From positions 124,001-188,000 of the forward strand of contig NC_091146.1 of assembly GCF_041381155.1 (NCBI RefSeq): DNA of 64,000 nucleotides. The letters are read 5' to 3'. This DNA is from Argopecten irradians (taxonomy: Eukaryota > Mollusca > Bivalvia > Pectinida > Pectinidae). Below are positions 1 through 64,000 of this stretch, one piece after another. The notes below the pieces were generated by a model. It had not been told where the DNA came from and did no database searches. It saw nothing but the letters and a program-made list of their open reading frames with translations. The translations under genes were made by a program, and so were the position numbers. The first letter of the stretch is position 1. Each line of letters begins with the position of its first letter.

Positions 1-320
1 ATATTACGTTAGCAATCGTGCACAACAAATGAAAGGTCTCCAACATAACAGAGTGTAAAGTGACCAAAATCAAACTTATTACGTGGAAATCATAGAATTT
101 AATCGACCCAAGTCACAAAATATATTACAAAGTATTTGAAAATATTTAAAAACCATAATCACAAACCCTGCTAACGTCGTTTCTGTCAACTCAAATCCTA
201 AATAAAATGAACGTTCGCAAAGTCTTGAAGTTTCGCTTGGAGTTACATCCCCTCCCATTACGCAAGAATACGCCGCTAGATCACTACGTCGCACTAGCGA
301 TCGATGTTCAGAACACCAAA

Positions 321-357
321 ATGGCGCAGAAGAAAAAGCCGGCTGGTGAATCATCGA
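321..357 (+). CDS. Candidate first coding exon, host gene of unknown function
   Basis: An ATG with a strong initiation context (A at -3, G at +4) opens a short Lys-rich reading MAQKKKPAGESS and runs into a consensus splice donor GTAAGT at 358. This is the look of an animal first coding exon. The remaining codons of the same open stretch beyond the donor are not protein-like. No following exon could be assigned, so function is unknown; the THAP exon 280 bp downstream has its own ATG and need not belong to it. The call rests only on start context plus donor. Confidence 0.3.
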
Positions 358-636
358 GTAAGTTATCGTGTTTTAAAATAGTGTACGTCAACAAATGTTA
401 CGTTAGCAATAGGCGACGTTAGCAAAAGGGAAATTGAAAAAATTCAATTCTGTGCCATTTGACTACGGAAATGACAACGAAACTGTCCATACTTGAATTG
501 TTGACTTCATGACTGTAAAATCTGTCGTCGGAATAGTCTGTTTCGGCTTAACTGCGGGATAGTTGCTGGCGCATGCGCACAAACGGCTTAGGGGGACAAC
601 CGTTGCAATTTGTTTACATTGACGACACGATTCAAG

Positions 637-912
637 ATGGTGAAGGGCTGCAGCAATCGAATCAGAGAAACAGGTGTGAAATTTTTCAAATTTCCCATGG
701 ACAGACATAAAAGAAGATCCTGGATAAAAGCTTTGAATCGCAAGGACTGGGAACCGACTGCTAATTCATTCTTATGCTCGGACCATTTCGTCAGCGGCCG
801 GCACGCCTACGACAGATCAGAGCTTGACTATACTCCAACTGTTTTTCACTATAAACAGAAAGCAACCAATCTGGCTAGAACAAATCGGGCATTCAAACGC
901 AATTTAAGTAAA
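637..912 (+). CDS. THAP-domain protein, exon 1
   Basis: Starts MVKGCSNR and carries most of a THAP zinc-finger fold: the Pro of FKFPMD, the Trp of RRSWIKALNRKDW, the C..H pair in LCSDHF, and the closing TPTVF, which matches the AVPTIF box. THAP domains bind DNA through a C2CH zinc site. Only one of the two usual N-terminal cysteines is visible; the first of the C-x(2-4)-C pair is absent from this start, and upstream in-frame codons do not supply it. A short upstream exon or real loss of the zinc ligand are both possible. The exon ends after 92 whole codons at a GTAAGT donor (913). It could be a host THAP gene or a domesticated or decayed THAP transposase, as P-like and other DNA transposons also carry this domain. 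Confidence 0.75.
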
Positions 913-1454
913 GTAAGTCAATTAACTTTAAAAATTAAATCGAATATTGGTGTATTATATCCCTGAATGCCGATATACTGTACAGTAATATTGATGTAAA
1001 AAATACACGTGGGTTTCTAGAATTAGTGTACATTTGAGTCATACCATTCAGCAAAATAGAGCGCATGCTGTTATTATTAAGTAAACACAGCTATTTAACC
1101 TTAAAATGGGTAACTGTTACTCATATGCAGGGTTATGCCCAACCTGATACAGATACAGTACGTGGACAAAAGTACTTTGACACCATTTTTTTTTTACTAC
1201 ATGTACAATGTATTTTACCCGTTTTCTTTGAAGATTTTAACCAAATTTGACATCTACTTATAGCAAATTATCTACACTTTCAGCAAATAATATTTTCATA
1301 TTTTTCCTGATGTTTTTGGTTGAAATCTGCCAATAGATTAGATCAGTACAATTCAAACTAAAATAAAAAGTAGGCCTAAAAATAAATTAAATGTATATTA
1401 AACTTATGAATTATAACTTTGATGTTTAATTGCCATATTTTGTTCAAATTGTAG

Positions 1455-1627
1455 ACATTCGAGGAGGCAGCTCAGATTCAAAAGGAGCAAGAAGAAGGAA
1501 TGTTGAGGCAATCCATGGCCCAACATGACTATGTCATCTCCACCGATACTGACAATACAGAATGTACAGACAAGTCTTACTCAACAACAGGTATGCAGTC
1601 GGAATGGGACCCGTCTTGGAAGAGAAT
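1455..1627 (+). CDS. THAP-domain protein, probable exon 2
   Basis: After a 542-bp AT-rich intron an acceptor TTGTAG precedes TFEEAAQIQKEQEEG, which continues in the same phase as the THAP exon for 58 codons. The product is an acidic Gln/Glu-rich helix followed by a Thr/Ser/Asp-rich stretch (DTDNTEC, DKSYSTTGM) and EWDPSWKRM, a style often seen between the THAP finger and the C-terminal domain. The frame then meets TAA, but GTAAGT overlaps that stop at 1628, so either the exon is spliced here or the protein ends. Basic open sequence continues to about 1790 before a repeat element begins, so any further exons have been displaced or lost. Confidence 0.55.
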
Positions 1628-1786
1628 GTAAGTTTGAGAGAAGTCCGACAAGACAATGCGCAACCCTTCTCTTCGAAAAAAAACAGAATATAAAATCACC
1701 AGCAAAGTGAAGAAGGCGTTACCAAAATCATCTAAAAAATTTTCAAAAATAGTACAGAACCTCGTACAGAACGCATCACCAAAGAA

Positions 1787-2582
1787 AACAAGAGGCCCAG
1801 AGGGCCTGTATCGCTCACCTGGTTCATTGTTTCTTTTCTGAAGGAATTTTAATATTAACCTCTAAATCCCCTATTGGGCCCCACCCCTCCCGCCCCCAGG
1901 GGGTCAGAGCCAAAATTTATACAAGTTCTGTTCCCCTTCCCCCAATGATGTTTGTGGCCAAATTTGGTTAATATTCATGTAGAGCTGTAGGACAAGTAGA
2001 AATTTGAAGGATTTACCTCTATTTCCCCTATTGGGCCCCGCCCATCCTGCCCCCGGGGAGTCAGAGCCAAAATTTATACAAGGTCTGTTCCCCCTCCCCC
2101 AAGGATGTTTGTGGCCAAATTTGGTTACATTCCATTCAGAACAGAATTTGGTTACAATTCATGTAGAACTCTATTACAAGTAGCGATATAAATGATTTAC
2201 CTCTATTTCCCCTATTGGGCCCCGCCCCTCCTGACCCGGGGGATCAGAGCCAAAATTTAAACAAATTCTGTTCCCCTTCCCCAAAGGATGTTTGTGGCCA
2301 AATTTAGTCACATTCCATTCAGAACTCTATGATTAGTAGCGATTTAAAGGATTTACCTCTCTTTCCCCTATTGGGCCCCGCCCCTCCTGCCCCGGGGGGG
2401 GACAGAGCCAAAATTTATACAAGTTCTGTTCCCCTCACCCAAGGATGTTTGTGGTCAAATTTGGTTACAATCCATGCAGAACTCTATGACTAGTAGCGAT
2501 TTAAAGGAAACGTTGACTGACGGACGGACGGACGGACGACGGATATGACATATCACCGGCCCTTCGGGCCAGGTGAGCTAAC
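1787..2582 (-). mobile_element. Hairpin-ended Helitron/Helentron-like element, ACCTGGCCC subfamily
   Basis: Reading the minus strand, the element starts near 2582 with a fold-back GCTCACCTGGCCC-GAA-GGGCCGGTGA, then a (GGAC)n-type run, then about four ~157-bp tandem units. Just before its end it carries GCTCACCTGG on the plus strand at 1813-1822, which is the inverted complement of its own 5' sequence (CCAGGTGAGC, 2569-2578). It finishes with the hairpin AGGCCC-AGA-GGGCCT (1793-1807) and CTTGTT. A second, inverted relative lies at 28512-29960. No protein is encoded. The combination of subterminal inverted repeats, a 3' hairpin and CTTG suggests a non-autonomous Helentron-type element; that family assignment is inference. 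Confidence 0.7.
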
Positions 2583-2587
2583 AAACA

Positions 2588-2692
2588 AATCCTCACAGGG
2601 GCGAACGCTCAAACTCAAGGCCAAAAATAAGGCGGTGTCAAGAGAGGCATTAGGAAACATAAAGTCAGCTAGGAAGAAGAGAAAAGATACGC
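2588..2692 (-). mobile_element. Internal fragment of the ~530-bp retroposon
   Basis: About 105 bp match the middle of the retroposon seen full length at 10041, 22947 and elsewhere (CCTCACAGGGGCGAACGCTC and following). It abuts the hairpin-ended element directly. The peptide-like frame here is only the repeat read in one frame and is shared by all copies. Confidence 0.7.
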
Positions 2693-2798
2693 TCACTTAT
2701 AAATGCTTGCTGAAGCATAATCTTTAAATGTTTTGGGACGATTTGACACTGATTCGTGACAAGTTGTTAGGGTAGTAACTTAGCGGGTCACTTTGCAT

Positions 2799-3130
2799 CA
2801 ATCTGATTGAAATACAGATCTTTATAACAGCTCCGGCCAAAAGATCCAATGAGGGGTCATGATCGGATGACCTTTACACCACGTGTACTTCAGATCAAAT
2901 GCATTATTACACAGGGCTACCATAGTTGAAAACGCCATTTCGTCCCAATACACAAATACAATTACCTTTGTTGTGCTTTTTGGGCGAGATGACTAAGTAT
3001 ACGGAAAATAATTCTGACATATTTTCAGACTATTTCGTCCCCGGAAATTCATTGTCAAGATAACGCAAACAGCGATATGCCATTTCCAAAGGTCACCTGG
3101 ACATGATCCCTAAGGTGATTTTGAATCCCA
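2799..3130. mobile_element. MITE-derived segment, CAATCTGATT family
   Basis: Begins with the family end CAATCTGATTGAAATACAGA (2799). Further in it carries the family blocks GTCATGATCGGATGACC and, in inverse orientation, CCATTTCCAAAGGTCACCTG. It looks like two family members fused or one rearranged copy; the far end is not clear. No coding potential. Confidence 0.5.
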
Positions 3131-3639
3131 GTTAAAACGGCCCGTCACAATATAAATATATGGTATTAGATTTATAAATTTGTATGATAACTCGAGACAC
3201 GAGGTAACCGGGCGACATTATTCAACTACAGCACAAACTCGTGACGTCACCGAAATCGGTGTACACATACAAAGTTGATATTACGCAGCACACGCATAGC
3301 GCATACATATGGATTATCAAGCGACCCCATGTAGGATGGAAGGAAATAGAAATGAAATTTAAATTTAAGTTTAAGGCTTTGGTAAAAAAATCATCACATG
3401 AACAGTCTCTAGAATTTGATGACACATTAAAAAGTCTCTAGAAATACCTTGATGAAATTAAACATTACAAAGTCTCTAGCACTAACTTGTTGCACTCTAA
3501 CACAATATAGAACACAGTCAATAAAGTTCAATCGTGATAACTGTCTATTTAAATGTCTATTTACACACATGATGCATGTCCATGACCTGACGCGACACGG
3601 CACGAAAGAGTCTATAAGTCCAGCTTCACTGGCACTTTT
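3131..3639. other. No gene seen
   Basis: Mixed-composition DNA without a convincing exon or a repeat I recognise. Short overlapping open frames occur on both strands but show no domain and no splice context. Confidence 0.5.
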
Positions 3640-4265
3640 AACTATCCTACATGTACCACTGGGTGTGGTGGCAGTACTAGTATGCCTTGGTGAGTTCATG
3701 ATTATCTCTCGTCTGGGCTGTTTCGGGGTGTTGGTAGTCATGCTCATGCGACTCTCCGAAACGGGCACAATTGGTGGCACGGTTACGATTACGCCGATAG
3801 CGTTGCCCACCGACATTGACGACATAACTCCCCTGGCCACAAATGTCTACACCCTGTCCATATCTCCATTTCTTCTCCGTTGGCAACGGTGCCATTCGGA
3901 CCAACTGTCCGATTTGGAGTTCTGGAAGTTCTTTCCCGTGCTTGTTGTACTGATGTTTTCACGTTCTGTTTTTCGTGGATGTCTGTGATGACGCTTGGCT
4001 GTAAGAGTAGTGTCCCTTCAGTACGTGGCGACATAAGTTGTTGTGCTGAACTGCTGTCCATTCCCACGGTAGAGGTTTTCCTCCAATCAAGAATAGCTTT
4101 CCATGGATCCTGGTCATCGCGCTTGTTATTTTTCAAGATTGTTTTCGCGATCGTGACAGCACATTCTATTATGCCATTCAACTGACTATGTTAAGGTGAT
4201 GAGGTGGTGTGGTCAAACTCCCTCTCTCATGTAATTCTGCAAATTCCGAACTGCTGAATTGGTGT
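3640..4265 (-). mobile_element. Fossil Ty3-like retrotransposon, integrase part
   Basis: Minus-strand translations resemble the end of the integrase core and its downstream tail: a region reminiscent of the SPHYPQSNG neighbourhood, a DPWKAILDWR block, a SSSAQQLM block matching the usual P-x-LLMGR, and a VRMAPLP tail motif followed by a chromodomain-like basic region. Only about 0.6 kb remains and no terminal repeats were found. It is broken, with several breaks, and looks old. Confidence 0.6.
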
Positions 4266-4296
4266 CCTTTCCCGGCTGTAGATTCTCCATGGAATC

Positions 4297-4325
4297 CCAT
4301 GGATTTTCGCCATGAAAATCCATGG
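4297..4325. repeat. Perfect 12-bp-arm hairpin
   Basis: CCATGGATTTTC and GAAAATCCATGG flank a 5-nt loop. Further CCATGG words lie at 4288 and about 4336, so a 70-bp stretch is unusually rich in self-complementary ATGG/CCAT words. It may be the centre of a small palindromic element; no target duplication was recognised. Confidence 0.7.
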
Positions 4326-4428
4326 AAATTTTTCCATGGAGTATTGGAACCTAATAAATATTGGAATTTTCAAATAATGAACATGGATATTTTCCAAACG
4401 GACTCCTTTGAGGATAAAATCATCACTG

Positions 4429-4656
4429 TCAAACAATTTTTTCCATTCTTCGTGCAGCAATGGCCCATTTATTGAGATTTCCTTCTACGTGAGTATCCGG
4501 GCACGATCCCTGGGCCACAACTAATTTTTTGCAGATACCTGGTGTTTTGTAGCTGGGTGATTGGGGACAACAAAGGCTAGAGTTATGAGCCATCTTACAG
4601 TTGAACTTCTCTCTATCGCAAATCTCAACATTAAAGTGACGACATATCTCCTCCCC
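4429..4656 (-). CDS. Unrecognised Cys-rich coding-like frame without ATG start
   Basis: A 75-codon frame between two stops on the minus strand has protein-like composition and seven cysteines, several in a tight pattern (EICDREKFNC, SSLCCPQSP, TPGICKK, GSCPDTH), ending NKWAIAARRMEKIV. There is no good initiator, so it would be an internal or last exon. I do not recognise the family; a disulphide-rich extracellular module is one reading, a fragment of the neighbouring decayed retroelement another. No splice site is clear enough to fix its 5' limit. Confidence 0.3.
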   Translation of the reverse strand, partial: GEEICRHFNVEICDREKFNCKMAHNSSLCCPQSPSYKTPGICKKLVVAQGSCPDTHVEGNLNKWAIAARRMEKIV

Positions 4657-5021
4657 TCATCTGTAGTCCGCGTGGGCTCCTCCAATAAAAAGTCAACAAC
4701 CTTGAAAGCTTTACCAGTACCCTTCTTATACTAAGTCTCCCCATTAGCCTTTCTTTATCAAAGAAGATTTTAATCATTTTGGATCATGCTGTACTCTCAG
4801 ACTTTCCACTGTTCTTCGGGTTAACTGTTTCTGGATCCTCGCTGACAGCTCCGAAACGATATTGAGAAATACGCTCACTAGCTAGTTTTCAGAATTTCTG
4901 CTTGCGATCGTAATTTCAACTTTTTTCTTTAGCCTGAAGTTCCTCCAATTCTGCCGTTTATCTGTCTACTTCGTGTTGGTTATTGAGTTCTTGAAATTAA
5001 GACACTCTGTCAGCGAAAAAT

Positions 5022-5150
5022 CAATCTGACTAAAATACAGATCCTTATAACCAATCCGTTAAATAGAACAATTTGATTCGCCATTTTCTAATGGGATTTT
5101 CTCAGATTCTTTTCAAACGTAGTGATAATAAGGATTTGTATTTTAATCAA
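5022..5150. mobile_element. Short MITE, CAATCTGATT family
   Basis: About 129 bp with inverted ends: AATCTGACTAAAATACAGAT at the left and its near-complement, ending TATTTTAATCAAAT, at the right. GATCCTTATAA and ATAATAAGGAT lie inside each end. The same ends occur at 31919-32062 and 43267-43581. Non-coding. Confidence 0.65.
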
Positions 5151-5280
5151 ATAGTGATATGCGTTGGTAGATTTCAAGAGCACTTTTGATACCTAATGGT
5201 AGGCGTAGCCATCAATATCGACCTGGGCAATTTGCGACCACTTCCTCCATTGTTCTCATTGTTCAAGTTTTATCACCTTG

Positions 5281-5517
5281 TCAGACTCTGACCTTTGCAT
5301 TCGGGTCAATCTTTCTTGTGTAGAAACCAGGTAGAGTCACAGTCGTTTTAGTAGTTGTTTGACTAGGTACTCTCGATAGAAGTCCAAACTTTTCCACAGT
5401 ATCACCACTAAGAACATTCTCCTGAACAATGTCCACAATTCCAAAGTCAACATTATCAATGCCTTCAATTTGGAGTGAGCTACTGGTAGTGTGACCGTAA
5501 ACAATGGGTGTATTTGC
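5281..5517 (-). CDS. Unrecognised coding-like terminal exon
   Basis: On the minus strand a good acceptor (TTTTCTAATCAG, with a branch-like CTAAT) is followed by a 79-codon frame to a stop at 5281-5283. It reads SANTPIVYGHTTSSSLQIEG, then a NVDFGIVDIVQEN block, a VEKFGLLSRVP block, and ends PGFYTRKIDPNAKVRV. Composition is protein-like, with no low complexity. I do not know the family. It lies downstream, on the same strand, of the SAP-domain start at 6560 with a LINE fragment in between, so it could be a later exon of that gene, but no evidence links them. No ATG is present, so a start-codon-based search would miss it. Confidence 0.35.
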   Translation of the reverse strand, partial: ANTPIVYGHTTSSSLQIEGIDNVDFGIVDIVQENVLSGDTVEKFGLLSRVPSQTTTKTTVTLPGFYTRKIDPNAKVRV

Positions 5518-5564
5518 TGATTAGAAAATGTTCTAGGTATTTTGCCTGACTTTACCATTCAGCT

Positions 5565-6148
5565 CCTGGATGTTGCCTCCATTTTCTCTGCGTAAGCATG
5601 TGCTATCGGTCTGGCGCTTGACCATATCGAAGAGCACCGCATTGAAAAGGCAATCAGCTGTTCCGACTCTCTTCAGTTCTTCAGGCTTTGAAATCAAGAA
5701 ACCCTAGAAACACATTAATCCAAAATTTTTTGATCTGAACATTTGATTTGTCTGGATTCCCAGCCATGTGGGTATAAAGGGAAATGAAAAGGCCGATAAA
5801 GCAGCTAAGTCTGCTCTTCGCCTATCACAAACACATTTGAAACTACCTTACACCGACATAAAACCTTACATTCAGTCTGCCATTAAACACCATTGGCAAC
5901 AAAGGTGGTCTACTGAAACAAACAATAAAATGTTTAAATTACAACCTACACTTAATCCTAATCTGTCCATTCGGAGAGACCGCAGAGAGGAAGTTGTTCT
6001 CTCTCGGCTTAAATCCACATTTACAATTTTGTTTTAGTTTTTGCTTCCCTTTTCTTATCCTGATCTTCTGGTACTAATGCCTGCCCTGTAGTTTGGCCCT
6101 AAATGACCTTAGATGTCGATGGGCCGTAAAACTCAAACAAACAAATCA
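5565..6148 (+). mobile_element. I-like LINE fragment: RNase H end and 3' tail
   Basis: The left part parallels the RNase H region of the LINE at 34308 (ACAIGLALDHIEEH-like words in shifted frames). The frame from 5768 then gives GIKGNEKADKAAKSAL, the typical end of a LINE RNase H domain after IPSHV, and RREEVVLSRLK beyond it. After an apparent deletion comes a 3' untranslated tail, TTTGGCCCTAAATGACCTTA, ending TAAAACTCAAACAAACAAA. The RNase H places it near the I/Nimb group. It is 5'-truncated, with frameshifts and a deletion in the C-terminal part. Its tail interrupts the minus-strand reading of the SAP-like gene. Confidence 0.75.
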
Positions 6149-6560
6149 TAAAATACCTTCGCTTTCAGCTGTTTAACGGCACCCATCGGAGCACTATCAA
6201 ATGTCCGCTGTCTGTTGAGAACTAAATAATTAAATAAGTCTTTCTCTAAAAACCCAGGTATTTGTTTAATATCGTTGGTCCAGTTTCTCAAAGATGAAGG
6301 ATGTGGTAAAATTTCACCCAAAGGGGACACAAACTTCGAGCTTGGTCGATATTTGACTGTCTTTGATCGTTCCGCTAAAGTGTTTCTGTCTGCTTAATGC
6401 CGAGGTTCAGCCCAGCTTTCCCGCGTTTTTTTAGTTCATTTGATAGTCCACTGACTGGCTGGCCATGCTGTCGTAAAAAGATCTTCAGTTCTTTCACAGT
6501 TAGCCGATCAATTGCCTCCGGTGTTACTTCATAATTCTCTTTGTTTGCTTGTTTCGCCAT
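6133..6560 (-). pseudogene. 5' part of a SAP-domain gene, frameshifted and cut by a LINE
   Basis: From an ATG at 6560 the minus strand reads MAKQANKENYEV, then a SAP motif (about residues 20-46) LTVKELKIFLRQHGQPVSGL followed by SNELKKR; SAP motifs bind AT-rich DNA or RNA. After KQTETL the frame stops, but the next frame continues smoothly (AERSKTVKYRPSSKFVSPLG, then ...IPGFLEKDLFNYLVLNRQRT and GAVKQLKAKVFYD), so a single lost base near 6390 is likely, by mutation or assembly error. Reading is then ended by the 3' tail of a plus-strand LINE at 6148. The second half resembles bivalve proteins that combine such a region with SWIM/YqaJ-like domains; that is recollection, not a search. No later exon was identified. 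Confidence 0.5.
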
Positions 6561-6576
6561 TGTTTACTGAACAATC

Positions 6577-6584
6577 CGGAAGTA
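6577..6584 (-). promoter_or_regulatory. ETS-type site upstream of the SAP-like start
   Basis: ACTTCCGG on the minus strand lies 17 bp upstream of the ATG at 6560. ETS/GABP sites close to the start are common in TATA-less animal promoters, which fits the idea that the SAP-like frame begins a real transcription unit. Weak evidence on its own. Confidence 0.3.
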
Positions 6585-6589
6585 GTAAG

Positions 6590-8145
6590 CGGCTTAGCTC
6601 CCTCTAGCGTGATATAAGGGAGATAATAACCGTGATACAGTCTATATAACTCTATCAACAGTATGGAAATAAAGATTTACATCTACAAACAATCATTGTT
6701 CAACAAACAGGTAAACTTGCTCCTATTGCCGTTACAGGCAACAAAGGAGAACACAAGTTTGATACCTCTGATCTGTGTAATCCGTTCAACATGATCAGAA
6801 AAAAGTAAATATTCCTGAATCCAAGACAAAACCTCACTGTGTTGGTCTTTGCAAAGAAGTTATCCCAGTTTGTTAATTACTCGATAACCCCATGCCGTAC
6901 TCAAAACTCTTTCTATGCACTGGCTTTTGTTGATGCAATATATTGTTTTTGTTTGTTTGAAGATGGTTCCAGCCGAGGCAATTTTTGAAAAATCTTCGTC
7001 TCCGGCATGAACTTTTATTAATCTGTAGCTGTCTCTGCTCCATACAACTGTTCTGGACCCCATATAAGAGATTTATTTTTGCACCAATGTACATTGTACA
7101 TCCAAAATTGATCTAAATTTGAATTTAAAATTAAGTTCAAGTAAGGCGTGTCTCTTATCTAGCAATCATTGATATAATAGCCACATCTGGGGAAACTTTT
7201 TTTAACTGAATAGGAGATTGGGAGGAAGTGGAGAGGAAAAAGAATAGTGAAAGTGTGCAAAAACACCATCCTATTGACTAGTTGTGCAATGGTTTGGGTT
7301 GCGAAAAAAACTAAACTACCATCCTTGTAAAGTAATAGATTTAATTGTTGGAAATGCAGTTCCACAGGTTTTCTTCTAATAAGCAGAAATAATCTATAAT
7401 TTGCGTAATATCAGATACTTCCAAATTATTTGACCATAGGACAACACTGGCAGAAATTGCACCGTCCCTTTGTAGTTGTTCCTAATATCTATTTTGATAA
7501 AACTAAAAAAGTTGTGGCTAATCAACAAACCAACTAATATTGGAACATAGAACCCTCCCATTAAGTTTTTATATTTTCAATATCCTATTAACAGCTGGAT
7601 CAACTGTCTCAGTTTAATTCAGTGCAAATCATCTCAATCACCTAAAATTTATTTGCGTTTGCAATTAAGAGTTTAGCTAGACATAAACAATTGTGAAATA
7701 TGATTCATGAAACACATATAATCAGATTCACAAATAAATAAATATGTTACAGTACCTGTCGTATATGTTAATAAGGATATGACATGAGCACAGGTAAAAT
7801 GATAAACATGTTTTAAATAAGATGCCTATTGTCTTGGACAACATGCTCAGAATAAAGATCTTGAAACTGATAACTTTATAAATCAAACTGATCCAGCAAA
7901 AACTATATCATAATTAATATGCACATTGTAGGTTTTCATGGTCATCATTCTTCATATGTAAAACTTGATGTTAAAGATGATAGAAAAAGCTGTTCATCAT
8001 AGCAAAAACAAATTTATACATGAAAGAAGTAGCAATAGGAAGCGGCGGGGCCTCCAACTTCAACTTTATTGAGACAAGAAGTTAACAGTGAAATGGTTAA
8101 TGTACAGTGCGTCGCACACAGGCTCGAGCTGGTTTTCAGGGCAAT
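6590..8145. other. No gene seen
   Basis: AT-rich DNA with short open frames on the minus strand (6860-7365) that show no domain, no splice logic and ordinary AT-rich codon content. No repeat family was recognised. Confidence 0.5.
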
Positions 8146-8148
8146 CTG

Positions 8149-8262
8149 ATTGAAATACAGATCCTTGTTATCACTACGATTGATAAGAGGATCTGAGAAA
8201 ATCCATTATGGGTCATGTCCAGGTGACCTTTGGAAATGGCCAATCAAATTTCTGCCTGTACT
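8149..8262 (+). mobile_element. 5' half of a CAATCTGATT-family MITE
   Basis: Matches the left part of the element at 43267 (CAATCTGATTGAAATACAGA, the GGATCTGAGAAAATCC block and CAGGTGACCTTTGGAAATGG), then breaks off. The right end is missing. Confidence 0.65.
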
Positions 8263-9154
8263 GGTTTATTAATTTATATTAAAAAGAAACTAAAACACTG
8301 AACGAACATTTGTTTTGTTATTGCCTTTGTAATTCTTCTTTGGTTTGTGAAAAGTTTAAATTGTTCTTTGCAGCTTCACTGAATAGCAAGTTAACCAGTT
8401 TCAATAATCTGAACACGGACTAGCAGTATGGCTGTGACATGCCTGCATGTACCTTATGGACTTTAACCAGCTGGATACTCTCAATCCGTATTTATGACTA
8501 AGCCATTTGGGCCGATTCTAATTTTGTAGTTGTAAGAAATCTGTAAAAAGTAAACCCTACCTTAGCGACCACCTCTGTATAAAGACCACTTCACACTGAC
8601 AGAATATTGACTTGCTGGTGAGAGACGGAGTCTAGGAGTCATGTCGGTGATAAATCTCAAATTAAAATTAAGACCACTCTTTTAAGTTCTAAAATGACCA
8701 ATTTTAACACAATTCAATCTGTGTATGATGACCACTTGGCTATAATTACAATTTTCACTTTGTAATGTTTGCCAGATTAGTCAAATTGAAGGAAATAAGT
8801 ACATGTAGCAGTTCGTGTCAACTCATCAATCCAAAACGGTACGTGTTTACTCACCCTTTCGTAAAACCAAAGAATTAACCATGAACATGTTGTTTTCTGC
8901 CAGAAAGGTTAGATGTGCAATTGAATGTAGACAATAACAAATAGATAATATCACATTTACAGCGAATGGCCCCGTCTAAACACAGAAAACGTACGAAAAG
9001 TGTATGTTCGTGTATACTACCAATTCTACTACGAGCAAAATCGCTCCAATTCAAAACTTTGGTCAGAATGTTAGAGAAAAGCACAGAGCGTTGCAACACA
9101 ACTAAGGTATCGGTTTGTCTAGAATTATGTATAGCATATGCTCGTCACTATAAA

Positions 9155-9646
9155 AAAAATTCCGTAACCATGGAAACATTGCTGAAAATGGCAGATTTTT
9201 GTGTAAGAATCGTTTACGAGCACAACTCTAAAACCAGCAGAGATATTTCTATGAAACTTCATAGACACATTGTTCTTATGGTCTAGTAGTGCCTTTTTCT
9301 ATTTTTAGGTTTTCATTTTTTGCACTTTTTCCGTAACCATGTAAACATTGCTGAAAATATCATATTTTTGTACCAGGTTCGTTTCCGCAGCATAACTGGA
9401 AAACCGGTTGAGATATATGCACGGAACTCCATAGGCACATTAGTCTTATGGTCTAGTAGTGACTTTGCTATTTTAAGGTTTTCACTTTTTGTACTTTTTT
9501 CTGTAACTATGGAAACATTGCTGAAAATGGCAGACTTTTGTGTAAGAATCGTTTCCGGAGCACAACTCTAAAACCAGCAGAGATATTTCCATGAAACTTC
9601 ATAGACACATTGTTCTTATGGTCTAGTAGTGCCTTTTGCTATTTTT
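9155..9646 (+). repeat. Tandem repeat, three ~168-bp units
   Basis: ATGGAAACATTGCTGAAAAT-type words recur at about 9167, 9335 and 9506, each followed by the same downstream sequence (AGAGATATTTCC-type, CATAGACACATT, TTATGGTCTAGTAGTG). The third unit is followed immediately by the hairpin of the next element, so this may be a separate element or the array of an older one. The short open frames here are repeat readings. Confidence 0.8.
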
Positions 9647-11055
9647 AGGTCATCTGACCCAAAGGGTCAGGATGACCTATAGTCATCATGCACCGTCCAT
9701 CGTCGTCCGCCGTGCGTAAACTTTTTCATTCAAACAACTTCTTCTCAATAACCGTCCGTTTACGCACGGCGTAAACTTTTCATTCAAACAACTTCTTCTC
9801 AATAACCGTAAGGCCCAAAGTACTCATATTTGGCCTGTAGCATACTTGGATGAAGGGCTATCAAAGTTGTGAAAATAAATGACCTTGACCTACTTTCAAG
9901 GTCACAGGGGTCAAATAGGCTAAAATCTTTGAACGACTTCTTCTAACTAACCGAAAGGTCCAGGGTACTCATATTTGGCCTGTAGCATGCTGGGATGAAG
10001 GGCTACCAAAGTTGTGAAACTTAATGACCTTGACTTATTGGCCCTGCAGGTAGGGCGTTAGAATTGTACCTGCTGTCCCTATTGCATGATCGTAAAAGGC
10101 GACTAAATTTAGGATCTTATCTTTTCTCTTCTTCCTAACTGACTTTATCTTTCCTAATGCTTCCCTTGGCACCGCCTCACTTTTGGCCTTTAGTTGAGCG
10201 TTCGCCCCTGTGAGGAAGGCTCTGGGTTCTGTCCCCTGGCCGACACACCAAAGTCTATAAAAGTGGTAGTTTCTGCTCCTGCTTAGCGTTAACCATACAG
10301 GGAGTGGGGCGACTGGTTCGCCCGTTGTCAGTATAATGTGACCGGGTGGGGTGTGTTGCTTGGTGTCTTCGGCGGCATGCTTCAGTGATATAGCACTATA
10401 AAAGGGCAACAGTTCCACTATACAAGAAGACACAACATGAATATACCGCAGTCTCCCACAACATGCACCTCGCACAACATGCACGCAACACACCGCATAC
10501 ATGGGAGGCCGTCCTTACATGACCATTGCTGTTAATAGGACGTTAATTAATCAAACAAACAAACAAACATTATTGTCAAGGTCACAGGGGTCAAATAGGC
10601 TAAAATCTTTGAACGACTTCTTCTAACTAACCGAAAGGTCCAGGGTACTCATATTTGGCCTGTAGCATGCTTGGATGAAGGGCTACCAACGTTGTGAAAC
10701 TTAATGACCTTGACTTATTGTCAAGGTCACAGGGGTCAAATAGGCTAAAATCTTTGAACGACTTCTTCTAACTAACCGAAATATCCAGGGTACTCATATT
10801 TGGCCTGTAGCATGCTGGGATGAAGGACTACCTAAGTTGTGAAATTAATGACCTTGACCTACTTTTAAGGTCACAGGGGTCAAATAGGCTAAAATCTTTG
10901 AACGACTTCTTCTAACTAACCAAAGGGTCCAGGGTACTCATATTTGGCCTGTAGCATGATGGGATGAAGGGCTACAAGAGTTGTGAAAATTAATGACCTT
11001 GACGTACTGTCAAGGTCACTGGAGGTCAAAATAGGCTAAAATCTTTGAACGTCTG
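9647..11055 (+). mobile_element. Hairpin-ended element, GGTCATCTGAC subfamily, with ~143-bp units
   Basis: Starts with a T-run and the fold-back AGGTCATCTGACCC-AAA-GGGTCAGGATGACCT (9647-9678), then a GTCCGCCGTGCGTAA block and tandem units of about 143 bp (CAAGGTCACAGGGGTCAAAT, CTTCTTCTAACTAACCGAAA). The array is split by a retroposon at 10041-10569. The matching 3' end (GTCAGATGACC plus the GGCCC hairpin) is not seen at the end of this array; DNA of another family follows. Relatives lie at 59619-59888 (5' end) and 61765-62397 (3' end). Confidence 0.75.
10041..10569 (+). mobile_element. Full-length ~530-bp retroposon with target duplication
   Basis: Runs from GCCCTGCAGGTAGGGCGTTA to a tail GCTGTTAATAGGACGTTAAT followed by (CAAA)n. 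TTATTG flanks both sides (10035-10040 and 10570-10575), and removing the insertion restores the ~143-bp repeat unit of its host. A GGTTCTGTCCCC box resembling a pol III B box lies about 200 bp in, next to TGAGCGTTCGCCCC. It encodes no conserved protein; the 155-codon reverse frame is spurious. I regard it as a SINE-like retroposon moved by a LINE. Confidence 0.8.
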
Positions 11056-12420
11056 AAAGTATTCAAAATGGCAAAGTAAATGCCCGCGAAAGTTTAAAAA
11101 CGATTTAATTTACAACACAACTTTGACCGTCTAATTTCAGATGATTTATCCATGTTGTTCTTTGAAATATTGAGATAAGTAACGAGACTTAGATTATGCA
11201 ATAACCTAACTCATCTTGCATTGTACTTACATAAAGGTGGTTTTATTTAGATGCACATTAACCTGTAAATCTAAACCTACGTTTTTAATTACGCCCGCCA
11301 AAAGTAGTGACACACGTAAGATTTGAGACAATTTTTTTGTGTTCATCTTTGGTCAACTTATTGTCGGAACAACAAGTGATTTTTAATTATATCTCATTGA
11401 TTTATTCAATCGCAAAAAGTCTGGCAAGACTTGGTGCCTGAGCAAAAAGGCATTTTTTTTGTATGAAGTGGAAATCCTCCCATGATGGTGCCCGATATTT
11501 TGTCCCGCCACAATTTTGACCTGAATAAACCCTGATCTCGATGATATTGGCTTTTTTATTTTTTTTTCGGTTAAATCTTGTTGGTTGTGAGCTAGAGTGC
11601 TAATTTTTTGTACAAAGATAGACAATTGCAAGCTGCACCACGAATCCTAGTCACATTTGCGAAAATTTCAAAAATGGCCGATATTTTGACCGACAAAGAT
11701 TTTTGTGAAAAATGCTTTTTTGTGAGCTAGAGCGCTAATTTTTTGTACAACGATAGATGGTAAAAAAATGATGACAATTCCACAAAGTCCGGGTTGCATA
11801 ACTTTAAAAATGGCCAAAATTCGGCTCCGTAAAGTTCGTCACGTATGAGACGCGTCTCTGCACATCACTTTGCCGGCTTTCTGTTTAAAGAGGTTTTTGA
11901 TATATCACTCTGATGTTTTTGCATATTTGTAGTCGGTATAAAAGTCTACAACACTGCCAATTTTCAGGGGCATATCTTTCAAAAATGGCTGAGTTATTTT
12001 CCCGCCAAATATGACAGAATCTTAATAAGTCGGTTTTGCCGCTTAAAAAGGTTTCCGACTTCCGGTACAAAGCGGTTTAAAGTTATGGTTATGATTTTTT
12101 GTACATTTATTGTCCGTAATATGATCTACAAAATGGCGGATTTTCAGGTGCGAAGTATTCAAAATGGCAAAGTAAATGCCCGCGAAAGTTTAAAACGAAT
12201 TTAATTTACAACACAACTTTGACCGTCTAATTTCAGACGATTTATCCAAGTTGTTTTGAAATATTGATACGATTTTTTGCATAACCGTACACACGTGCAT
12301 GTACTACATAATGGTGGTTTTATAGATGCACATAACTGTAAATTAACCTAAGTTTTTACCCGCCAAAAGTTGGACACGGTAAGATTTGAAACATTTTTGT
12401 GCGTTCAACTTTGGCCACTT
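11056..12420. repeat. Interspersed repeat block with internal direct duplication
   Basis: Contains AAGTATTCAAAATGGCAAAG and following ~150 bp twice (about 11062 and 12157). Its middle, about 11390-12009, is repeated at 16058-16647. Recurrent phrases are GAGCTAGAGCGCTAATTTTT and CAAAAATGGC with CCGCCA. It reads like the 'arm' part of a tandem-array element. No coding sequence. Confidence 0.7.
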
Positions 12421-15400
12421 CCGGTACAAAGTGGTCATGTTTCGTTCGTCGTCGTGCGCCGTGCGTCGTGCGTAAGAACTATTTTATACAAAAGCCTACT
12501 CCTCCTTAACCCTTGAGCGATTACATCCATATTTGGGTGTGAAACATCATTGGGGAAGGGCAATCATATTTTATATAAATGAGCCTGGTCCCAACCCCTT
12601 GGGGCTGAGGGGTGGGGCCCCAAAAGGGCAAATTTTCTTAATTTTAGCTTTAAAATCCTACTCCTCCTTCATCCTTGAATGGATTTCATCCATAATTTGG
12701 TGTGAAACATCATTGGGGATGGACAATCATATTTTATTATAAATGAGCCTTGTCCGACCCCTAGGGGCTGAGGGGTGGGGCCCAAAAGAGAGCAAATTTT
12801 CTTAATTTAAGCTTTAAAATCCTACTCCTCTGTCATCCTTGGATGGATTTCATCCATATTTGGTGTGAAACATCATTGGGAAGGACATTCATATTTTATA
12901 TAAATGAGTCTGGTCTGACCCTAGGGGCTGAGGGATGGGGCCCCAAAAAAGGGCAAATTTTCTTAATTTAAGCTTTAAAATCCATACTCCTCCTTCATCC
13001 TTGAATGGATTTCATCTATATTTGGTGTAAAACATCGTTGGGGAAGGACAATCATATTTTATATAAATGAGCCTGGTCCGACCCCTTGGGGCTGAGGGGT
13101 GGGGCCCCAAAAGGGCAAATTTTCTTAATTTTAGCTTTAAAATCCTACTCCTCCTTCATCCTTGGATGGATTTCATCCATATTTGGTGTGTAAACATCAT
13201 TGGGGATGGACAATCATATTTTATATAAATGAGCCTTGTCCGACCCCTAGAGGCTGAGGGGTGGGGCCCCAAAAGGGCAAAATTTTCTTAATTTAAGCTT
13301 TAAAATCCTACTCCTCCTTTCATCCTTGGATGGATTTCATCCATATTTGCGTGTGTAAATAATCATTGGGGATGGACATTCATATTTTTATATAAATCGA
13401 GCCTGTTCGACCCCTAGGGGCTGAGGGGTGGGGGGGCCCATAAAAAAAGGGCAAATTTTCTTAATTTAAAAGCTTTAAAATTTTTGCCTTACTCAATCCT
13501 TCATTCATCCTTGTGATGGATTTCATTTTTAATTTGGTGGTAAAATATCATTGGTGGGAAGGACATTTCATATTTTATATATATGAGCCTGGTTCGAAAC
13601 CCTAATGGGCTGAGGGGTGGCGGACCACGAAAAAAGGCATATTTTTCTTAATTTGAGCATTAAAAATCCTACTACTCCTACTCCTCTTCAATCCTGGAAA
13701 GGAATTTCATCTAATATATTAGGTATGACCAAACTGAACATTGGGGAGGAAGGACAAACACTAAATATTATAAATAGAGCCTTGTCCCGAACCCCTAGGG
13801 GCTGTGGGTGGGAGCCCCGAAAAGAAAGGCAAATTTTCTTACTTACATCTTTAAATTCCTTCTATCTCCTTCATCCTTTGATGGTTATCCACTCCATATA
13901 TGGAGTGAAACACTCATTGGGAATTGACATTCATATTTTATTAAAATGTCAGTCTGGTACACGCCCCCAAGGGGCTGAGGTTGTGGTGCGCCCCCAAAAG
14001 GGCAAATTTTCTTAATTAATAAGCTTTAAAATCATACTCCTCTTTCATCCTTGGATGGATATTCATCCATTTATTGGTGTGAAACATCCGTTGGGGAAGG
14101 ACTATTCAATATTTTATTTAAATGAGTCTGGTCCGACCCCTAGGGGCTGAGGATTGGGGCCAAAAAAGGGCAAATTTTCTTAATTTAAGCTTTAAAAATC
14201 CTACACCTCCTTCATCCTTGGATGGATTTCATCTATATTTTGGTGTAAAACATCGTTGGGGAAGGACAATCATATTTATATAAATGAGCCTGGTCCGAAC
14301 CCCTTGGGGCTGAGGGGTGGGGCCCCAAAAGGGCAAATTTTCTTAATTTTAGCTTTAAAATCCTACTCCTCCTTCATCCTTGGATGGATTTCATCCATAT
14401 TTGGTGTGTAACATCATTGGGGATGGACAATCATATTTTATATAAATGAGCCTTGTCCGACCCCTAGAGGCTGAGGGGTGGGGCCCCAAAAGGGCAAATT
14501 TTCTTAATTTAAGCTTTAAAAATCCTACTCCTCTTTCATCCTTGGATGGATTTCATCCATATTTGGTGTGAAATATCATTAGGGAAGAACATTCATATTT
14601 TATATAAATGAGCCTGGTCCGAGCCCTAGGGGCTGAGGGATGGGCCCAAAAAAGGGCAAATTTTCTTAATTTTAGCTTTAAAATCCTACTCCTCCTTCAT
14701 CCTTGAATGGATTTCATCTATATTTGGTGTAAAATATCATTGGGGGAAGGACAATCATATTTTATATAAATGAGCCTGGTCCGAACCCTAGGGGCTGAGG
14801 GGTGGGGCCCCGAAAAGGCAAATTTTCTTAATTTTAGCTTTAAAATCCTACTTCTCCTTCATCCTTGGATGGATTTCATCCATATTTGGTGTGAAACATC
14901 GTTGGGGAAGGACAATCATATTTTTATATAAATGAGCCTGGTGACCCCTAGGGGCAGAGGGGCGGGGCTCCAAAAGAGGAAATCTTCTTAATTTAAGCTT
15001 TAAATCCTTACTTCTCCTTCATCCTTGAATGGATTTCATCCTCATATTTGGTGTGTAACATCATTGGGGAAGGACAATCATATTTTATATAAATGAGCCT
15101 GGTCCGACCCCTAGGGGCAGAGGGGCGGGGCTCCAAAAGGGGAAATTTTCTTAATTTAAGCTTTAAAATCCTACTCCTCCTTCATCCTTGAATGGATTTC
15201 ATCCACATTTGGTGTGAAATATCAGTGGGGAAGGACAATCATATTTTATATAAATGAAATAGATCCGACCACTATGGGCAGAGGGGCATGGCTCCAAAAG
15301 GTCAAATTTTCTTAATTTAAGCTAGATCCTACTCCTCCTTCATCCTTGGATGGATTTCATCCATATTTGGTGTGAAACATCATTGGGGAAGGAAAATCAT

Positions 15401-16052
15401 ATTTTATATAAATGAGCCTGGTCCGACCCCTAGGGGCAGAGGGACGGGGCCTAAAAAGGGGAAATTTTTCTTAATTTAAGCTTTAAAATCCTACTAGTCC
15501 TTCATCCCTTTGATGGATTTCATCCATTATTTGGTGTGAAAACATCATTGGGGAAGGACAATCGTATTTTAATATATATGAGTCTGGTCCGACCCCTAGG
15601 GGCTGAGGTGTGGGGCCCCAAAAAGGCAAATTTTCTTAAATTTAGCTGGCCCACTTCCTGTTGTTCAGATTTCGGTCTCCAAATCTCAAGGAAAATTGGT
15701 CTATAGGGGTTTTAATTGATTCTGAAGGGGAACTTAAGGTGAGGACAATCATATTTTATAAAAGGACTTGAGCTAAGACCCAATGGGGATAGTTATGGCG
15801 GATGTCCAAATTGGAAGCTTGCTGAAATTTGGCTTTAGAATCCGTAAAATGGGTTACAACCAATATATGGATGAAGGGCTACCAAGTATTTGTTTCAACG
15901 AATGACATTTAATCTATTTTCAGAAACTGTACATATTCAACTAAGGAGTTCCTTGTATTGTTTATATTAATCGTTAAAAAACAATACTTTATACTGTGAC
16001 TTTGTTGTTTTGTGCAATGAGTCAGATTGACCGTTAAGTGCCCATGGGCCTC
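12421..16052 (+). mobile_element. Long tandem-array element with hairpin 3' end
   Basis: A 5' GGCCACTT...AAGTGGTC fold-back followed by a CGTCGTGCGCC-type run (12414-12475) leads into about 19 degenerate units of roughly 160-175 bp from ~12490 to ~15640. Each unit holds CTCCTCCTTCATCCTTGGAT, AATCATATTTTATATAAATG and ACCCCTAGGGGCTGAGGGGT. Units in the middle (13400-14050) carry many insertions, the outer ones few. After ~400 bp of single-copy arm the element ends GACCGTTAAGTGCCCATGGG-CCTCTTGTT. It shares only the 3' end with the other hairpin-ended families. Confidence 0.7.
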
Positions 16053-16057
16053 TTGTT

Positions 16058-16647
16058 ATATATCGCTTTGATTTTTCAATCGCAAAAAGTCTGGAAAATG
16101 CCTGACAATATGGCGTTTTTATGAAGTGGAAACCTCCCATAATGGCCGAGATTTTGCCCGCCAAATTTGACACGATTTATCAAGTTCCGTGTTAGGGCTA
16201 TTTTTTCGGTAAATCTTGTTGTGAGCTAGAGCGCTAATTTTTTGTACAAAGATAGACAATTGCAAGCTGCACCACGAATCCTAGTCACATTTGCGAAAAT
16301 TTCAAAAATGGCCGATATTTTGACCGACAAAGATTTTTGTGAAAAATGCTTTTGTGAGCTAGAGCGCTAATTTTTTGTACAACGATAGATGGTAAAAAAT
16401 GATTGACAATTCCACAAAGTCCGCGTTGCATAACTTTAAAAATGGCCAAAATATGGCTCCGTAAAGTTCGTCACGTATGAGACGCGTCTCTGCACATCAC
16501 TTTGCCGGCTTCCTGTTTAAAGGGGTTTTGATATATCACTCTGATGTTTTGCATATTTGTAGTCGGCATAAAAGTCTACAACACTGCCAATTTTCAGGGG
16601 CATATCTTTCAAAATGGCTGAGTATTTTCCCGCCAAATATGACAGAA
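16058..16647 (+). repeat. Second copy of the 11390-12009 repeat segment
   Basis: CAATCGCAAAAAGTCTGG, GAGCTAGAGCGCTAATTTTT and the stretch to CGCCAAATATGACAGAA match 11390-12009 closely. The match stops abruptly at 16647, exactly where the 7.64-kb duplicated module begins, so this is a breakpoint. Confidence 0.8.
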
Positions 16648-16649
16648 AG

Positions 16650-18290
16650 ACCGTAACAACTACAGCACCAACCTCAACAACAGTCTCAGCAACAATACCT
16701 AGCACTGTTGGAAATGCTTGTTTGTTTTGTTTGTTTTTGTTTGTTTTATTAACGTCCTATTAACAGCTATGGTCATGTAAGGACGGCCTCCCATGTATGC
16801 GCTGTGTTGCGTGTATGTTGTGCGAGGTGCGTGTTTTCGGGAGACTGCGGTATATATTCATGTTGTGTCTTCTTGTATAGTGGAACTGTTGCCCTTTTTA
16901 TAGTGCTATATCACTGGAGCATGCCGCCAAAGACACCAAGCAACACACCCCACCCGGTCACATTATACTGACAACGGGCGAACCAGTCGTCCCACTCCCT
17001 GTATGCTGAGCGCTAAGCAGGAGCAGAAACTACCACTTTTATAGACTTTGGTGTGTCTCGGCCAGGGGACACAACTCAGAGCCTTCCTCACAGGGGCGAA
17101 CGCTCAACTCAAGGCCAAAAGTGAGGCGGTGCCAAGGGAGGCATTAGGAAGGATAAAGTCAGTTAGGAACAATAGAAAAGATAAGATCCTAAATTTAGTT
17201 GCCTGTTACGATCATGCAATAAGGGCAGCAGGTACAATTCTTACGCCCTACCTGCAGGGTCTGTTGTAAATGCATCCATAGGAGTTTCAACAAATGTTTC
17301 GGAAGCAAATTTTCCATCAACAGCCAACATTGCTGCTGAACTACTGAGACAAATAGAGGCAAAAGGCTATGTGACAATGCCCACAACTCCAAATGCTGGA
17401 CATATGAATGTAATCACTTCTCCTATGGACAGAGGCTCCAGTCTTGCAGAAAATGCTAGACTTCAACCTGCGGCAGCAACTGGAACTCCACCGATTCCGG
17501 CCACAAACATTGACTTTGTGCCTCACGTTACTACCACTAACATCGAATCTGTGCCACACGTTACTGCCACACACATCCAATCTGTGCCACACGTTACTGC
17601 CACACATTACTGAACTTATACGAATTTGGGACTTCCACATCCCAGGACCTGTTCCAGATCCTTCAGCAGGCTTGCAACAACCATTAATTAATAACTTTAG
17701 TGGTGAGAATGTGCATGTTGCTGTATTTCCCGACCTCTAGACATGCTTTTGGATGCAAAAATTAAAGGCAAAATATTGGCTAACGAGTTTATTGAATTTA
17801 GTGCTTTACTTCAAAAATCACCCGCCCATTATCAGTTTAAGATTCAGATTCAGGGCTCTGAATTAGCCATTGTCCCTCAACAAAAGTAATTTTCAATTAA
17901 ACATTTTTGTTTCAATTTATGTTCAGGCCCATCCTCAGGCTATTTCATCTTTGATCTTTTATGAAATACGCCGACATCATCCATACGCTGACATCATCCA
18001 AACGCTTAACAGAAGGTCGGGCATTGCTGCAGCTTTATATTATGATTCAAACTACAGACAATGGCATCAGATGTACCCTAATGCATGCTGGGGAATATGC
18101 ATTCTGAATTCTATTTGGAGGTCACAGCCATTGGTCTCCGCAATAGCTTTAAAACACAACAAAGCCAACAGCAGCCCTTTCTTGGCAAACCCAGCACAAT
18201 GCCCAAAGGTGTGTGCTGGCCATACAATAAGACAGGGCTTTGTCGTAAAGGCGGGCGATGCAAATTTACCCACGTCTGCTCCACTTGCGT
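16650..18290 (+). mobile_element. Fossil gag-like region of a DIRS/Ngaro-type retrotransposon
   Basis: The left part is Thr/Pro-rich. It is followed by a region with WDFHIPGPVPDPSAGL-like and LLDAKIKGKILANEFIEF-like words, then HPQAISSLIFYEIRRHHPYA, a YDSNYRQW word, and a CCCH-type finger (C-PYNKTGL-C-RKGGR-C-KFT-H) followed by CSTC. This order is typical of the gag-like ORF of tyrosine-recombinase retrotransposons. No reverse transcriptase, RNase H or recombinase follows. A retroposon (16718-17260) is inserted in it and a LINE tail follows it. It is broken, with about three breaks besides the insertion, and moderately old. An identical fossil lies in the second module. Confidence 0.65.
16718..17260 (-). 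mobile_element. Full-length retroposon inserted in the gag fossil
   Basis: The (GTTT)n tail lies at the left and the 5' end CCTGCAGGG at the right, so it points to the minus strand. Target duplications of 13 bp, CTGTTGGAAATGC (16705-16717) and CTGTTGTAAATGC (17261-17273), differ at one base, which implies some age since insertion. The same insertion with the same mismatch is present in the second module, so it predates the duplication. Confidence 0.85.
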
Positions 18291-18350
18291 TCTCTACCCA
18301 CCACTATTTGCCTCCCAGTCTTCCTCAGTTACTTGGAGGGTTTCTTTGTT

Positions 18351-18530
18351 GTTTGTTTGAGTTTTACGGCCCATCGACAAATAAGGTCATTTAGGGCCAA
18401 ACTACAAGTCATGCATTAATATCAGGATAAAAGATCAGGGTAAGAAAAGGCAGGTAATGACTAAAACACAGATTGTAAACGTTTATTTGATAAAAAAAGG
18501 TTTGCATGGAATAAAATAGTTTTGGCTTAA
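18351..18530 (-). mobile_element. LINE 3' tail fragment
   Basis: GTTTGTTTGAGTTTTACGGC, CCATCGACAAATAAGGTCAT and TTAGGGCCAAACTAC are the reverse complement of the 3' tail of the I-like LINE at 6040-6148. Only the untranslated tail is present. It immediately follows the gag fossil. Confidence 0.75.
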
Positions 18531-20329
18531 ACACATGTGAAAACTCATGCACACAGTTGATGAAACGATGAAATGTTGAGTTGATACGATGATATGATAT
18601 GATGAGAAAACGTTCATATTTTGTTTAAAATACCGATTTCTTTGAGATAATTAAAAATACGATTATGTCTCACGGCATGAAACAAAGTGTACATGTCGGA
18701 GACATCGTAGTACTTAGGCCATAGTTGTGTTTTTTTCTGTTTTGCGTCCGCGTGCGGGTAGGTGTTGTGCTGTTGTGAGGCAAAAACAAACACAAGTTAT
18801 TATTTTAAGATTTCGTTAAAAAGTCGACCGAAAATAAAAATTCCGGAAAAATGCCCATTTCCGGTTTCCAATTTAGTCAGTTGTGGCAAGCATCACACTA
18901 CTCTTGCTATCGCTAAAGCGCTGCAAGGACTAGGAGAAGACATCTGGCAATCGAGATGTGATGCAGGGTGTTTTCGATCTATGAAGGGATGGGGATGGCT
19001 GAAAAGTTGTCAAATTCGGTCGTATGTTTTTCGTTCATTCAGAATAATGAAACGATGATATATCCATATGCATTCCAAGTATGCAAACCAAACTTATTCG
19101 CAGGTTCATCTTTGGCCAGTGGCCAAGATACAATCTTTAATCTATTTACAAGATTTTAAGGAACAATAGCTGTTTCGGAAAAAAACTCTGATCAAATGTT
19201 TTCTTTTCTCGAAAAATGACTCGCCTGTTGAGGTAAACTTAGGAATAAATTTTTAGATGGGTTTGGTTTGTTTGGTGCGTACTTTGAGTTCTAACTTCCA
19301 GATTATAAAAAATGAAAGTTTTCAAAAATTAATGCCTTTGACATGATGTCGACGAGTGAAATTGTGATACTAGAATATCCCAATCCAAGTGAGTGTACCA
19401 GAGGCTAAGGTTATTTAAGGTTATATTATTAGAAATCTGCTGAAATACATTTGATATCAAACATATTGAATCATTTTATTGAGTCTTTTTTTTTAAAATA
19501 TAATATTAAAAATCCATGTCAATTCATTTGAGTGAACCAGAGACATCGCTGATTGAACACATGTACATGTATTTTTGCATTCTGATTCTTATAAATAGTA
19601 TAATAGACATATTTTTTTCCTTTGGTTGAATTAAATTTCCAAATATTAAATATCATGTTGTAGTTTTTTTTAACAAACTGTATGTCGATTATGCAATTGT
19701 GGTAGTACAGTTATGACAGATTGGGTTTATGAAAGTACATGTGTATGAATCGCAATGGTCAGTGCTGACTTGCAGAGAATACCAAAGCAGGATTAAGTCA
19801 AAGTTTAAAGAATTGTTTGTACTGTTGTGAGGGTGATGCATGTATCAAAACAGAAAACAAGTTTACAATACAATGCATAAATAGGCTATTATTATTTTTT
19901 TTAATAAAGGTTATTATATGGAGCAACAGCATTTAATTTTATAACAGACACCATGAAAAACATAATTTTCTCAGACTTCAATCTGATAATACCTTTAATA
20001 CTTTTGATGTTAAAATATGTCTGTTGCATTCAATTTTGTGATCCATACCAATGAATCAATGATAAGGAGATTATTTATGAAATATTGTCTATTCTATTCT
20101 ACCACTTGCAAGAACAAAACTGGTCAAAGTGTAAGCATCCCAGACAAAGCGTGGGCTCCGTGTTTTTTTGTTCGTGTTTGGTTTTTTTCCTTGCTGGCTG
20201 GTTGGTTTTTGAGAATCCAAAGGACGCAAAACAGAAAAAAAACACAACTATGGCCTTATCTCGTATGTGCTTAAAATCAATACAGTGCACTAAAATGTTC
20301 CACTGTCAGAGGAGAATCACATGCATGGC
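18531..20329. other. No assignable gene within module copy 1
   Basis: AT-rich. One stretch, 18890-19160, has a protein-like look in two overlapping plus frames (see findings) but no complete exon. The rest shows homopolymer T/A runs and no known repeat. Confidence 0.45.
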
Positions 20330-21232
20330 ATGTGGGAGGATCCTCCCCTCTCAATAGAGGGGAGGATATGGCCCATAGCTCCCTGGGGGGTGGGGCCCCG
20401 CCCCTCTGCCCCGAGGGGGTTGACCAGGACCAATGTAGTTATGATATTAAAATGTTATCTCAGGCTAATAATTCTAAACAAGTTTGACTCATTTCCTATG
20501 AAAATTGAGCAAAAAATGCTCATAAATGTGTTTTCCCTATATAAACTATAGTAAACTTGACCCCCTCCCCAGGGGGAAACGTGAGACCCCAGGGTCATAT
20601 AATTCACAATTTTTGAAAAGGACCTCAAGACCTTTCCATCTATGAAGAGTTTGTGATTCTACCATTTCCAGAATTTCAGAAGAAGATTTTTGAAGTTATA
20701 GCCTATTTGACCCCTTTTGACCCCGCCCCTAAGGCCCCTGGGGGTCAATCATGGAAAATTGGTTAATAGGATTCAATGGCCATCTCATACTGATAATTCT
20801 GACAATATTTGACTCATTTCCTATTACAATGATCAAATAATACTCAAAAATGTGTTTTCCTATATAAACTATAGTAAACTTAACCCCCTTCCCAAGGGGG
20901 AAACGTGAGACCCCAGGGTCATATAATTCACAATTTTTGTAAAGGACCTTAGGACCTTTCTATCTATGAAGAGTATTTAATTCCATCACATCCGTGAGTG
21001 GAGCAGAAGATTTTTGAAATTTTAGTAAATTTTACCCCTTTTGGCCCCTCCCATAGCTCCCTGGGGGTGGGGACCATATAATTCACAATTTTGATTGGCC
21101 TAATGCCTTAGAAGGTTTGTGCAAATTTTCATTAAAATTGCTTCAGCAGTTTTGGAGAAGTTGAAAATGTAAATTGTTTACGGACATACGACGGACAAAA
21201 GGCGATTAGAATAGGTCACTTGAGACGAAATG
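20330..21232 (-). mobile_element. Hairpin-ended element, ACCTGAGAC subfamily, incomplete
   Basis: On the minus strand it starts with a damaged fold-back (GTCTCAAGTGACCTATTCTA at 21211-21226), the GCCTTTTGTCC block and ATTTTCAACTTCTCCAAAAC. Two or three ~370-bp units follow, with GACCCC(A)GGGGTC words and ACTCATTTCCTAT. At the far end lies a separate perfect hairpin ATCCTCCCCTCT-CAAT-AGAGGGGAGGAT (20340-20367). The family's GGCCC 3' hairpin is absent, so the 3' end is lost. A complete relative is at 56868-57956. Confidence 0.65.
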
Positions 21233-21475
21233 TTGGGACGAAATATCGTTTACAATGGATGTGACAAGGTGTAGAAAATGTATCTTATATGAAGACCACG
21301 TGGTATAAAGGTCATCTGGACGTGACGGGATATTGTCAGATCTTTTACATAACGGAATGGTTATAAGGATCTGTATTGTATATACTGGGACGAAATGGCG
21401 ATTTCAAATGATCTAGCAAGATAATCAAAATGCATTTGATCTGTACACGTGGTATAAATGTCATCCGAACGAAGG
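21233..21475 (-). mobile_element. Fragments of the CAATCTGATT MITE family
   Basis: GGTGTAGAAAATGTATCTTA, GACCACGTGGTATAAAGGTC and GGTTATAAGGATCTGTATT match the right half of the element at 43267-43581. A second partial unit (GACGAAATGGCGATTTCAAA) follows. No intact pair of ends. Confidence 0.6.
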
Positions 21476-21564
21476 GTTAGAAACTGGTCTCGAGAAGAAG
21501 TACTAACCTATTTCTCGACTTGAAAACACAACCAACAATCAAATGATCTCGGGATCTGTATTTT

Positions 21565-21720
21565 AACTGAGCACATCTCTCGTACTCGGACATCAAATGT
21601 AACGGGGAAAGTATGGCTGTATTCGAACCCACAACCCCCGAACTGACATTCAGCTCTTTTAACACAACTATTAGACCAAATCGAGAACCGTCTCGCATAA
21701 ACAAAATGGTGAAAAGCTCG
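21565..21720 (-). mobile_element. tRNA-derived SINE fragment
   Basis: On the minus strand a box-A-like TGGTCTAATAGTTG (21665-21678) and a perfect box B, GGGTTCGAATAC (21619-21630), are spaced as in a tRNA-like pol III promoter. The part between them could fold as a degraded tRNA. Downstream it passes into GATCTGTATTTTAACTGAGC. It is not a functional tRNA gene: no acceptor pairing was found. The same unit is in the second module. Confidence 0.5.
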
Positions 21721-22227
21721 TCATCGGTATGGAACCGAATTGGTTAGATAATTTGGGACGAAATTGTATTGGAATATGTTGCTACTGCAGTAGGCTGGCG
21801 TTGTGTAACGTACCGGCGGGGGTTGTTACCAAGGTATTACTTGGGTCCCTGTTATGAATCACCAACTATACTACAGCAGCCAATATATACAGATAAGCTA
21901 GGTTACAACCATCAACACTAGTCAATTTTCTATGTACAATACACGTTATCAATAAGCACAATACGACATACAGAGTACCTCTCTGAACTAAAGTACACCA
22001 TGTGAAGGGAGACAACCCCTGTATGCGTATACAACCACTATAGGTACACAGGGCGCAACACACCTAGTGCTGATCACGGCCCTCTATAACACACATACGG
22101 GACAAACGAGACTGATGCTACGACCCTAACAGTACCGGACAGTACTAACACTACACACTGACCCAGAATGTGGTCACTACAACTCGGAGTCTGCTGACTG
22201 CGAGCATTGTCGCTAACACCAGTGTTG

Positions 22228-22330
22228 ACGGTCCTACTCACGACCTACCTATGTCGTGAGTCGTGAGTGTTCACGATTATCTACAATAGTCGTGAGATGA
22301 TGTTGCAAGTAACTCACGACCTATGTGCCT
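22228..22330. repeat. Cluster of GTCGTGAG/CTCACGAC inverted words
   Basis: Five or six copies of the 8-mer occur in both orientations within ~100 bp. They include a hairpin ACTCACGAC (22236-22244) / GTCGTGAGT (22253-22261) with an 8-nt loop, then a directly repeated GTGAGTCGTGAGTG. The second module carries the same cluster. It may be a protein-binding cluster or part of an unrecognised element. Confidence 0.6.
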
Positions 22331-22630
22331 CAACGCACTTACTGAGGTTACAATATAATAGCTATGAACCACAATGCTCAGAACACGATAGCTACTTTTA
22401 TTAATGGAAGTCCCTGGCCACGACACCGATCAAGGCAATGCTTATTCAGCAACTTCTGTCTTTCAGTGCCAATAACCAATAGATTATATGCAAGAGATCT
22501 TACCAAACGGACGACCAGTTCCCAGAATGAAATCACTCTCGTGTGCCTGCTGTATTTATACTCTGCGAGGGAAACAACGCCATCTATTGTTAATCAGGAA
22601 AACGAGTCACTAAAACGCTTTACTGATACC

Positions 22631-22682
22631 GTCCTTACATGACCATAGCTGTTAATAGGACGTTAATTAATCAACAAACAAA
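22631..22682 (+). mobile_element. 5'-truncated retroposon copy (52 bp)
   Basis: Only the last ~50 bp of the ~530-bp retroposon (GTCCTTACATGACCATAGCT through the GGACGTTAAT tail) is present, flanked by the 10-bp duplication TACTGATACC (22621-22630, 22683-22692). Truncation plus target duplication is the signature of LINE-type target-primed integration. Confidence 0.85.
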
Positions 22683-22946
22683 TACTGATACCATTCTTAA
22701 TGAAGCACCTGATCGGCATCGATCACCAAAACACTCGTACGGGGAAACACACACATTACACATGCGATGCAAAGGTGAGGCCTACTTTCGCCACAGTTGT
22801 ATCGTTTGAGCTATTAATACTATGACTTTATGATGTCAACTAATCACCAGATATTCAATGTGGTGAACTATTGAATGACATTGAGAAGCTGGATGGCCAT
22901 TCTCGGAACAATCTGGCTTTCTCGATTCAGTCCAATCCCCCTAACT

Positions 22947-23475
22947 TGTTTGTTTGTTTGATTTATTAACGTCCTATTAACAGCTATGGTCATGTAAGGA
23001 CGGCCTCCCATGTATGCGGTGTGTTGCGTGTATGTTGTGTAGGTGAGTGTACTGGGAGACTGCGGTATGTTCGTGTCGTGTCTTCTTGTATAGTGGAACT
23101 GTTGCCCTTTTTATAGTGCTATATCACTGAAGCATGCCGCCGAAGACACCAAGCAACACACCCCACCCGGTCACATTATACTGACAACAGGCGAACCAGT
23201 CGTCCCACTCCCTGTATGCTGAACGCTAAACAGGAGCAGAAACTACCACTTTTATAGACTTTGGTGTGTCTCGGCCAGGGGATAGAGCCCAGAGCCTTCC
23301 TCACAGGGACGAACGCTCAACTCAAGGCTAAAAGTGAGGCGGTGCCAAGGGAGGCATTAGAAAAGATAAAGTCAGTTAGGCAGAAGAGAAAAGATAAGAT
23401 CCTAAATTTAGTCGCCTATACGATCATGCAATAGGGGCAGCAGGTACATTTCTAACGCCCTACCTGCAGGGCCAG
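22947..23475 (-). mobile_element. Full-length retroposon
   Basis: Complete copy in minus orientation with an 11-bp target duplication TCCCCCTAACT (22936-22946, 23476-23486). It is closer to the copy at 35600 than to the one at 16718. The duplicated counterpart is at 51034-51565. Confidence 0.85.
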
Positions 23476-23835
23476 TCCCCCTAACTCCTAACGCCTTCCT
23501 TTATAGACATACATGGCCCTTCTGTTGTGTATATAGGTTGTTATGTGGGTCAAGGAAGTAATATCAACAGTTATTTTCCATATAGACATATGTATGTAGG
23601 ATACGAATAAGTAGTAAATATTGTAGGACTGTCATGTGCTATTAACGGGATTCAACCCAAGACTTTAGACATGTATCACACAACACCATTGAAGGTTCTA
23701 TCGCCATGCGATCTCTTTATTACCAAGTGCGCATGTTCAAGACATTTACATAGAACATGAATGATTCACGCCTCTCGCTTAGTCTCACACATTTAAGGAT
23801 GCACACTCCCAATATTACAAACACTACATCCCTCC

Positions 23836-24766
23836 TTTTTAGGTCTTCTGACCCGAAGGTTCAGGATCACATATAGTCGTCATGTTTCGTGTGCCATGCG
23901 TTAACTTTTCACAGTGCGATTTAGCTGAAACTTACATGAAATGATCCTGACATGGTCCCGACAAAGAGTTGTTATTTTTGGGGTTGATCCAAAATCCAAG
24001 ATGGCCGCCATTTTGAAAACACATTTTGAACTTCTTCTCAAGTTCTACCAGTGCGATTTGGCTGAAACATGCATGAAATAATCCTGACATGGTCCCGACA
24101 AAGTGTTGTTATTTTTTGGGTCGATCCGAAATCCAAGATGGCCGCCACAGCCGCCTCTTGAAAACACATTTTGAACTTCTTAAGCTCTACCGGTGCGATT
24201 TGGCTGAAACTTGCATGAAATGATCCTGACATGATCCCGACAAAGTGTTGTTATTATGGGTCGATACAAAATCCAAGATGGCCGCCTTGAAAACTCATTT
24301 TGAACTTCTTCTCAAGTTCTACTTGTGCGATTTGGCTAAAACTTGCATGAAGTAATCCTGACATGGTCCCGACAAAGTGTTGTTATTTTTAGGGTCGATC
24401 CGAAATCCAAGATGGCCGCCACAGCCGCCATCTTGAAAACACATTTTGAACTTCTTCTTAAGTTCTACCGGTGCGATTTGGCTGAAACTTGCATGAAATG
24501 ATCCTGACATGGTCCTGACAAAGTGTTGTTATTTTTTGGGTCGATCCGAATTCCAAGATGGCCGCCATAGCCGCCATCTTGAAAACACATTTTGAACTTC
24601 TTCTCAAGTTCTACCATTGGGAATTGGCTGAAACTTGCATGAAATGATCTCGACATAGTCCCGACAAAGTATTGTTACATCTTTGGTTGATCCCAAATCG
24701 AAGATGGCTACCATGACACTATATCTAATTAATATTCTATATGTTAAGGCCCTTGGGCCTCTTGTT
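23836..24766 (+). mobile_element. Hairpin-ended element with ~140-bp units, complete
   Basis: A 5' T-run and degraded fold-back AGGTCTTCTGACCCGAAGGT are followed by a GTCATGTTTCGTG block. Six or so units of ~140 bp (GCGATTTGGCTGAAACTTGC, GATCCTGACATGGTCCCGAC, CCAAGATGGCCGCC) follow, and then the 3' hairpin AGGCCC-TT-GGGCCT (24747-24760) plus CTTGTT. The right boundary of the 7.64-kb duplication falls inside its fourth unit. The serial short minus-strand frames here are readings of the repeat. Confidence 0.75.
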
Positions 24767-24896
24767 TGAAATAAAATTTGTTGAAAGAAATTGAAAATGA
24801 TCCTGACATGGTACTGACAAAGTGACACCATATATGATTAATTTTACTATTGCCAAGGTAGTCGGATGACCGTTAAGGCCCTTTGGGCCTCTTGTT
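24767..24896 (+). mobile_element. 3' end of another hairpin-ended element
   Basis: A partial ~140-bp-type unit (GATCCTGACATGGTACTGAC), the subterminal GTCGGATGACCGTTAAGG and hairpin AGGCCC-TTT-GGGCCT (24876-24890) plus CTTGTT follow directly behind the previous element's end. This gives two 3' ends in a row, as if one element had ended twice or a tandem copy was cut down. Confidence 0.7.
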
Positions 24897-25184
24897 TCCG
24901 AACTTAACATTTCTCTATGAATACTAACATTCCAAATAGCACTTATAAAAATGAAAACAATTCTATCAACGCATTTACTTATTATATAACCAGTATTAAC
25001 CACACAAAATATGAATTATGCATTTAAACAAAGTCTTGACTAGAGTCTCTGACTAGATGTCCATAGTATATAATGTCTTTCATTCGGAACTTCGTTTGTG
25101 AACTGGTTATACCTAATCATAAATATATAATAATAACTTTACATTTTTCATGTAACTTAACTGAAAATAAACACATTAATTCAA

Positions 25185-26880
25185 CCTATAATGAAATTGT
25201 CAAATTTCTTTGGCAAAGATCGCTCTCTCGTTGGCCTCTCATACACTTGTATAGGTTTTGACCCTACCTCAGACTCACTTGGCATACATGGGATTGGGTC
25301 AACATCAGAATGTGGAGTCATATAGGATTTCTCATATATGTCAGCAGATTCAGCCATCGGATTTGTATTGTCGCGCGACTCGAACTTCTTGACACGAGTG
25401 CTATTTCGTTTATACTGAACGCCATCCAGCCACGATTCGACAACAACACTATTTCCCCTTTTCTCAACAATTTCCATAGGGCTAGGATTGAAAGTTGTAG
25501 AAAAATTATTCTCACGGTCCTGTTTAAGGAGAACTTTGCCGCCCTGCTTTAACTCGTTTTCCCTAGCACCCTGTTTTGCATCAGCGTATGCTCTACCTTT
25601 CTCTTTTCACTCCGAATCTCTATCTCGGACCTCAACATTAAGTCATCTGTACTATACTGATGAAGACCTGGAAGTTTTGTACGTAACTTCCGTCCATACA
25701 GAAGTTCCGCAGGACTTACACCTGTCGTGCTGTGTGGGTTAGCACGATACATCAAAAGGCAAGTATTTAGGTCGTCTTTCCATGATTGACCTTGGGCATA
25801 AGCAATACGAATACGCTTCATTATTGACAGATTTTCACGTTCGACTTTCACAATAAGCCTCAAAATGCTCACTGATAAATTGTGGACCGTTGTCTGTCTG
25901 CAAAGACTCTGGTAATCCAGGTGTCAGAAAAATTTTGTCTAACATCTGTGTAATCTTTTCCAACGTTGTAGACTTTGTGACCTCAACCTCAAACCAGCGA
26001 CTGTAGTAATCTACGACTACAAATATATTTTCACCGGTTGGCAACAGACCTAACAGATCGGCAGCGAGATGTTGCCACGGTAACGATGGTAACTCGCGTC
26101 TTGTCATTGGTTTGGGTCTACTCGGCTGACTGACTAACTGAAAACCGTAACACTCCCTACAAAATTTCTCAGCTTCCCTATCTATTCCAGGCCACTTTAC
26201 TGCTTCTAAGCCTCGCCTTCATACCAACTATGCCGGGATGACCTTCATGTGCTAACTCAAGGACGGGATTCATCAATGACCTTGGAATCACTAACCTAGT
26301 TCCTCGTAAGACTACTTGTCCTATGGCGCTAAGCTCATTTCTGACTGGTAAATAAGCTTTATTTTCAATTTTGTGCCATTGACCATTTAACAGGCACTCT
26401 CGAATCTCAATCAGTTCGTGATCGGTTTCAAACTCACGTTCAACCTCTCGGGTTGTCATAGCAACTAGTGTCGCTTCCTTAGCAACAAACCTTACATACT
26501 CTTCTGATTCATCTACTAACTTTAGACCAACGATTGGTTCCTCAGACTTCTTCAAAAGTCGCGACAGTGAATCAGTGATATTCCTCGGTCCCGGAATATA
26601 TAGAACACGGTAACGGTATGGTTGTAATCGGAGAACCCACCTTTCTATCCTCGCACACGGTTTGGATCTAGTAGAGTAAATAAATACACTCCCAACGGTT
26701 TATGGTCAGTCAACAACTCAAACTCCATACCATACATGAAACCTCTCACAGGCCCATACAATGGCCAACGCCTCTTATAACCAGGACAGCTAAATATCTT
26801 TGATTTTTTTTGGACTCACCTATAATGAATTAAACCCTCCTCCAGCAGGTATCATTTAAAAGTCTAGTCAACTTAACACT
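25185..26880 (-). mobile_element. Fossil Ty3-like retrotransposon, RNase H tail and integrase
   Basis: Minus-strand readings give, in order, traces of the RNase H end, an H2C2-type linker region (HEGHPGIVGMKARLR), an integrase core region (WQHLAADLLG, VVVDYYSRWFEVE, LPESLQTDNGPQF) and a GVSPAELLYGRKLRTKLPGL block with a C-terminal tail ending near 25185. About 1.7 kb of pol remains; no LTR was found on either side. It is broken, with several breaks, and of middle age, since motifs are still easy to recognise. Confidence 0.85.
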
Positions 26881-27188
26881 TTGATTATACATAGTTGTAC
26901 ATGTGTGATATCGATAAGCAATCATACACGAAAAAATTTCCCCAATTATTTTTTATCATATAACAATATTCTGATAAATTTTAATAAAAAGCTGTCTTGA
27001 AAGAATTTTATGATTGTTTTAATACCAACATTGATAACAATTAAATACCAGTGGTCATTTGTATTGTCCTAATTATTTATTAGTTTAAACAGTGCACATG
27101 AGTGATAATCAAGAATATTAGTCAAAACCAATCATTGAACATTAATTAACTGAACCAACGTGCTACGAGGCCATTGGCCTCTTGTTTT
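26881..27188 (+). mobile_element. AT-rich stretch ending in a hairpin 3' end
   Basis: The last 22 bp are GAGGCC-ATT-GGCCTC plus TTGTTTT, the 3' terminus shared by the hairpin-ended families, preceded by AT-rich DNA without a recognisable array. The 5' end is not identified. Confidence applies to the terminus only. Confidence 0.45.
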
Positions 27189-27449
27189 ATTTGTTCTTCT
27201 TGTGTCTTGACAAAGGGGCAGATTGCCTCGAAAATTTGACAATCTTTTGTCTACACTGTTAGAATTACTTCTCTGCCCTATATATGTTGTTATAGTGATA
27301 GTCAAAGGGAGATAATTTAGTTTGAATCTATTACGAGTTATTCCAGTTCAATGTGTTCTCTTGTAACATGTGTAGAGTTCAGACAAACATTTAGAACAGA
27401 GCAGACATGTTTTATGTACCTGCTCCAATATTTAGGCGAACTCAGGAGA

Positions 27450-28180
27450 CTAATCACAACACAGCACGTGAGGTAAATGGAGGAAGTTGTAATGTTTTAG
27501 AGGACGAACTATTACGCGGAGCTGGCTTTGGTGCAAACCCTTTGACCCAAGACCGAGTGTTCGATATAGCTGCTCTCATGACCTTGGCATCATCACTGCC
27601 GTTAGGACGTTAATTAATCAAACAAACAATCATCACTAGCACATATTTCATCCAACAAAGAGTCTAGCGCCTGCAAGATCTCGGGTTTAGTTGAAGCGAG
27701 AGTCCTAGTGCGCAACTCGGTCCCCAACCTCTGCTTGACAAGATTAGGGAGTTCACGATTTATTAGTTTAAGCCATGTTAGTACAGCCAAGTTTTCAATT
27801 GTAAGGGATAGTTCTTTATCATCATCGACTTCCTGGCCGTGATAGGTGATGCCCATGTCCCGCCAAAGTAAGTTATCTTCGATGAACGCAGTTATTCTTT
27901 GAAATAGGTCTTCTGGCATTTCATTAGCTTCAAATTGAATAGCGGCGCAATCGATGAAATGAGCGCCTGTGGATTGAAATCCAAAATGAAGGCGTAGAGG
28001 GAAGTGAATTCTTAAAGATGGTACCGCGTGAAATTATAGGGCAAAAGTTAGCAATTTGTCCTAACAACATTTCTAGCACTATAACTTTCTGTCCACACGT
28101 TTTCCGTCGGGCTAAGGAGACCCCATCGGCGCCGTCAACAAAACCTCTATGGGTGTATCTCTGGACTTTTTCTGCCATTG
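27450..28180 (-). mobile_element. Fossil gag-like region of a retroelement
   Basis: Minus-strand readings include [55 protein letters not shown] and [20 protein letters not shown] with [11 protein letters not shown] associate these words with bivalve retroelement gag proteins from memory. It is broken, with at least two breaks, and carries a 31-bp retroposon tail inside it (27598-27628). It lies on the same strand as the Ty3-like pol fossil at 25185-26880 and on its 5' side, so both could derive from one element. Confidence 0.55.
27598..27628 (+). mobile_element. 31-bp retroposon tail insertion with 9-bp target duplication
   Basis: Only GCCGTTAGGACGTTAATTAA and the (CAAA)n tail are inserted, flanked by ATCATCACT on both sides (27589-27597 and 27629-27637). 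The flanks on both sides belong to the same gag fossil. This is the shortest member of the retroposon family in the window. Confidence 0.85.
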
Positions 28181-28511
28181 TGTCCCTTCGACTGGGAATG
28201 GAGCGAAATTAGCATCTAGTGATAATGTGTAAATCAGATTCTGTGGAAGTTGTAATGGAGGCGACGGTGACAAACAGAGCCGAATCCGGACTTACATCCT
28301 ATAACAAAACTGGCGCTGCATTATTACAAGATGTAAAAGGAGAGCGAGTTTCCCCTAGCCCTCTCACTACACTACTTATGGTGGAGAATCTTAAGCCGGG
28401 ATTGTGAGTTTTTATGATAATATAACTTTTCAACTGTATGGCCTGTGTGGCTGGCAAGTTTTACTCGTCGTTGCGTGCCATGTGCTTTTGAGCGGGAATG
28501 ACCTTTTGTTA
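28181..28511. other. No gene seen
   Basis: A 62-codon plus-strand frame at 28219 shows no domain or splice context. The stretch may be further decayed retroelement, as it lies between a gag fossil and a hairpin-ended element. Confidence 0.4.
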
Positions 28512-29960
28512 TTTTTAGCTCACCTGGCCCGAAGGGCCGGTGAGCTTATGTCATGGCACGGCGTCCGTCGTCTGTCCGTCCGTCCGTCCGTCGTCCGTCC
28601 GTCAACATTTCCTTTAAATGGCTACTAGTCATAGAGTTCTGGATGGATTGTAACCAAATTTGGCCAGAAATATCCTTGGGGGAAGGGGAACAGAACTTGT
28701 ATAAATTTTGGCTCTGACCCTCAGGGGGCAGGAGGGGCGGGGCCCAATAGGGGTAATAGAGGTAAATCCTATAAATCGCTACTTGTCCTAGAGTTCTGCA
28801 CGGATTGTAACCAAATTTGGCCAGAAACATCCTTGGGGGAAGGGGAACAGAACTTGTATAAATTTTGGCTCTGACCCCCAGGGGGCAGGAGGGGCGGGGC
28901 CCAATAGGGGTAATAGAGGTAAATCCTATAAATCGCTACTTGTCCTAGAGTTCTGCATGGATTGTGACCAAATTTGGCCAGAAACATCCTTGGGGGAAGG
29001 GGAACAGAACTTGTATAAATTTTGGCTCTGACTCCTCGGGGGCAGGAGGGGCGGGGCCCAATAGGGGAAATAGAGGTAAATCCTATAAATCGCTACTTGT
29101 CCTACAGTTCTGCATGGATTGTAACCAAATTTGGCCAGAAACATCCTTGGGGGAAGGGGAACAGAACTTGTATAAATTTTGGCTCTGACTCCTCGGGGGC
29201 AGGAGGGGCGGGGCCCAATAGGGGTAATAGAGGTAAATCCTATAAATCGCTACTTGTCCTAGAGTTCTGCATGGATTGTAACCAAATTTGGCCACAAACA
29301 TCCTTGGGGGAAGGGGAACAGAACTTGTATAAATTTTGGCTCTGACCCCCAGGGGGCAGGAGGGGCGGGGCCCAATAGGGGTAATAGAGGTAAATCCTAT
29401 AAATCGCTACTTGTCCTAGAGTTCTGCATGGATTGTGACCAAATTTGGCCAGAAACATCCTTGGGGGAAGGGGAACAGAACTTGTATAAATTTTGGCTCT
29501 GACCCCTCGGGGGCAGGAGGGGCGGGGCCCAATAGGGTTAATAGAGGTAAATCCTATAAATCGCTACTTGTCCTAGAGTTCTGCATGGATTGTAACCAAA
29601 TTTGGCCAGAAACATCCTTGGGGGAAGGGGAACAGAACTTGTATAAATTTTAGCTCTGACCCCCTGGGGGCAGGAGGGGCGGGGCCCAATAGGGGTAATA
29701 GAGGTAAATCCTAAAAAATTCTATTTGTCTTAGAGTTCTGCATGGATTGTAACCAAATTTGGCCAGAAACATCCTTGGGGTTAACAGAATTCGTATAAAT
29801 TTTGGCTTTGACCCCCCTGGAGGAGAAAGAGTGGGTCCCAATAGGGGAATAAGAGGTAAATATCCAAATTTCTTCAGAAAAGAAACAATGAACTTATATT
29901 CAGAACATTACTTGGCATTACAAACCAGGTGAGCGATACAGGCCCTCTGGGCCTCTTGTT
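28512..29960 (+). mobile_element. Complete hairpin-ended element with eight 157-bp units
   Basis: 5' end: T-run and perfect fold-back AGCTCACCTGGCCC-GA-AGGGCCGGTGAGCT (28517-28546), then (GTCC)n. Eight highly similar 157-bp units follow (28632 to ~29800; TTGTAACCAAATTTGGCCAG, TTGGGGGAAGGGGAACAGAA, GGGCGGGGCCCAATAGGGG). Then comes a short unique arm, the subterminal CCAGGTGAGC (29925-29934, inverted copy of the 5' GCTCACCTGG), and hairpin AGGCCC-TCT-GGGCCT (29940-29954) plus CTTGTT. Because 157 is not a multiple of three but stops are rare in some frames, the array throws off serial 72-codon frames on both strands. Units are homogenised in the middle and diverge at the right end. Confidence 0.85.
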
Positions 29961-30164
29961 CTCTGACTTGACAGTTGATTATTGCCCATTTTCGTCAATT
30001 TAAGTGATGTGATTAAAATTTACGTTTTGATTATCTGACATGTTACCTAGAACGTTAATATTATTGACTTTATGCTGTTTTAAGGAAAGGAATTCCTTGT
30101 ACTGATTAGTTGCCGAGTGGACCTTTTTACATTACACAGGTGTTCACGTGTGTATTATAGAGTG

Positions 30165-30650
30165 TCTATTTTCCTAGTTTGAGTCCCTTTTCAAGTATTA
30201 TACTGTGATATTCCTCCAATGGCTGCCCAGGATGCCATTTTAAACGGTGAAATGAAGCCGATTCAACTAATAAGGCACGATCAAGGGAATCTGTGACTAT
30301 GTACTTCTCAGTTCCAATATACAAGACACAACACGAACATACTGCAGTCTCCCAAAACACGCACATCGCACTTCACACACATGACCCTAGCTATTAATAG
30401 GACGTTAAATTATCTAACAAACAAACATCTCACGAAACGCTCTCTCTAACTGTGTCCATGAGGACTTTGATGCTGAATCCAAAGCATGAAACCATATAGG
30501 TGCTGGTCCGATAAGGTGCATATGGAAAACTGCTATTTTCCTCTGTCGGGAGTGATCAAAGTGAAGTCCATTGAAGGCTATATAATTTGGTGCCTTCCTC
30601 ATGTGTATAGCCTTCGAATTTCCGCATTGGGACCCTGTCAGATATTGGTG
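30165..30650 (-). mobile_element. Fossil gag region of a Ty3-like retrotransposon
   Basis: Minus-strand words YIAFNGLHFDHSRQ, AVFHMHLIGPAPIWFHAL, WTQLERAFREMF and, beyond an inserted retroposon fragment, LKWHPGQPLEEYHSIILEKG follow the layout of a retrotransposon Gag capsid region (GPA..W then F...F then W..GQP...Y). It is broken by the insertion at 30319-30427 and perhaps other changes. It lies on the same strand as, and 5' to, the other retroelement fossils of 25-28 kb. Confidence 0.65.
30319..30427 (+). mobile_element. Truncated retroposon copy inside the gag fossil
   Basis: About 109 bp of the 3' part of the ~530-bp retroposon (ATACAAGACACAACACGAAC, CTGCAGTCTCCCAAAACACG, TTAATAGGACGTTAAA plus a CAAA tail), diverged more than the other copies and with an internal deletion. 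No clear target duplication, which fits an older insertion. Confidence 0.7.
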
Positions 30651-30785
30651 GAATAACCAAAGTGGAGAAGTAGATTGTCTAGGGTATCCCTGTTTTCATT
30701 GACATTAAAAAGTCTCGTGGACGATTTTTAATAAGTTAAGAAGGGATATTTTGTTATCATAATGTTTTTTTCTCTCTTTTTTTTT

Positions 30786-31004
30786 AGGTCACCTGAGACG
30801 AAGTCTCAAGTGACCTATTCTAATCGCCTTTTGTCCGTCGTTGTGCGTCGTCCGTCGTGTGTTCGTAAACAGTTTACATTTTCGACTTCTTCTCAAAAAC
30901 CGCTGAAGCAATTTCAATAAAATTTTGCACAAACCTTCTAAGGCATAAAGCCAATCAAAATTGTGAATTGTATGACCCCCACCCCCCAGGGGGCTGTGGT
31001 TCGC
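30786..31004 (+). mobile_element. 5' end of an ACCTGAGAC-subfamily hairpin-ended element
   Basis: T-run, perfect fold-back AGGTCACCTGAGAC-GAA-GTCTCAAGTGACCT (30786-30815 region), GCCTTTTGTCCGTCGTTGTG and the first arm ending GACCCCCACCCCCCAGGGGG. It is cut off by a retroposon fragment at 31005. Confidence 0.75.
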
Positions 31005-31157
31005 CCGTTTTCAGAATAAAGTGTCCGGGTGACAACACTAACATACCGCAGTCTCCCAAAACACGCACTAAACACACGCTACACACTGCATACATGAGAG
31101 GCCGTCCTTACATGCCCCTTGCTGTTAATAGGTCGTTAAAATAATCAATCAAACAAA
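31005..31157 (+). mobile_element. Diverged retroposon copy with internal deletion
   Basis: GGTTCGCCCGTTTTCAGAAT, CATACCGCAGTCTCCCAAAA, GGCCGTCCTTACATGCCCCT and a tail with CAAA repeats match the family; a block between the first two is missing. An MITE fragment begins directly after the tail. Confidence 0.7.
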
Positions 31158-31326
31158 TGATAATCCGATTAAGGGTCACGTTCGGACGACCTTTACTCCG
31201 CGTGTAATTCAGATCAAATGCATTTTCTGCACGTTGCTCTGTCAATTGACAACGCCATTTCGCCCCAAGATACAAATACGATTAGCTTTATTGTGCTCTT
31301 TGGGCGAGATGACTACCTACACTTTT
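31158..31326 (-). mobile_element. MITE fragment, CAATCTGATT family
   Basis: GGGTCACGTTCGGACGACCT, AGATCAAATGCATTTTCTGC, AACGCCATTTCGCCCCAAGA and TGGGCGAGATGACTACCTAC match 2870-3000 closely. Terminal repeats are missing. Confidence 0.6.
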
Positions 31327-31846
31327 TGTTTGTTTGTTTGATTAATTAACGTCCTATTAACAGCTATGGTCATGTAAGGACGGCCTCCCATGTATGCGGT
31401 GTGTTGCGTGTATGTTGTGCGAGGTGCGCGTTTTGGGAGACTGCGGTATATTCGTGTTGTGTCTTCTTGTATAGTGGAACTGTTGCCCTTTTTATAGTGC
31501 TATATCACTGAAGCATGCCGCCGAAGACACCAGGCAACACACCCCACCCGGTCACATTATACTGACAACGGGCAAACCAGTTGTCCCACTCCCGTTATGC
31601 TGAGTGCTAAGCAGGAGCAGAAACTACCACTTTTATAGACTTTGGTGTGTCTCGGCCAGGGGACAGAACCCAGAGCCTTCCTCACAGGGGCGAGCGCTTA
31701 ACCAAAGGCCAAAAGTGAGGTGGTGTCAAGGGAGACTCTAGGAAGAACAAAGTAATTTAGGGAGAAAGAAAAGATCCTAAATTTAGTCGCCTTTTACGAT
31801 CATGCAATAGGGGCAGCAGGTACAATTCTAACGCCCTACCTGCAGC
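31327..31846 (-). mobile_element. Full-length retroposon
   Basis: Complete minus-orientation copy from the (GTTT)n tail to ACGCCCTACCTGCAG. The target duplication is not obvious. A few substitutions relative to the other full copies (AACCAAAGGCCAAAAGTGAG, GGGAGACTCTAGGAAG). Confidence 0.8.
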
Positions 31847-31918
31847 AATTTTGCGCCACGCAGATACTGGCAGCAGCAATTGGATTAGACATTTAAAAGG
31901 ACAATCTGGGTACAGATG

Positions 31919-32062
31919 TAATCTGATTAAAATACAGATCCTTATCATCACTGCGTTAGATAAAAGGATCCGACAACACGTTTTTAACAATCTGATCGAA
32001 ATACAGATCTTTATAACCAATCCAACGCAGTGATAATAAGGATCTGTATTTTAATCAGATTA
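31919..32062. mobile_element. 144-bp MITE with 39-bp inverted repeats
   Basis: Ends TAATCTGATTAAAATACAGA (left) and its complement (right) extend 39 bp with a single mismatch and reach ACTGCGTT / AACGCAGT. Between them sits a further partial end (AATCTGATCGAAATACAGAT at ~31990), so the element is a family member with an internal end copy. If the outermost TA is taken as target duplication, it would resemble a mariner-type insertion; the 43267 copy does not support that. Confidence 0.75.
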
Positions 32063-32776
32063 TGACTGTCATAACCCCTGACATCACCTGAAATGCTCGT
32101 GTGGTGGGGTGGTGAAGAATTTCTTTTGTCTACCTATACCGGAAAAAAACCTGCTGAAGAGACTGACAAGTCACCGCATTTCTAGCAAGTCACTGTACAT
32201 GTTGTGCTTTTTTAAACTACGGAATACTACCCACGCTATATATATTATATAATGTCTAGAGTGAATATATCAGTCTTGATCGTCTATGTTCATAAACGGT
32301 ATTTATGTATAAGTACATAAATTTTGACTCAAACGCAAAAATATACCGCAAAAACTAAAAGAATTTATTTAAAAAATGGGCCTATGGGATATAACAGCTG
32401 TGATGTTGACTCTCAAGCAAATGACATAGCACCAAGATCATGAACTAGAATTTAGTTTTCACTTAGCCAATCATAAATGATGTAACAATTTAAGTCAAGA
32501 TGTCCACAGCTGAAATACCCCCAGGAAGAAAGAAAAATATCAAATGAGTTAAATAGCTGGGTTACATAAGTATGGTACGTATGTACCTGATAATTTAACA
32601 AAAACATTCTTAACGTATATACATACAAAAAACTACCTTTTGTACCATAGGGACCAAAACAGATGATGCATGATGCTGATACACATATCAAACAAAATTA
32701 TGTGACAAGACTACAGATAATTGTACAACTATGTGACAAGAATGAGTTACAGTAAAATTGATGACACATTGAGTAA
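32063..32776. other. No gene seen
   Basis: AT-rich. One 79-codon minus-strand frame (32452-32691) is Tyr/Cys-rich by composition, with no domain or splice context. Confidence 0.45.
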
Positions 32777-33530
32777 CTGCGGTTGCCACTAGACACTATT
32801 GAAGTGATGGAAACTGTGATTACCACAAGACATTATCAAAGGGCTGGAAACTTGGATTACCACAAAACACTATCAAGGGGCTGTCAACTACGGTTAACAC
32901 TAGACACTATCAAAGGGCTGGCAACTGCGATTACCACTAGGCACTATCAAAGTGCTGGCAACTGATTACGACTAGGCACTATCAAAGGGCTGGCAACTGA
33001 GATTACCACTAGGCACTATCAAAGGGCTGGCAACTGCGATTACCACTAGGCACTATCAAAGGGCTGGCAACTGTGGTTACCACTAACACTATTGAAGGTC
33101 CAGCAACTGCGGTTACCACCAAGATACTAGTAAATGGCTGGCAACTGCGGTTACCACCAAGATAGTAGTAAATGGCTGGCAACTGCGGTTACTACTAACA
33201 CTATCAAAGGTCTGGCAACTGCTAAACCATTAGATATTAACAACATGCTTGCAACTGCTTACCACTAGACATTTTCGAAAGGATGGCAACTGCAATCCAT
33301 CACTACTCATTATTAAAGGGCTGGCAAGTGCGGTTACCACTAGTGATACTAACAAAGACTAGCAACTGTGGTTACCACTAGATTCCAGGAAATGGGTTGC
33401 AACCGCGGTTACCACTAGATATTAAACAAACAAAAAAAGACTGTCAACTATGGTTACCACTAGACACTAGAAAAGAGATTGGCAACTGCGGTTACGACTA
33501 CACACTAGAAAATGGGTTGGCAACTGCGTT
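32777..33530 (+). repeat. Minisatellite, about twenty ~37-bp units
   Basis: Units read roughly TTACCACTAGGCACTATCAA then AGGGCTGGCAACTGCGA. The best-preserved block is 32880-33070; units to the right vary in length and sequence. It contains no coding signal. Confidence 0.85.
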
Positions 33531-33611
33531 ATTGTAACGTCGACCGCCTACATGTTAGCGACGACAAGACGTGTAAGTTCTTTTTGGGATGAAATGTGGT
33601 GCAATAAACTA

Positions 33612-33830
33612 CAGTGGAACCTCTTAAAACCGAACCTTCTCAAAACCGATCACCTCTAGAAACCGAACATGATGTCATGTAAGGAATGAATTCCTCTGTA
33701 TTAATAGTATATAAAACTTCCCAAAACCGATCCCTCCCAATTCCGAATACCGGACCGTTTTTGAGATCGGAATAGTCAAATGTAACTAAAATACACTTCT
33801 GAAAACCGGCCTTACCTGAGCGACACCAAT
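33612..33830 (+). mobile_element. pogo/Tigger-like DNA transposon end, relic
   Basis: CAGTGGAACCTCTTAAAACC follows a TA dinucleotide, as expected for a pogo-group terminal repeat inserted at TA. CTCAAAACCGATCACCTCT-like imperfect repeats follow (CCAAAACCGATCCCTCCC, GAAAACCGGCC). No transposase is present; the right end was not identified. Confidence 0.45.
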
Positions 33831-34307
33831 AGATTGCATTGAGGTCTGATCAACCGACCGTGAAATACACACATACCTGTACCATAGTTGTTGCATGCCA
33901 TGTCCTTGGCATGTATACCGATGAGAAGGCTATAGGTACACAGTAATTATACCCGAGATGGTGGTGTAATTATTTAATCATGACTATTGTTTAGATATCT
34001 AACGAAGGTTTACTATGTGCACGCAGTTTGTTTACTGCAGGAAAACAAACAGAGCTAGTAATAAAGAGAAAGTTTCGTATTCAAATCACACGTTTTTTTT
34101 ATTTACATATGTAGTTGTCGGATAACGTAAATTATCTGTATGAAGAAGCCGAAGCCACGTATTGTTTAAGAAAATGACTGTCATATAATGACCGGCATCG
34201 ACTGATCATCGTGTAATTAGACCATATAATTTGATTCTTGAGGTAACCGGAAGCGATTGGTCGTATGTAGGTTGCAGACGAGAACATCCCAAAGAACATT
34301 CACGCAA
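33831..34307. other. No gene seen
   Basis: Mixed-composition DNA with no exon or repeat I recognise, directly upstream of a LINE fragment that begins abruptly. Confidence 0.45.
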
Positions 34308-35070
34308 CTAGGGACTGCGTCTGGCACTTGGAGCTTTTCGAACAACACCTGTGAAGAGTCTCCATGTGGAAGCTAATGAACCATCTCTAGACGATCGACG
34401 AAAGAAATTATCCTTACAGTATGCTGCTCAACTGAAATCCAATCCCAAAAACCCCGCATTCCATCTTGTATTTAATCCACAACACCAAGACATATTCAGA
34501 CAAAATCAAAAGCTCATACCAACATTTGGCATCAGAATTTCAAAGTTTTTTCAGGAACTAAATATAAATTTCGACACCATTGACGAGTACACCATATCGG
34601 ATGTACCACCATGGCTCATTCAAACACCTTATATCAATTTATCTTTGCATGAGAGGGCAAAGTCCAGTGCATTACCCAAAGTACATAAATCCCCCTTTCG
34701 GGAGTGCATCAGGACTTTCCCTGATCATGTCAAGATCTACACTGACGGCTCAAAAGATGGTGATAAAGTTGCGGCAGCATGCTGTACATCTAATCACTGT
34801 TCCTCTATCCGACTTCCAGATGTTGCCTCCATTTTCTCTTGCGGAATTTTTTTTCTCTGCGGAAGCTTGTGCTATCGGTCTGGCTCTTGACCACATCGAA
34901 GAACACCGCATTGAAAAGGCAATCATCTGTTCAGACTCTCTTTCGGTTCTTCAGGCTTTGAAATCAAGAAACCCTAGAAATACTCTAAATTCAAAATCTT
35001 TTAATCCGAACCTTTCGATTATCTTCTAAAACTCAAATTACTTATCTCTGGATTCCCAGTCATGTGGGTA
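34308..35070 (+). mobile_element. I-like LINE fragment: post-RT region and RNase H
   Basis: Reads GLRLALGAFRTTPVKSLHVE, the conserved segment behind LINE reverse transcriptase, then a ~110-residue connector and an RNase H start VKIYTDGSKDGDKVAAACC. A duplicated ~20-bp block near 34840 shifts the frame; the next frame continues EACAIGLALDHIEEH and CSDSLSVLQALKSRNPRN. Then SWIPSHVG-like sequence runs to 35070, where the element stops. The RNase H Asp/Glu/Asp ligands (TDGS, AEA, SDS) are all visible. Same family as 5565-6148. Truncated at both ends. Confidence 0.8.
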
Positions 35071-35081
35071 TTACCCTAGTG

Positions 35082-35231
35082 TTCCACTATACAAGAAGAC
35101 ACAACATAAATATACCGCAGTCTCCCAAAACACTCACCTCGCACAATATACAAGCAACACACCGCATGCATGGGAGGCCGTCCTTACATGACCATAGCTG
35201 TTAATAGGACGTTAATTAATCAAACAAACAA
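35082..35231 (+). mobile_element. Truncated retroposon with 14-bp target duplication
   Basis: The last ~150 bp of the ~530-bp retroposon (TTCCACTATACAAGAAGACA to the (CAAA)n tail) is flanked by GTATTACCCTAGTG at 35068-35081 and 35232-35245. It sits exactly at the junction between the LINE fragment and the minisatellite. Confidence 0.9.
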
Positions 35232-35256
35232 GTATTACCCTAGTGGAAAAAAACAC

Positions 35257-35545
35257 TGGTATTCCAGCGGTAAAATCTGCCGGTATTCCACTGGTATGCC
35301 ATTGGTAATTCCACTGGTATGCCAATGGAATTCCACTGGTATGCCACTGGTAAATTCTGCCGGCATTCCAGTGGCATGCCAATGGTATTCCAGTGGCATA
35401 CCAATGGTATTCCAGTGAAACCAATGGTATTCCAGTGGCATACCAATGAAATTCCAGTGGTATTATAACAACATTCCAGTAGATAAGAAGATATACCATC
35501 AACATCACAATGAAATACCACTGGTATATCAATGGTATACCAGTG
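35257..35545 (+). repeat. Self-complementary minisatellite
   Basis: Variants of the 13-mer GGTATNCCANTGG in both senses, about 22 bp apart (ATTCCAGTGGCATACCAATG). CCACTGG and CCAGTGG are near-palindromic, so the array can fold on itself. The Trp/His/Ile-rich frames on both strands are repeat readings. Confidence 0.8.
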
Positions 35546-35599
35546 AAGTGCCATGCATTTGTTAAACAGTGACAAACCACATATCCATGTCAACGTCAT

Positions 35600-36097
35600 A
35601 TTAACGTCCTATTAACAGCTATGGTCATGTAAGGACGGCCTCCCATGTATGCGGTGTGTTGCGTGTATGTTGTGCGAGGTGAGAGTACTGGGAGACTGCG
35701 GTATGTTCGTGTTGTGTCTTCTTGTATAGTGGAACTGTTGCCCTTTTTATAGTGCTATATAAGCATGCCGCCGAAGACACCAAGCAACACACCCCACCTG
35801 GTCACATTATACTGACAACGAGCGAACCAGTCGTCCCACTCCCTGTATGCTGAACGCTAAGCAGGAGCAGAAACTACCACTTTTATAGACTTTGGTGTGT
35901 CTCGGCCAGGGGACAGAACCCAGAGCCTTCCTCACAGGGGCGAACGCTCAACTCAAGGCCAAAAGTGAGGCAGTGCCAACGGAGGCATTAGGAAAGATAA
36001 AGTCAGTTAGGAAGAAGAGAAAAGATAAGATCCTAAATTTAGTCGCCTTTTACGATGGCAGCAGGTACAATTCTAACGCCCTACCTGCAGGGCCAAG
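35600..36097 (-). mobile_element. Nearly full-length retroposon
   Basis: Minus-orientation copy from ATTAACGTCCTATTAACAGC to CCTACCTGCAGGGCC. The (GTTT)n tail is absent at the left edge, and short deletions are seen at about 35760 and 36055. Target duplication not found. Confidence 0.8.
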
Positions 36098-36200
36098 CAC
36101 GTTCTGGTGATCTTTCAAATTGGCCAATCAAATTACTGTTTCCAGGAAATTTTGGAAGTGAATTTCAGGAACCGAAATAGTTTGAAAGTCAGAATTATTT
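36098..36200 (+). mobile_element. MITE fragment, CAATCTGATT family
   Basis: AATTGGCCAATCAAATTACT, GAATTTCAGGAACCGAAATA and GTCAGAATTATTTTCTTTAA match the centre of the 43267 element. Confidence 0.5.
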
Positions 36201-38880
36201 TCTTTAATAGTACATCTCAACGAAAGCTTGCTTCATGGACCTTACAGTAATTACACATTATACTATACCCGAAACAATGATCAAGTTCTAATTTTCTATG
36301 ATGAAATTTTCAATGGTATTAGAGGATTTTATAAGATGAGAATCAGTATTTTGGTGATTTTAATAAATGATTATTGACCCTAAGCTTGATTGTTAATCTA
36401 CAAAAACATAAATAATCGCAACTAAATAAAGTAATTAGAATGTTAAAAATGTATTTTGGTATAATGACACAATATGAGAAATGAATCCTGTACTAAAAGG
36501 TTCACCTGGCGTATAAAAGAACCCACATAAACTGGCTAGACTAGATTATATTCTTAAACATGATAGTTTTTACCAAGGTTCTCACATCTTCAGTCAATTG
36601 AAAACCAGGGTTTTACCGCTCGGATCACTCGCCTTCTCAGTAACCCATATGTTTTAAAAATTTTCGTGGTAAAGGTTTTGGAAGTTCAATAATTTTTTCA
36701 TTGTAGTGGTCAATGGTTTAAAATCTGATTTTAACAATAGATAATATGAAACTACAGTATAATCCCATGGTTGTATCATGCTTTTTAAACTATCAATCAG
36801 ACCTTGAAATTCTTATAAATTTGACATTAATGAAATTTTTTTTGGATAACCATCATGATAAAAATTAGGGGTAAAAAATTCAACTCGAGTCCAAATCCAA
36901 AATCTGATCTAACGACTTAATGGCAATTCTGGAGAAAATACCATTAATAAATCTAAATGATTAAACATTTTAGAAAACTCAATCAATAACTAAGACCATG
37001 TTCATTTTATATTTCACGGATCTGAGAAAAAAATTCAATTGAAGAAGAATTAAGAAAACATAAAAATAAATGGTAATAGTTATACTTTGGCCAAATGGAT
37101 TAACTCCCTAGAAAAACCTAACTATTTTTTAATTTAGAATCCGTAATTATGACAATAAAAAATAATTATACAACCCTTAACCAAAAGATAATGTTTAACA
37201 ATTGTTAATGATCAAAAGAAATTCTTACCAGAAACCTTAAAATTTTTTGAAAACTTGATAAGCAACAAATTACAAGTTACATGAACTTTGTTAATCTTTC
37301 AACTTTTATCCTGATTTTGTACCTAAATTATTCAGTCAAGCAACTGGAAATAACTCTATATCGATAGGTATTTTGTTCTTTAAAGGATAACTGAAAGATT
37401 TTCAAATACGCATTATGGTTAAAATGAAAAATAATAAAAAAATGGTTCGGATATTGTTTTACCCAATTCTTTAAAATATTTTTTAAATATTAGGACATAA
37501 ATTCTTATATCTTTAAATTACACACATTTTTCACTGATAATCCGAACTTTTCAATAATAAAGAAATAACAAGTGGTATCATCTATTGAATTATTACACAT
37601 TTTGAAGGTACAACAAGTTACGGACAAATAAAAGTATTCAAGACCTATAATCTTTTCCAACAATATTTATAATTATTAGCATCTAGTAAATACAATAGTA
37701 CAGATATTAAAAAGTGCTAAATAAACTTTACCACAATAATTTATCTAAATTAATTGGCAACATTTCAAACTGGTTTTATTGATCGACCTACAATAGGTGA
37801 AAATACAAGGATTGATCTACGATATTATGTGCAATACACTGAGGAAAACAATATCTGGCCTCTTGACTTTTAATTGATTATCGAAAAAGTCAGAACTCGA
37901 TTCTGTTACATGAACTTCGTTTTTAAATAGAACTCTTGATTATTTTAAATTTATTCTTAAAGTCCCAACATTATAAAATGGATTAATACCTTTTTCAAAC
38001 CAATACATCAAATATCGGCTAAATAAAACATCTAAGCATATTTGTTATGTTGAAACAGATTCCTCTCATAATAGGTTTCATTTTACAATTTTAATCTTAT
38101 GTGCTGAAATTTTATCAATCATACTTAGAACATAAAAATTGTAAACATAAAGTATATTACATTGAAAACAAATCACAAATTAAATTGCACATTTTGTGAT
38201 CCACACATCTGTAATTTTAGATGGCTCTTGATAAAAAATCTTTTGATAAACAAACGCTAAACCTTTTTATAAACTTTTTTGGTGTATACTGTCATTTAAC
38301 AAATGAATACTCCAAGACCCAAAATAGTATGGATTTCAATATGAAATAAGTTTAGTAATAACAATTTGTAATAATTTTTTTAGATTAAAAACTTTGACGC
38401 TTAACCTATTCCATTAATACGATGTAGAAATCCTGTCAAATAATTAAGTTAAATTCTGACAAGATTGGACTTGTAAAAAACTCAAATTTTGACATATTTC
38501 AGCCTGGATCAAACAAAAGAATCCTTAACCAATAGGATAAAATAGTTGTTATTAAATCTTTACTTATATCACATTAACCATTTATTTATCGCACTGACTT
38601 CCAATGCCAGACGATCGATATATCAACAATATTTGTTACGAATTTACCTTGGTGTGGAATAGTAAACCTGATCAAGTGAAATTTAGGACAACTTAATCTT
38701 ACTTTTTACAATAAACAATATTTATTTTAACTGTAAATGTCTTGAAGCAGTATCCTTGCCTAATTGGTAAAATAAAACCACATCAAATTTGAACATAAAG
38801 CTCATAAAATTTTGATAATGTCAATAGTAACTTAAAAAATAAACAACAGGTTGACCTTGTATAAATATTTTGATAAACAG
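36201..38880 (+). mobile_element. Decayed L1/Tx1-like LINE (endonuclease to reverse transcriptase)
   Basis: Although rich in A and T and full of stops, translated pieces line up in the order of a LINE ORF2. There is a GDFN-like endonuclease trace near 36360, then NPHKLARLDYIL (~36530) and a RSDHS-like trace (~36620). The reverse transcriptase start QTGFIDRPTIGENTRIDL lies at ~37770, with a YTEENNI word and an IDF-like block after it. FDK-TLNLFINFFGVYCHLTN lies at ~38240, and IGKIVVIKSLL, LPMPDDRYINNICYEF and VWNSKPDQVK at ~38540-38690. The catalytic YADD box was not found in readable form. The base changes look biased to A/T. No target duplication or tail was identified; the right edge near 38880 is a guess. 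Confidence 0.7.
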
Positions 38881-39639
38881 GCCCATATAACCTCTCGTCT
38901 AACCGGAGTCTGAAGCCAGAAGTAGGTGTGTTGCAGTAAAAAAAAGGAAGAAAAGAAGAGCAAAAAACCTATATTCAAGCCACCAGGACCTTCTCCCCCT
39001 GGATACGAGATGCAAACCCACGGCAGAACAGGTTTGCTTCAAATTGGAGCTACTGTGAAGTGGTGTGCATCCGCAAGAGACCAGTGCAACCCAGTCTCGG
39101 GACGTGGACCCAGCTTTCATGGAGACCTAAAAAATCACACTGTACATGTGCGTTGTAATATCTAAATATTTTGAAGTGTTTTGTTAATTGCTCTTATTTT
39201 GACATATTTTGGGATCTAGGCTGACATTATAATACTTCAATGAACACCTTGTCAGGTGAGTGCAGTATTTTATATTTAGTTTGACAATGTTATCTCCTAT
39301 TAGAATATTCCTTGTCTGTTTACGTTATAGTCAAAATGGATCTCGCACGTGGAAAGAAAGTATTGAATTACATAGCATATACTTTTAATTTAACTGTATA
39401 TATCCTTTATATGGTTTTCCTAGAAACTTTATTTGAGAAAACAGAAAGTACTAACCATTTTATTATCATTCACGTCTTGGGTATTTAATGCAGTAGATCT
39501 AGAGCCGGTGAAGTGTTAGTAATGTTACACCTTGAACAACGAGCGTTCGACTGATTGCACATATGTGTGGTTCACGCGCTTTATATAGGGGTCGGGTACC
39601 AAGCAGAGTTAAAACAAAATGGCGACTGTGAGGTTGTGC
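38881..39639. other. No assignable gene
   Basis: A plus-strand frame (38926-39165) has a Lys-rich start and a GPSPPGYEMQTHGR-type middle; it ends in ordinary sequence and has no recognised domain. The remainder is AT-rich. Confidence 0.35.
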
Positions 39640-39880
39640 CATACTTTTTGTGGCATCAATAACCAAGTGTCCTTGAAGCCTAGTATTGGGCCTACATGTA
39701 GCATGCTCCAATGAAGGATTACAAAGTTTGTCAATGCTTGACCAATTCATCAAAGGTCACAGGTGTCAAACAGGCCAATAATTATTTGATAAATTCTCCT
39801 CAATAAATAGTGGACCTACATGGAGGGCTACCAAGTTTGCTCAAATGAATGACCTTTACAAATTTATAATGATAAAGATT
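39640..39880 (+). mobile_element. Decayed units of the GGTCATCTGAC-subfamily array
   Basis: CCTAGTATTGGGCCTACATG, AAGGTCACAGGTGTCAAACA and GAATGACCTTTAC repeat the pattern of the ~143-bp unit at 9700-11050 with many substitutions. Two units; no hairpins are left. Confidence 0.55.
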
Positions 39881-40774
39881 GTGTATTGCATGAAAAACTG
39901 AACAAAAATATAATATAAAAAATACCTTTGAATCTTACATGTTACTCTATTATAACAATATGGACTGAAAGTACCAGGTAGTGTGCGTCTGATTCGGGCT
40001 CATGTTTGCACACTGAGATAAGCACAATTAATAAAACAGCTAAATAATCCCTGAAGTATGCTACACAAAAGCATGTAAAAGTTAGTTTGTAACATTTGTG
40101 TCGTGTAATAGTGTACTACCAATTATGGACTTTCAGCTCTCAGTCATAATTAAATTTTACCAAGGCTGTATAACACCATATGGACCGAATCAGAGATCTC
40201 ATTTTAATATCAGATATGATCTGATCTAAATCTAAGATAACTAGATCTAAGATAACACTTTTATATCTAGATCTAAGATAACACTTTCTATGTATTCCAT
40301 GTTACATTTGTTTCATTATAACGGTATTTCGTACGTACGTATACCTTGTAAGTACGCCGTACCGTAACGTTTAGCCTAGCCACTGTACTGTAAAGTTTTG
40401 ACATATCATGATCTCGCAACGACCATCGGGTTAGTTGTAATCAATTCGCCGTAAACCATGTACCAACAGCGCGATTTCGCCAGATTGCAAGTGAAGTAAA
40501 TGTTACCTAAAACATCTAAACAAATAATGACATCGGTATAATAGTGTGACCGACGTCCATTTATACAACAAACATTAGCCTACAGATCGTTTCGTGACAG
40601 TAACGTTACCCCGTTGGGGCCCCTTCGTGGGTATGTTGCGGAAAAGGCATACTTTCACGAATTTGTCAGTGGGTGACATATCTTTTTTCATAATTCCCAA
40701 ATGATAAAGACATATAAAATATCATCTGAAGCTTGAATATCAAATAACATGTTTAAAAATATAAACTAACGTAC
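39881..40774. other. No gene seen
   Basis: Contains a triplicated AGATCTAAGATAACACTTTT-like run (~40220-40285) and otherwise nothing recognisable. If the minus-strand exon at 40775-40801 is real, this is its first intron. Confidence 0.4.
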
Positions 40775-40801
40775 CGTATCGCTTGTGTTACTTTCAGCCA
40801 T
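40775..40801 (-). CDS. Candidate first coding exon (nine codons)
   Basis: On the minus strand CACGATGGCTGAAAGT gives an initiator in good context and MAESNTSDT, followed at once by a donor GTACGT (40774-40769). Upstream on that strand lie TCACGTGACC (E-box, ~40850) and GGAAACCCCGCC, compatible with a promoter. Host gene of unknown identity; the next exon was not found. Low to moderate confidence because nine codons carry little information. Confidence 0.3.
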
Positions 40802-40845
40802 CGTGGTTGTGTTTACTGATGAAACTGCCTCGATTTCAAATTGGT

Positions 40846-40856
40846 CACGTGATAAT
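40846..40856. promoter_or_regulatory. E-box-like CACGTG near candidate start
   Basis: GGTCACGTGAT is a palindromic bHLH-type site lying about 45 bp upstream of the candidate ATG at 40801 on the minus strand. A similar site occurs at 55683. Support comes only from position. Confidence 0.25.
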
Positions 40857-41019
40857 TTTAGCGCTAAATATAGGCGGGGTTTCCCAACTTTACCGAGTGG
40901 TCAAGCTGGACATTGGGATCGACTATAAATATGAGGATAACACAGAAATGTATCTGGGAATGTTAAAAACATGTACACTCAACGAAAAGAAGAACAGTTT
41001 CACTGTGATGTCCCTTTAA

Positions 41020-41749
41020 AGAATTTCACCTCTTATATATGTTCACTCTGTGAAATACATGCTTCTCTCAGATTTAAGCATCTAGTTGAAATCACTTGTA
41101 TAATCCATTATTGAAATACCTATACTTTGAATTTTATTTCTAAATTTGTCATTCGAATGTAATTATGACAGGTCATTTATACTTTCACTTTAATAAGTAA
41201 CATCATGACACCTTGTACAATGTTGCTATAGGTAATGTTTTGCATAGGGCCATATACTGTACCTTACATTTTGTTTTTTTCACATTTGTAGTTAAGGTGG
41301 CTTATGATATAATTATCTCCATTGGATAGTGTAACCATTTCATTCTATTACTTGTTTTTCTTCACTATTGTTCGTTATGTTCATTGATCATATCTACTTT
41401 GTACATCTTGTAAGTCCTCATTTTGAGTTTTCCACTCTCATGAACCCACGCTTAAAATTTTGATAAAATTTTAATATTTTTGGGGGCGGATGTTCTGTAT
41501 TAGTGTATACGGGTGTCATGAGAGGGGAGATAACTCGTATGAGCATATAAAAAAAGTTTGTTATTACCTCCCTTTATGTGAACTCTCCAGAAGGAGATAG
41601 TTTTTGTAATGGAATGGAGAATAAATGTGACGCATAACAGATGGAGGAGTTTCTCGTCATTTTCCCGTCCGAATAAACCCTCACAGCAGCCAAGCGAGTC
41701 GCCGACACTGGGCACCTGATTACCCCCTTGCTGCAATACAATGATTAGT
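41020..41749. other. No gene seen
   Basis: AT-rich. A minus-strand open frame from 41500 is continuous with the LINE ORF1 fragment side but shows no recognised domain of its own. Confidence 0.4.
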
Positions 41750-41755
41750 GTGGTT

Positions 41756-41960
41756 TTACACACACAGTGAGGCCGGCAAAACTGGTGGTTCCAAGGAGGT
41801 GTCTGCTTGTTGCTTGCGAAAAACCTCTATTAGGAGATCACCTGATCCCAAAGACTTAACAGATTTGACATCGCCGGCAATGCCTTTGATGCCCTTTCGC
41901 AATATTAAGGGTGATAAACCTACAGTGGTCTTGCTGCTCGGTGTAGAGGACATGACCAGA
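41756..41960 (-). mobile_element. LINE ORF1 fragment (I/Nimb-like)
   Basis: Minus-strand reading LSPLILRKGIKGIAGDVKSV then KSLGSGDLLIEVFRKQQAD resembles the RRM-like nucleic-acid-binding segment of LINE ORF1 proteins (KGI.G.AG..KSVK.LRSGDLL.EV). Truncated on both sides. It may be part of the same family as the RNase H fragments at 5.6 and 34 kb. Confidence 0.6.
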
Positions 41961-42267
41961 AACTGTGGAAATGTGTTTGTTGTACCGCTTTTTGTTTGTT
42001 GATTTGTGGTTGATTCCTTTTGGTGAGATTTTGGATGTAGTTCTTTTGTTTGTTTTGGGAAGCCATCTTTAAGAGTTTATACTATTCGCTAGCTGTGCCC
42101 CCACCCACCTCGGAGCCCAACAGGGGGACACTCATGATGACATGGATATCCAGTGTCAAAGTGCCAGGGTTACACTTATATCAAGTTTGGCTCTAAAAAA
42201 CACAGATGTGTATACATATATACATTAATGAAAATACATTTCTTCTTCAATTATTTTTTTCCTACAG

Positions 42268-42612
42268 ATGAAACAATGCCCCAGGTCACAAGGGATCTCC
42301 CCACTCCTAACACGGACTCAACAACCAATATCCTAACATCCACCAAGGCCAGTGACTCCAATGGACCTACCACCAAGGCCCTTGACCTGGTCATTTCACA
42401 CCAGGTCACAATGGATCTCACCACCCCTAAAATGGACTCAACCACCAATATCCTTACCACTACCAAGGCCAGTGACTCCAATGGACCCACCACTAAGACC
42501 CTTGACCTGGTCACTTCACAGCACTATCCAGAATCCACATTTGATGGTGTAACTTTTGATATGCACATTAATCATAACCGATATAATCACAGCAATTGTC
42601 ACATCGTTTGAT
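42268..42612 (+). CDS. Thr-rich exon with two 40-residue repeats
   Basis: A strong acceptor (TTATTTTTTTCCTACAG) precedes DETMPQVTRDLPTPNTDST, continuing as two exact-phase 120-bp repeats starting at 42282 and 42402. Each encodes QVT-DL-TP--DSTTNIL followed by T-TKASDSNGPTTK-LDLV. The frame ends at TGA 42609-42611 after FDMHINHNRYNHSNCHIV. Thr/Ser/Asp-rich repeats with no Lys/Arg clusters suggest an O-glycosylated extracellular or mucin-like segment. That is composition-based inference; no signal peptide or further exon was found. The repeat-to-repeat difference is mainly at silent or conservative sites, which favours real coding. Confidence 0.45.
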
Positions 42613-42846
42613 ATGACCCTTAATCAACCAAATAGCAATCCATTGTGTCTTTTAGTTCTAATTCCCTATACATAGCATTTTGATAAAATCAAAGTACTGA
42701 AAGTACTGGGACTTTAGCCTAAAAGAACCGTTACAAATCGAGAATTCTGATTTGATTGATAACATAAATGATAAATCTCAATGTACAACAGCATGGCCAT
42801 CAATTGTTGTCAAGTTGCAATGGTAAAGAAATTTTATATATATAGA
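42588..42846 (+). repeat. 259-bp direct duplication, left copy
   Basis: TCACAGCAATTGTCACATCG through AAAGAAATTTTATATATA recurs at 42951-43208 with about five differences, separated by ~100 bp that include a SINE-like GGGGCGAACCAATCGTCCCA phrase. The left copy overlaps the end of the Thr-rich exon. Confidence 0.9.
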
Positions 42847-42950
42847 GTTGGGACCAAGGGGCGAACCAATCGTCCCACTTGTATTGATATAAGCAGGACA
42901 GACATTTAATCAGATAACCGACTATAGGTTTATGTGAGGTCACAGCATAT

Positions 42951-43208
42951 TCACAGCAATTGTCACATCGTTTGATATGACCCTTAGTCAACCAAATAGC
43001 AATCCATTGTGTCTTTTAGTTCTAATTCCCTATACATAGCATTTTGATAAAATCAAAGTACTGAAAGTAACTGGGACTTTAGCCTAAAAAAACCGTTACA
43101 AATCAAGAATTCTGATTTGATTGATAACATAAATGATAAATCTCAATGTACAACAGCATGGCCATCAATTGTTGTCAAGTTGCAATGGTAAAGAAATTTT
43201 ATATATAG
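42951..43208 (+). repeat. 259-bp direct duplication, right copy
   Basis: Counterpart of 42588-42846, offset by 363 bp. Differences include AGTCAACC for AATCAACC and an added A in GAAAGTAACTGGG. Confidence 0.9.
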
Positions 43209-43266
43209 TTTTTTAGAGTTAATTTTCTATTTCCTTCTACTCAAAACAAAGAACATGCGTTATGCG

Positions 43267-43581
43267 CAATCTGATTGAAATACAGATCCTTATTATCACT
43301 ACGTTAGATAAGAGGATCTGAGAAAATCCCATTAGGGGTCATGTCCAGGTGACCTTTGGAAATGGCCAATCAAATTGCTACTTGCAAAATTTTGACAGTG
43401 AATTTCAGGGATGAAATAATTTGAAAAAACTGTCAGAATTATTTTCATTCAAGGTGTAGAAAATGTATCTTATATGAAGACCACGTGGTATAAAGGTCAT
43501 CTGGACGTAACCTCCTACGGGATATTGTCAGATCCTTTATATAACGGAATGGTTATAAGGATAAGTATTTTAATCAGATTG
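43267..43581 (+). mobile_element. 315-bp MITE, complete reference copy
   Basis: Starts CAATCTGATTGAAATACAGA and ends TATTTTAATCAGATTG. Inverted ends include GATCCTTAT / ATAAGGAT and GGATCTGA / TCAGATCC further in. GCG occurs on both sides (43264-43266, 43582-43584), a possible 3-bp target duplication. No ORF. Fragments at 2799, 5022, 8149, 21233, 31158, 31919 and 36098 belong here. Confidence 0.75.
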
Positions 43582-43584
43582 GCG

Positions 43585-43981
43585 TTAAGCGATACAATAA
43601 TCCAAAAACATTGCAATTCCTTAGATAAATGAATTTGATATTGGTGAACATCATATCATACACATCATGTAAATTCCCAGTTGGACAACTATAAATTCCA
43701 GGTAAAAGTGTTGTATTATAAATGCAAGCACTCTATCATAAGATGAAAATTTACTTCATTATTGATAAACAAATAACAAATCACAAAGTAGTGTCGACCA
43801 TGAGTCAATGATTTATAAATATTTCCTTCTCTCTTTCTTTTGAGAAAATGGCAAAAAAATGTAATTTGTCACTCCAGATTTTGTTATGTGTACCTTGTAT
43901 TTATCATATCCTTTAAATCCCTTTATGGCAATCTTCAATTTACTCTGACAACATTAATTGGATAGTATCCTATATATAACT
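43585..43981. other. No gene seen
   Basis: AT-rich DNA without a repeat or exon I recognise. Confidence 0.5.
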
Positions 43982-43992
43982 TCTTCGTGCAT

Positions 43993-44043
43993 CCGTCCTT
44001 AAATGATCATAGCTGTTAATAGGACGTTAATAAATCAAACAAA
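43993..44043 (+). mobile_element. 51-bp retroposon tail insertion
   Basis: CCGTCCTTAAATGATCATAG to the GGACGTTAATAAATCAAACA tail, flanked by the 11-bp duplication TCTTCGTGCAT (43982-43992, 44044-44054). Confidence 0.85.
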
Positions 44044-44054
44044 TCTTCGTGCAT

Positions 44055-44738
44055 ATGCATATTATTTCTTTCATTCCTGCATATTTAATCGATATTGATT
44101 GAAAGGCTTTTTTGTATCATTAGCAATGTCCATGAAGCTAGAGCTTATCATGAAATTTGCCTCCCTCTAGTTGGTATTTATATTGACTATGAATGCCAAC
44201 TGAAAGCCAATGCTTATATTAATATTTACAACCTGAACTCACTCAAGGTTATCTGTATTTTACACATTATCATAAGCCACCTATATATATATATTCAATT
44301 TTTTTTATATTCATATATGATTTTCATATGTATTTGAGGAAAAGGCAAAAAAGATGATTTCAAGGCCATTACAATAATCATAGAAATGATCATGCCGCAC
44401 AAGTATATATGGATTTCATGATTTTAGTGACACCTCCAAAGTTGCATCTTTGTTAAGATAGCGAGATGCAAACAACATATTTCATTTTGAACATTAGTTT
44501 TCATAAATGTTAGAAGAAAGGAATTTGTAGACCATAATTTGACTTCATGGTCTGAATGTATGTACTTGTTTTACTTATAACCATAGATGTAAATGTTATA
44601 TTTTTTACTGCCACAAATGCTAATATAATTCAAAATGATTTTTAGTTTTAATTTATGTTGATTATATGACATTACCATGGTGTAAGATACACCAAAGATA
44701 CACCATTCTGTTTTTACTATTATCATTATAGCATTTTG
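44055..44738. other. No gene seen; left flank of module copy 2
   Basis: AT-rich. A plus-strand frame from 44095 is dominated by Ile/Tyr from AT-rich codons. The flank shares nothing with the left flank of copy 1 up to the final AG. Confidence 0.5.
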
Positions 44739-44740
44739 AG

Positions 44741-46375
44741 ACCGTAACAACTACAGCACCAACCTCAACAACAGTCTCAGCAACAATACCTAGCACTGTT
44801 GGAAATGCTTGTTTGTTTGTTTGTTTGTTTGTTTTATTAACGTCCTATTAACAGCTATGGTCATGTAAGGACGGCCTCCCATGTATGCGCTGTGTTGCGT
44901 GTATGTTGTGCGAGGTGCGTGTTTCGGGAGACTGCGGTATATTCATGTTGTGTCTTCTTGTATAGTGGAACTTTTGCCCTTTTTATAGTGCTATATCACT
45001 GGAGCATGCCGCCAAAGACACCAAGCAACACACCCCACCCGGTCACATTATACTGACAACGGGCGAACCAGTCGTCCCACTCCCTGTATGCTGAGCGCTA
45101 AGCAGGAGCAGAAACTACCACTTTTATAGACTTTGGTGTGTCTCGGCCAGGGGACACAACTCAGAGCCTTCCTCACAGGGGCGAACGCTCAACTCAAGGC
45201 CAAAAGTGAGGCGGTGCCAAGGGAGGCATTAGGAAGGATAAAGTCAGTTAGGAACAATAGAAAAGATAAGATCCTAAATTTAGTTGCCTGTTACGATCAT
45301 GCAATAAGGGCAGCAGGTACAATTCTTACGCCCTACCTGCAGGGTCTGTTGTAAATGCATCCATAGGAGTTTCAACAAATGTTTCGGAAGCAAATTTTCC
45401 ATCAACAGCCAACATTGCTGCTGAACTACTGAGACAAATAGAGGCAAAAGGCTATGTGACAATGCCCACAACTCCAAATGCTGGACATATGAATGTAATC
45501 ACTTCTCCTATGGACAGAGGCTCCAGTCTTGCAGAAAATGCTAGACTTCAACCTGCGGCAGCAACTGGAACTCCACCGATTCCGGCCACAAACATTGACT
45601 TTGTGCCTCACGTTACTACCACTAACATCGAATCTGTGCCACACGTTACTGCCACACACATCCAATCTGTGCCACACGTTACTGCCACACATTACTGAAC
45701 TTATACGAATTTGGGACTTCCACATCCCAGGACCTGTTCCAGATCCTTCAGCAGGCTTGCAACAACCATTAATTAATAACTTTAGTGGTGAGAATGTGCA
45801 TGTTGCTGTATTTCCCGACCTCTAGACATGCTTTTGGATGCAAAAATTAAAGGCAAAATATTGGCTAACGAGTTTATTGAATTTAGTGCTTTACTTCAAA
45901 AATCACCCGCCCATTATCAGTTTAAGATTCAGATTCAGGGCTCTGAATTAGCCATTGTCCCTCAACAAAAGTAATTTTCAATTAAACATTTTTGTTTCAA
46001 TTTATGTTCAGGCCCATCCTCAGGCTATTTCATCTTTGATCTTTTATGAAATACGCCGACATCATCCATACGCTGACATCATCCAAACGCTTAACAGAAG
46101 GTCGGGCATTGCTGCAGCTTTATATTATGATTCAAACTACAGACAATGGCATCAGATGTACCCTAATGCATGCTGGGGAATATGCATTCTGAATTCTATT
46201 TGGAGGTCACAGCCATTGGTCTCCGCAATAGCTTTAAAACACAACAAAGCCAACAGCAGCCCTTTCTTGGCAAACACCCAGCACAATGCCCAAAGGTGTG
46301 TGCTGGCCATACAATAAGACAGGGCTTTGTCGTAAAGGCGGGCGATGCAAATTTACCCACGTCTGCTCCACTTGC
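44741..46375 (+). mobile_element. Fossil DIRS/Ngaro-type gag-like region, second copy
   Basis: Duplicate of the fossil at 16650-18290, with the same inserted retroposon, the same CCCH-type finger and the same following LINE tail. It differs by a small length change near 46275. Broken, with the same number of breaks or one more. It arose by duplication of the module and not by its own transposition. Confidence 0.65.
44809..45345 (-). mobile_element. Full-length retroposon in module copy 2
   Basis: Counterpart of 16718-17260 with the same 13-bp target duplication and mismatch (44796-44808, 45346-45358). The tail has a cleaner (GTTT)n run than in copy 1. Confidence 0.85.
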
Positions 46376-46436
46376 GTTCTCTACCCACCACTATTTGCCT
46401 CCCAGTCTTCCTCAGTTACTTGGAGGGTTTCTTTGT

Positions 46437-46617
46437 TGTTTGTTTGAGTTTTACGGCCCATCGACAAATAAGGTCATTTAGGGCCAAACTACAAGTCATG
46501 CATTAATATCAGGATAAAAGATCAGGGTAAGAAAAGGCAGGTAATGACTAAAACACAGATTGTAAACGTTTATTTGATAAAAAAAGGTTTGCATGGAATA
46601 AAATAGTTTTGGCTTAA
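46437..46617 (-). mobile_element. LINE 3' tail fragment, module copy 2
   Basis: Counterpart of 18351-18530: reverse complement of the I-like LINE tail, from GTTTGTTTGAGTTTTACGGC. Confidence 0.75.
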
Positions 46618-48416
46618 ACACATGTGAAAACTCATGCACACAGTTGATGAAACGATGAAATGTTGAGTTGATACGATGATATGATATGATGAGAAAACGT
46701 TCATATTTTGTTTAAAATACCGATTTCTTTGAGATAATTAAAAATACGATTATGTCTCACGGCATGAAACAAAGTGTACATGTCGGAGACATCGTAGTAC
46801 TTAGGCCATAGTTGTGTTTTTTTCTGTTTTGCGTCCGCGTGCGGGTAGGTGTTGTGCTGTTGTGAGGCAAAAACAAACACAAGTTATTATTTTAAGATTT
46901 CGTTAAAAAGTCGACCGAAAATAAAAATTCCGGAAAAATGCCCATTTCCGGTTTCCAATTTAGTCAGTTGTGGCAAGCATCACACTACTCTTGCTATCGC
47001 TAAAGCGCTGCAAGGACTAGGAGAAGACATCTGGCAATCGAGATGTGATGCAGGGTGTTTTCGATCTATGAAGGGATGGGGATGGCTGAAAAGTTGTCAA
47101 ATTCGGTCGTATGTTTTTCGTTCATTCAGAATAATGAAACGATGATATATCCATATGCATTCCAAGTATGCAAACCAAACTTATTCGCAGGTTCATCTTT
47201 GGCCAGTGGCCAAGATACAATCTTTAATCTATTTACAAGATTTTAAGGAACAATAGCTGTTTCGGAAAAAAAACTCTGATCAAATGTTTTCTTTTCTCGA
47301 AAAATGACTCGCCTGTTGAGGTAAACTTAGGAATAAATTTTTAGATGGGTTTGGTTTGTTTGGTGCGTACTTTGAGTTCTAACTTCCAGATTATAAAAAA
47401 TGAAAGTTTTCAAAAATTAATGCCTTTGACATGATGTCGACGAGTGAAATTGTGATACTAGAATATCCCAATCCAAGTGAGTGTACCAGAGGCTAAGGTT
47501 ATTTAAGGTTATATTATTAGAAATCTGCTGAAATACATTTGATATCAAACATATTGAATCATTTTATTGAGTCTTTTTTTTTTAAAATATAATATTAAAA
47601 ATCCATGTCAATTCATTTGAGTGAACCAGAGACATCGCTGATTGAACACATGTACATGTATTTTTGCATTCTGATTCTTATAAATAGTATAATAGACATA
47701 TTTTTTTCCTTTGGTTGAATTAAATTTCCAAATATTAAATATCATGTTGTAGTTTTTTTTAACAAAAACTGTATGTCGATTATGCAATTGTGGTAGTACA
47801 GTTATGACAGATTGGGTTTATGAAAGTACATGTGTATGAATCGCAATGGTCAGTGCTGACTTGCAGAGAATACCAAAGCAGGATTAAGTCAAAGTTTAAA
47901 GAATTGTTTGTACTGTTGTGAGGGTGATGCATGTATCAAAACAGAAAACAAGTTTACAATACAATGCATAAATAGGCTATTATTATTTTTTTTAATAAAG
48001 GTTATTATATGGAGCAACAGCATTTAATTTTATAACAGACACCATGAAAAACATAATTTTCTCAGACTTCAATCTGATAATACCTTTAATACTTTTGATG
48101 TTAAAATATGTCTGTTGCATTCAATTTTGTGATCCATACCAATGAATCAATGATAAGGAGATTATTTATGAAATATTGTCTATTCTACCACTTGCAAGAA
48201 CAAAACTGGTCAAAGTGTAAGCATCCCAGACAAAGCGTGGGCTCCGTGTTTTTTTGTTCGTGTTTGGTTTTTTTCCTTGCTGGCTGGTTGGTTTTTGAGA
48301 ATCCAAAGGACGCAAAACAGAAAAAAAACACAACTATGGCCTTATCTCGTATGTGCTTAAAATCAATACAGTGCACTAAAATGTTCCACTGTCAGAGGAG
48401 AATCACATGCATGGCA
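46618..48416. other. No assignable gene within module copy 2
   Basis: Counterpart of 18531-20329, including the protein-like stretch at about 46977-47247. Confidence 0.45.
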
Positions 48417-49319
48417 TGTGGGAGGATCCTCCCCTCTCAATAGAGGGGAGGATATGGCCCATAGCTCCCTGGGGGGTGGGGCCCCGCCCCTCTGCCCCGA
48501 GGGGGTTGACCAGGACCAATGTAGTTATGATATTAAAATGTTATCTCAGGCTAATAATTCTAAACAAGTTTGACTCATTTCCTATGAAAATTGAGCAAAA
48601 ATGCTCATAAATGTGTTTTCCCTATATAAACTATAGTAAACTTGACCCCCTCCCCAGGGGGAAACGTGAGACCCCAGGGTCATATAATTCACAATTTTTG
48701 AAAAGGACCTCAAGACCTTTCCATCTATGAAGAGTTTGTGATTCTACCATTTCCAGAATTTCAGAAGAAGATTTTTGAAGTTATAGCCTATTTGACCCCT
48801 TTTGACCCCGCCCCTAAGGCCCCTGGGGGTCAATCATGGAAAATTGGTTAATAGGATTCAATGGCCATCTCATACTGATAATTCTGACAATATTTGACTC
48901 ATTTCCTATTACAATGATCAAATAATACTCAAAAATGTGTTTTCCTATATAAACTATAGTAAACTTAACCCCCTTCCCAAAGGGGAAACGTGAGACCCCA
49001 GGGTCATATAATTCACAATTTTTGTAAAGGACCTTAGGACCTTTCTATCTATGAAGAGTATTTAATTCCATCACATCCGTGAGTGGAGCAGAAGATTTTT
49101 GAAATTTTAGTAAATTTTACCCCTTTTGGCCCCTCCCATAGCTCCCTGGGGGTGGGGACCATATAATTCACAATTTTGATTGGCCTAATGCCTTAGAAGG
49201 TTTGTGCAAATTTTCATTAAAATTGCTTCAGCAGTTTTGGAGAAGTTGAAAATGTAAATTGTTTACGGACATACGACGGACAAAAGGCGATTAGAATAGG
49301 TCACTTGAGACGAAATGTT
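48417..49319 (-). mobile_element. Hairpin-ended element, ACCTGAGAC subfamily, module copy 2
   Basis: Counterpart of 20330-21232, including the 12-bp-arm hairpin with CAAT loop and the damaged 5' fold-back. Confidence 0.65.
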
Positions 49320-49560
49320 GGGACGAAATATCGTTTACAATGGATGTGACAAGGTGTAGAAAATGTATCTTATATGAAGACCACGTGGTATAAAGGTCAT
49401 CTGGACGTGACGGGATATTGTCAGATCTTTTACATAACGGAATGGTTATAAGGATCTGTATTGTATATACTGGGACGAAATGGCGATTTCAAATGATCTA
49501 GCAAGATAATCAAAATGCATTTGATCTGTACACGTGGTATAAATGTCATCCGAACGAAGG
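49320..49560 (-). mobile_element. MITE fragments, module copy 2
   Basis: Counterpart of 21233-21475, from ACGAAATATCGTTTACAATG to ATGTCATCCGAACGAAGG. Confidence 0.6.
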
Positions 49561-49649
49561 GTTAGAAACTGGTCTCGAGAAGAAGTACTAACCTATTTCT
49601 CGACTTGAAAACACAACCAACAATCAAATGATCTCGGGATCTGTATTTT

Positions 49650-49805
49650 AACTGAGCACATCTCTCGTACTCGGACATCAAATGTAACGGGGAAAGTATG
49701 GCTGTATTCGAACCCACAACCCCCGAACTGACATTCAGCTCTTTTAACACAACTATTAGACCAAATCGAGAACCGTCTCGCATAAACAAAATGGTGAAAA
49801 GCTCG
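49650..49805 (-). mobile_element. tRNA-derived SINE fragment, module copy 2
   Basis: Counterpart of 21565-21720 with the same box A/box B pair. Confidence 0.5.
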
Positions 49806-50312
49806 TCATCGGTATGGAACCGAATTGGTTAGATAATTTGGGACGAAATTGTATTGGAATATGTTGCTACTGCAGTAGGCTGGCGTTGTGTAACGTACCG
49901 GCGGGGGTTGTTACCAAGGTATTACTTGGGTCCCTGTTATGAATCACCAACTATACTACAGCAGCCAATATATACAGATAAGCTAGGTTACAACCATCAA
50001 CACTAGTCAATTTTCTATGTACAATACACGTTATCAATAAGCACAATACGACATACAGAGTACCTCTCTGAACTAAAGTACACCATGTGAAGGGAGACAA
50101 CCCTGTATGCGTTATACAACCACTATAGGTACACAGGGCGCAAACACACCTAGTGCTGATCACGGCCCTCTATAACACACATACGGGACAAACGAGACTG
50201 ATGCTACGACCCTAACAGTACCGGACAGTACTAACACTACACACTGACCCAGAATGTGGTCACTACAACTCGGAGTCTGCTGACTGCGAGCATTGTCGCT
50301 AACACCAGTGTT

Positions 50313-50415
50313 GACGGTCCTACTCACGACCTACCTATGTCGTGAGTCGTGAGTGTTCACGATTATCTACAATAGTCGTGAGATGATGTTGCGAGTAACT
50401 CACGACCTATGTGCC
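50313..50415. repeat. GTCGTGAG/CTCACGAC cluster, module copy 2
   Basis: Counterpart of 22228-22330. One substitution (TTGCGAGTAACTC for TTGCAAGTAACTC) lies beside, not inside, the repeated words. Confidence 0.6.
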
Positions 50416-50717
50416 TCAACGCACTTACTGAGGTTACAATATAATAGCTATGAACCACAATGCTCAGAACACGATAGCTACTTTTATTAATGGAAGTCCC
50501 TGGCCACGACACCGATCAAGGCAATGCTTATTCAGCAACTTCTGTCTTTCAGTGCCAATAACCAATAGATTATATGCAAGAGATCTTACCAAACGGACGA
50601 CCAGTTCCCAGAATGAAATCACTCTCGTGTGCCTGCTGTATTTATACTCTGCGAGGGAAAACAACGCCATCTATTGTTAATCAGGAAAACGAGTCACTAA
50701 AACGCTTTACTGATACC

Positions 50718-50769
50718 GTCCTTACATGACCATAGCTGTTAATAGGACGTTAATTAATCAACAAACAAA
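50718..50769 (+). mobile_element. 52-bp retroposon tail, module copy 2
   Basis: Counterpart of 22631-22682 with the same TACTGATACC duplication. Confidence 0.85.
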
Positions 50770-51033
50770 TACTGATACCATTCTTAATGAAGCACCTGAT
50801 CGGCATCGATCACCAAAACACTCGTACGGGGAAACACACACATTACACATGCGATGCAAAGGTGAGGCCTACTTTCGCCACAGTTGTATCGTTTGAGCTA
50901 TTAATACTATGACTTTATGATGTCAACTAATCACCAGATATTCAATGTGGTGAACTATTGAATGACATTGAGAAGCTGGATGGCCATTCTCGGAACAATC
51001 TGGCTTTCTCGATTCAGTCCAATCCCCCTAACT

Positions 51034-51565
51034 TGTTTGTTTGTTTGATTTATTAACGTCCTATTAACAGCTATGGTCATGTAAGGACGGCCTCCCATGT
51101 ATGCGGTGTGTTGCGTGTATGTTGTGTAGGTGAGTGTACTGGGAGACTGCGGTATGTTCGTGTCGTGTCTTCTTGTATAGTGGAACTGTTGCCCTTTTTA
51201 TAGTGCTATATCACTGAAGCATGCCCGCCGAAGACACCAAGCAAACACACCCCCCACCCGGTCACATTATACTGACAACAGGCGAACCAGTCGTCCCACT
51301 CCCTGTATGCTGAACGCTAAACAGGAGCAGAAAACTACCACTTTTATAGACTTTGGTGTGTCTCGGCCAGGGGATAGAGCCCAGAGCCTTCCTCACAGGG
51401 CGAACGCTCAACTCAAGGCTAAAAGTGAGGCGGTGCCAAGGGAGGCATTAGAAAAGATAAAGTCAGTTAGGCAGAAGAGAAAAGATAAGATCCTAAATTT
51501 AGTCGCCTATACGATCATGCAATAGGGGCAGCAGGTACATTTCTAACGCCCTACCTGCAGGGCCA
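51034..51565 (-). mobile_element. Full-length retroposon, module copy 2
   Basis: Counterpart of 22947-23475. It shows several extra single bases in C and A runs relative to copy 1 (GCATGCCCGCC, CACACCCCCCACCC, CAGAAAACTACC) and one loss (CAGGGCGAAC), a pattern of homopolymer noise more than of substitution. Confidence 0.85.
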
Positions 51566-51925
51566 GTCCCCCCCTAACTCCTAACGCCTTCCTTTAAAGA
51601 CATACATGGCCCTTCTGTTGTGTATATAGGTTGTTATGTGGGTCAAGGAAGTAATATCAACAGTTATTTTCCATATAGACATATGTATGTAGGATACGAA
51701 TAAGTAGTAAATATTGTAGGACTGTCATGTGCTATTAACGGGATTCAACCCAAGACTTTAGACATGTATCACACAACACCATTGAAGGTTCTATCGCCAT
51801 GCGATCTCTTTATTACCAAGTGCGCATGTTCAAGACATTTACATAGAACATGAATGATTCACGCCTCTCGCTTAGTCTCACACATTTAAGGATGCACACT
51901 CCCAATATTACAAACACTACATCCC

Positions 51926-52377
51926 TCCTTTTTAGGTCTTCTGACCCGAAGGTTCAGGATCACATATAGTCGTCATGTTTCGTGTGCCATGCGTTAACTT
52001 TTCACAGTGCGATTTAGCTGAAACTTACATGAAATGATCCTGACATGGTCCCGACAAAGAGTTGTTATTTTTGGGGTTGATCCAAAATCCAAGATGGCCG
52101 CCATTTTGAAAACACATTTTGAACTTCTTCTCAAGTTCTACCAGTGCGATTTGGCTGAAACATGCATGAAATAATCCTGACATGGTCCCGACAAAGTGTT
52201 GTTATTTTTTGGGTCGATCCGAAATCCAAGATGGCCGCCACAGCCGCCTCTTGAAAACACATTTTGAACTTCTTAAGCTCTACCGGTGCGATTTGGCTGA
52301 AACTTGCATGAAATGATCCTGACATGATCCCGACAAAGTGTTGTTATTATGGGTCGATACAAAATCCAAGATGGCCG
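51926..52377 (+). mobile_element. 5' part of the ~140-bp-unit hairpin-ended element, cut off
   Basis: Counterpart of the start of 23836-24766. Three units and part of the fourth are present, then the duplicated module ends. The family's 3' hairpin is missing here. Confidence 0.75.
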
Positions 52378-52798
52378 TCGTGTATTATCATTGGATCATG
52401 TGTAATAATTCCTCTCATCTGTAAATCAACATTCGTATCATATACTATGTGTTAATTGAGCCCCGCTAATTCCCCCATATCATGACGAACTACTACAACA
52501 TCAATTCTAACGTGACCTGCCCAATCCGACCAGGGCTCCGGTCACAGTAACATAATCAAGAACATTTATACGTCCTTGATATAATAGTCATGCATATGTG
52601 GTTCCAAACATGACGGATATACAACGTACATGGATTATTATGTACATTTTATTGTGTTTAGTTATATATATATATGCAGTAATCGCGCAGAGATGCTCAT
52701 TTATCAACGAGAGGTACATCAATATATGTTTGGTATAAATCCCTATTACATAGTGTATTCCAAACTCATATTTGTGATTGAAGATAATATTAAACATG
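52378..52798. other. No gene seen
   Basis: Unique-looking DNA with a TA microsatellite-like ATATATATATATGC run (~52665). Confidence 0.5.
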
Positions 52799-52805
52799 TA
52801 TCGGA

Positions 52806-53124
52806 CCATCCTCGATACTCCAGGGGTTCCGATCACTTACGATCTCTACACCCCTGGACTATCTCATAGTGAAATTGAAGGCAGCTCAGCTGAAAATATT
52901 TGACGAATCACAGACCAGCAAAGATTTCCTTTGAAGACTACAGAGAGAGCGACGCCGAACTTCAAAGTCACATAGTCAACCACAGTGTACCGTTATACGG
53001 TTCTTTTGATGTACATCAAAGGACTAAATTACCTGTTCTGTTCTGTTGCCTCCAGTTTTACGATGAGATAGTCCAGGGGTGTAGAGATCGTAAGTGATCG
53101 GAACCCCTGGAGTATCGAGGATGG
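52806..53124. mobile_element. 319-bp MITE with 62-bp perfect inverted repeats
   Basis: CCATCCTCGATACTCCAGGG at the left extends into a 62-bp arm (52806-52867) that is exactly complementary to the right arm (53063-53124). TATCGGA occurs on both sides (52799-52805 and 53125-53131), a 7-bp target duplication. The ~195-bp interior has no protein and no match elsewhere in the window. Perfect arms and duplication point to recent insertion. A 7-bp duplication fits no common superfamily cleanly; hAT (8 bp) and P-like (7-8 bp) are the closest. Confidence 0.85.
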
Positions 53125-53131
53125 TATCGGA

Positions 53132-55675
53132 CATGTACACAGGTATTTGTGCCTTCAAAATCGATATTTACAAACAGTTTATATTAGATGGCAGACACCG
53201 AAAATCGCCACTCTAACCGAGTAGAGTCGACATTCAGGAGTCCCGAATCGGGTCAATAGGTTGGGGCTGTGTTCTGAGAAAAGTTGCATTATCTTTAATT
53301 CTAAATTGTATCCAATGGAGCATTTTCAGGCTTGATATACCAAACCATTCCGTGTACACTTTGATAAAAGTTCATACGTTTCATGTAGAATATTTCAACA
53401 CAAGACGATATATACATCATGAGAAAATATAACCAAACAGGTAGCGAGTTGTCCCAATATCAAAAGTGTGTATAACCAGAGACATAGATAATTTATTATA
53501 TCTACGTATCTGTTATATTATGTCTACGTCTCAGGAATTACTCGCGGGAAAAATTACAACCATTGTAAACTAAATCACAACCTGTGCTAACTAAGCAAAG
53601 TACATGGCTGCGGGCAAAGCGTTACAAAGACAATAAATGGGGGGTCGCAACTCTTGATAGCATGGAAAGCCCACCTGTTATGTTTGATTGAAAGCCATCG
53701 GTACGCTAATTAGTAATTGATCCATGTCACTGCAACTCACAGGTAAGTGCCTGAGCATACGTACGTGTACAAATATTACTCCCAGAAATATCTTCTTCTT
53801 TAGTTAATCACCATCTGTCGTGTAGATTTAAGGTTGAAGTCGGCTTGCGAAGCGGTGCTGAGCCGTCACACGTACCTGGTTTTTTTGTTCATGTAGCGGG
53901 TGGAATTTGTTTAATAAACGACAAACCCGCTGGGTTCAGATTCCTTTATGATGTTTATTCCATTTTAAAAACATTATGTAAATATAATAAAACACAATTA
54001 GAATATTCAACTCTCAAATCATATATCATTCATTCAACAACGAATCACGCAAATAACTTTCAAAGACAAACTTTACATTTCACACAATACCGAAAATGTA
54101 TTGTTGAAAAATAGATATGATATATGAAAGTAAAAACACACACTTACAACACGTATGGTGTATCAATGTAATTGATGTATACACTACAAGTATACTAGCT
54201 CCGTACGTCATGAGTACGACCATGCAATCACAACAGATTGAACTACAATATAAAAGAACACACAATTCTTACTTCATTTCAGAAATATATAATAATCACA
54301 TTCAAACCATTTTCATACTGGGAGAATATAATAATGTATTAACCAAGATAAAGAACAAATAATATAACAACCGAAAAGCAAGACTTACCCAAATTAATGA
54401 ATTTCTCGACCGAGTAAACGAAACGTCCAACCAAGCACAGGGACGAAATTCAAATCTCCCGAAATACAAAAAGATATATATCAAATACGTTTAACTGACC
54501 ACACTGACCAATCAAACAACTTCGTCAATGTCCGTAACAGTCACATGTCCTGTCCGTCATAAAAGTCCGTCAATGAACACTACTAACGGGTACACAAACA
54601 TATACGTACATACACATATAGACAAACGCAGCGCTCGCGAATATATACGATATATTACGCACGCGAGTAAAACACGGCACGGCATAGATACATATTAATA
54701 GTATTATTCACTGCAAATTATATATTTGCAAATATTGAAACATCTTTCAAATACACTTTTATACCACTTTTATTTATTACATAAATTCACATAAAATATG
54801 ACCCTACTACATTCACACCAGAAATATATATGTTTATATGTTTCTGTTCACACATAAAAATCTATGTTGTGAAAAGGTTATGAATAGATAATTGATTTTA
54901 ATGTGTCACGTTTCTGTAATACATGAAAAAGCTGTTCACAACAATATTTAATATAACGAAATGTGAATCACCTTGCCAGACCACGGCCGCTCGTGCATGG
55001 CATAGATAACCTCAGACCACAGCCCATAGCTGGGAAATAAAAAAAATATTGATATGCAATCACCAACACATATATATTTCGTTCTTTACCATGTATATCT
55101 TGTTTTAAATTAATGCTATATAAACCACTGTGTTACACGTACAAAAATGAAATAGTGAAATCGTTCAGTTTTCATGTTGTAGAGTTTAATATTTAAAAAA
55201 TTTTAATCGCTTTTATCCTATGGGCTGTTATTTGGAGTCTCAAACTTAGTGATGTTACTTTTAAATAATTTGAATACATGTTAGTTGGTCTACATTTAGA
55301 TTTATGAATACAGATCGTTGTACTGCCGACCAGGACGCGGCTTCGAGAATCCTAAAATACTCAGATTGTTTAAAAATGTGATAAAAAGTGATTATAAACT
55401 GACTCATTTGTACTGTTGTATGTCACAAACTAAATTCCAAAATTTCTGAAGAAAAAATATCTTGTCTGGCTAAAAATATCAACCGGTAATATTTTATAGA
55501 GATGAAAAAAGGATTTGTGCAGCCAAAATTTTTTTTTTGATAATACGTCAGGATATTGCTTTGGATGAATGAAAAATTAAGTCCCACCCAACGAATCGCC
55601 TAGCTTTTAGCGCTATCGGTTGGTTTTGGTCGTGATTTACGGGTAGTGTCGACTACGGTTCAGAGATAATTAGCT
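53132..55675. other. No gene seen
   Basis: AT-rich DNA. Small frames around 53845-54484 have no domain. A block with GTGTATACATACGTAC-like alternation at about 54590-54660 is simple-sequence-like. Confidence 0.5.
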
Positions 55676-55734
55676 AGGCGGTCACGTGGTCTTGTGATGT
55701 CACAGTAGTCCGCGGCTACACAAGGTAAGCCTAG
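55676..55734 (+). promoter_or_regulatory. Candidate promoter and non-coding first exon
   Basis: A GC-richer island in AT-rich surroundings holds an E-box CACGTG (55683-55688), a CRE/AP-1-like TGATGTCA (55695-55702) and, 30 bp later, a donor CAAG-GTAAGC (GT at 55735). The spacing suits a short 5' untranslated first exon on the plus strand. No ATG is in between. No downstream exon has been tied to it. Confidence 0.3.
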
Positions 55735-55736
55735 TA

Positions 55737-56867
55737 CTATACATCTATACAGCACTTACACGTATACGTTAGATCTACAATTTGAGTTTTTCGAGTAAAT
55801 GGTTATTCTAGCTTTACGATTAAGATATTTTCAGTTTCAAAACATTCCATTTACACCATTTCAAACATTCAAACAAGAATATATCTAACTTTAGATTAGA
55901 TAATCAGTCCAATTCGATAGCGATATCGATATGATGTTCGGATCAGTCTGGACTGAGATTTAGATAGCATATTATGTAAATTTCTGTGTATTAAAAACAG
56001 TGTAATGTAACGCTATCTTTTTACGAGTAAAATCCTAAAATTTAGCATGAATATATCTAGAATCCATGTTTTTATTTCAAACTTCTGCCACAACGATGCA
56101 AACACGGCACAGTTTTTGAGTAAAAATAAAATTTGGACGGTTATCAGTTATGTGATATTGGAGTAACAGTACCGAACTTATACCGAAAATAATATGTATA
56201 TCCATATTGTTGCCTTTGAAACTTTAACGTTTACTAAAAAGCAAAAATACATCAATGATATTTCTGATATATGTATCTTAATTACAGTATAAGTGTAGAT
56301 TTAAATTCATTATTTCAAAATCATACTAAATCCTTAAAATAGTATATTCATTGTCGATCATTTTGTATATCATACCGAAATTTAATAGTATGATATATGA
56401 ACATTTATCGTATAATCCAAAAAGTAACCACATATAGTGTTCAAATGAAAAATGAAATTACTTGTATACAGGCATTATAAATATATATAATATCTTGTAC
56501 CTTTTCAAAAATATACTAAGTGATATTAAAATAAGTATATTTATAAATAATTAGTGTGTAATTATGCTGTAACCCTTCTTGTATGACTATACATGTAGAT
56601 TCGAAACGGTGAAAATACATGCTTAGAAGTTTTACTAATACCTTAGAAATTACGGTAGATTGCTATATAGATATGTCACGATTCCGTAATTACAGTATTA
56701 GACTGGAATAATGTTTAAAGTTTAATCTTTAGTTGAAATAGTTCTTAGAACCATTTTTGTTTCTGAATAAGTCAACTTCCATTATTGTTTTACCTGTGTA
56801 CGACATATATATATCCTAGGTATGATCAGGGATATTTTATTTCCATTTGATTTTACATCTTCATTTT
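55737..56867. other. No gene seen
   Basis: AT-rich (many TATAT/AAATA words). It could be intron if the donor at 55735 is real. Confidence 0.45.
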
Positions 56868-57956
56868 AACAAGAGGCCCATTGGCCTTAGAGGTCACCTG
56901 AGTTCGGATACAGAATGAAACAAAGACACAAAAACACTATCTATTGGCCCACCAGGCCCTTGAAACCAGTTAGTGATTTTATAACTGACTTTTCAATTTA
57001 TGAAGAGTATCTGGTTCCATCAAATCTGTGAATTCAGAAGGTTTTTTTTCTTATTTTAGTCATTTTGACCCCTTTTGGCCACGCCCATCTACCCCTGGAG
57101 GTTGGCCAGGACCAATATGGATATGATGCTAAAATGCTATCACAGGGTAATAATTCTAACCAAGTTTGACCTATTGAAAATTAAGCAAATAATGCTCATA
57201 AATGTATTTTTCCAATATCAATTAAAATAGATTTGACCCCTAATCAGGGGAAAGTCTGAGATGCCAGGGCCATGAAATTCACAATTTTTGTAGAGGGCCT
57301 TAAAAAGACCTTCCAATCTATTAAGAGTATTTGGATCCATCAAATTTGAAAATTCAGAAGGAGACTTTTGAAATTTTAGCCATTTTGACCAATTTTGGCC
57401 CCACCCTCTGGCCCCTGGGGGTCGGCCAGGACCAATATGGATATGATATTAAAATGCTATCTCAGGCTAATAATTCTAACTAAATTTGACTCATTTCCTA
57501 TTACACATGACCAAATAATGCTCAAAAATATGTTTTCCCTATATAAACTATAGTAAACTTGACCCCCCCTCCCCAGGGGGGAACGTGAGACCTCAGGATT
57601 TATAATTCACAATTTTTGTAAAGGACCTCATGATCAAGACCTTTCAATCTATGAAGAGTATTTGATTCTGCCATTTCTGGAATTTCAGAAGAAGATTTTT
57701 GAAGTTTTAGCCTATTTGACCCCTTTTGGCCCAACCCCTCAGGCCCCTCGGGGGCTGGGAGCATATAATTCACAATTTTAGTTGACCTTTGGCTATGGAA
57801 GGTTTCTGCTAAATTTCAACAAATTTGGTTCAGTAGTTTTGGAGAAGAAGTCGAAAAAGTAAATTTTTTATCGCCATACGACGGCCGACGTACGACACAC
57901 GACGACGGACAAAAGGCGATTAGAATAGGTCACTTGAGACTTCGTCTCAGGTGAAA
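56868..57956 (-). mobile_element. Complete ACCTGAGAC-subfamily hairpin-ended element
   Basis: On the minus strand: 5' fold-back TTCACCTGAGAC-GAA-GTCTCAAGTGACCT (57927-57956), GCCTTTTGTCCGTCGTCGTG, and about three ~360-bp units with GACCCC/GGGGTC words and a TGGTCC-TGGCC block. Then come the subterminal CTCAGGTGACC (56892-56902, inverted copy of the 5' sequence) and 3' AGGCC-AATG-GGCCT plus CTTGTT (56868-56885). This copy shows the whole architecture for the subfamily seen truncated at 20330 and 30786. Confidence 0.8.
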
Positions 57957-58387
57957 TGGAGGTGACAATAATAAACCTAGAGCATATATAGATGTACGAG
58001 GTTTCCATAATTCAAATCACAATCCAATTAAGAGTTGTCCCAACCTGATTGACAGTAAGACAATAGCAAATACCCGATATAATCCACCGAATAGCAAATT
58101 GCCCGCGGCCAGGTAATTACAGGTGAGTTCGATGAATGGCGTTGTGTACAGGTAAACAACATCCTGGTCCTGGTATTACATAACCATCAAACTAAATAAA
58201 GGCATGGCTAATTATATATCTATATCGGAGTATCTACTCGTATATCGATTAAAAATTAAAAGCGACCGCACGGTCTGAAAAAATAGTTTGTTTTGTTTAT
58301 TATCTCAATATTTAGATCTTTTATAATATCAAAAATAAATTCTTTCTGCCATATGTTGAAACGTTTTAAGGTATTGTAATAAATGTC
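57957..58387. other. No gene seen
   Basis: AT-rich DNA without recognised features. Confidence 0.5.
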
Positions 58388-58560
58388 AGGGGCGTAGGAA
58401 GCAGGGGGGGGGGCAAACATGTCTTTTTGCCCCCCCCCCCCCCCCCATTTTCGCCGACTGAAATTTTCTAAAAATGCTTATTTGAAAGAAAAAAGGGTCC
58501 TCCTGCACATTTTTCGTACTTCATTCTAGAAAATTTTCCGCTGCGCGGCGCATTTCCTAA
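58388..58560 (+). repeat. GGGGGG...CCCCCC-flanked repeat, plus copy
   Basis: GGGGCGTAGGAAGC, a G run, CAAACATGTCTTTTTG, a 17-base C run, CGACTGAAATTTTCTAAAAA and GGGTCCTCCTGCACATTTTT. An inverted, partly diverged copy lies at 59889-60103. G and C runs of this length are also places where assemblies go wrong. Confidence 0.75.
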
Positions 58561-58799
58561 AACGTTCAAGCATATAATGTCAAACCTTAAATAGTGAAAA
58601 TTCAATACACACGAATATTAGACTAAACATGTCCATCAAGGGATTCTATGTACTATTTCAAAAAATGTCTCTTAAAAGATCAATTTGTTTATGTCTTAGC
58701 GAGACAATTAATTCATTTAGTAGGGTTATATGACGACACAATTATAATTTCTAAATGCAGGTTATGGCATGTGAAACGTTGCAATATTCATTAAATTTA

Positions 58800-59150
58800 T
58801 ATTTTTGTTCTAAAAAATAAATATTTGTTCTTAAAAAAATAAATATTTGTTCAATAATACAAAATATATATTCAAAAAATAAATATATGTTCATAAAGAA
58901 TAAATATTTATTCAAAAATTGAAATATATGTTCATAAAAAAATATATTTATTCAAAAAAATAAATATTTGTTCAAAAAAAATAAACATATGTTCATAAAA
59001 AATAAATATTTATTCAAAAAATTAAATATATGTTCATAAAAATAAATATATGTTCATAAAAAATAAATATATGGTCAAAAAAATAAATATCTGTTCATAA
59101 AAAGTAAATATATGGTCAAGAAAAATAAAAATATTTGTTCAATCTGTATT
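58800..59150 (+). repeat. AT minisatellite, ~20-bp units
   Basis: About seventeen variants of AAATATATGTTCATAAAAAA, alternating with AAATATTTGTTCAAAAAAAT. Single degenerate unit at 59187-59213. Confidence 0.9.
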
Positions 59151-59209
59151 TAGGATTATTGAATATATATTTATACATTCAATGTGCCAAAATAAATATA
59201 TGTTCATAA

Positions 59210-59371
59210 ATGTTGCATTGTGGGACAGTATGTAATGACACCAAGGGCTTTCGTTACGGCGTATTTGATTGGATAAATGAAAACGAAAGTAGTCTTGATC
59301 ATGGAAGTGTTTGTTTTCAAATGAAGGCTGCAGACGATTTGACGATGGAAGTGGAAATGCTATTTGTTTTG
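59210..59371 (+). CDS. Candidate first coding exon, unknown protein
   Basis: ATG at 59210 opens 54 whole codons (MLHCGTVCNDTKGFRYGVFD, then WINENESSLDHGSVCFQMKA, ADDLTMEVEMLFVL) ending at a consensus donor GTGAGT (59372). Base composition rises sharply in GC against the AT minisatellite just upstream. The peptide is mixed and protein-like, acidic, with Cys residues. I do not recognise it. The phase (0) does not match the HECT exon at 60496, which needs two preceding bases, so they are not adjacent exons as drawn. Confidence 0.4.
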
Positions 59372-59618
59372 GTGAGTAAACTAAGTAATACCTACGTGTA
59401 CATCTCAATTAAATGTAACTGTGTGACAGGGCACATCGTTTGCAATTGGCGTCCGACCAGAAACATATATAACGTTACGTAACCTCCCGTCAAGTAGTTC
59501 AATAAACCACAACATGTCGTGTAAGACCAAGACCGTTTTCGTTTATTCGGAACAACCAGTTCGACCGTTTGTTATTGTCATTATCTAAAATGTAAATCCT
59601 GACGGACCTGCAGTTTTT

Positions 59619-59888
59619 TTTCTGACCGAAGGGTCAGGATGACCTATAGTCATCATGCACCGTCCGTCGGCGTCCGCCGTGCGTTAACTATTCATTCAAA
59701 CGACTTCTTCTCATTAACCGTAAGGCCAAAGTACTCATGTTTGGCCTGTAGCATGCTGGGATGAAGAACTACCAAAGTTGTGAAAATGAATGACCTTGAC
59801 CTACTTTCAAGGTCAAAGGAGTCAAATAGGCTAAAATATTTGAACAACTTCTTCTCAATAACCGTAAGGCCCAGAGTACTCATATTTC
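59619..59888 (+). mobile_element. 5' end of a GGTCATCTGAC-subfamily hairpin-ended element
   Basis: T-run, TCTGACCGAAGGGTCAGGAT-GACCTATAG (fold-back with part of the left arm lost), CCGTCCGTCGGCGTCCGCCG and one and a half ~143-bp units. Cut at 59888, where the inverted G/C-run repeat starts. Confidence 0.75.
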
Positions 59889-60103
59889 TAAAATGAAGTA
59901 TGGAAAATGTGCAGGAGGACCCATTTTTCTTTCAAATGTGCATTTTTAGAACATTTCAGTCGACTAAAATGGAGGGGGGGGGGCAAAAAGACATGTTTGG
60001 CCGTGTCCTGGGTAACGGGGGTGGGGAGGCGATTACCCCCCACCCCCCCCCCCACCCCCCACCCCCCCCGCCCCCCTCTTCCTACGTCCCTGCCAAGGAC
60101 GTA
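59889..60103 (-). repeat. GGGGGG...CCCCCC-flanked repeat, inverted copy
   Basis: Reverse complement of 58388-58560 with a longer, more complex G/C tract (CCCCCCACC runs, 60035-60076) and an extra CGTGTCCTGGGTAACGGGGG segment. The Pro-rich short frames here come from the C runs. Confidence 0.75.
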
Positions 60104-60495
60104 TACTTATAAATCCTTGTTATGACGGATTGAGGTCGGTGTCTAAAAAAGCGGTCTTTTTCGGCGATTCTGGCCAATGTCATAGCAAGTACCGTACAGT
60201 ACAGTAGTCCCCCATTATACAGATTGGGGACACTTCCGTATATATACGCAGGATAGTCCTGCATTTGAGTAATAGTCCTGTGTTTGAGGGAGTGTCCCAA
60301 CCTGTTATACCGCCCATTTCCACCCTGCTGATGTACCGCTAGCTCAACATATTGTCACAATCTGATTTGGAATGGATTCACTATACAGCTAGTATACAAG
60401 TAATTGATCATAGAGTTAAAACATTGTTTAGGATGTTGATGAAGTTTTAAGAGACTTTGTTATCCTACTATTTATGCTCCAATTTTATTTTACAG
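60104..60495. other. No gene seen
   Basis: No domain or repeat. Ends in the polypyrimidine-rich acceptor of the following exon. Confidence 0.45.
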
Positions 60496-60693
60496 AAATA
60501 AACCCAGTATTCCTTCCAAAGGCATTAAAGCAGGTATAAACGAATTAAAAGGCAGGATCAACATGTTCGACAAACAAGAACTAACAGTAAAACTTAGAGA
60601 CATTCTTGGTAGTACTACTGTTTTCAATGGTTTGCAAATTGTAGTAAAGTTCAGCGGAGAACTGGAGATGAACTACGGTGGACTTACATTGTT
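60496..60693 (+). CDS. HECT-type E3 ubiquitin ligase, exon at start of HECT domain
   Basis: An acceptor TTTTATTTTACAG is followed by 66 codons in one frame: NKPSIPSKGIKAGINELKGR, then MFDKQELTVKLRDILGSTTV, then FNGLQIVVKFSGELEMNYGG LTLF, and a donor GTATAT (60694). The last part fits the start of a HECT N-lobe (V-F-GE---D-GG--REF), with Asn-Tyr-Gly-Gly where D-x-GG is usual. HECT proteins pass ubiquitin from an E2 through a C-lobe cysteine to substrates. The exon ends in phase 2. The codon composition is clearly coding. Confidence 0.6.
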
Positions 60694-61337
60694 TAGGTAT
60701 ATATGGCATATCCCAATTGTAAAAAGCTTCATTTCATTTATCATTATTTTAGATATAATAAGTTTGCTTGATGAAGTTACTAAAATTAAATAGAAAGTTT
60801 CACAAATTTATTTTCGGGACAATAACTTGAGAACACAACAACAGAATTTGTTCAAACTTTGTTAAAAAAAATAAATTAAATTGATGGTAGGGTACATGTG
60901 TTGCTTGCAACACTTATTGTAAGCTTGTTTTGTGATAAATTTAATATAGTACTATAAAATGTTAAATAATTTTGCATAAAGTATTGGAGGTGAAGATTTA
61001 ATACATGTAAGTTAGATAAAATATCTTTACGGTAGATGAGCATCTAAAAGCAATTATGTAATGACTATAGAAGCGTATACCAATACGGGGCTTACGAGAC
61101 TTCAAAACAATGTGAGTAAAGTACAATTTACTGTGGATTAGTCCCAGCATCCGGTTATTATGATATCATGAGTTTCGCGATGTTGTGAGTAATGAACGTT
61201 AAATTGTACTTTACTCGGGTCGTTTTGGGATCTCGAAAACCCTGTATTAGCATGTTGGGTTAGTGTTGAGTGTTTATATTGAGAACCAGATTTATTTCCA
61301 ATACATCCATTTTTGTATGATTTTGTTCCCATTTCAG
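60694..61337 (+). other. Interval between the HECT exons, with a MITE
   Basis: This 644-bp interval should hold about 200 residues of HECT N-lobe if the gene were complete. I see no exon that could supply them; instead there is AT-rich DNA and a 167-bp MITE (61082-61248). The phases of the two flanking exons do not match, so either middle exons are deleted or they lie in a diverged form I cannot read. Confidence 0.5.
61082..61248. mobile_element. 167-bp MITE with ~49-bp imperfect inverted repeats
   Basis: AATACGGGGCTTACGAGACT at the left and AGATCTCGAAAACCCTGTATT-type right end are inverted copies with about ten mismatches over 49 bp. GAGTAAAGTACAATTTA is identical in both arms. No coding. 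Not related to the other two MITE families. Confidence 0.7.
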
Positions 61338-61580
61338 TTGACATCACATTTGGAGAACTACTCACATTTATAACTGGAGCAGATGAGATACTTCCTGCAG
61401 GCTTCTCAACAAAATTCCACTACTTAGAACCACCTGTTTTCAGATTACCTTAAACATCAACTGACAACTTGCACATTGAACTTTCATATTCCCAGGGATT
61501 ATGATGTAGATCAACTGAAACATCTTATGATGAGAGCATTGAAAGAATGCCAAGGATTTGGGAAAATTAAATCAGTTTGA
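61338..61580 (+). pseudogene. HECT-type E3 ubiquitin ligase, C-lobe exon with frameshift
   Basis: After an acceptor CCCATTTCAG the reading ITFGELLTFITGADEILPAG, FSTKFHYLEPPVFRLP matches the HECT C-lobe (the F-TG-----PxGF block). The frame then stops. The neighbouring frame continues TTCTLNFHIPRDYDVDQLKH, LMMRALKECQGFGKIKSV to TGA at 61578. TTC-TL holds the expected catalytic cysteine (TGC 61470-61472), and GFG is the usual C-terminal end. A one-base frame change near 61440 separates the two parts. A polyadenylation signal AATAAA lies at 61672. Either a pseudogene or an assembly indel in an otherwise intact last exon; the missing N-lobe favours a pseudogene. Confidence 0.6.
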
Positions 61581-61764
61581 GCATGTCATTCCTGTAACAA
61601 ATAATACTTTTGTTATAAAATCAATTTTTAATAATGTGACACATTTCAAATGGACTGTTATAATAAAGTTTCATGAAGCAATACCATTTACATGAAATTT
61701 CATGAAATAAAAACAAAAATATAATATTTTTAATAAGGGTCAATTGAATCAATTTAGTAATATT

Positions 61765-62397
61765 TTCTTCATTCAGGGTCACAGGGGTCAAATAGGCTAA
61801 AATCTTTAAACAACTTCTTCTGAATAACTAAGAGGCCTAGAGTCCTGATATTGGGCCTGTGACATGCTGGGATGAAGAGCTACCAAGTCTGTTCAAATGA
61901 ATGACCTAAACCTTCATTCAAGGTCACAGGGGTTAAATAGGCTTAAATCTTTAAACAACTTCTTGTGTATAGCTAAGAGTCCTTGAGACCTGTTATTGGA
62001 CTTGTGGCTTGTTTGTATGAAGGGCTAACATGTATATTAAAGTTATAGACCTTGACCTTCATTCAAGGTCAAAAATTTCATCAAATATATCAGAAACTGA
62101 ACTTCTTCTATTAAAGAGTTTGTTGCATTGCCTTGTTTGTCACTACTATATTCTTTGAGGTGTTGTATTGTGCCAATAGTCAGATGACCATCAAAGCCAA
62201 ATTAGCCTCTTGTTTTAAATTAGTGACCTTGACCTTCATTCAAGGTCTAATTCATCAAATGTATCAGAAAATGAACTTCTTTTGTTAAAAGAGTGTTTTG
62301 TATTGCCTCAATTTGTTTGCCACTACTATATTCTTTGAGTTGTGGTTTATCCTGCCAATAGTCAGATAACCGTTAAGACCCATGGGCCTCTTGTTAT
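61765..62397 (+). mobile_element. 3' part of GGTCATCTGAC-subfamily elements, two 3' ends
   Basis: Diverged ~143-bp units (GGGTCACAGGGGTCAAATAG, GACCTTGACCTTCATTCAAG) lead to a first 3' end, GTCAGATGACCATCAAAGCC then AATTAGCCTCTTGTT (~62180-62215). A partial unit follows, and a second end, GTCAGATAACCGTTAAGACC-CATGGGCCTCTTGTT (62360-62395). The second hairpin is better preserved. A third decayed echo (GTCACATGACCATTCAGCCC) follows at 62458. The 5' end is missing. Confidence 0.75.
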
Positions 62398-63000
62398 ATA
62401 CAATGAGTCTTAATTGTAAATTGTAAGTTGCAGAAGAGGTAGGCATTGTACCAATAGTCACATGACCATTCAGCCCCTGTGCCTATAATTATTTACAGCA
62501 CATCTTCATCCTCAAAGCAGCTTTCGTAGCATGGTAGATGTAATGTCATGAGGAGCAAAACTATAAATACATGTATAACTTGTTTTCTTATGACTTTGGA
62601 TATTGAAAAAAATCAAAAGATCACAATATTTGGAGTAAATTCTGTTATGTTATAAATGGTATTATTTTGTGAGCACATGTATTCAAGTTGTTTAATGAAA
62701 TGAGCTATGTACAACTGCATTTACTGTGTTATGGGTGTAGATTGGATTACAAAATAAGATTTATAATTACTTCCTTTGATTTCATAAATAAAGATTTTCA
62801 TAGTCAGTTTAGACTTGTGTTTGCATTCCTTTATAAAACGATCTTTCTTAAAGTATGCAAATTACAAATTTTAGCTTAATACATAATTGTAACTATAAGA
62901 AAAGCATGTGCTGTAGTATGTCGTCCATCAATTGCAACATCTCCATAACTGTGACAGAAAAAATTGTGATATATGGCTAGTAGTATGCTGAATAATGCAC
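62398..63000. other. No gene seen
   Basis: AT-rich. One 63-codon Phe/Tyr-rich plus frame (62688-62879) looks like AT-bias, not a domain. Confidence 0.5.
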
Positions 63001-63370
63001 TGCCTCACATTTGGCCTTTGGTAGATCTAGAGTGTTCGCCCTTGTGAGGAAGCTAGAATTTGGGTTCTGTCCCCTGTCAGAGACGTACCAATTTTTTAGT
63101 TTGATTAGCTAGTTTAACGTCCTATTAACAGCCAGGGTCTTTTAAGGACGTGCCAGGTTTGTTGGTGGAGGAAAGCCGGAGTACCTGGAGAAAAACCACC
63201 GACCAGCGGCCAGTACTTGGCAACTGCCCCACATGGGATTCGAACTCGCAACCCAGAGGTGGAGGGATGTGATGATATGACGGTACATCTTAACCACTCG
63301 GCCACCGCGGTACTAAAGTCTGTAAAACTGGTACTACTCCTTCTTAACGCTCAGCATAACAGGTGTTGCA
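63001..63370 (+). mobile_element. Old retroposon copy split by a SINE
   Basis: CTGCCTCACATTTGGCCTTT, GTTCGCCCTTGTGAGGAAGC and GGGTTCTGTCCCCTGTCAGA (63001-63097) and ACTAAAGTCTGTAAAACTGG with CTTAACGCTCAGCATAACAG (63311-63370) are adjacent parts of the ~530-bp retroposon in plus orientation. They are separated by the inserted SINE, and both are considerably diverged. Confidence 0.7.
63098..63312 (-). mobile_element. tRNA-derived SINE inserted in the retroposon
   Basis: On the minus strand it starts CCGCGGTGGCCGAGTGGTTA (box A TGGCCGAGTGG, 63294-63304) and carries box B GTTCGAATCCC (63235-63245), a Ser/Leu-tRNA-like head. A conserved body follows (TACTGGCCGCTGGTCGGTGG, CCAGGTACTCCGGCTTTCCT-CCACC), a central motif widespread in marine invertebrate SINEs. 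It ends GACCCTGGCTGTTAATAGGA-CGTTAAAC, the same tail as the retroposon it landed in. GTACCAA/GTACTAA at the two edges is a likely target duplication. Not a functional tRNA gene. Confidence 0.85.
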
Positions 63371-64000
63371 TGCAAGGCTTAAGGACTAAAAATGATATTA
63401 AATGATTGTGGAAAAATTTGTTTTAATGGAAAATATAAGGACACAGTTCTTACTATAATGTTGTTGATAAACATGTACCCTGGTACCTATACACCTCGCA
63501 TAATCATGCAAAAATAAGTTCTTTTATATACATCTGTAATACAAAACTGTAATTTTAATACTGATATTAAATTATAAGTAAAATGATTTTTTTTTACAAA
63601 TTTAGGGCACTTGCTTTTTTTAGCAAGTGACAAGAAAAATTACAATTCAAGCCCTGAATAAGCTAATGTGACTCTTCTGGTACATAAACCAGGGACAGAA
63701 GGTAACCTTCATATGAAATTTGAGAAAGATCAATAAAACATGAAAGGTGATAAACTGTCAATGTCAAAATTCAAAATGGTTGAGTGTCGGACATTTTGCT
63801 TAAAACTCCTGATCAGTCAATGAAGTGAATGGGCTTTCTAAAACTTGGAACAAAGAGAAAAACAAAATTGTATATTTCCTCCATTATTAAGGCAAATTCA
63901 TAAATATAAAATAGTAGGCTAAAAATATCAGAAAACTTTCAAGTTAATGCAAACTTTAAATTTTCTCACACAACAGATGTGTCTATATCTGAAAATTGAA
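63371..64000. other. No gene seen
   Basis: AT-rich DNA to the window edge without a recognisable exon or repeat. Confidence 0.5.

Follow-up and report, generated by a model that had tools for sequence, protein, structure and literature searches.

Introduction

Does the Argopecten irradians genome carry a 7.64-kb module twice near one end of a chromosome, or was a single module written twice by the assembly? The question is raised by positions 124001-188000 of the chromosome-scale contig C13 (hereafter the window, a 64-kb stretch without any N, located near one end of that contig). The assembly amounts to 846 Mb in 1,508 contigs, 16 of which are chromosome-scale (34.5-75.5 Mb), the next-largest being C17 (1.07 Mb) and C18 (0.41 Mb). 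A first-pass annotation had offered a very young duplication or an assembly duplicate as the two readings; the choice was rightly framed, and the evidence presented below decides neither.

The two copies and their differences

The near-identical pair, claimed from inspection to be 7.6 kb long with its members 28 kb apart, was borne out by BLASTN comparison of the window with itself.

16648-24284, forward strand: copy 1 (M1) of the 7.64-kb module, 99.56% identical to 44739-52377.
44739-52377, forward strand: copy 2 (M2), of which the left 3.6 kb recurs on the unplaced contig C260.

The alignment of M1 with M2 comprises 7,653 columns at 99.56% identity, with 4 mismatches, 20 gap openings and 30 gap bases, a match far above chance level, and the copies are in direct orientation with a start-to-start spacing of 28,091 bp. 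These values refute an old duplication. The edges are sharp both on the left (16647/16648 for M1 and 44738/44739 for M2) and on the right (24284/24285 and 52377/52378, respectively), and the right edge falls inside a tandem array, as had been proposed, with units of 137/146 bp. In length and identity, the module agrees with a definition of segmental duplication as at least 1 kb at 90% identity or more, excluding high-copy repeats, its core being found at three places among the best 40 of 2,075 candidates.

The aligned copies differ at 24 sites, and the earlier description of about twenty differences, mostly in homopolymers or short runs, was right in both count and character. The sites were judged against C260, 12 other sequences of a 530-bp repeat family, and relatives of other parts of the module (six for sites 22016-22572 and three for 20511). 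In M1 coordinates, 13 of the 24 sites are private to M2 (18189, 19179, 19486, 19675, 20511, 22016, 22028, 22057, 22572, 23137, 23156, 23160 and 23240) and five to M1 (16725, 16734, 16834, 20088 and 22307), four of the former (18189, 19179, 19486 and 19675) and one of the latter (20088) being judged on C260 alone. One site (23309) is off in both copies, two (16851 and 16888) show both states elsewhere, and three (20896, 23477 and 23504) could not be judged. Three private insertions are located within the first 190 bp of M1.

At 16851 and 16888, M1 has the state of the first C260 copy and M2 that of the second, and the M2 state occurs in 11/12 and 5/12 of the other 530-bp family sequences, respectively. 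Gene conversion, or polishing that pulled the sequences toward the repeat family, could account for these states, and their value as proof of two real copies is weakened by the occurrence of the M2 states in other family members. Judging from the sequence comparisons, the differences between M1 and M2 appear to be mostly base-calling noise, so that dating from substitutions was dropped; none of the 24 is securely real and fixed, and the true divergence may be near zero.

Composition of the module

The module is a mosaic of ordinary repeats, a piece of repeat-rich chromosome without ends of its own, in which the following elements were distinguished.

16727-17259 (M1) and 44817-45344 (M2), forward strand: left copy of the 530-bp interspersed repeat, from self-comparison.
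22946-23471 (M1) and 51033-51562 (M2), forward strand: right copy of the 530-bp interspersed repeat, from self-comparison.
17700-18340, forward strand: low-copy core of the module, found in M1, M2 and C260 (best 40 of 2,075 candidates scored).
23912-24897, forward strand: tandem-array element of 137/146-bp units, which reaches the usual family end (about 24897) in M1, the M2 array being cut at 52377.

The two 530-bp repeats share 93% identity and are set back from the module edges by 79 bp on the left and 813 bp on the right, and the repeat at 16727-17259 occurs in at least 36 further genomic places. At least four other repeated sequences contribute pieces (18339-18716, 18714-19700, 20394-21194 and 21801-22642). 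Since the core search scored the best 40 of 2,075 candidates, diverged copies could be missed; among the matches listed, 21100-22900 was matched at full length by M1 and M2 alone. The module ORFs at 17185-17613 (142 aa) and 17867-18394 (175 aa) gave no Pfam match at E 0.01, and no function of the module is evident.

Surroundings of the module

Contig C260 (65,563 bp, unplaced) matches 39136-48324 of the window, an interval made up of the left flank of M2 and the initial 3.6 kb of the module.

39136-44738, forward strand: left flank X of M2, common to C260:42087-47842.
16053-16647, forward strand: piece of a satellite (R) with a period of about 1 kb that stops where M1 starts; among the matches listed, arrays on nine other chromosome-scale contigs are 97-99% identical to it.

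Flank X differs from C260 by 2 substitutions and 2 indels in 3,979 bp (40386-42842 plus 43217-44738; 42843-43216, where the structures differ, was left out of the count). At a larger scale, C260 carries a 1.59-kb tandem duplication and, near 43.2 kb, an oppositely oriented insertion of a 530-bp repeat, and it departs from the module into a high-copy mobile element; near 39.12 kb it also has about 4.17 kb for which the window holds no counterpart. The junction of X with the module (44739) is found in the window and in this second contig of the same assembly. With M for the module and Y and Q for what follows it on the right, three surroundings are seen: R-M-Y and X-M-Q in the window, and X-M-mobile element on C260. 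The version of an assembly duplicate that invokes two haplotypes is weakened, as one diploid locus cannot hold all three arrangements together if each contig is right.

Satellite R has a period of about 1,007 bp, a full unit being present within 11057-12435. Among the best 15 of 1,566 candidates scored, it is 97-99% identical to arrays on C1, C2, C4, C5, C6, C7, C9, C10 and C12 and is also found on four small contigs. Counting C13, the matches listed place R on ten chromosome-scale contigs, within 1 Mb of a contig end on eight of them, the exceptions among these matches being C2 (2.05 Mb) and C9 (interior). TTAGGG/CCCTAA is absent from the first 1,000 bases of C13, and this contig end is thus not established as a telomere.

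A further contig, C36, is 97% identical to the window over 14798-16646. On it, R stops at the point corresponding to the left edge of M1, give or take one base, and gives way to non-module sequence; about 190 bp farther on, this sequence resembles at 69-81% the array found at the right end of the module. On the other side, the first 169 bp past 52377 matched nothing else among the best 40 of 4,186 candidates. The left junction of M1 and the right junction of M2 look like breaks, the latter because the M1 array runs to the family end and the M2 array is cut at 52377. A single simple tandem duplication would not produce the order R-M-Y/X-M-Q, which is compatible with an inserted copy that met an existing array at its right end, or a formerly circular or tandem unit.

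Stretches resembling uncorrected long reads

The most useful new fact on this locus is a seam between the copies, one of three stretches with the character of uncorrected long reads (no strand assigned).

36250-39470: stretch of uncorrected-long-read quality between the copies and probable assembly seam, from comparison with C260 and repeat relatives, 38870-39470 being better supported.
15465-16039: second such stretch, left of M1; extra window bases account for 24 of the 30 gap bases in a 707-column alignment with C36.
13290-14090: third such stretch, inside a 162-bp array, with four 200-bp bins that contain 16-27 inserted bases each.

The other 12 bins of the 162-bp array have 1-5 inserted bases per 200 bp. 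Between the copies, the alignment of 39136-39385 with C260 shows 10 extra-base events and 10 mismatches, followed by 3, 0, 0, 1 and 0 such events in the next 250-bp bins; the extra bases are single, mostly doubled, as in uncorrected long reads, and the last lies near 39.47 kb. Immediately to the left, 38870-39124 differs from C260:37625-37920 by 8 mismatches and 63 gap bases. Over 36100-38900, the window is longer than 39 of 40 relatives, with a median ratio of 1.044 (4.4% extra length), and the one exception covers 36100-36218; as 21 of the 40 fall on a single stretch of 170 bp and most others are only 71-82% alike, the assignment is less secure at 36.2-38.9 kb than in the part aligned with C260. 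As controls, 54800-57000 gave a median of 1.001 (the window longer in 23, shorter in 19 and equal in 1 of 43 comparisons with relatives) and 21100-22900 a median of 1.009, the window being longer in 16/16 comparisons with the first 16 of 80 relatives, a one-sidedness which means that a small one-sided length excess alone proves little. From these alignments, sequence resembling uncorrected reads can be recognized securely at 38.9-39.5 kb and is probable from 36.2 kb onward.

Programs that close gaps with raw long reads exist and can add misassemblies, according to part of the TGS-GapCloser article (PMC7476103). Such a gap closer would seem to have been used in this assembly, the stretch between the copies then being gap filler. 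A gap or filler between copies is a mark of false duplication in assemblies, and filler-like sequence is found here in that position; given this seam, M1 and M2 were probably on different pieces before joining.

Origin of the two copies

Together, these observations lean modestly towards a real, very recent segmental duplication near an end of C13. Under this reading, about 7.64 kb of old repeat mosaic would have been copied in direct orientation within about 28 kb, in the simplest picture by a replication-based or break-repair process. A blunt join would have linked one end of the copy to satellite R (16647/16648), and its other end (24284/24285) would have met, by way of a short stretch common to both arrays, an array of its own family that was already there. 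The differences between M1 and M2 would be mostly consensus errors of a noisy-long-read assembly, with perhaps a few real changes. The duplication is favoured by the three distinct surroundings, by the third near-identical partial copy with its different right neighbour on C260, by the recurrence of the X-M junction in that contig, and by the presence of the core (17700-18340) at three places among the best 40 of 2,075 candidates. The arrangement on C36, with R followed by array-like sequence, agrees with the module having been inserted between R and an array. In the same direction points satellite R, which is clean up to 16647 (99.2-99.7% identical to units of four array loci over 592-597 bp, with 1-3 mismatches and 1-3 gap bases), the junction at 16648 itself therefore lying outside uncorrected sequence. 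Against a real duplication stand the lack of any securely real, fixed difference between M1 and M2, the uncorrected-read-like sequence between them, the roughly 4.17 kb of C260 lacking in the window and the three private insertions in the first 190 bp of M1. The array-to-array join also needs some coincidence, as M1 equals M2 to the very end of the M2 array.

It is possible, at rather less than an even chance, that one genomic module was assembled into two pieces (three with C260), two of which were set on the same chromosome with the gap filled by uncorrected long reads. This would account for the halt of insertion-rich differences to C260 at about 39.47 kb, for the length excess over 36100-38900 (39/40 relatives shorter, median 4.4%, against 0.1% with n=43 and 0.9% with n=16 in the controls) and for the two further uncorrected-read-like stretches left of M1; the near-absence of differences between C260 and flank X, and the classing of nearly all judgeable M1/M2 differences as noise, agree with it as well. 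It requires, however, false joins at 16648 and 52377, where no misleading shared sequence was seen, and the first of these abuts the clean satellite. Moreover, the three surroundings are impossible for one diploid locus unless a contig is chimeric, and C260 differs structurally by its mobile-element insertion, 1.59-kb tandem duplication and 530-bp insertion.

Reintegration of an over-length 28.09-kb extrachromosomal circle, or survival of a 28-kb tandem unit as a remnant, is very unlikely. On either version, 16648-52377 would be 1.27 turns of a unit M-Y-X; that the copies are the overlap of an insertion at the chromosome end, with C260 as a sister product, is equally improbable. The junctions X-M (also on C260) and M-Y (array to the family end) resemble original joins, and R|M and M|Q resemble breaks, exactly the order that a circular unit would give. 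Yet a further Y-X join would be needed, which could fall in the uncorrected stretch where it is unreadable, C36 suggests that array sequence followed R before the module arrived, and the whole unit is seen nowhere else, 29900-31320 having itself as its only full-length match among the best 40 of 9,140 candidates.

Finally, insertion of the module twice as a transposable element, which its sharp edges and the 530-bp direct repeats near both ends might suggest, was rejected as barely credible, given a core at three places, one of them partial (best 40 of 2,075 candidates), 530-bp repeats that are 93% alike, lie inside the edges and belong to a dispersed family with at least 36 other members, a right edge in mid-unit of an array, and, by eye, no target-site duplication at the four edges and no short repeat common to the outer flanks of either copy.

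Significance and comparison with known systems

The finding is ordinary in kind. A real duplication would be a very young local one next to a near-terminal satellite, and useful for watching chromosome ends being reshuffled; a false one would point to a spot where assembly pieces are joined by uncorrected long-read sequence, and distances and repeat counts near this contig end would then be untrustworthy. Either way, what matters in practice is the seam that separates the copies.

The locus resembles local or interspersed segmental duplications near chromosome ends in the size (above 1 kb), identity (above 99%) and direct orientation of its module, in the make-up of that module from unrelated repeats, and in its position beside a satellite found mostly near contig ends. 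It is unlike them in that the copies are only 28 kb apart with uncorrected-read-like sequence between them and are known here from the assembly alone. With false duplications in noisy-long-read assemblies it shares copies free of secure fixed differences, a redundant unplaced contig and uncorrected-read-like sequence between the copies; its breaks without shared sequence and its three different surroundings are, in our judgement, unusual among them.

Structural differences between the window and the unplaced contig

Comparison of the window with C260, the unplaced contig carrying the left flank and first 3.6 kb of the second module copy, identified structural differences that involve the following repeats:

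Window 42583-42842 and 42947-43207: 261-bp direct repeat, 98% identity
C260:47158-48742 and 48777-50362: 1.59-kb tandem duplication, 97% identity

At the site of the direct repeat, C260 has one copy, followed by a 530-bp repeat insertion in the opposite direction. The tandem duplication, which spans the left edge of the module together with its flank, is absent from the window.

Sequence quality and domain matches

Three stretches of the window (13290-14090, 15465-16039 and about 36250-39470) are of uncorrected-long-read quality, with abundant added single bases in otherwise cleaner surrounding sequence. Domain matches in the window were as follows:

592-966, + strand: THAP-domain ORF (E 2.1e-13)
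25181-28033, - strand: retroelement remnants, presumably gypsy-like, including an integrase core match (rve, E 9.7e-11, 25838-26218, - strand) and a weak, below-cutoff H2C2 match (26181-26699, - strand)
34568-35026, + strand: weak resemblance to reverse transcriptase (RVT_3, E 0.002, below the cutoff)

Satellite arrays

The left part of the window carries a satellite with a period of about 1,007 bp:

11057-12435 and 16053-16647: satellite

The order of satellite and 162-bp array in window 14798-16646 recurs at 97% identity on C36, another contig of the assembly (C36:94001-103900), where the right neighbour of this shared part differs from that in the window. Among the matches listed, satellite units 97-99% identical occur in arrays on at least nine other chromosome-scale contigs, and in eight of ten contigs, counting C13, which holds the window, the satellite lies less than 1 Mb from a contig end.
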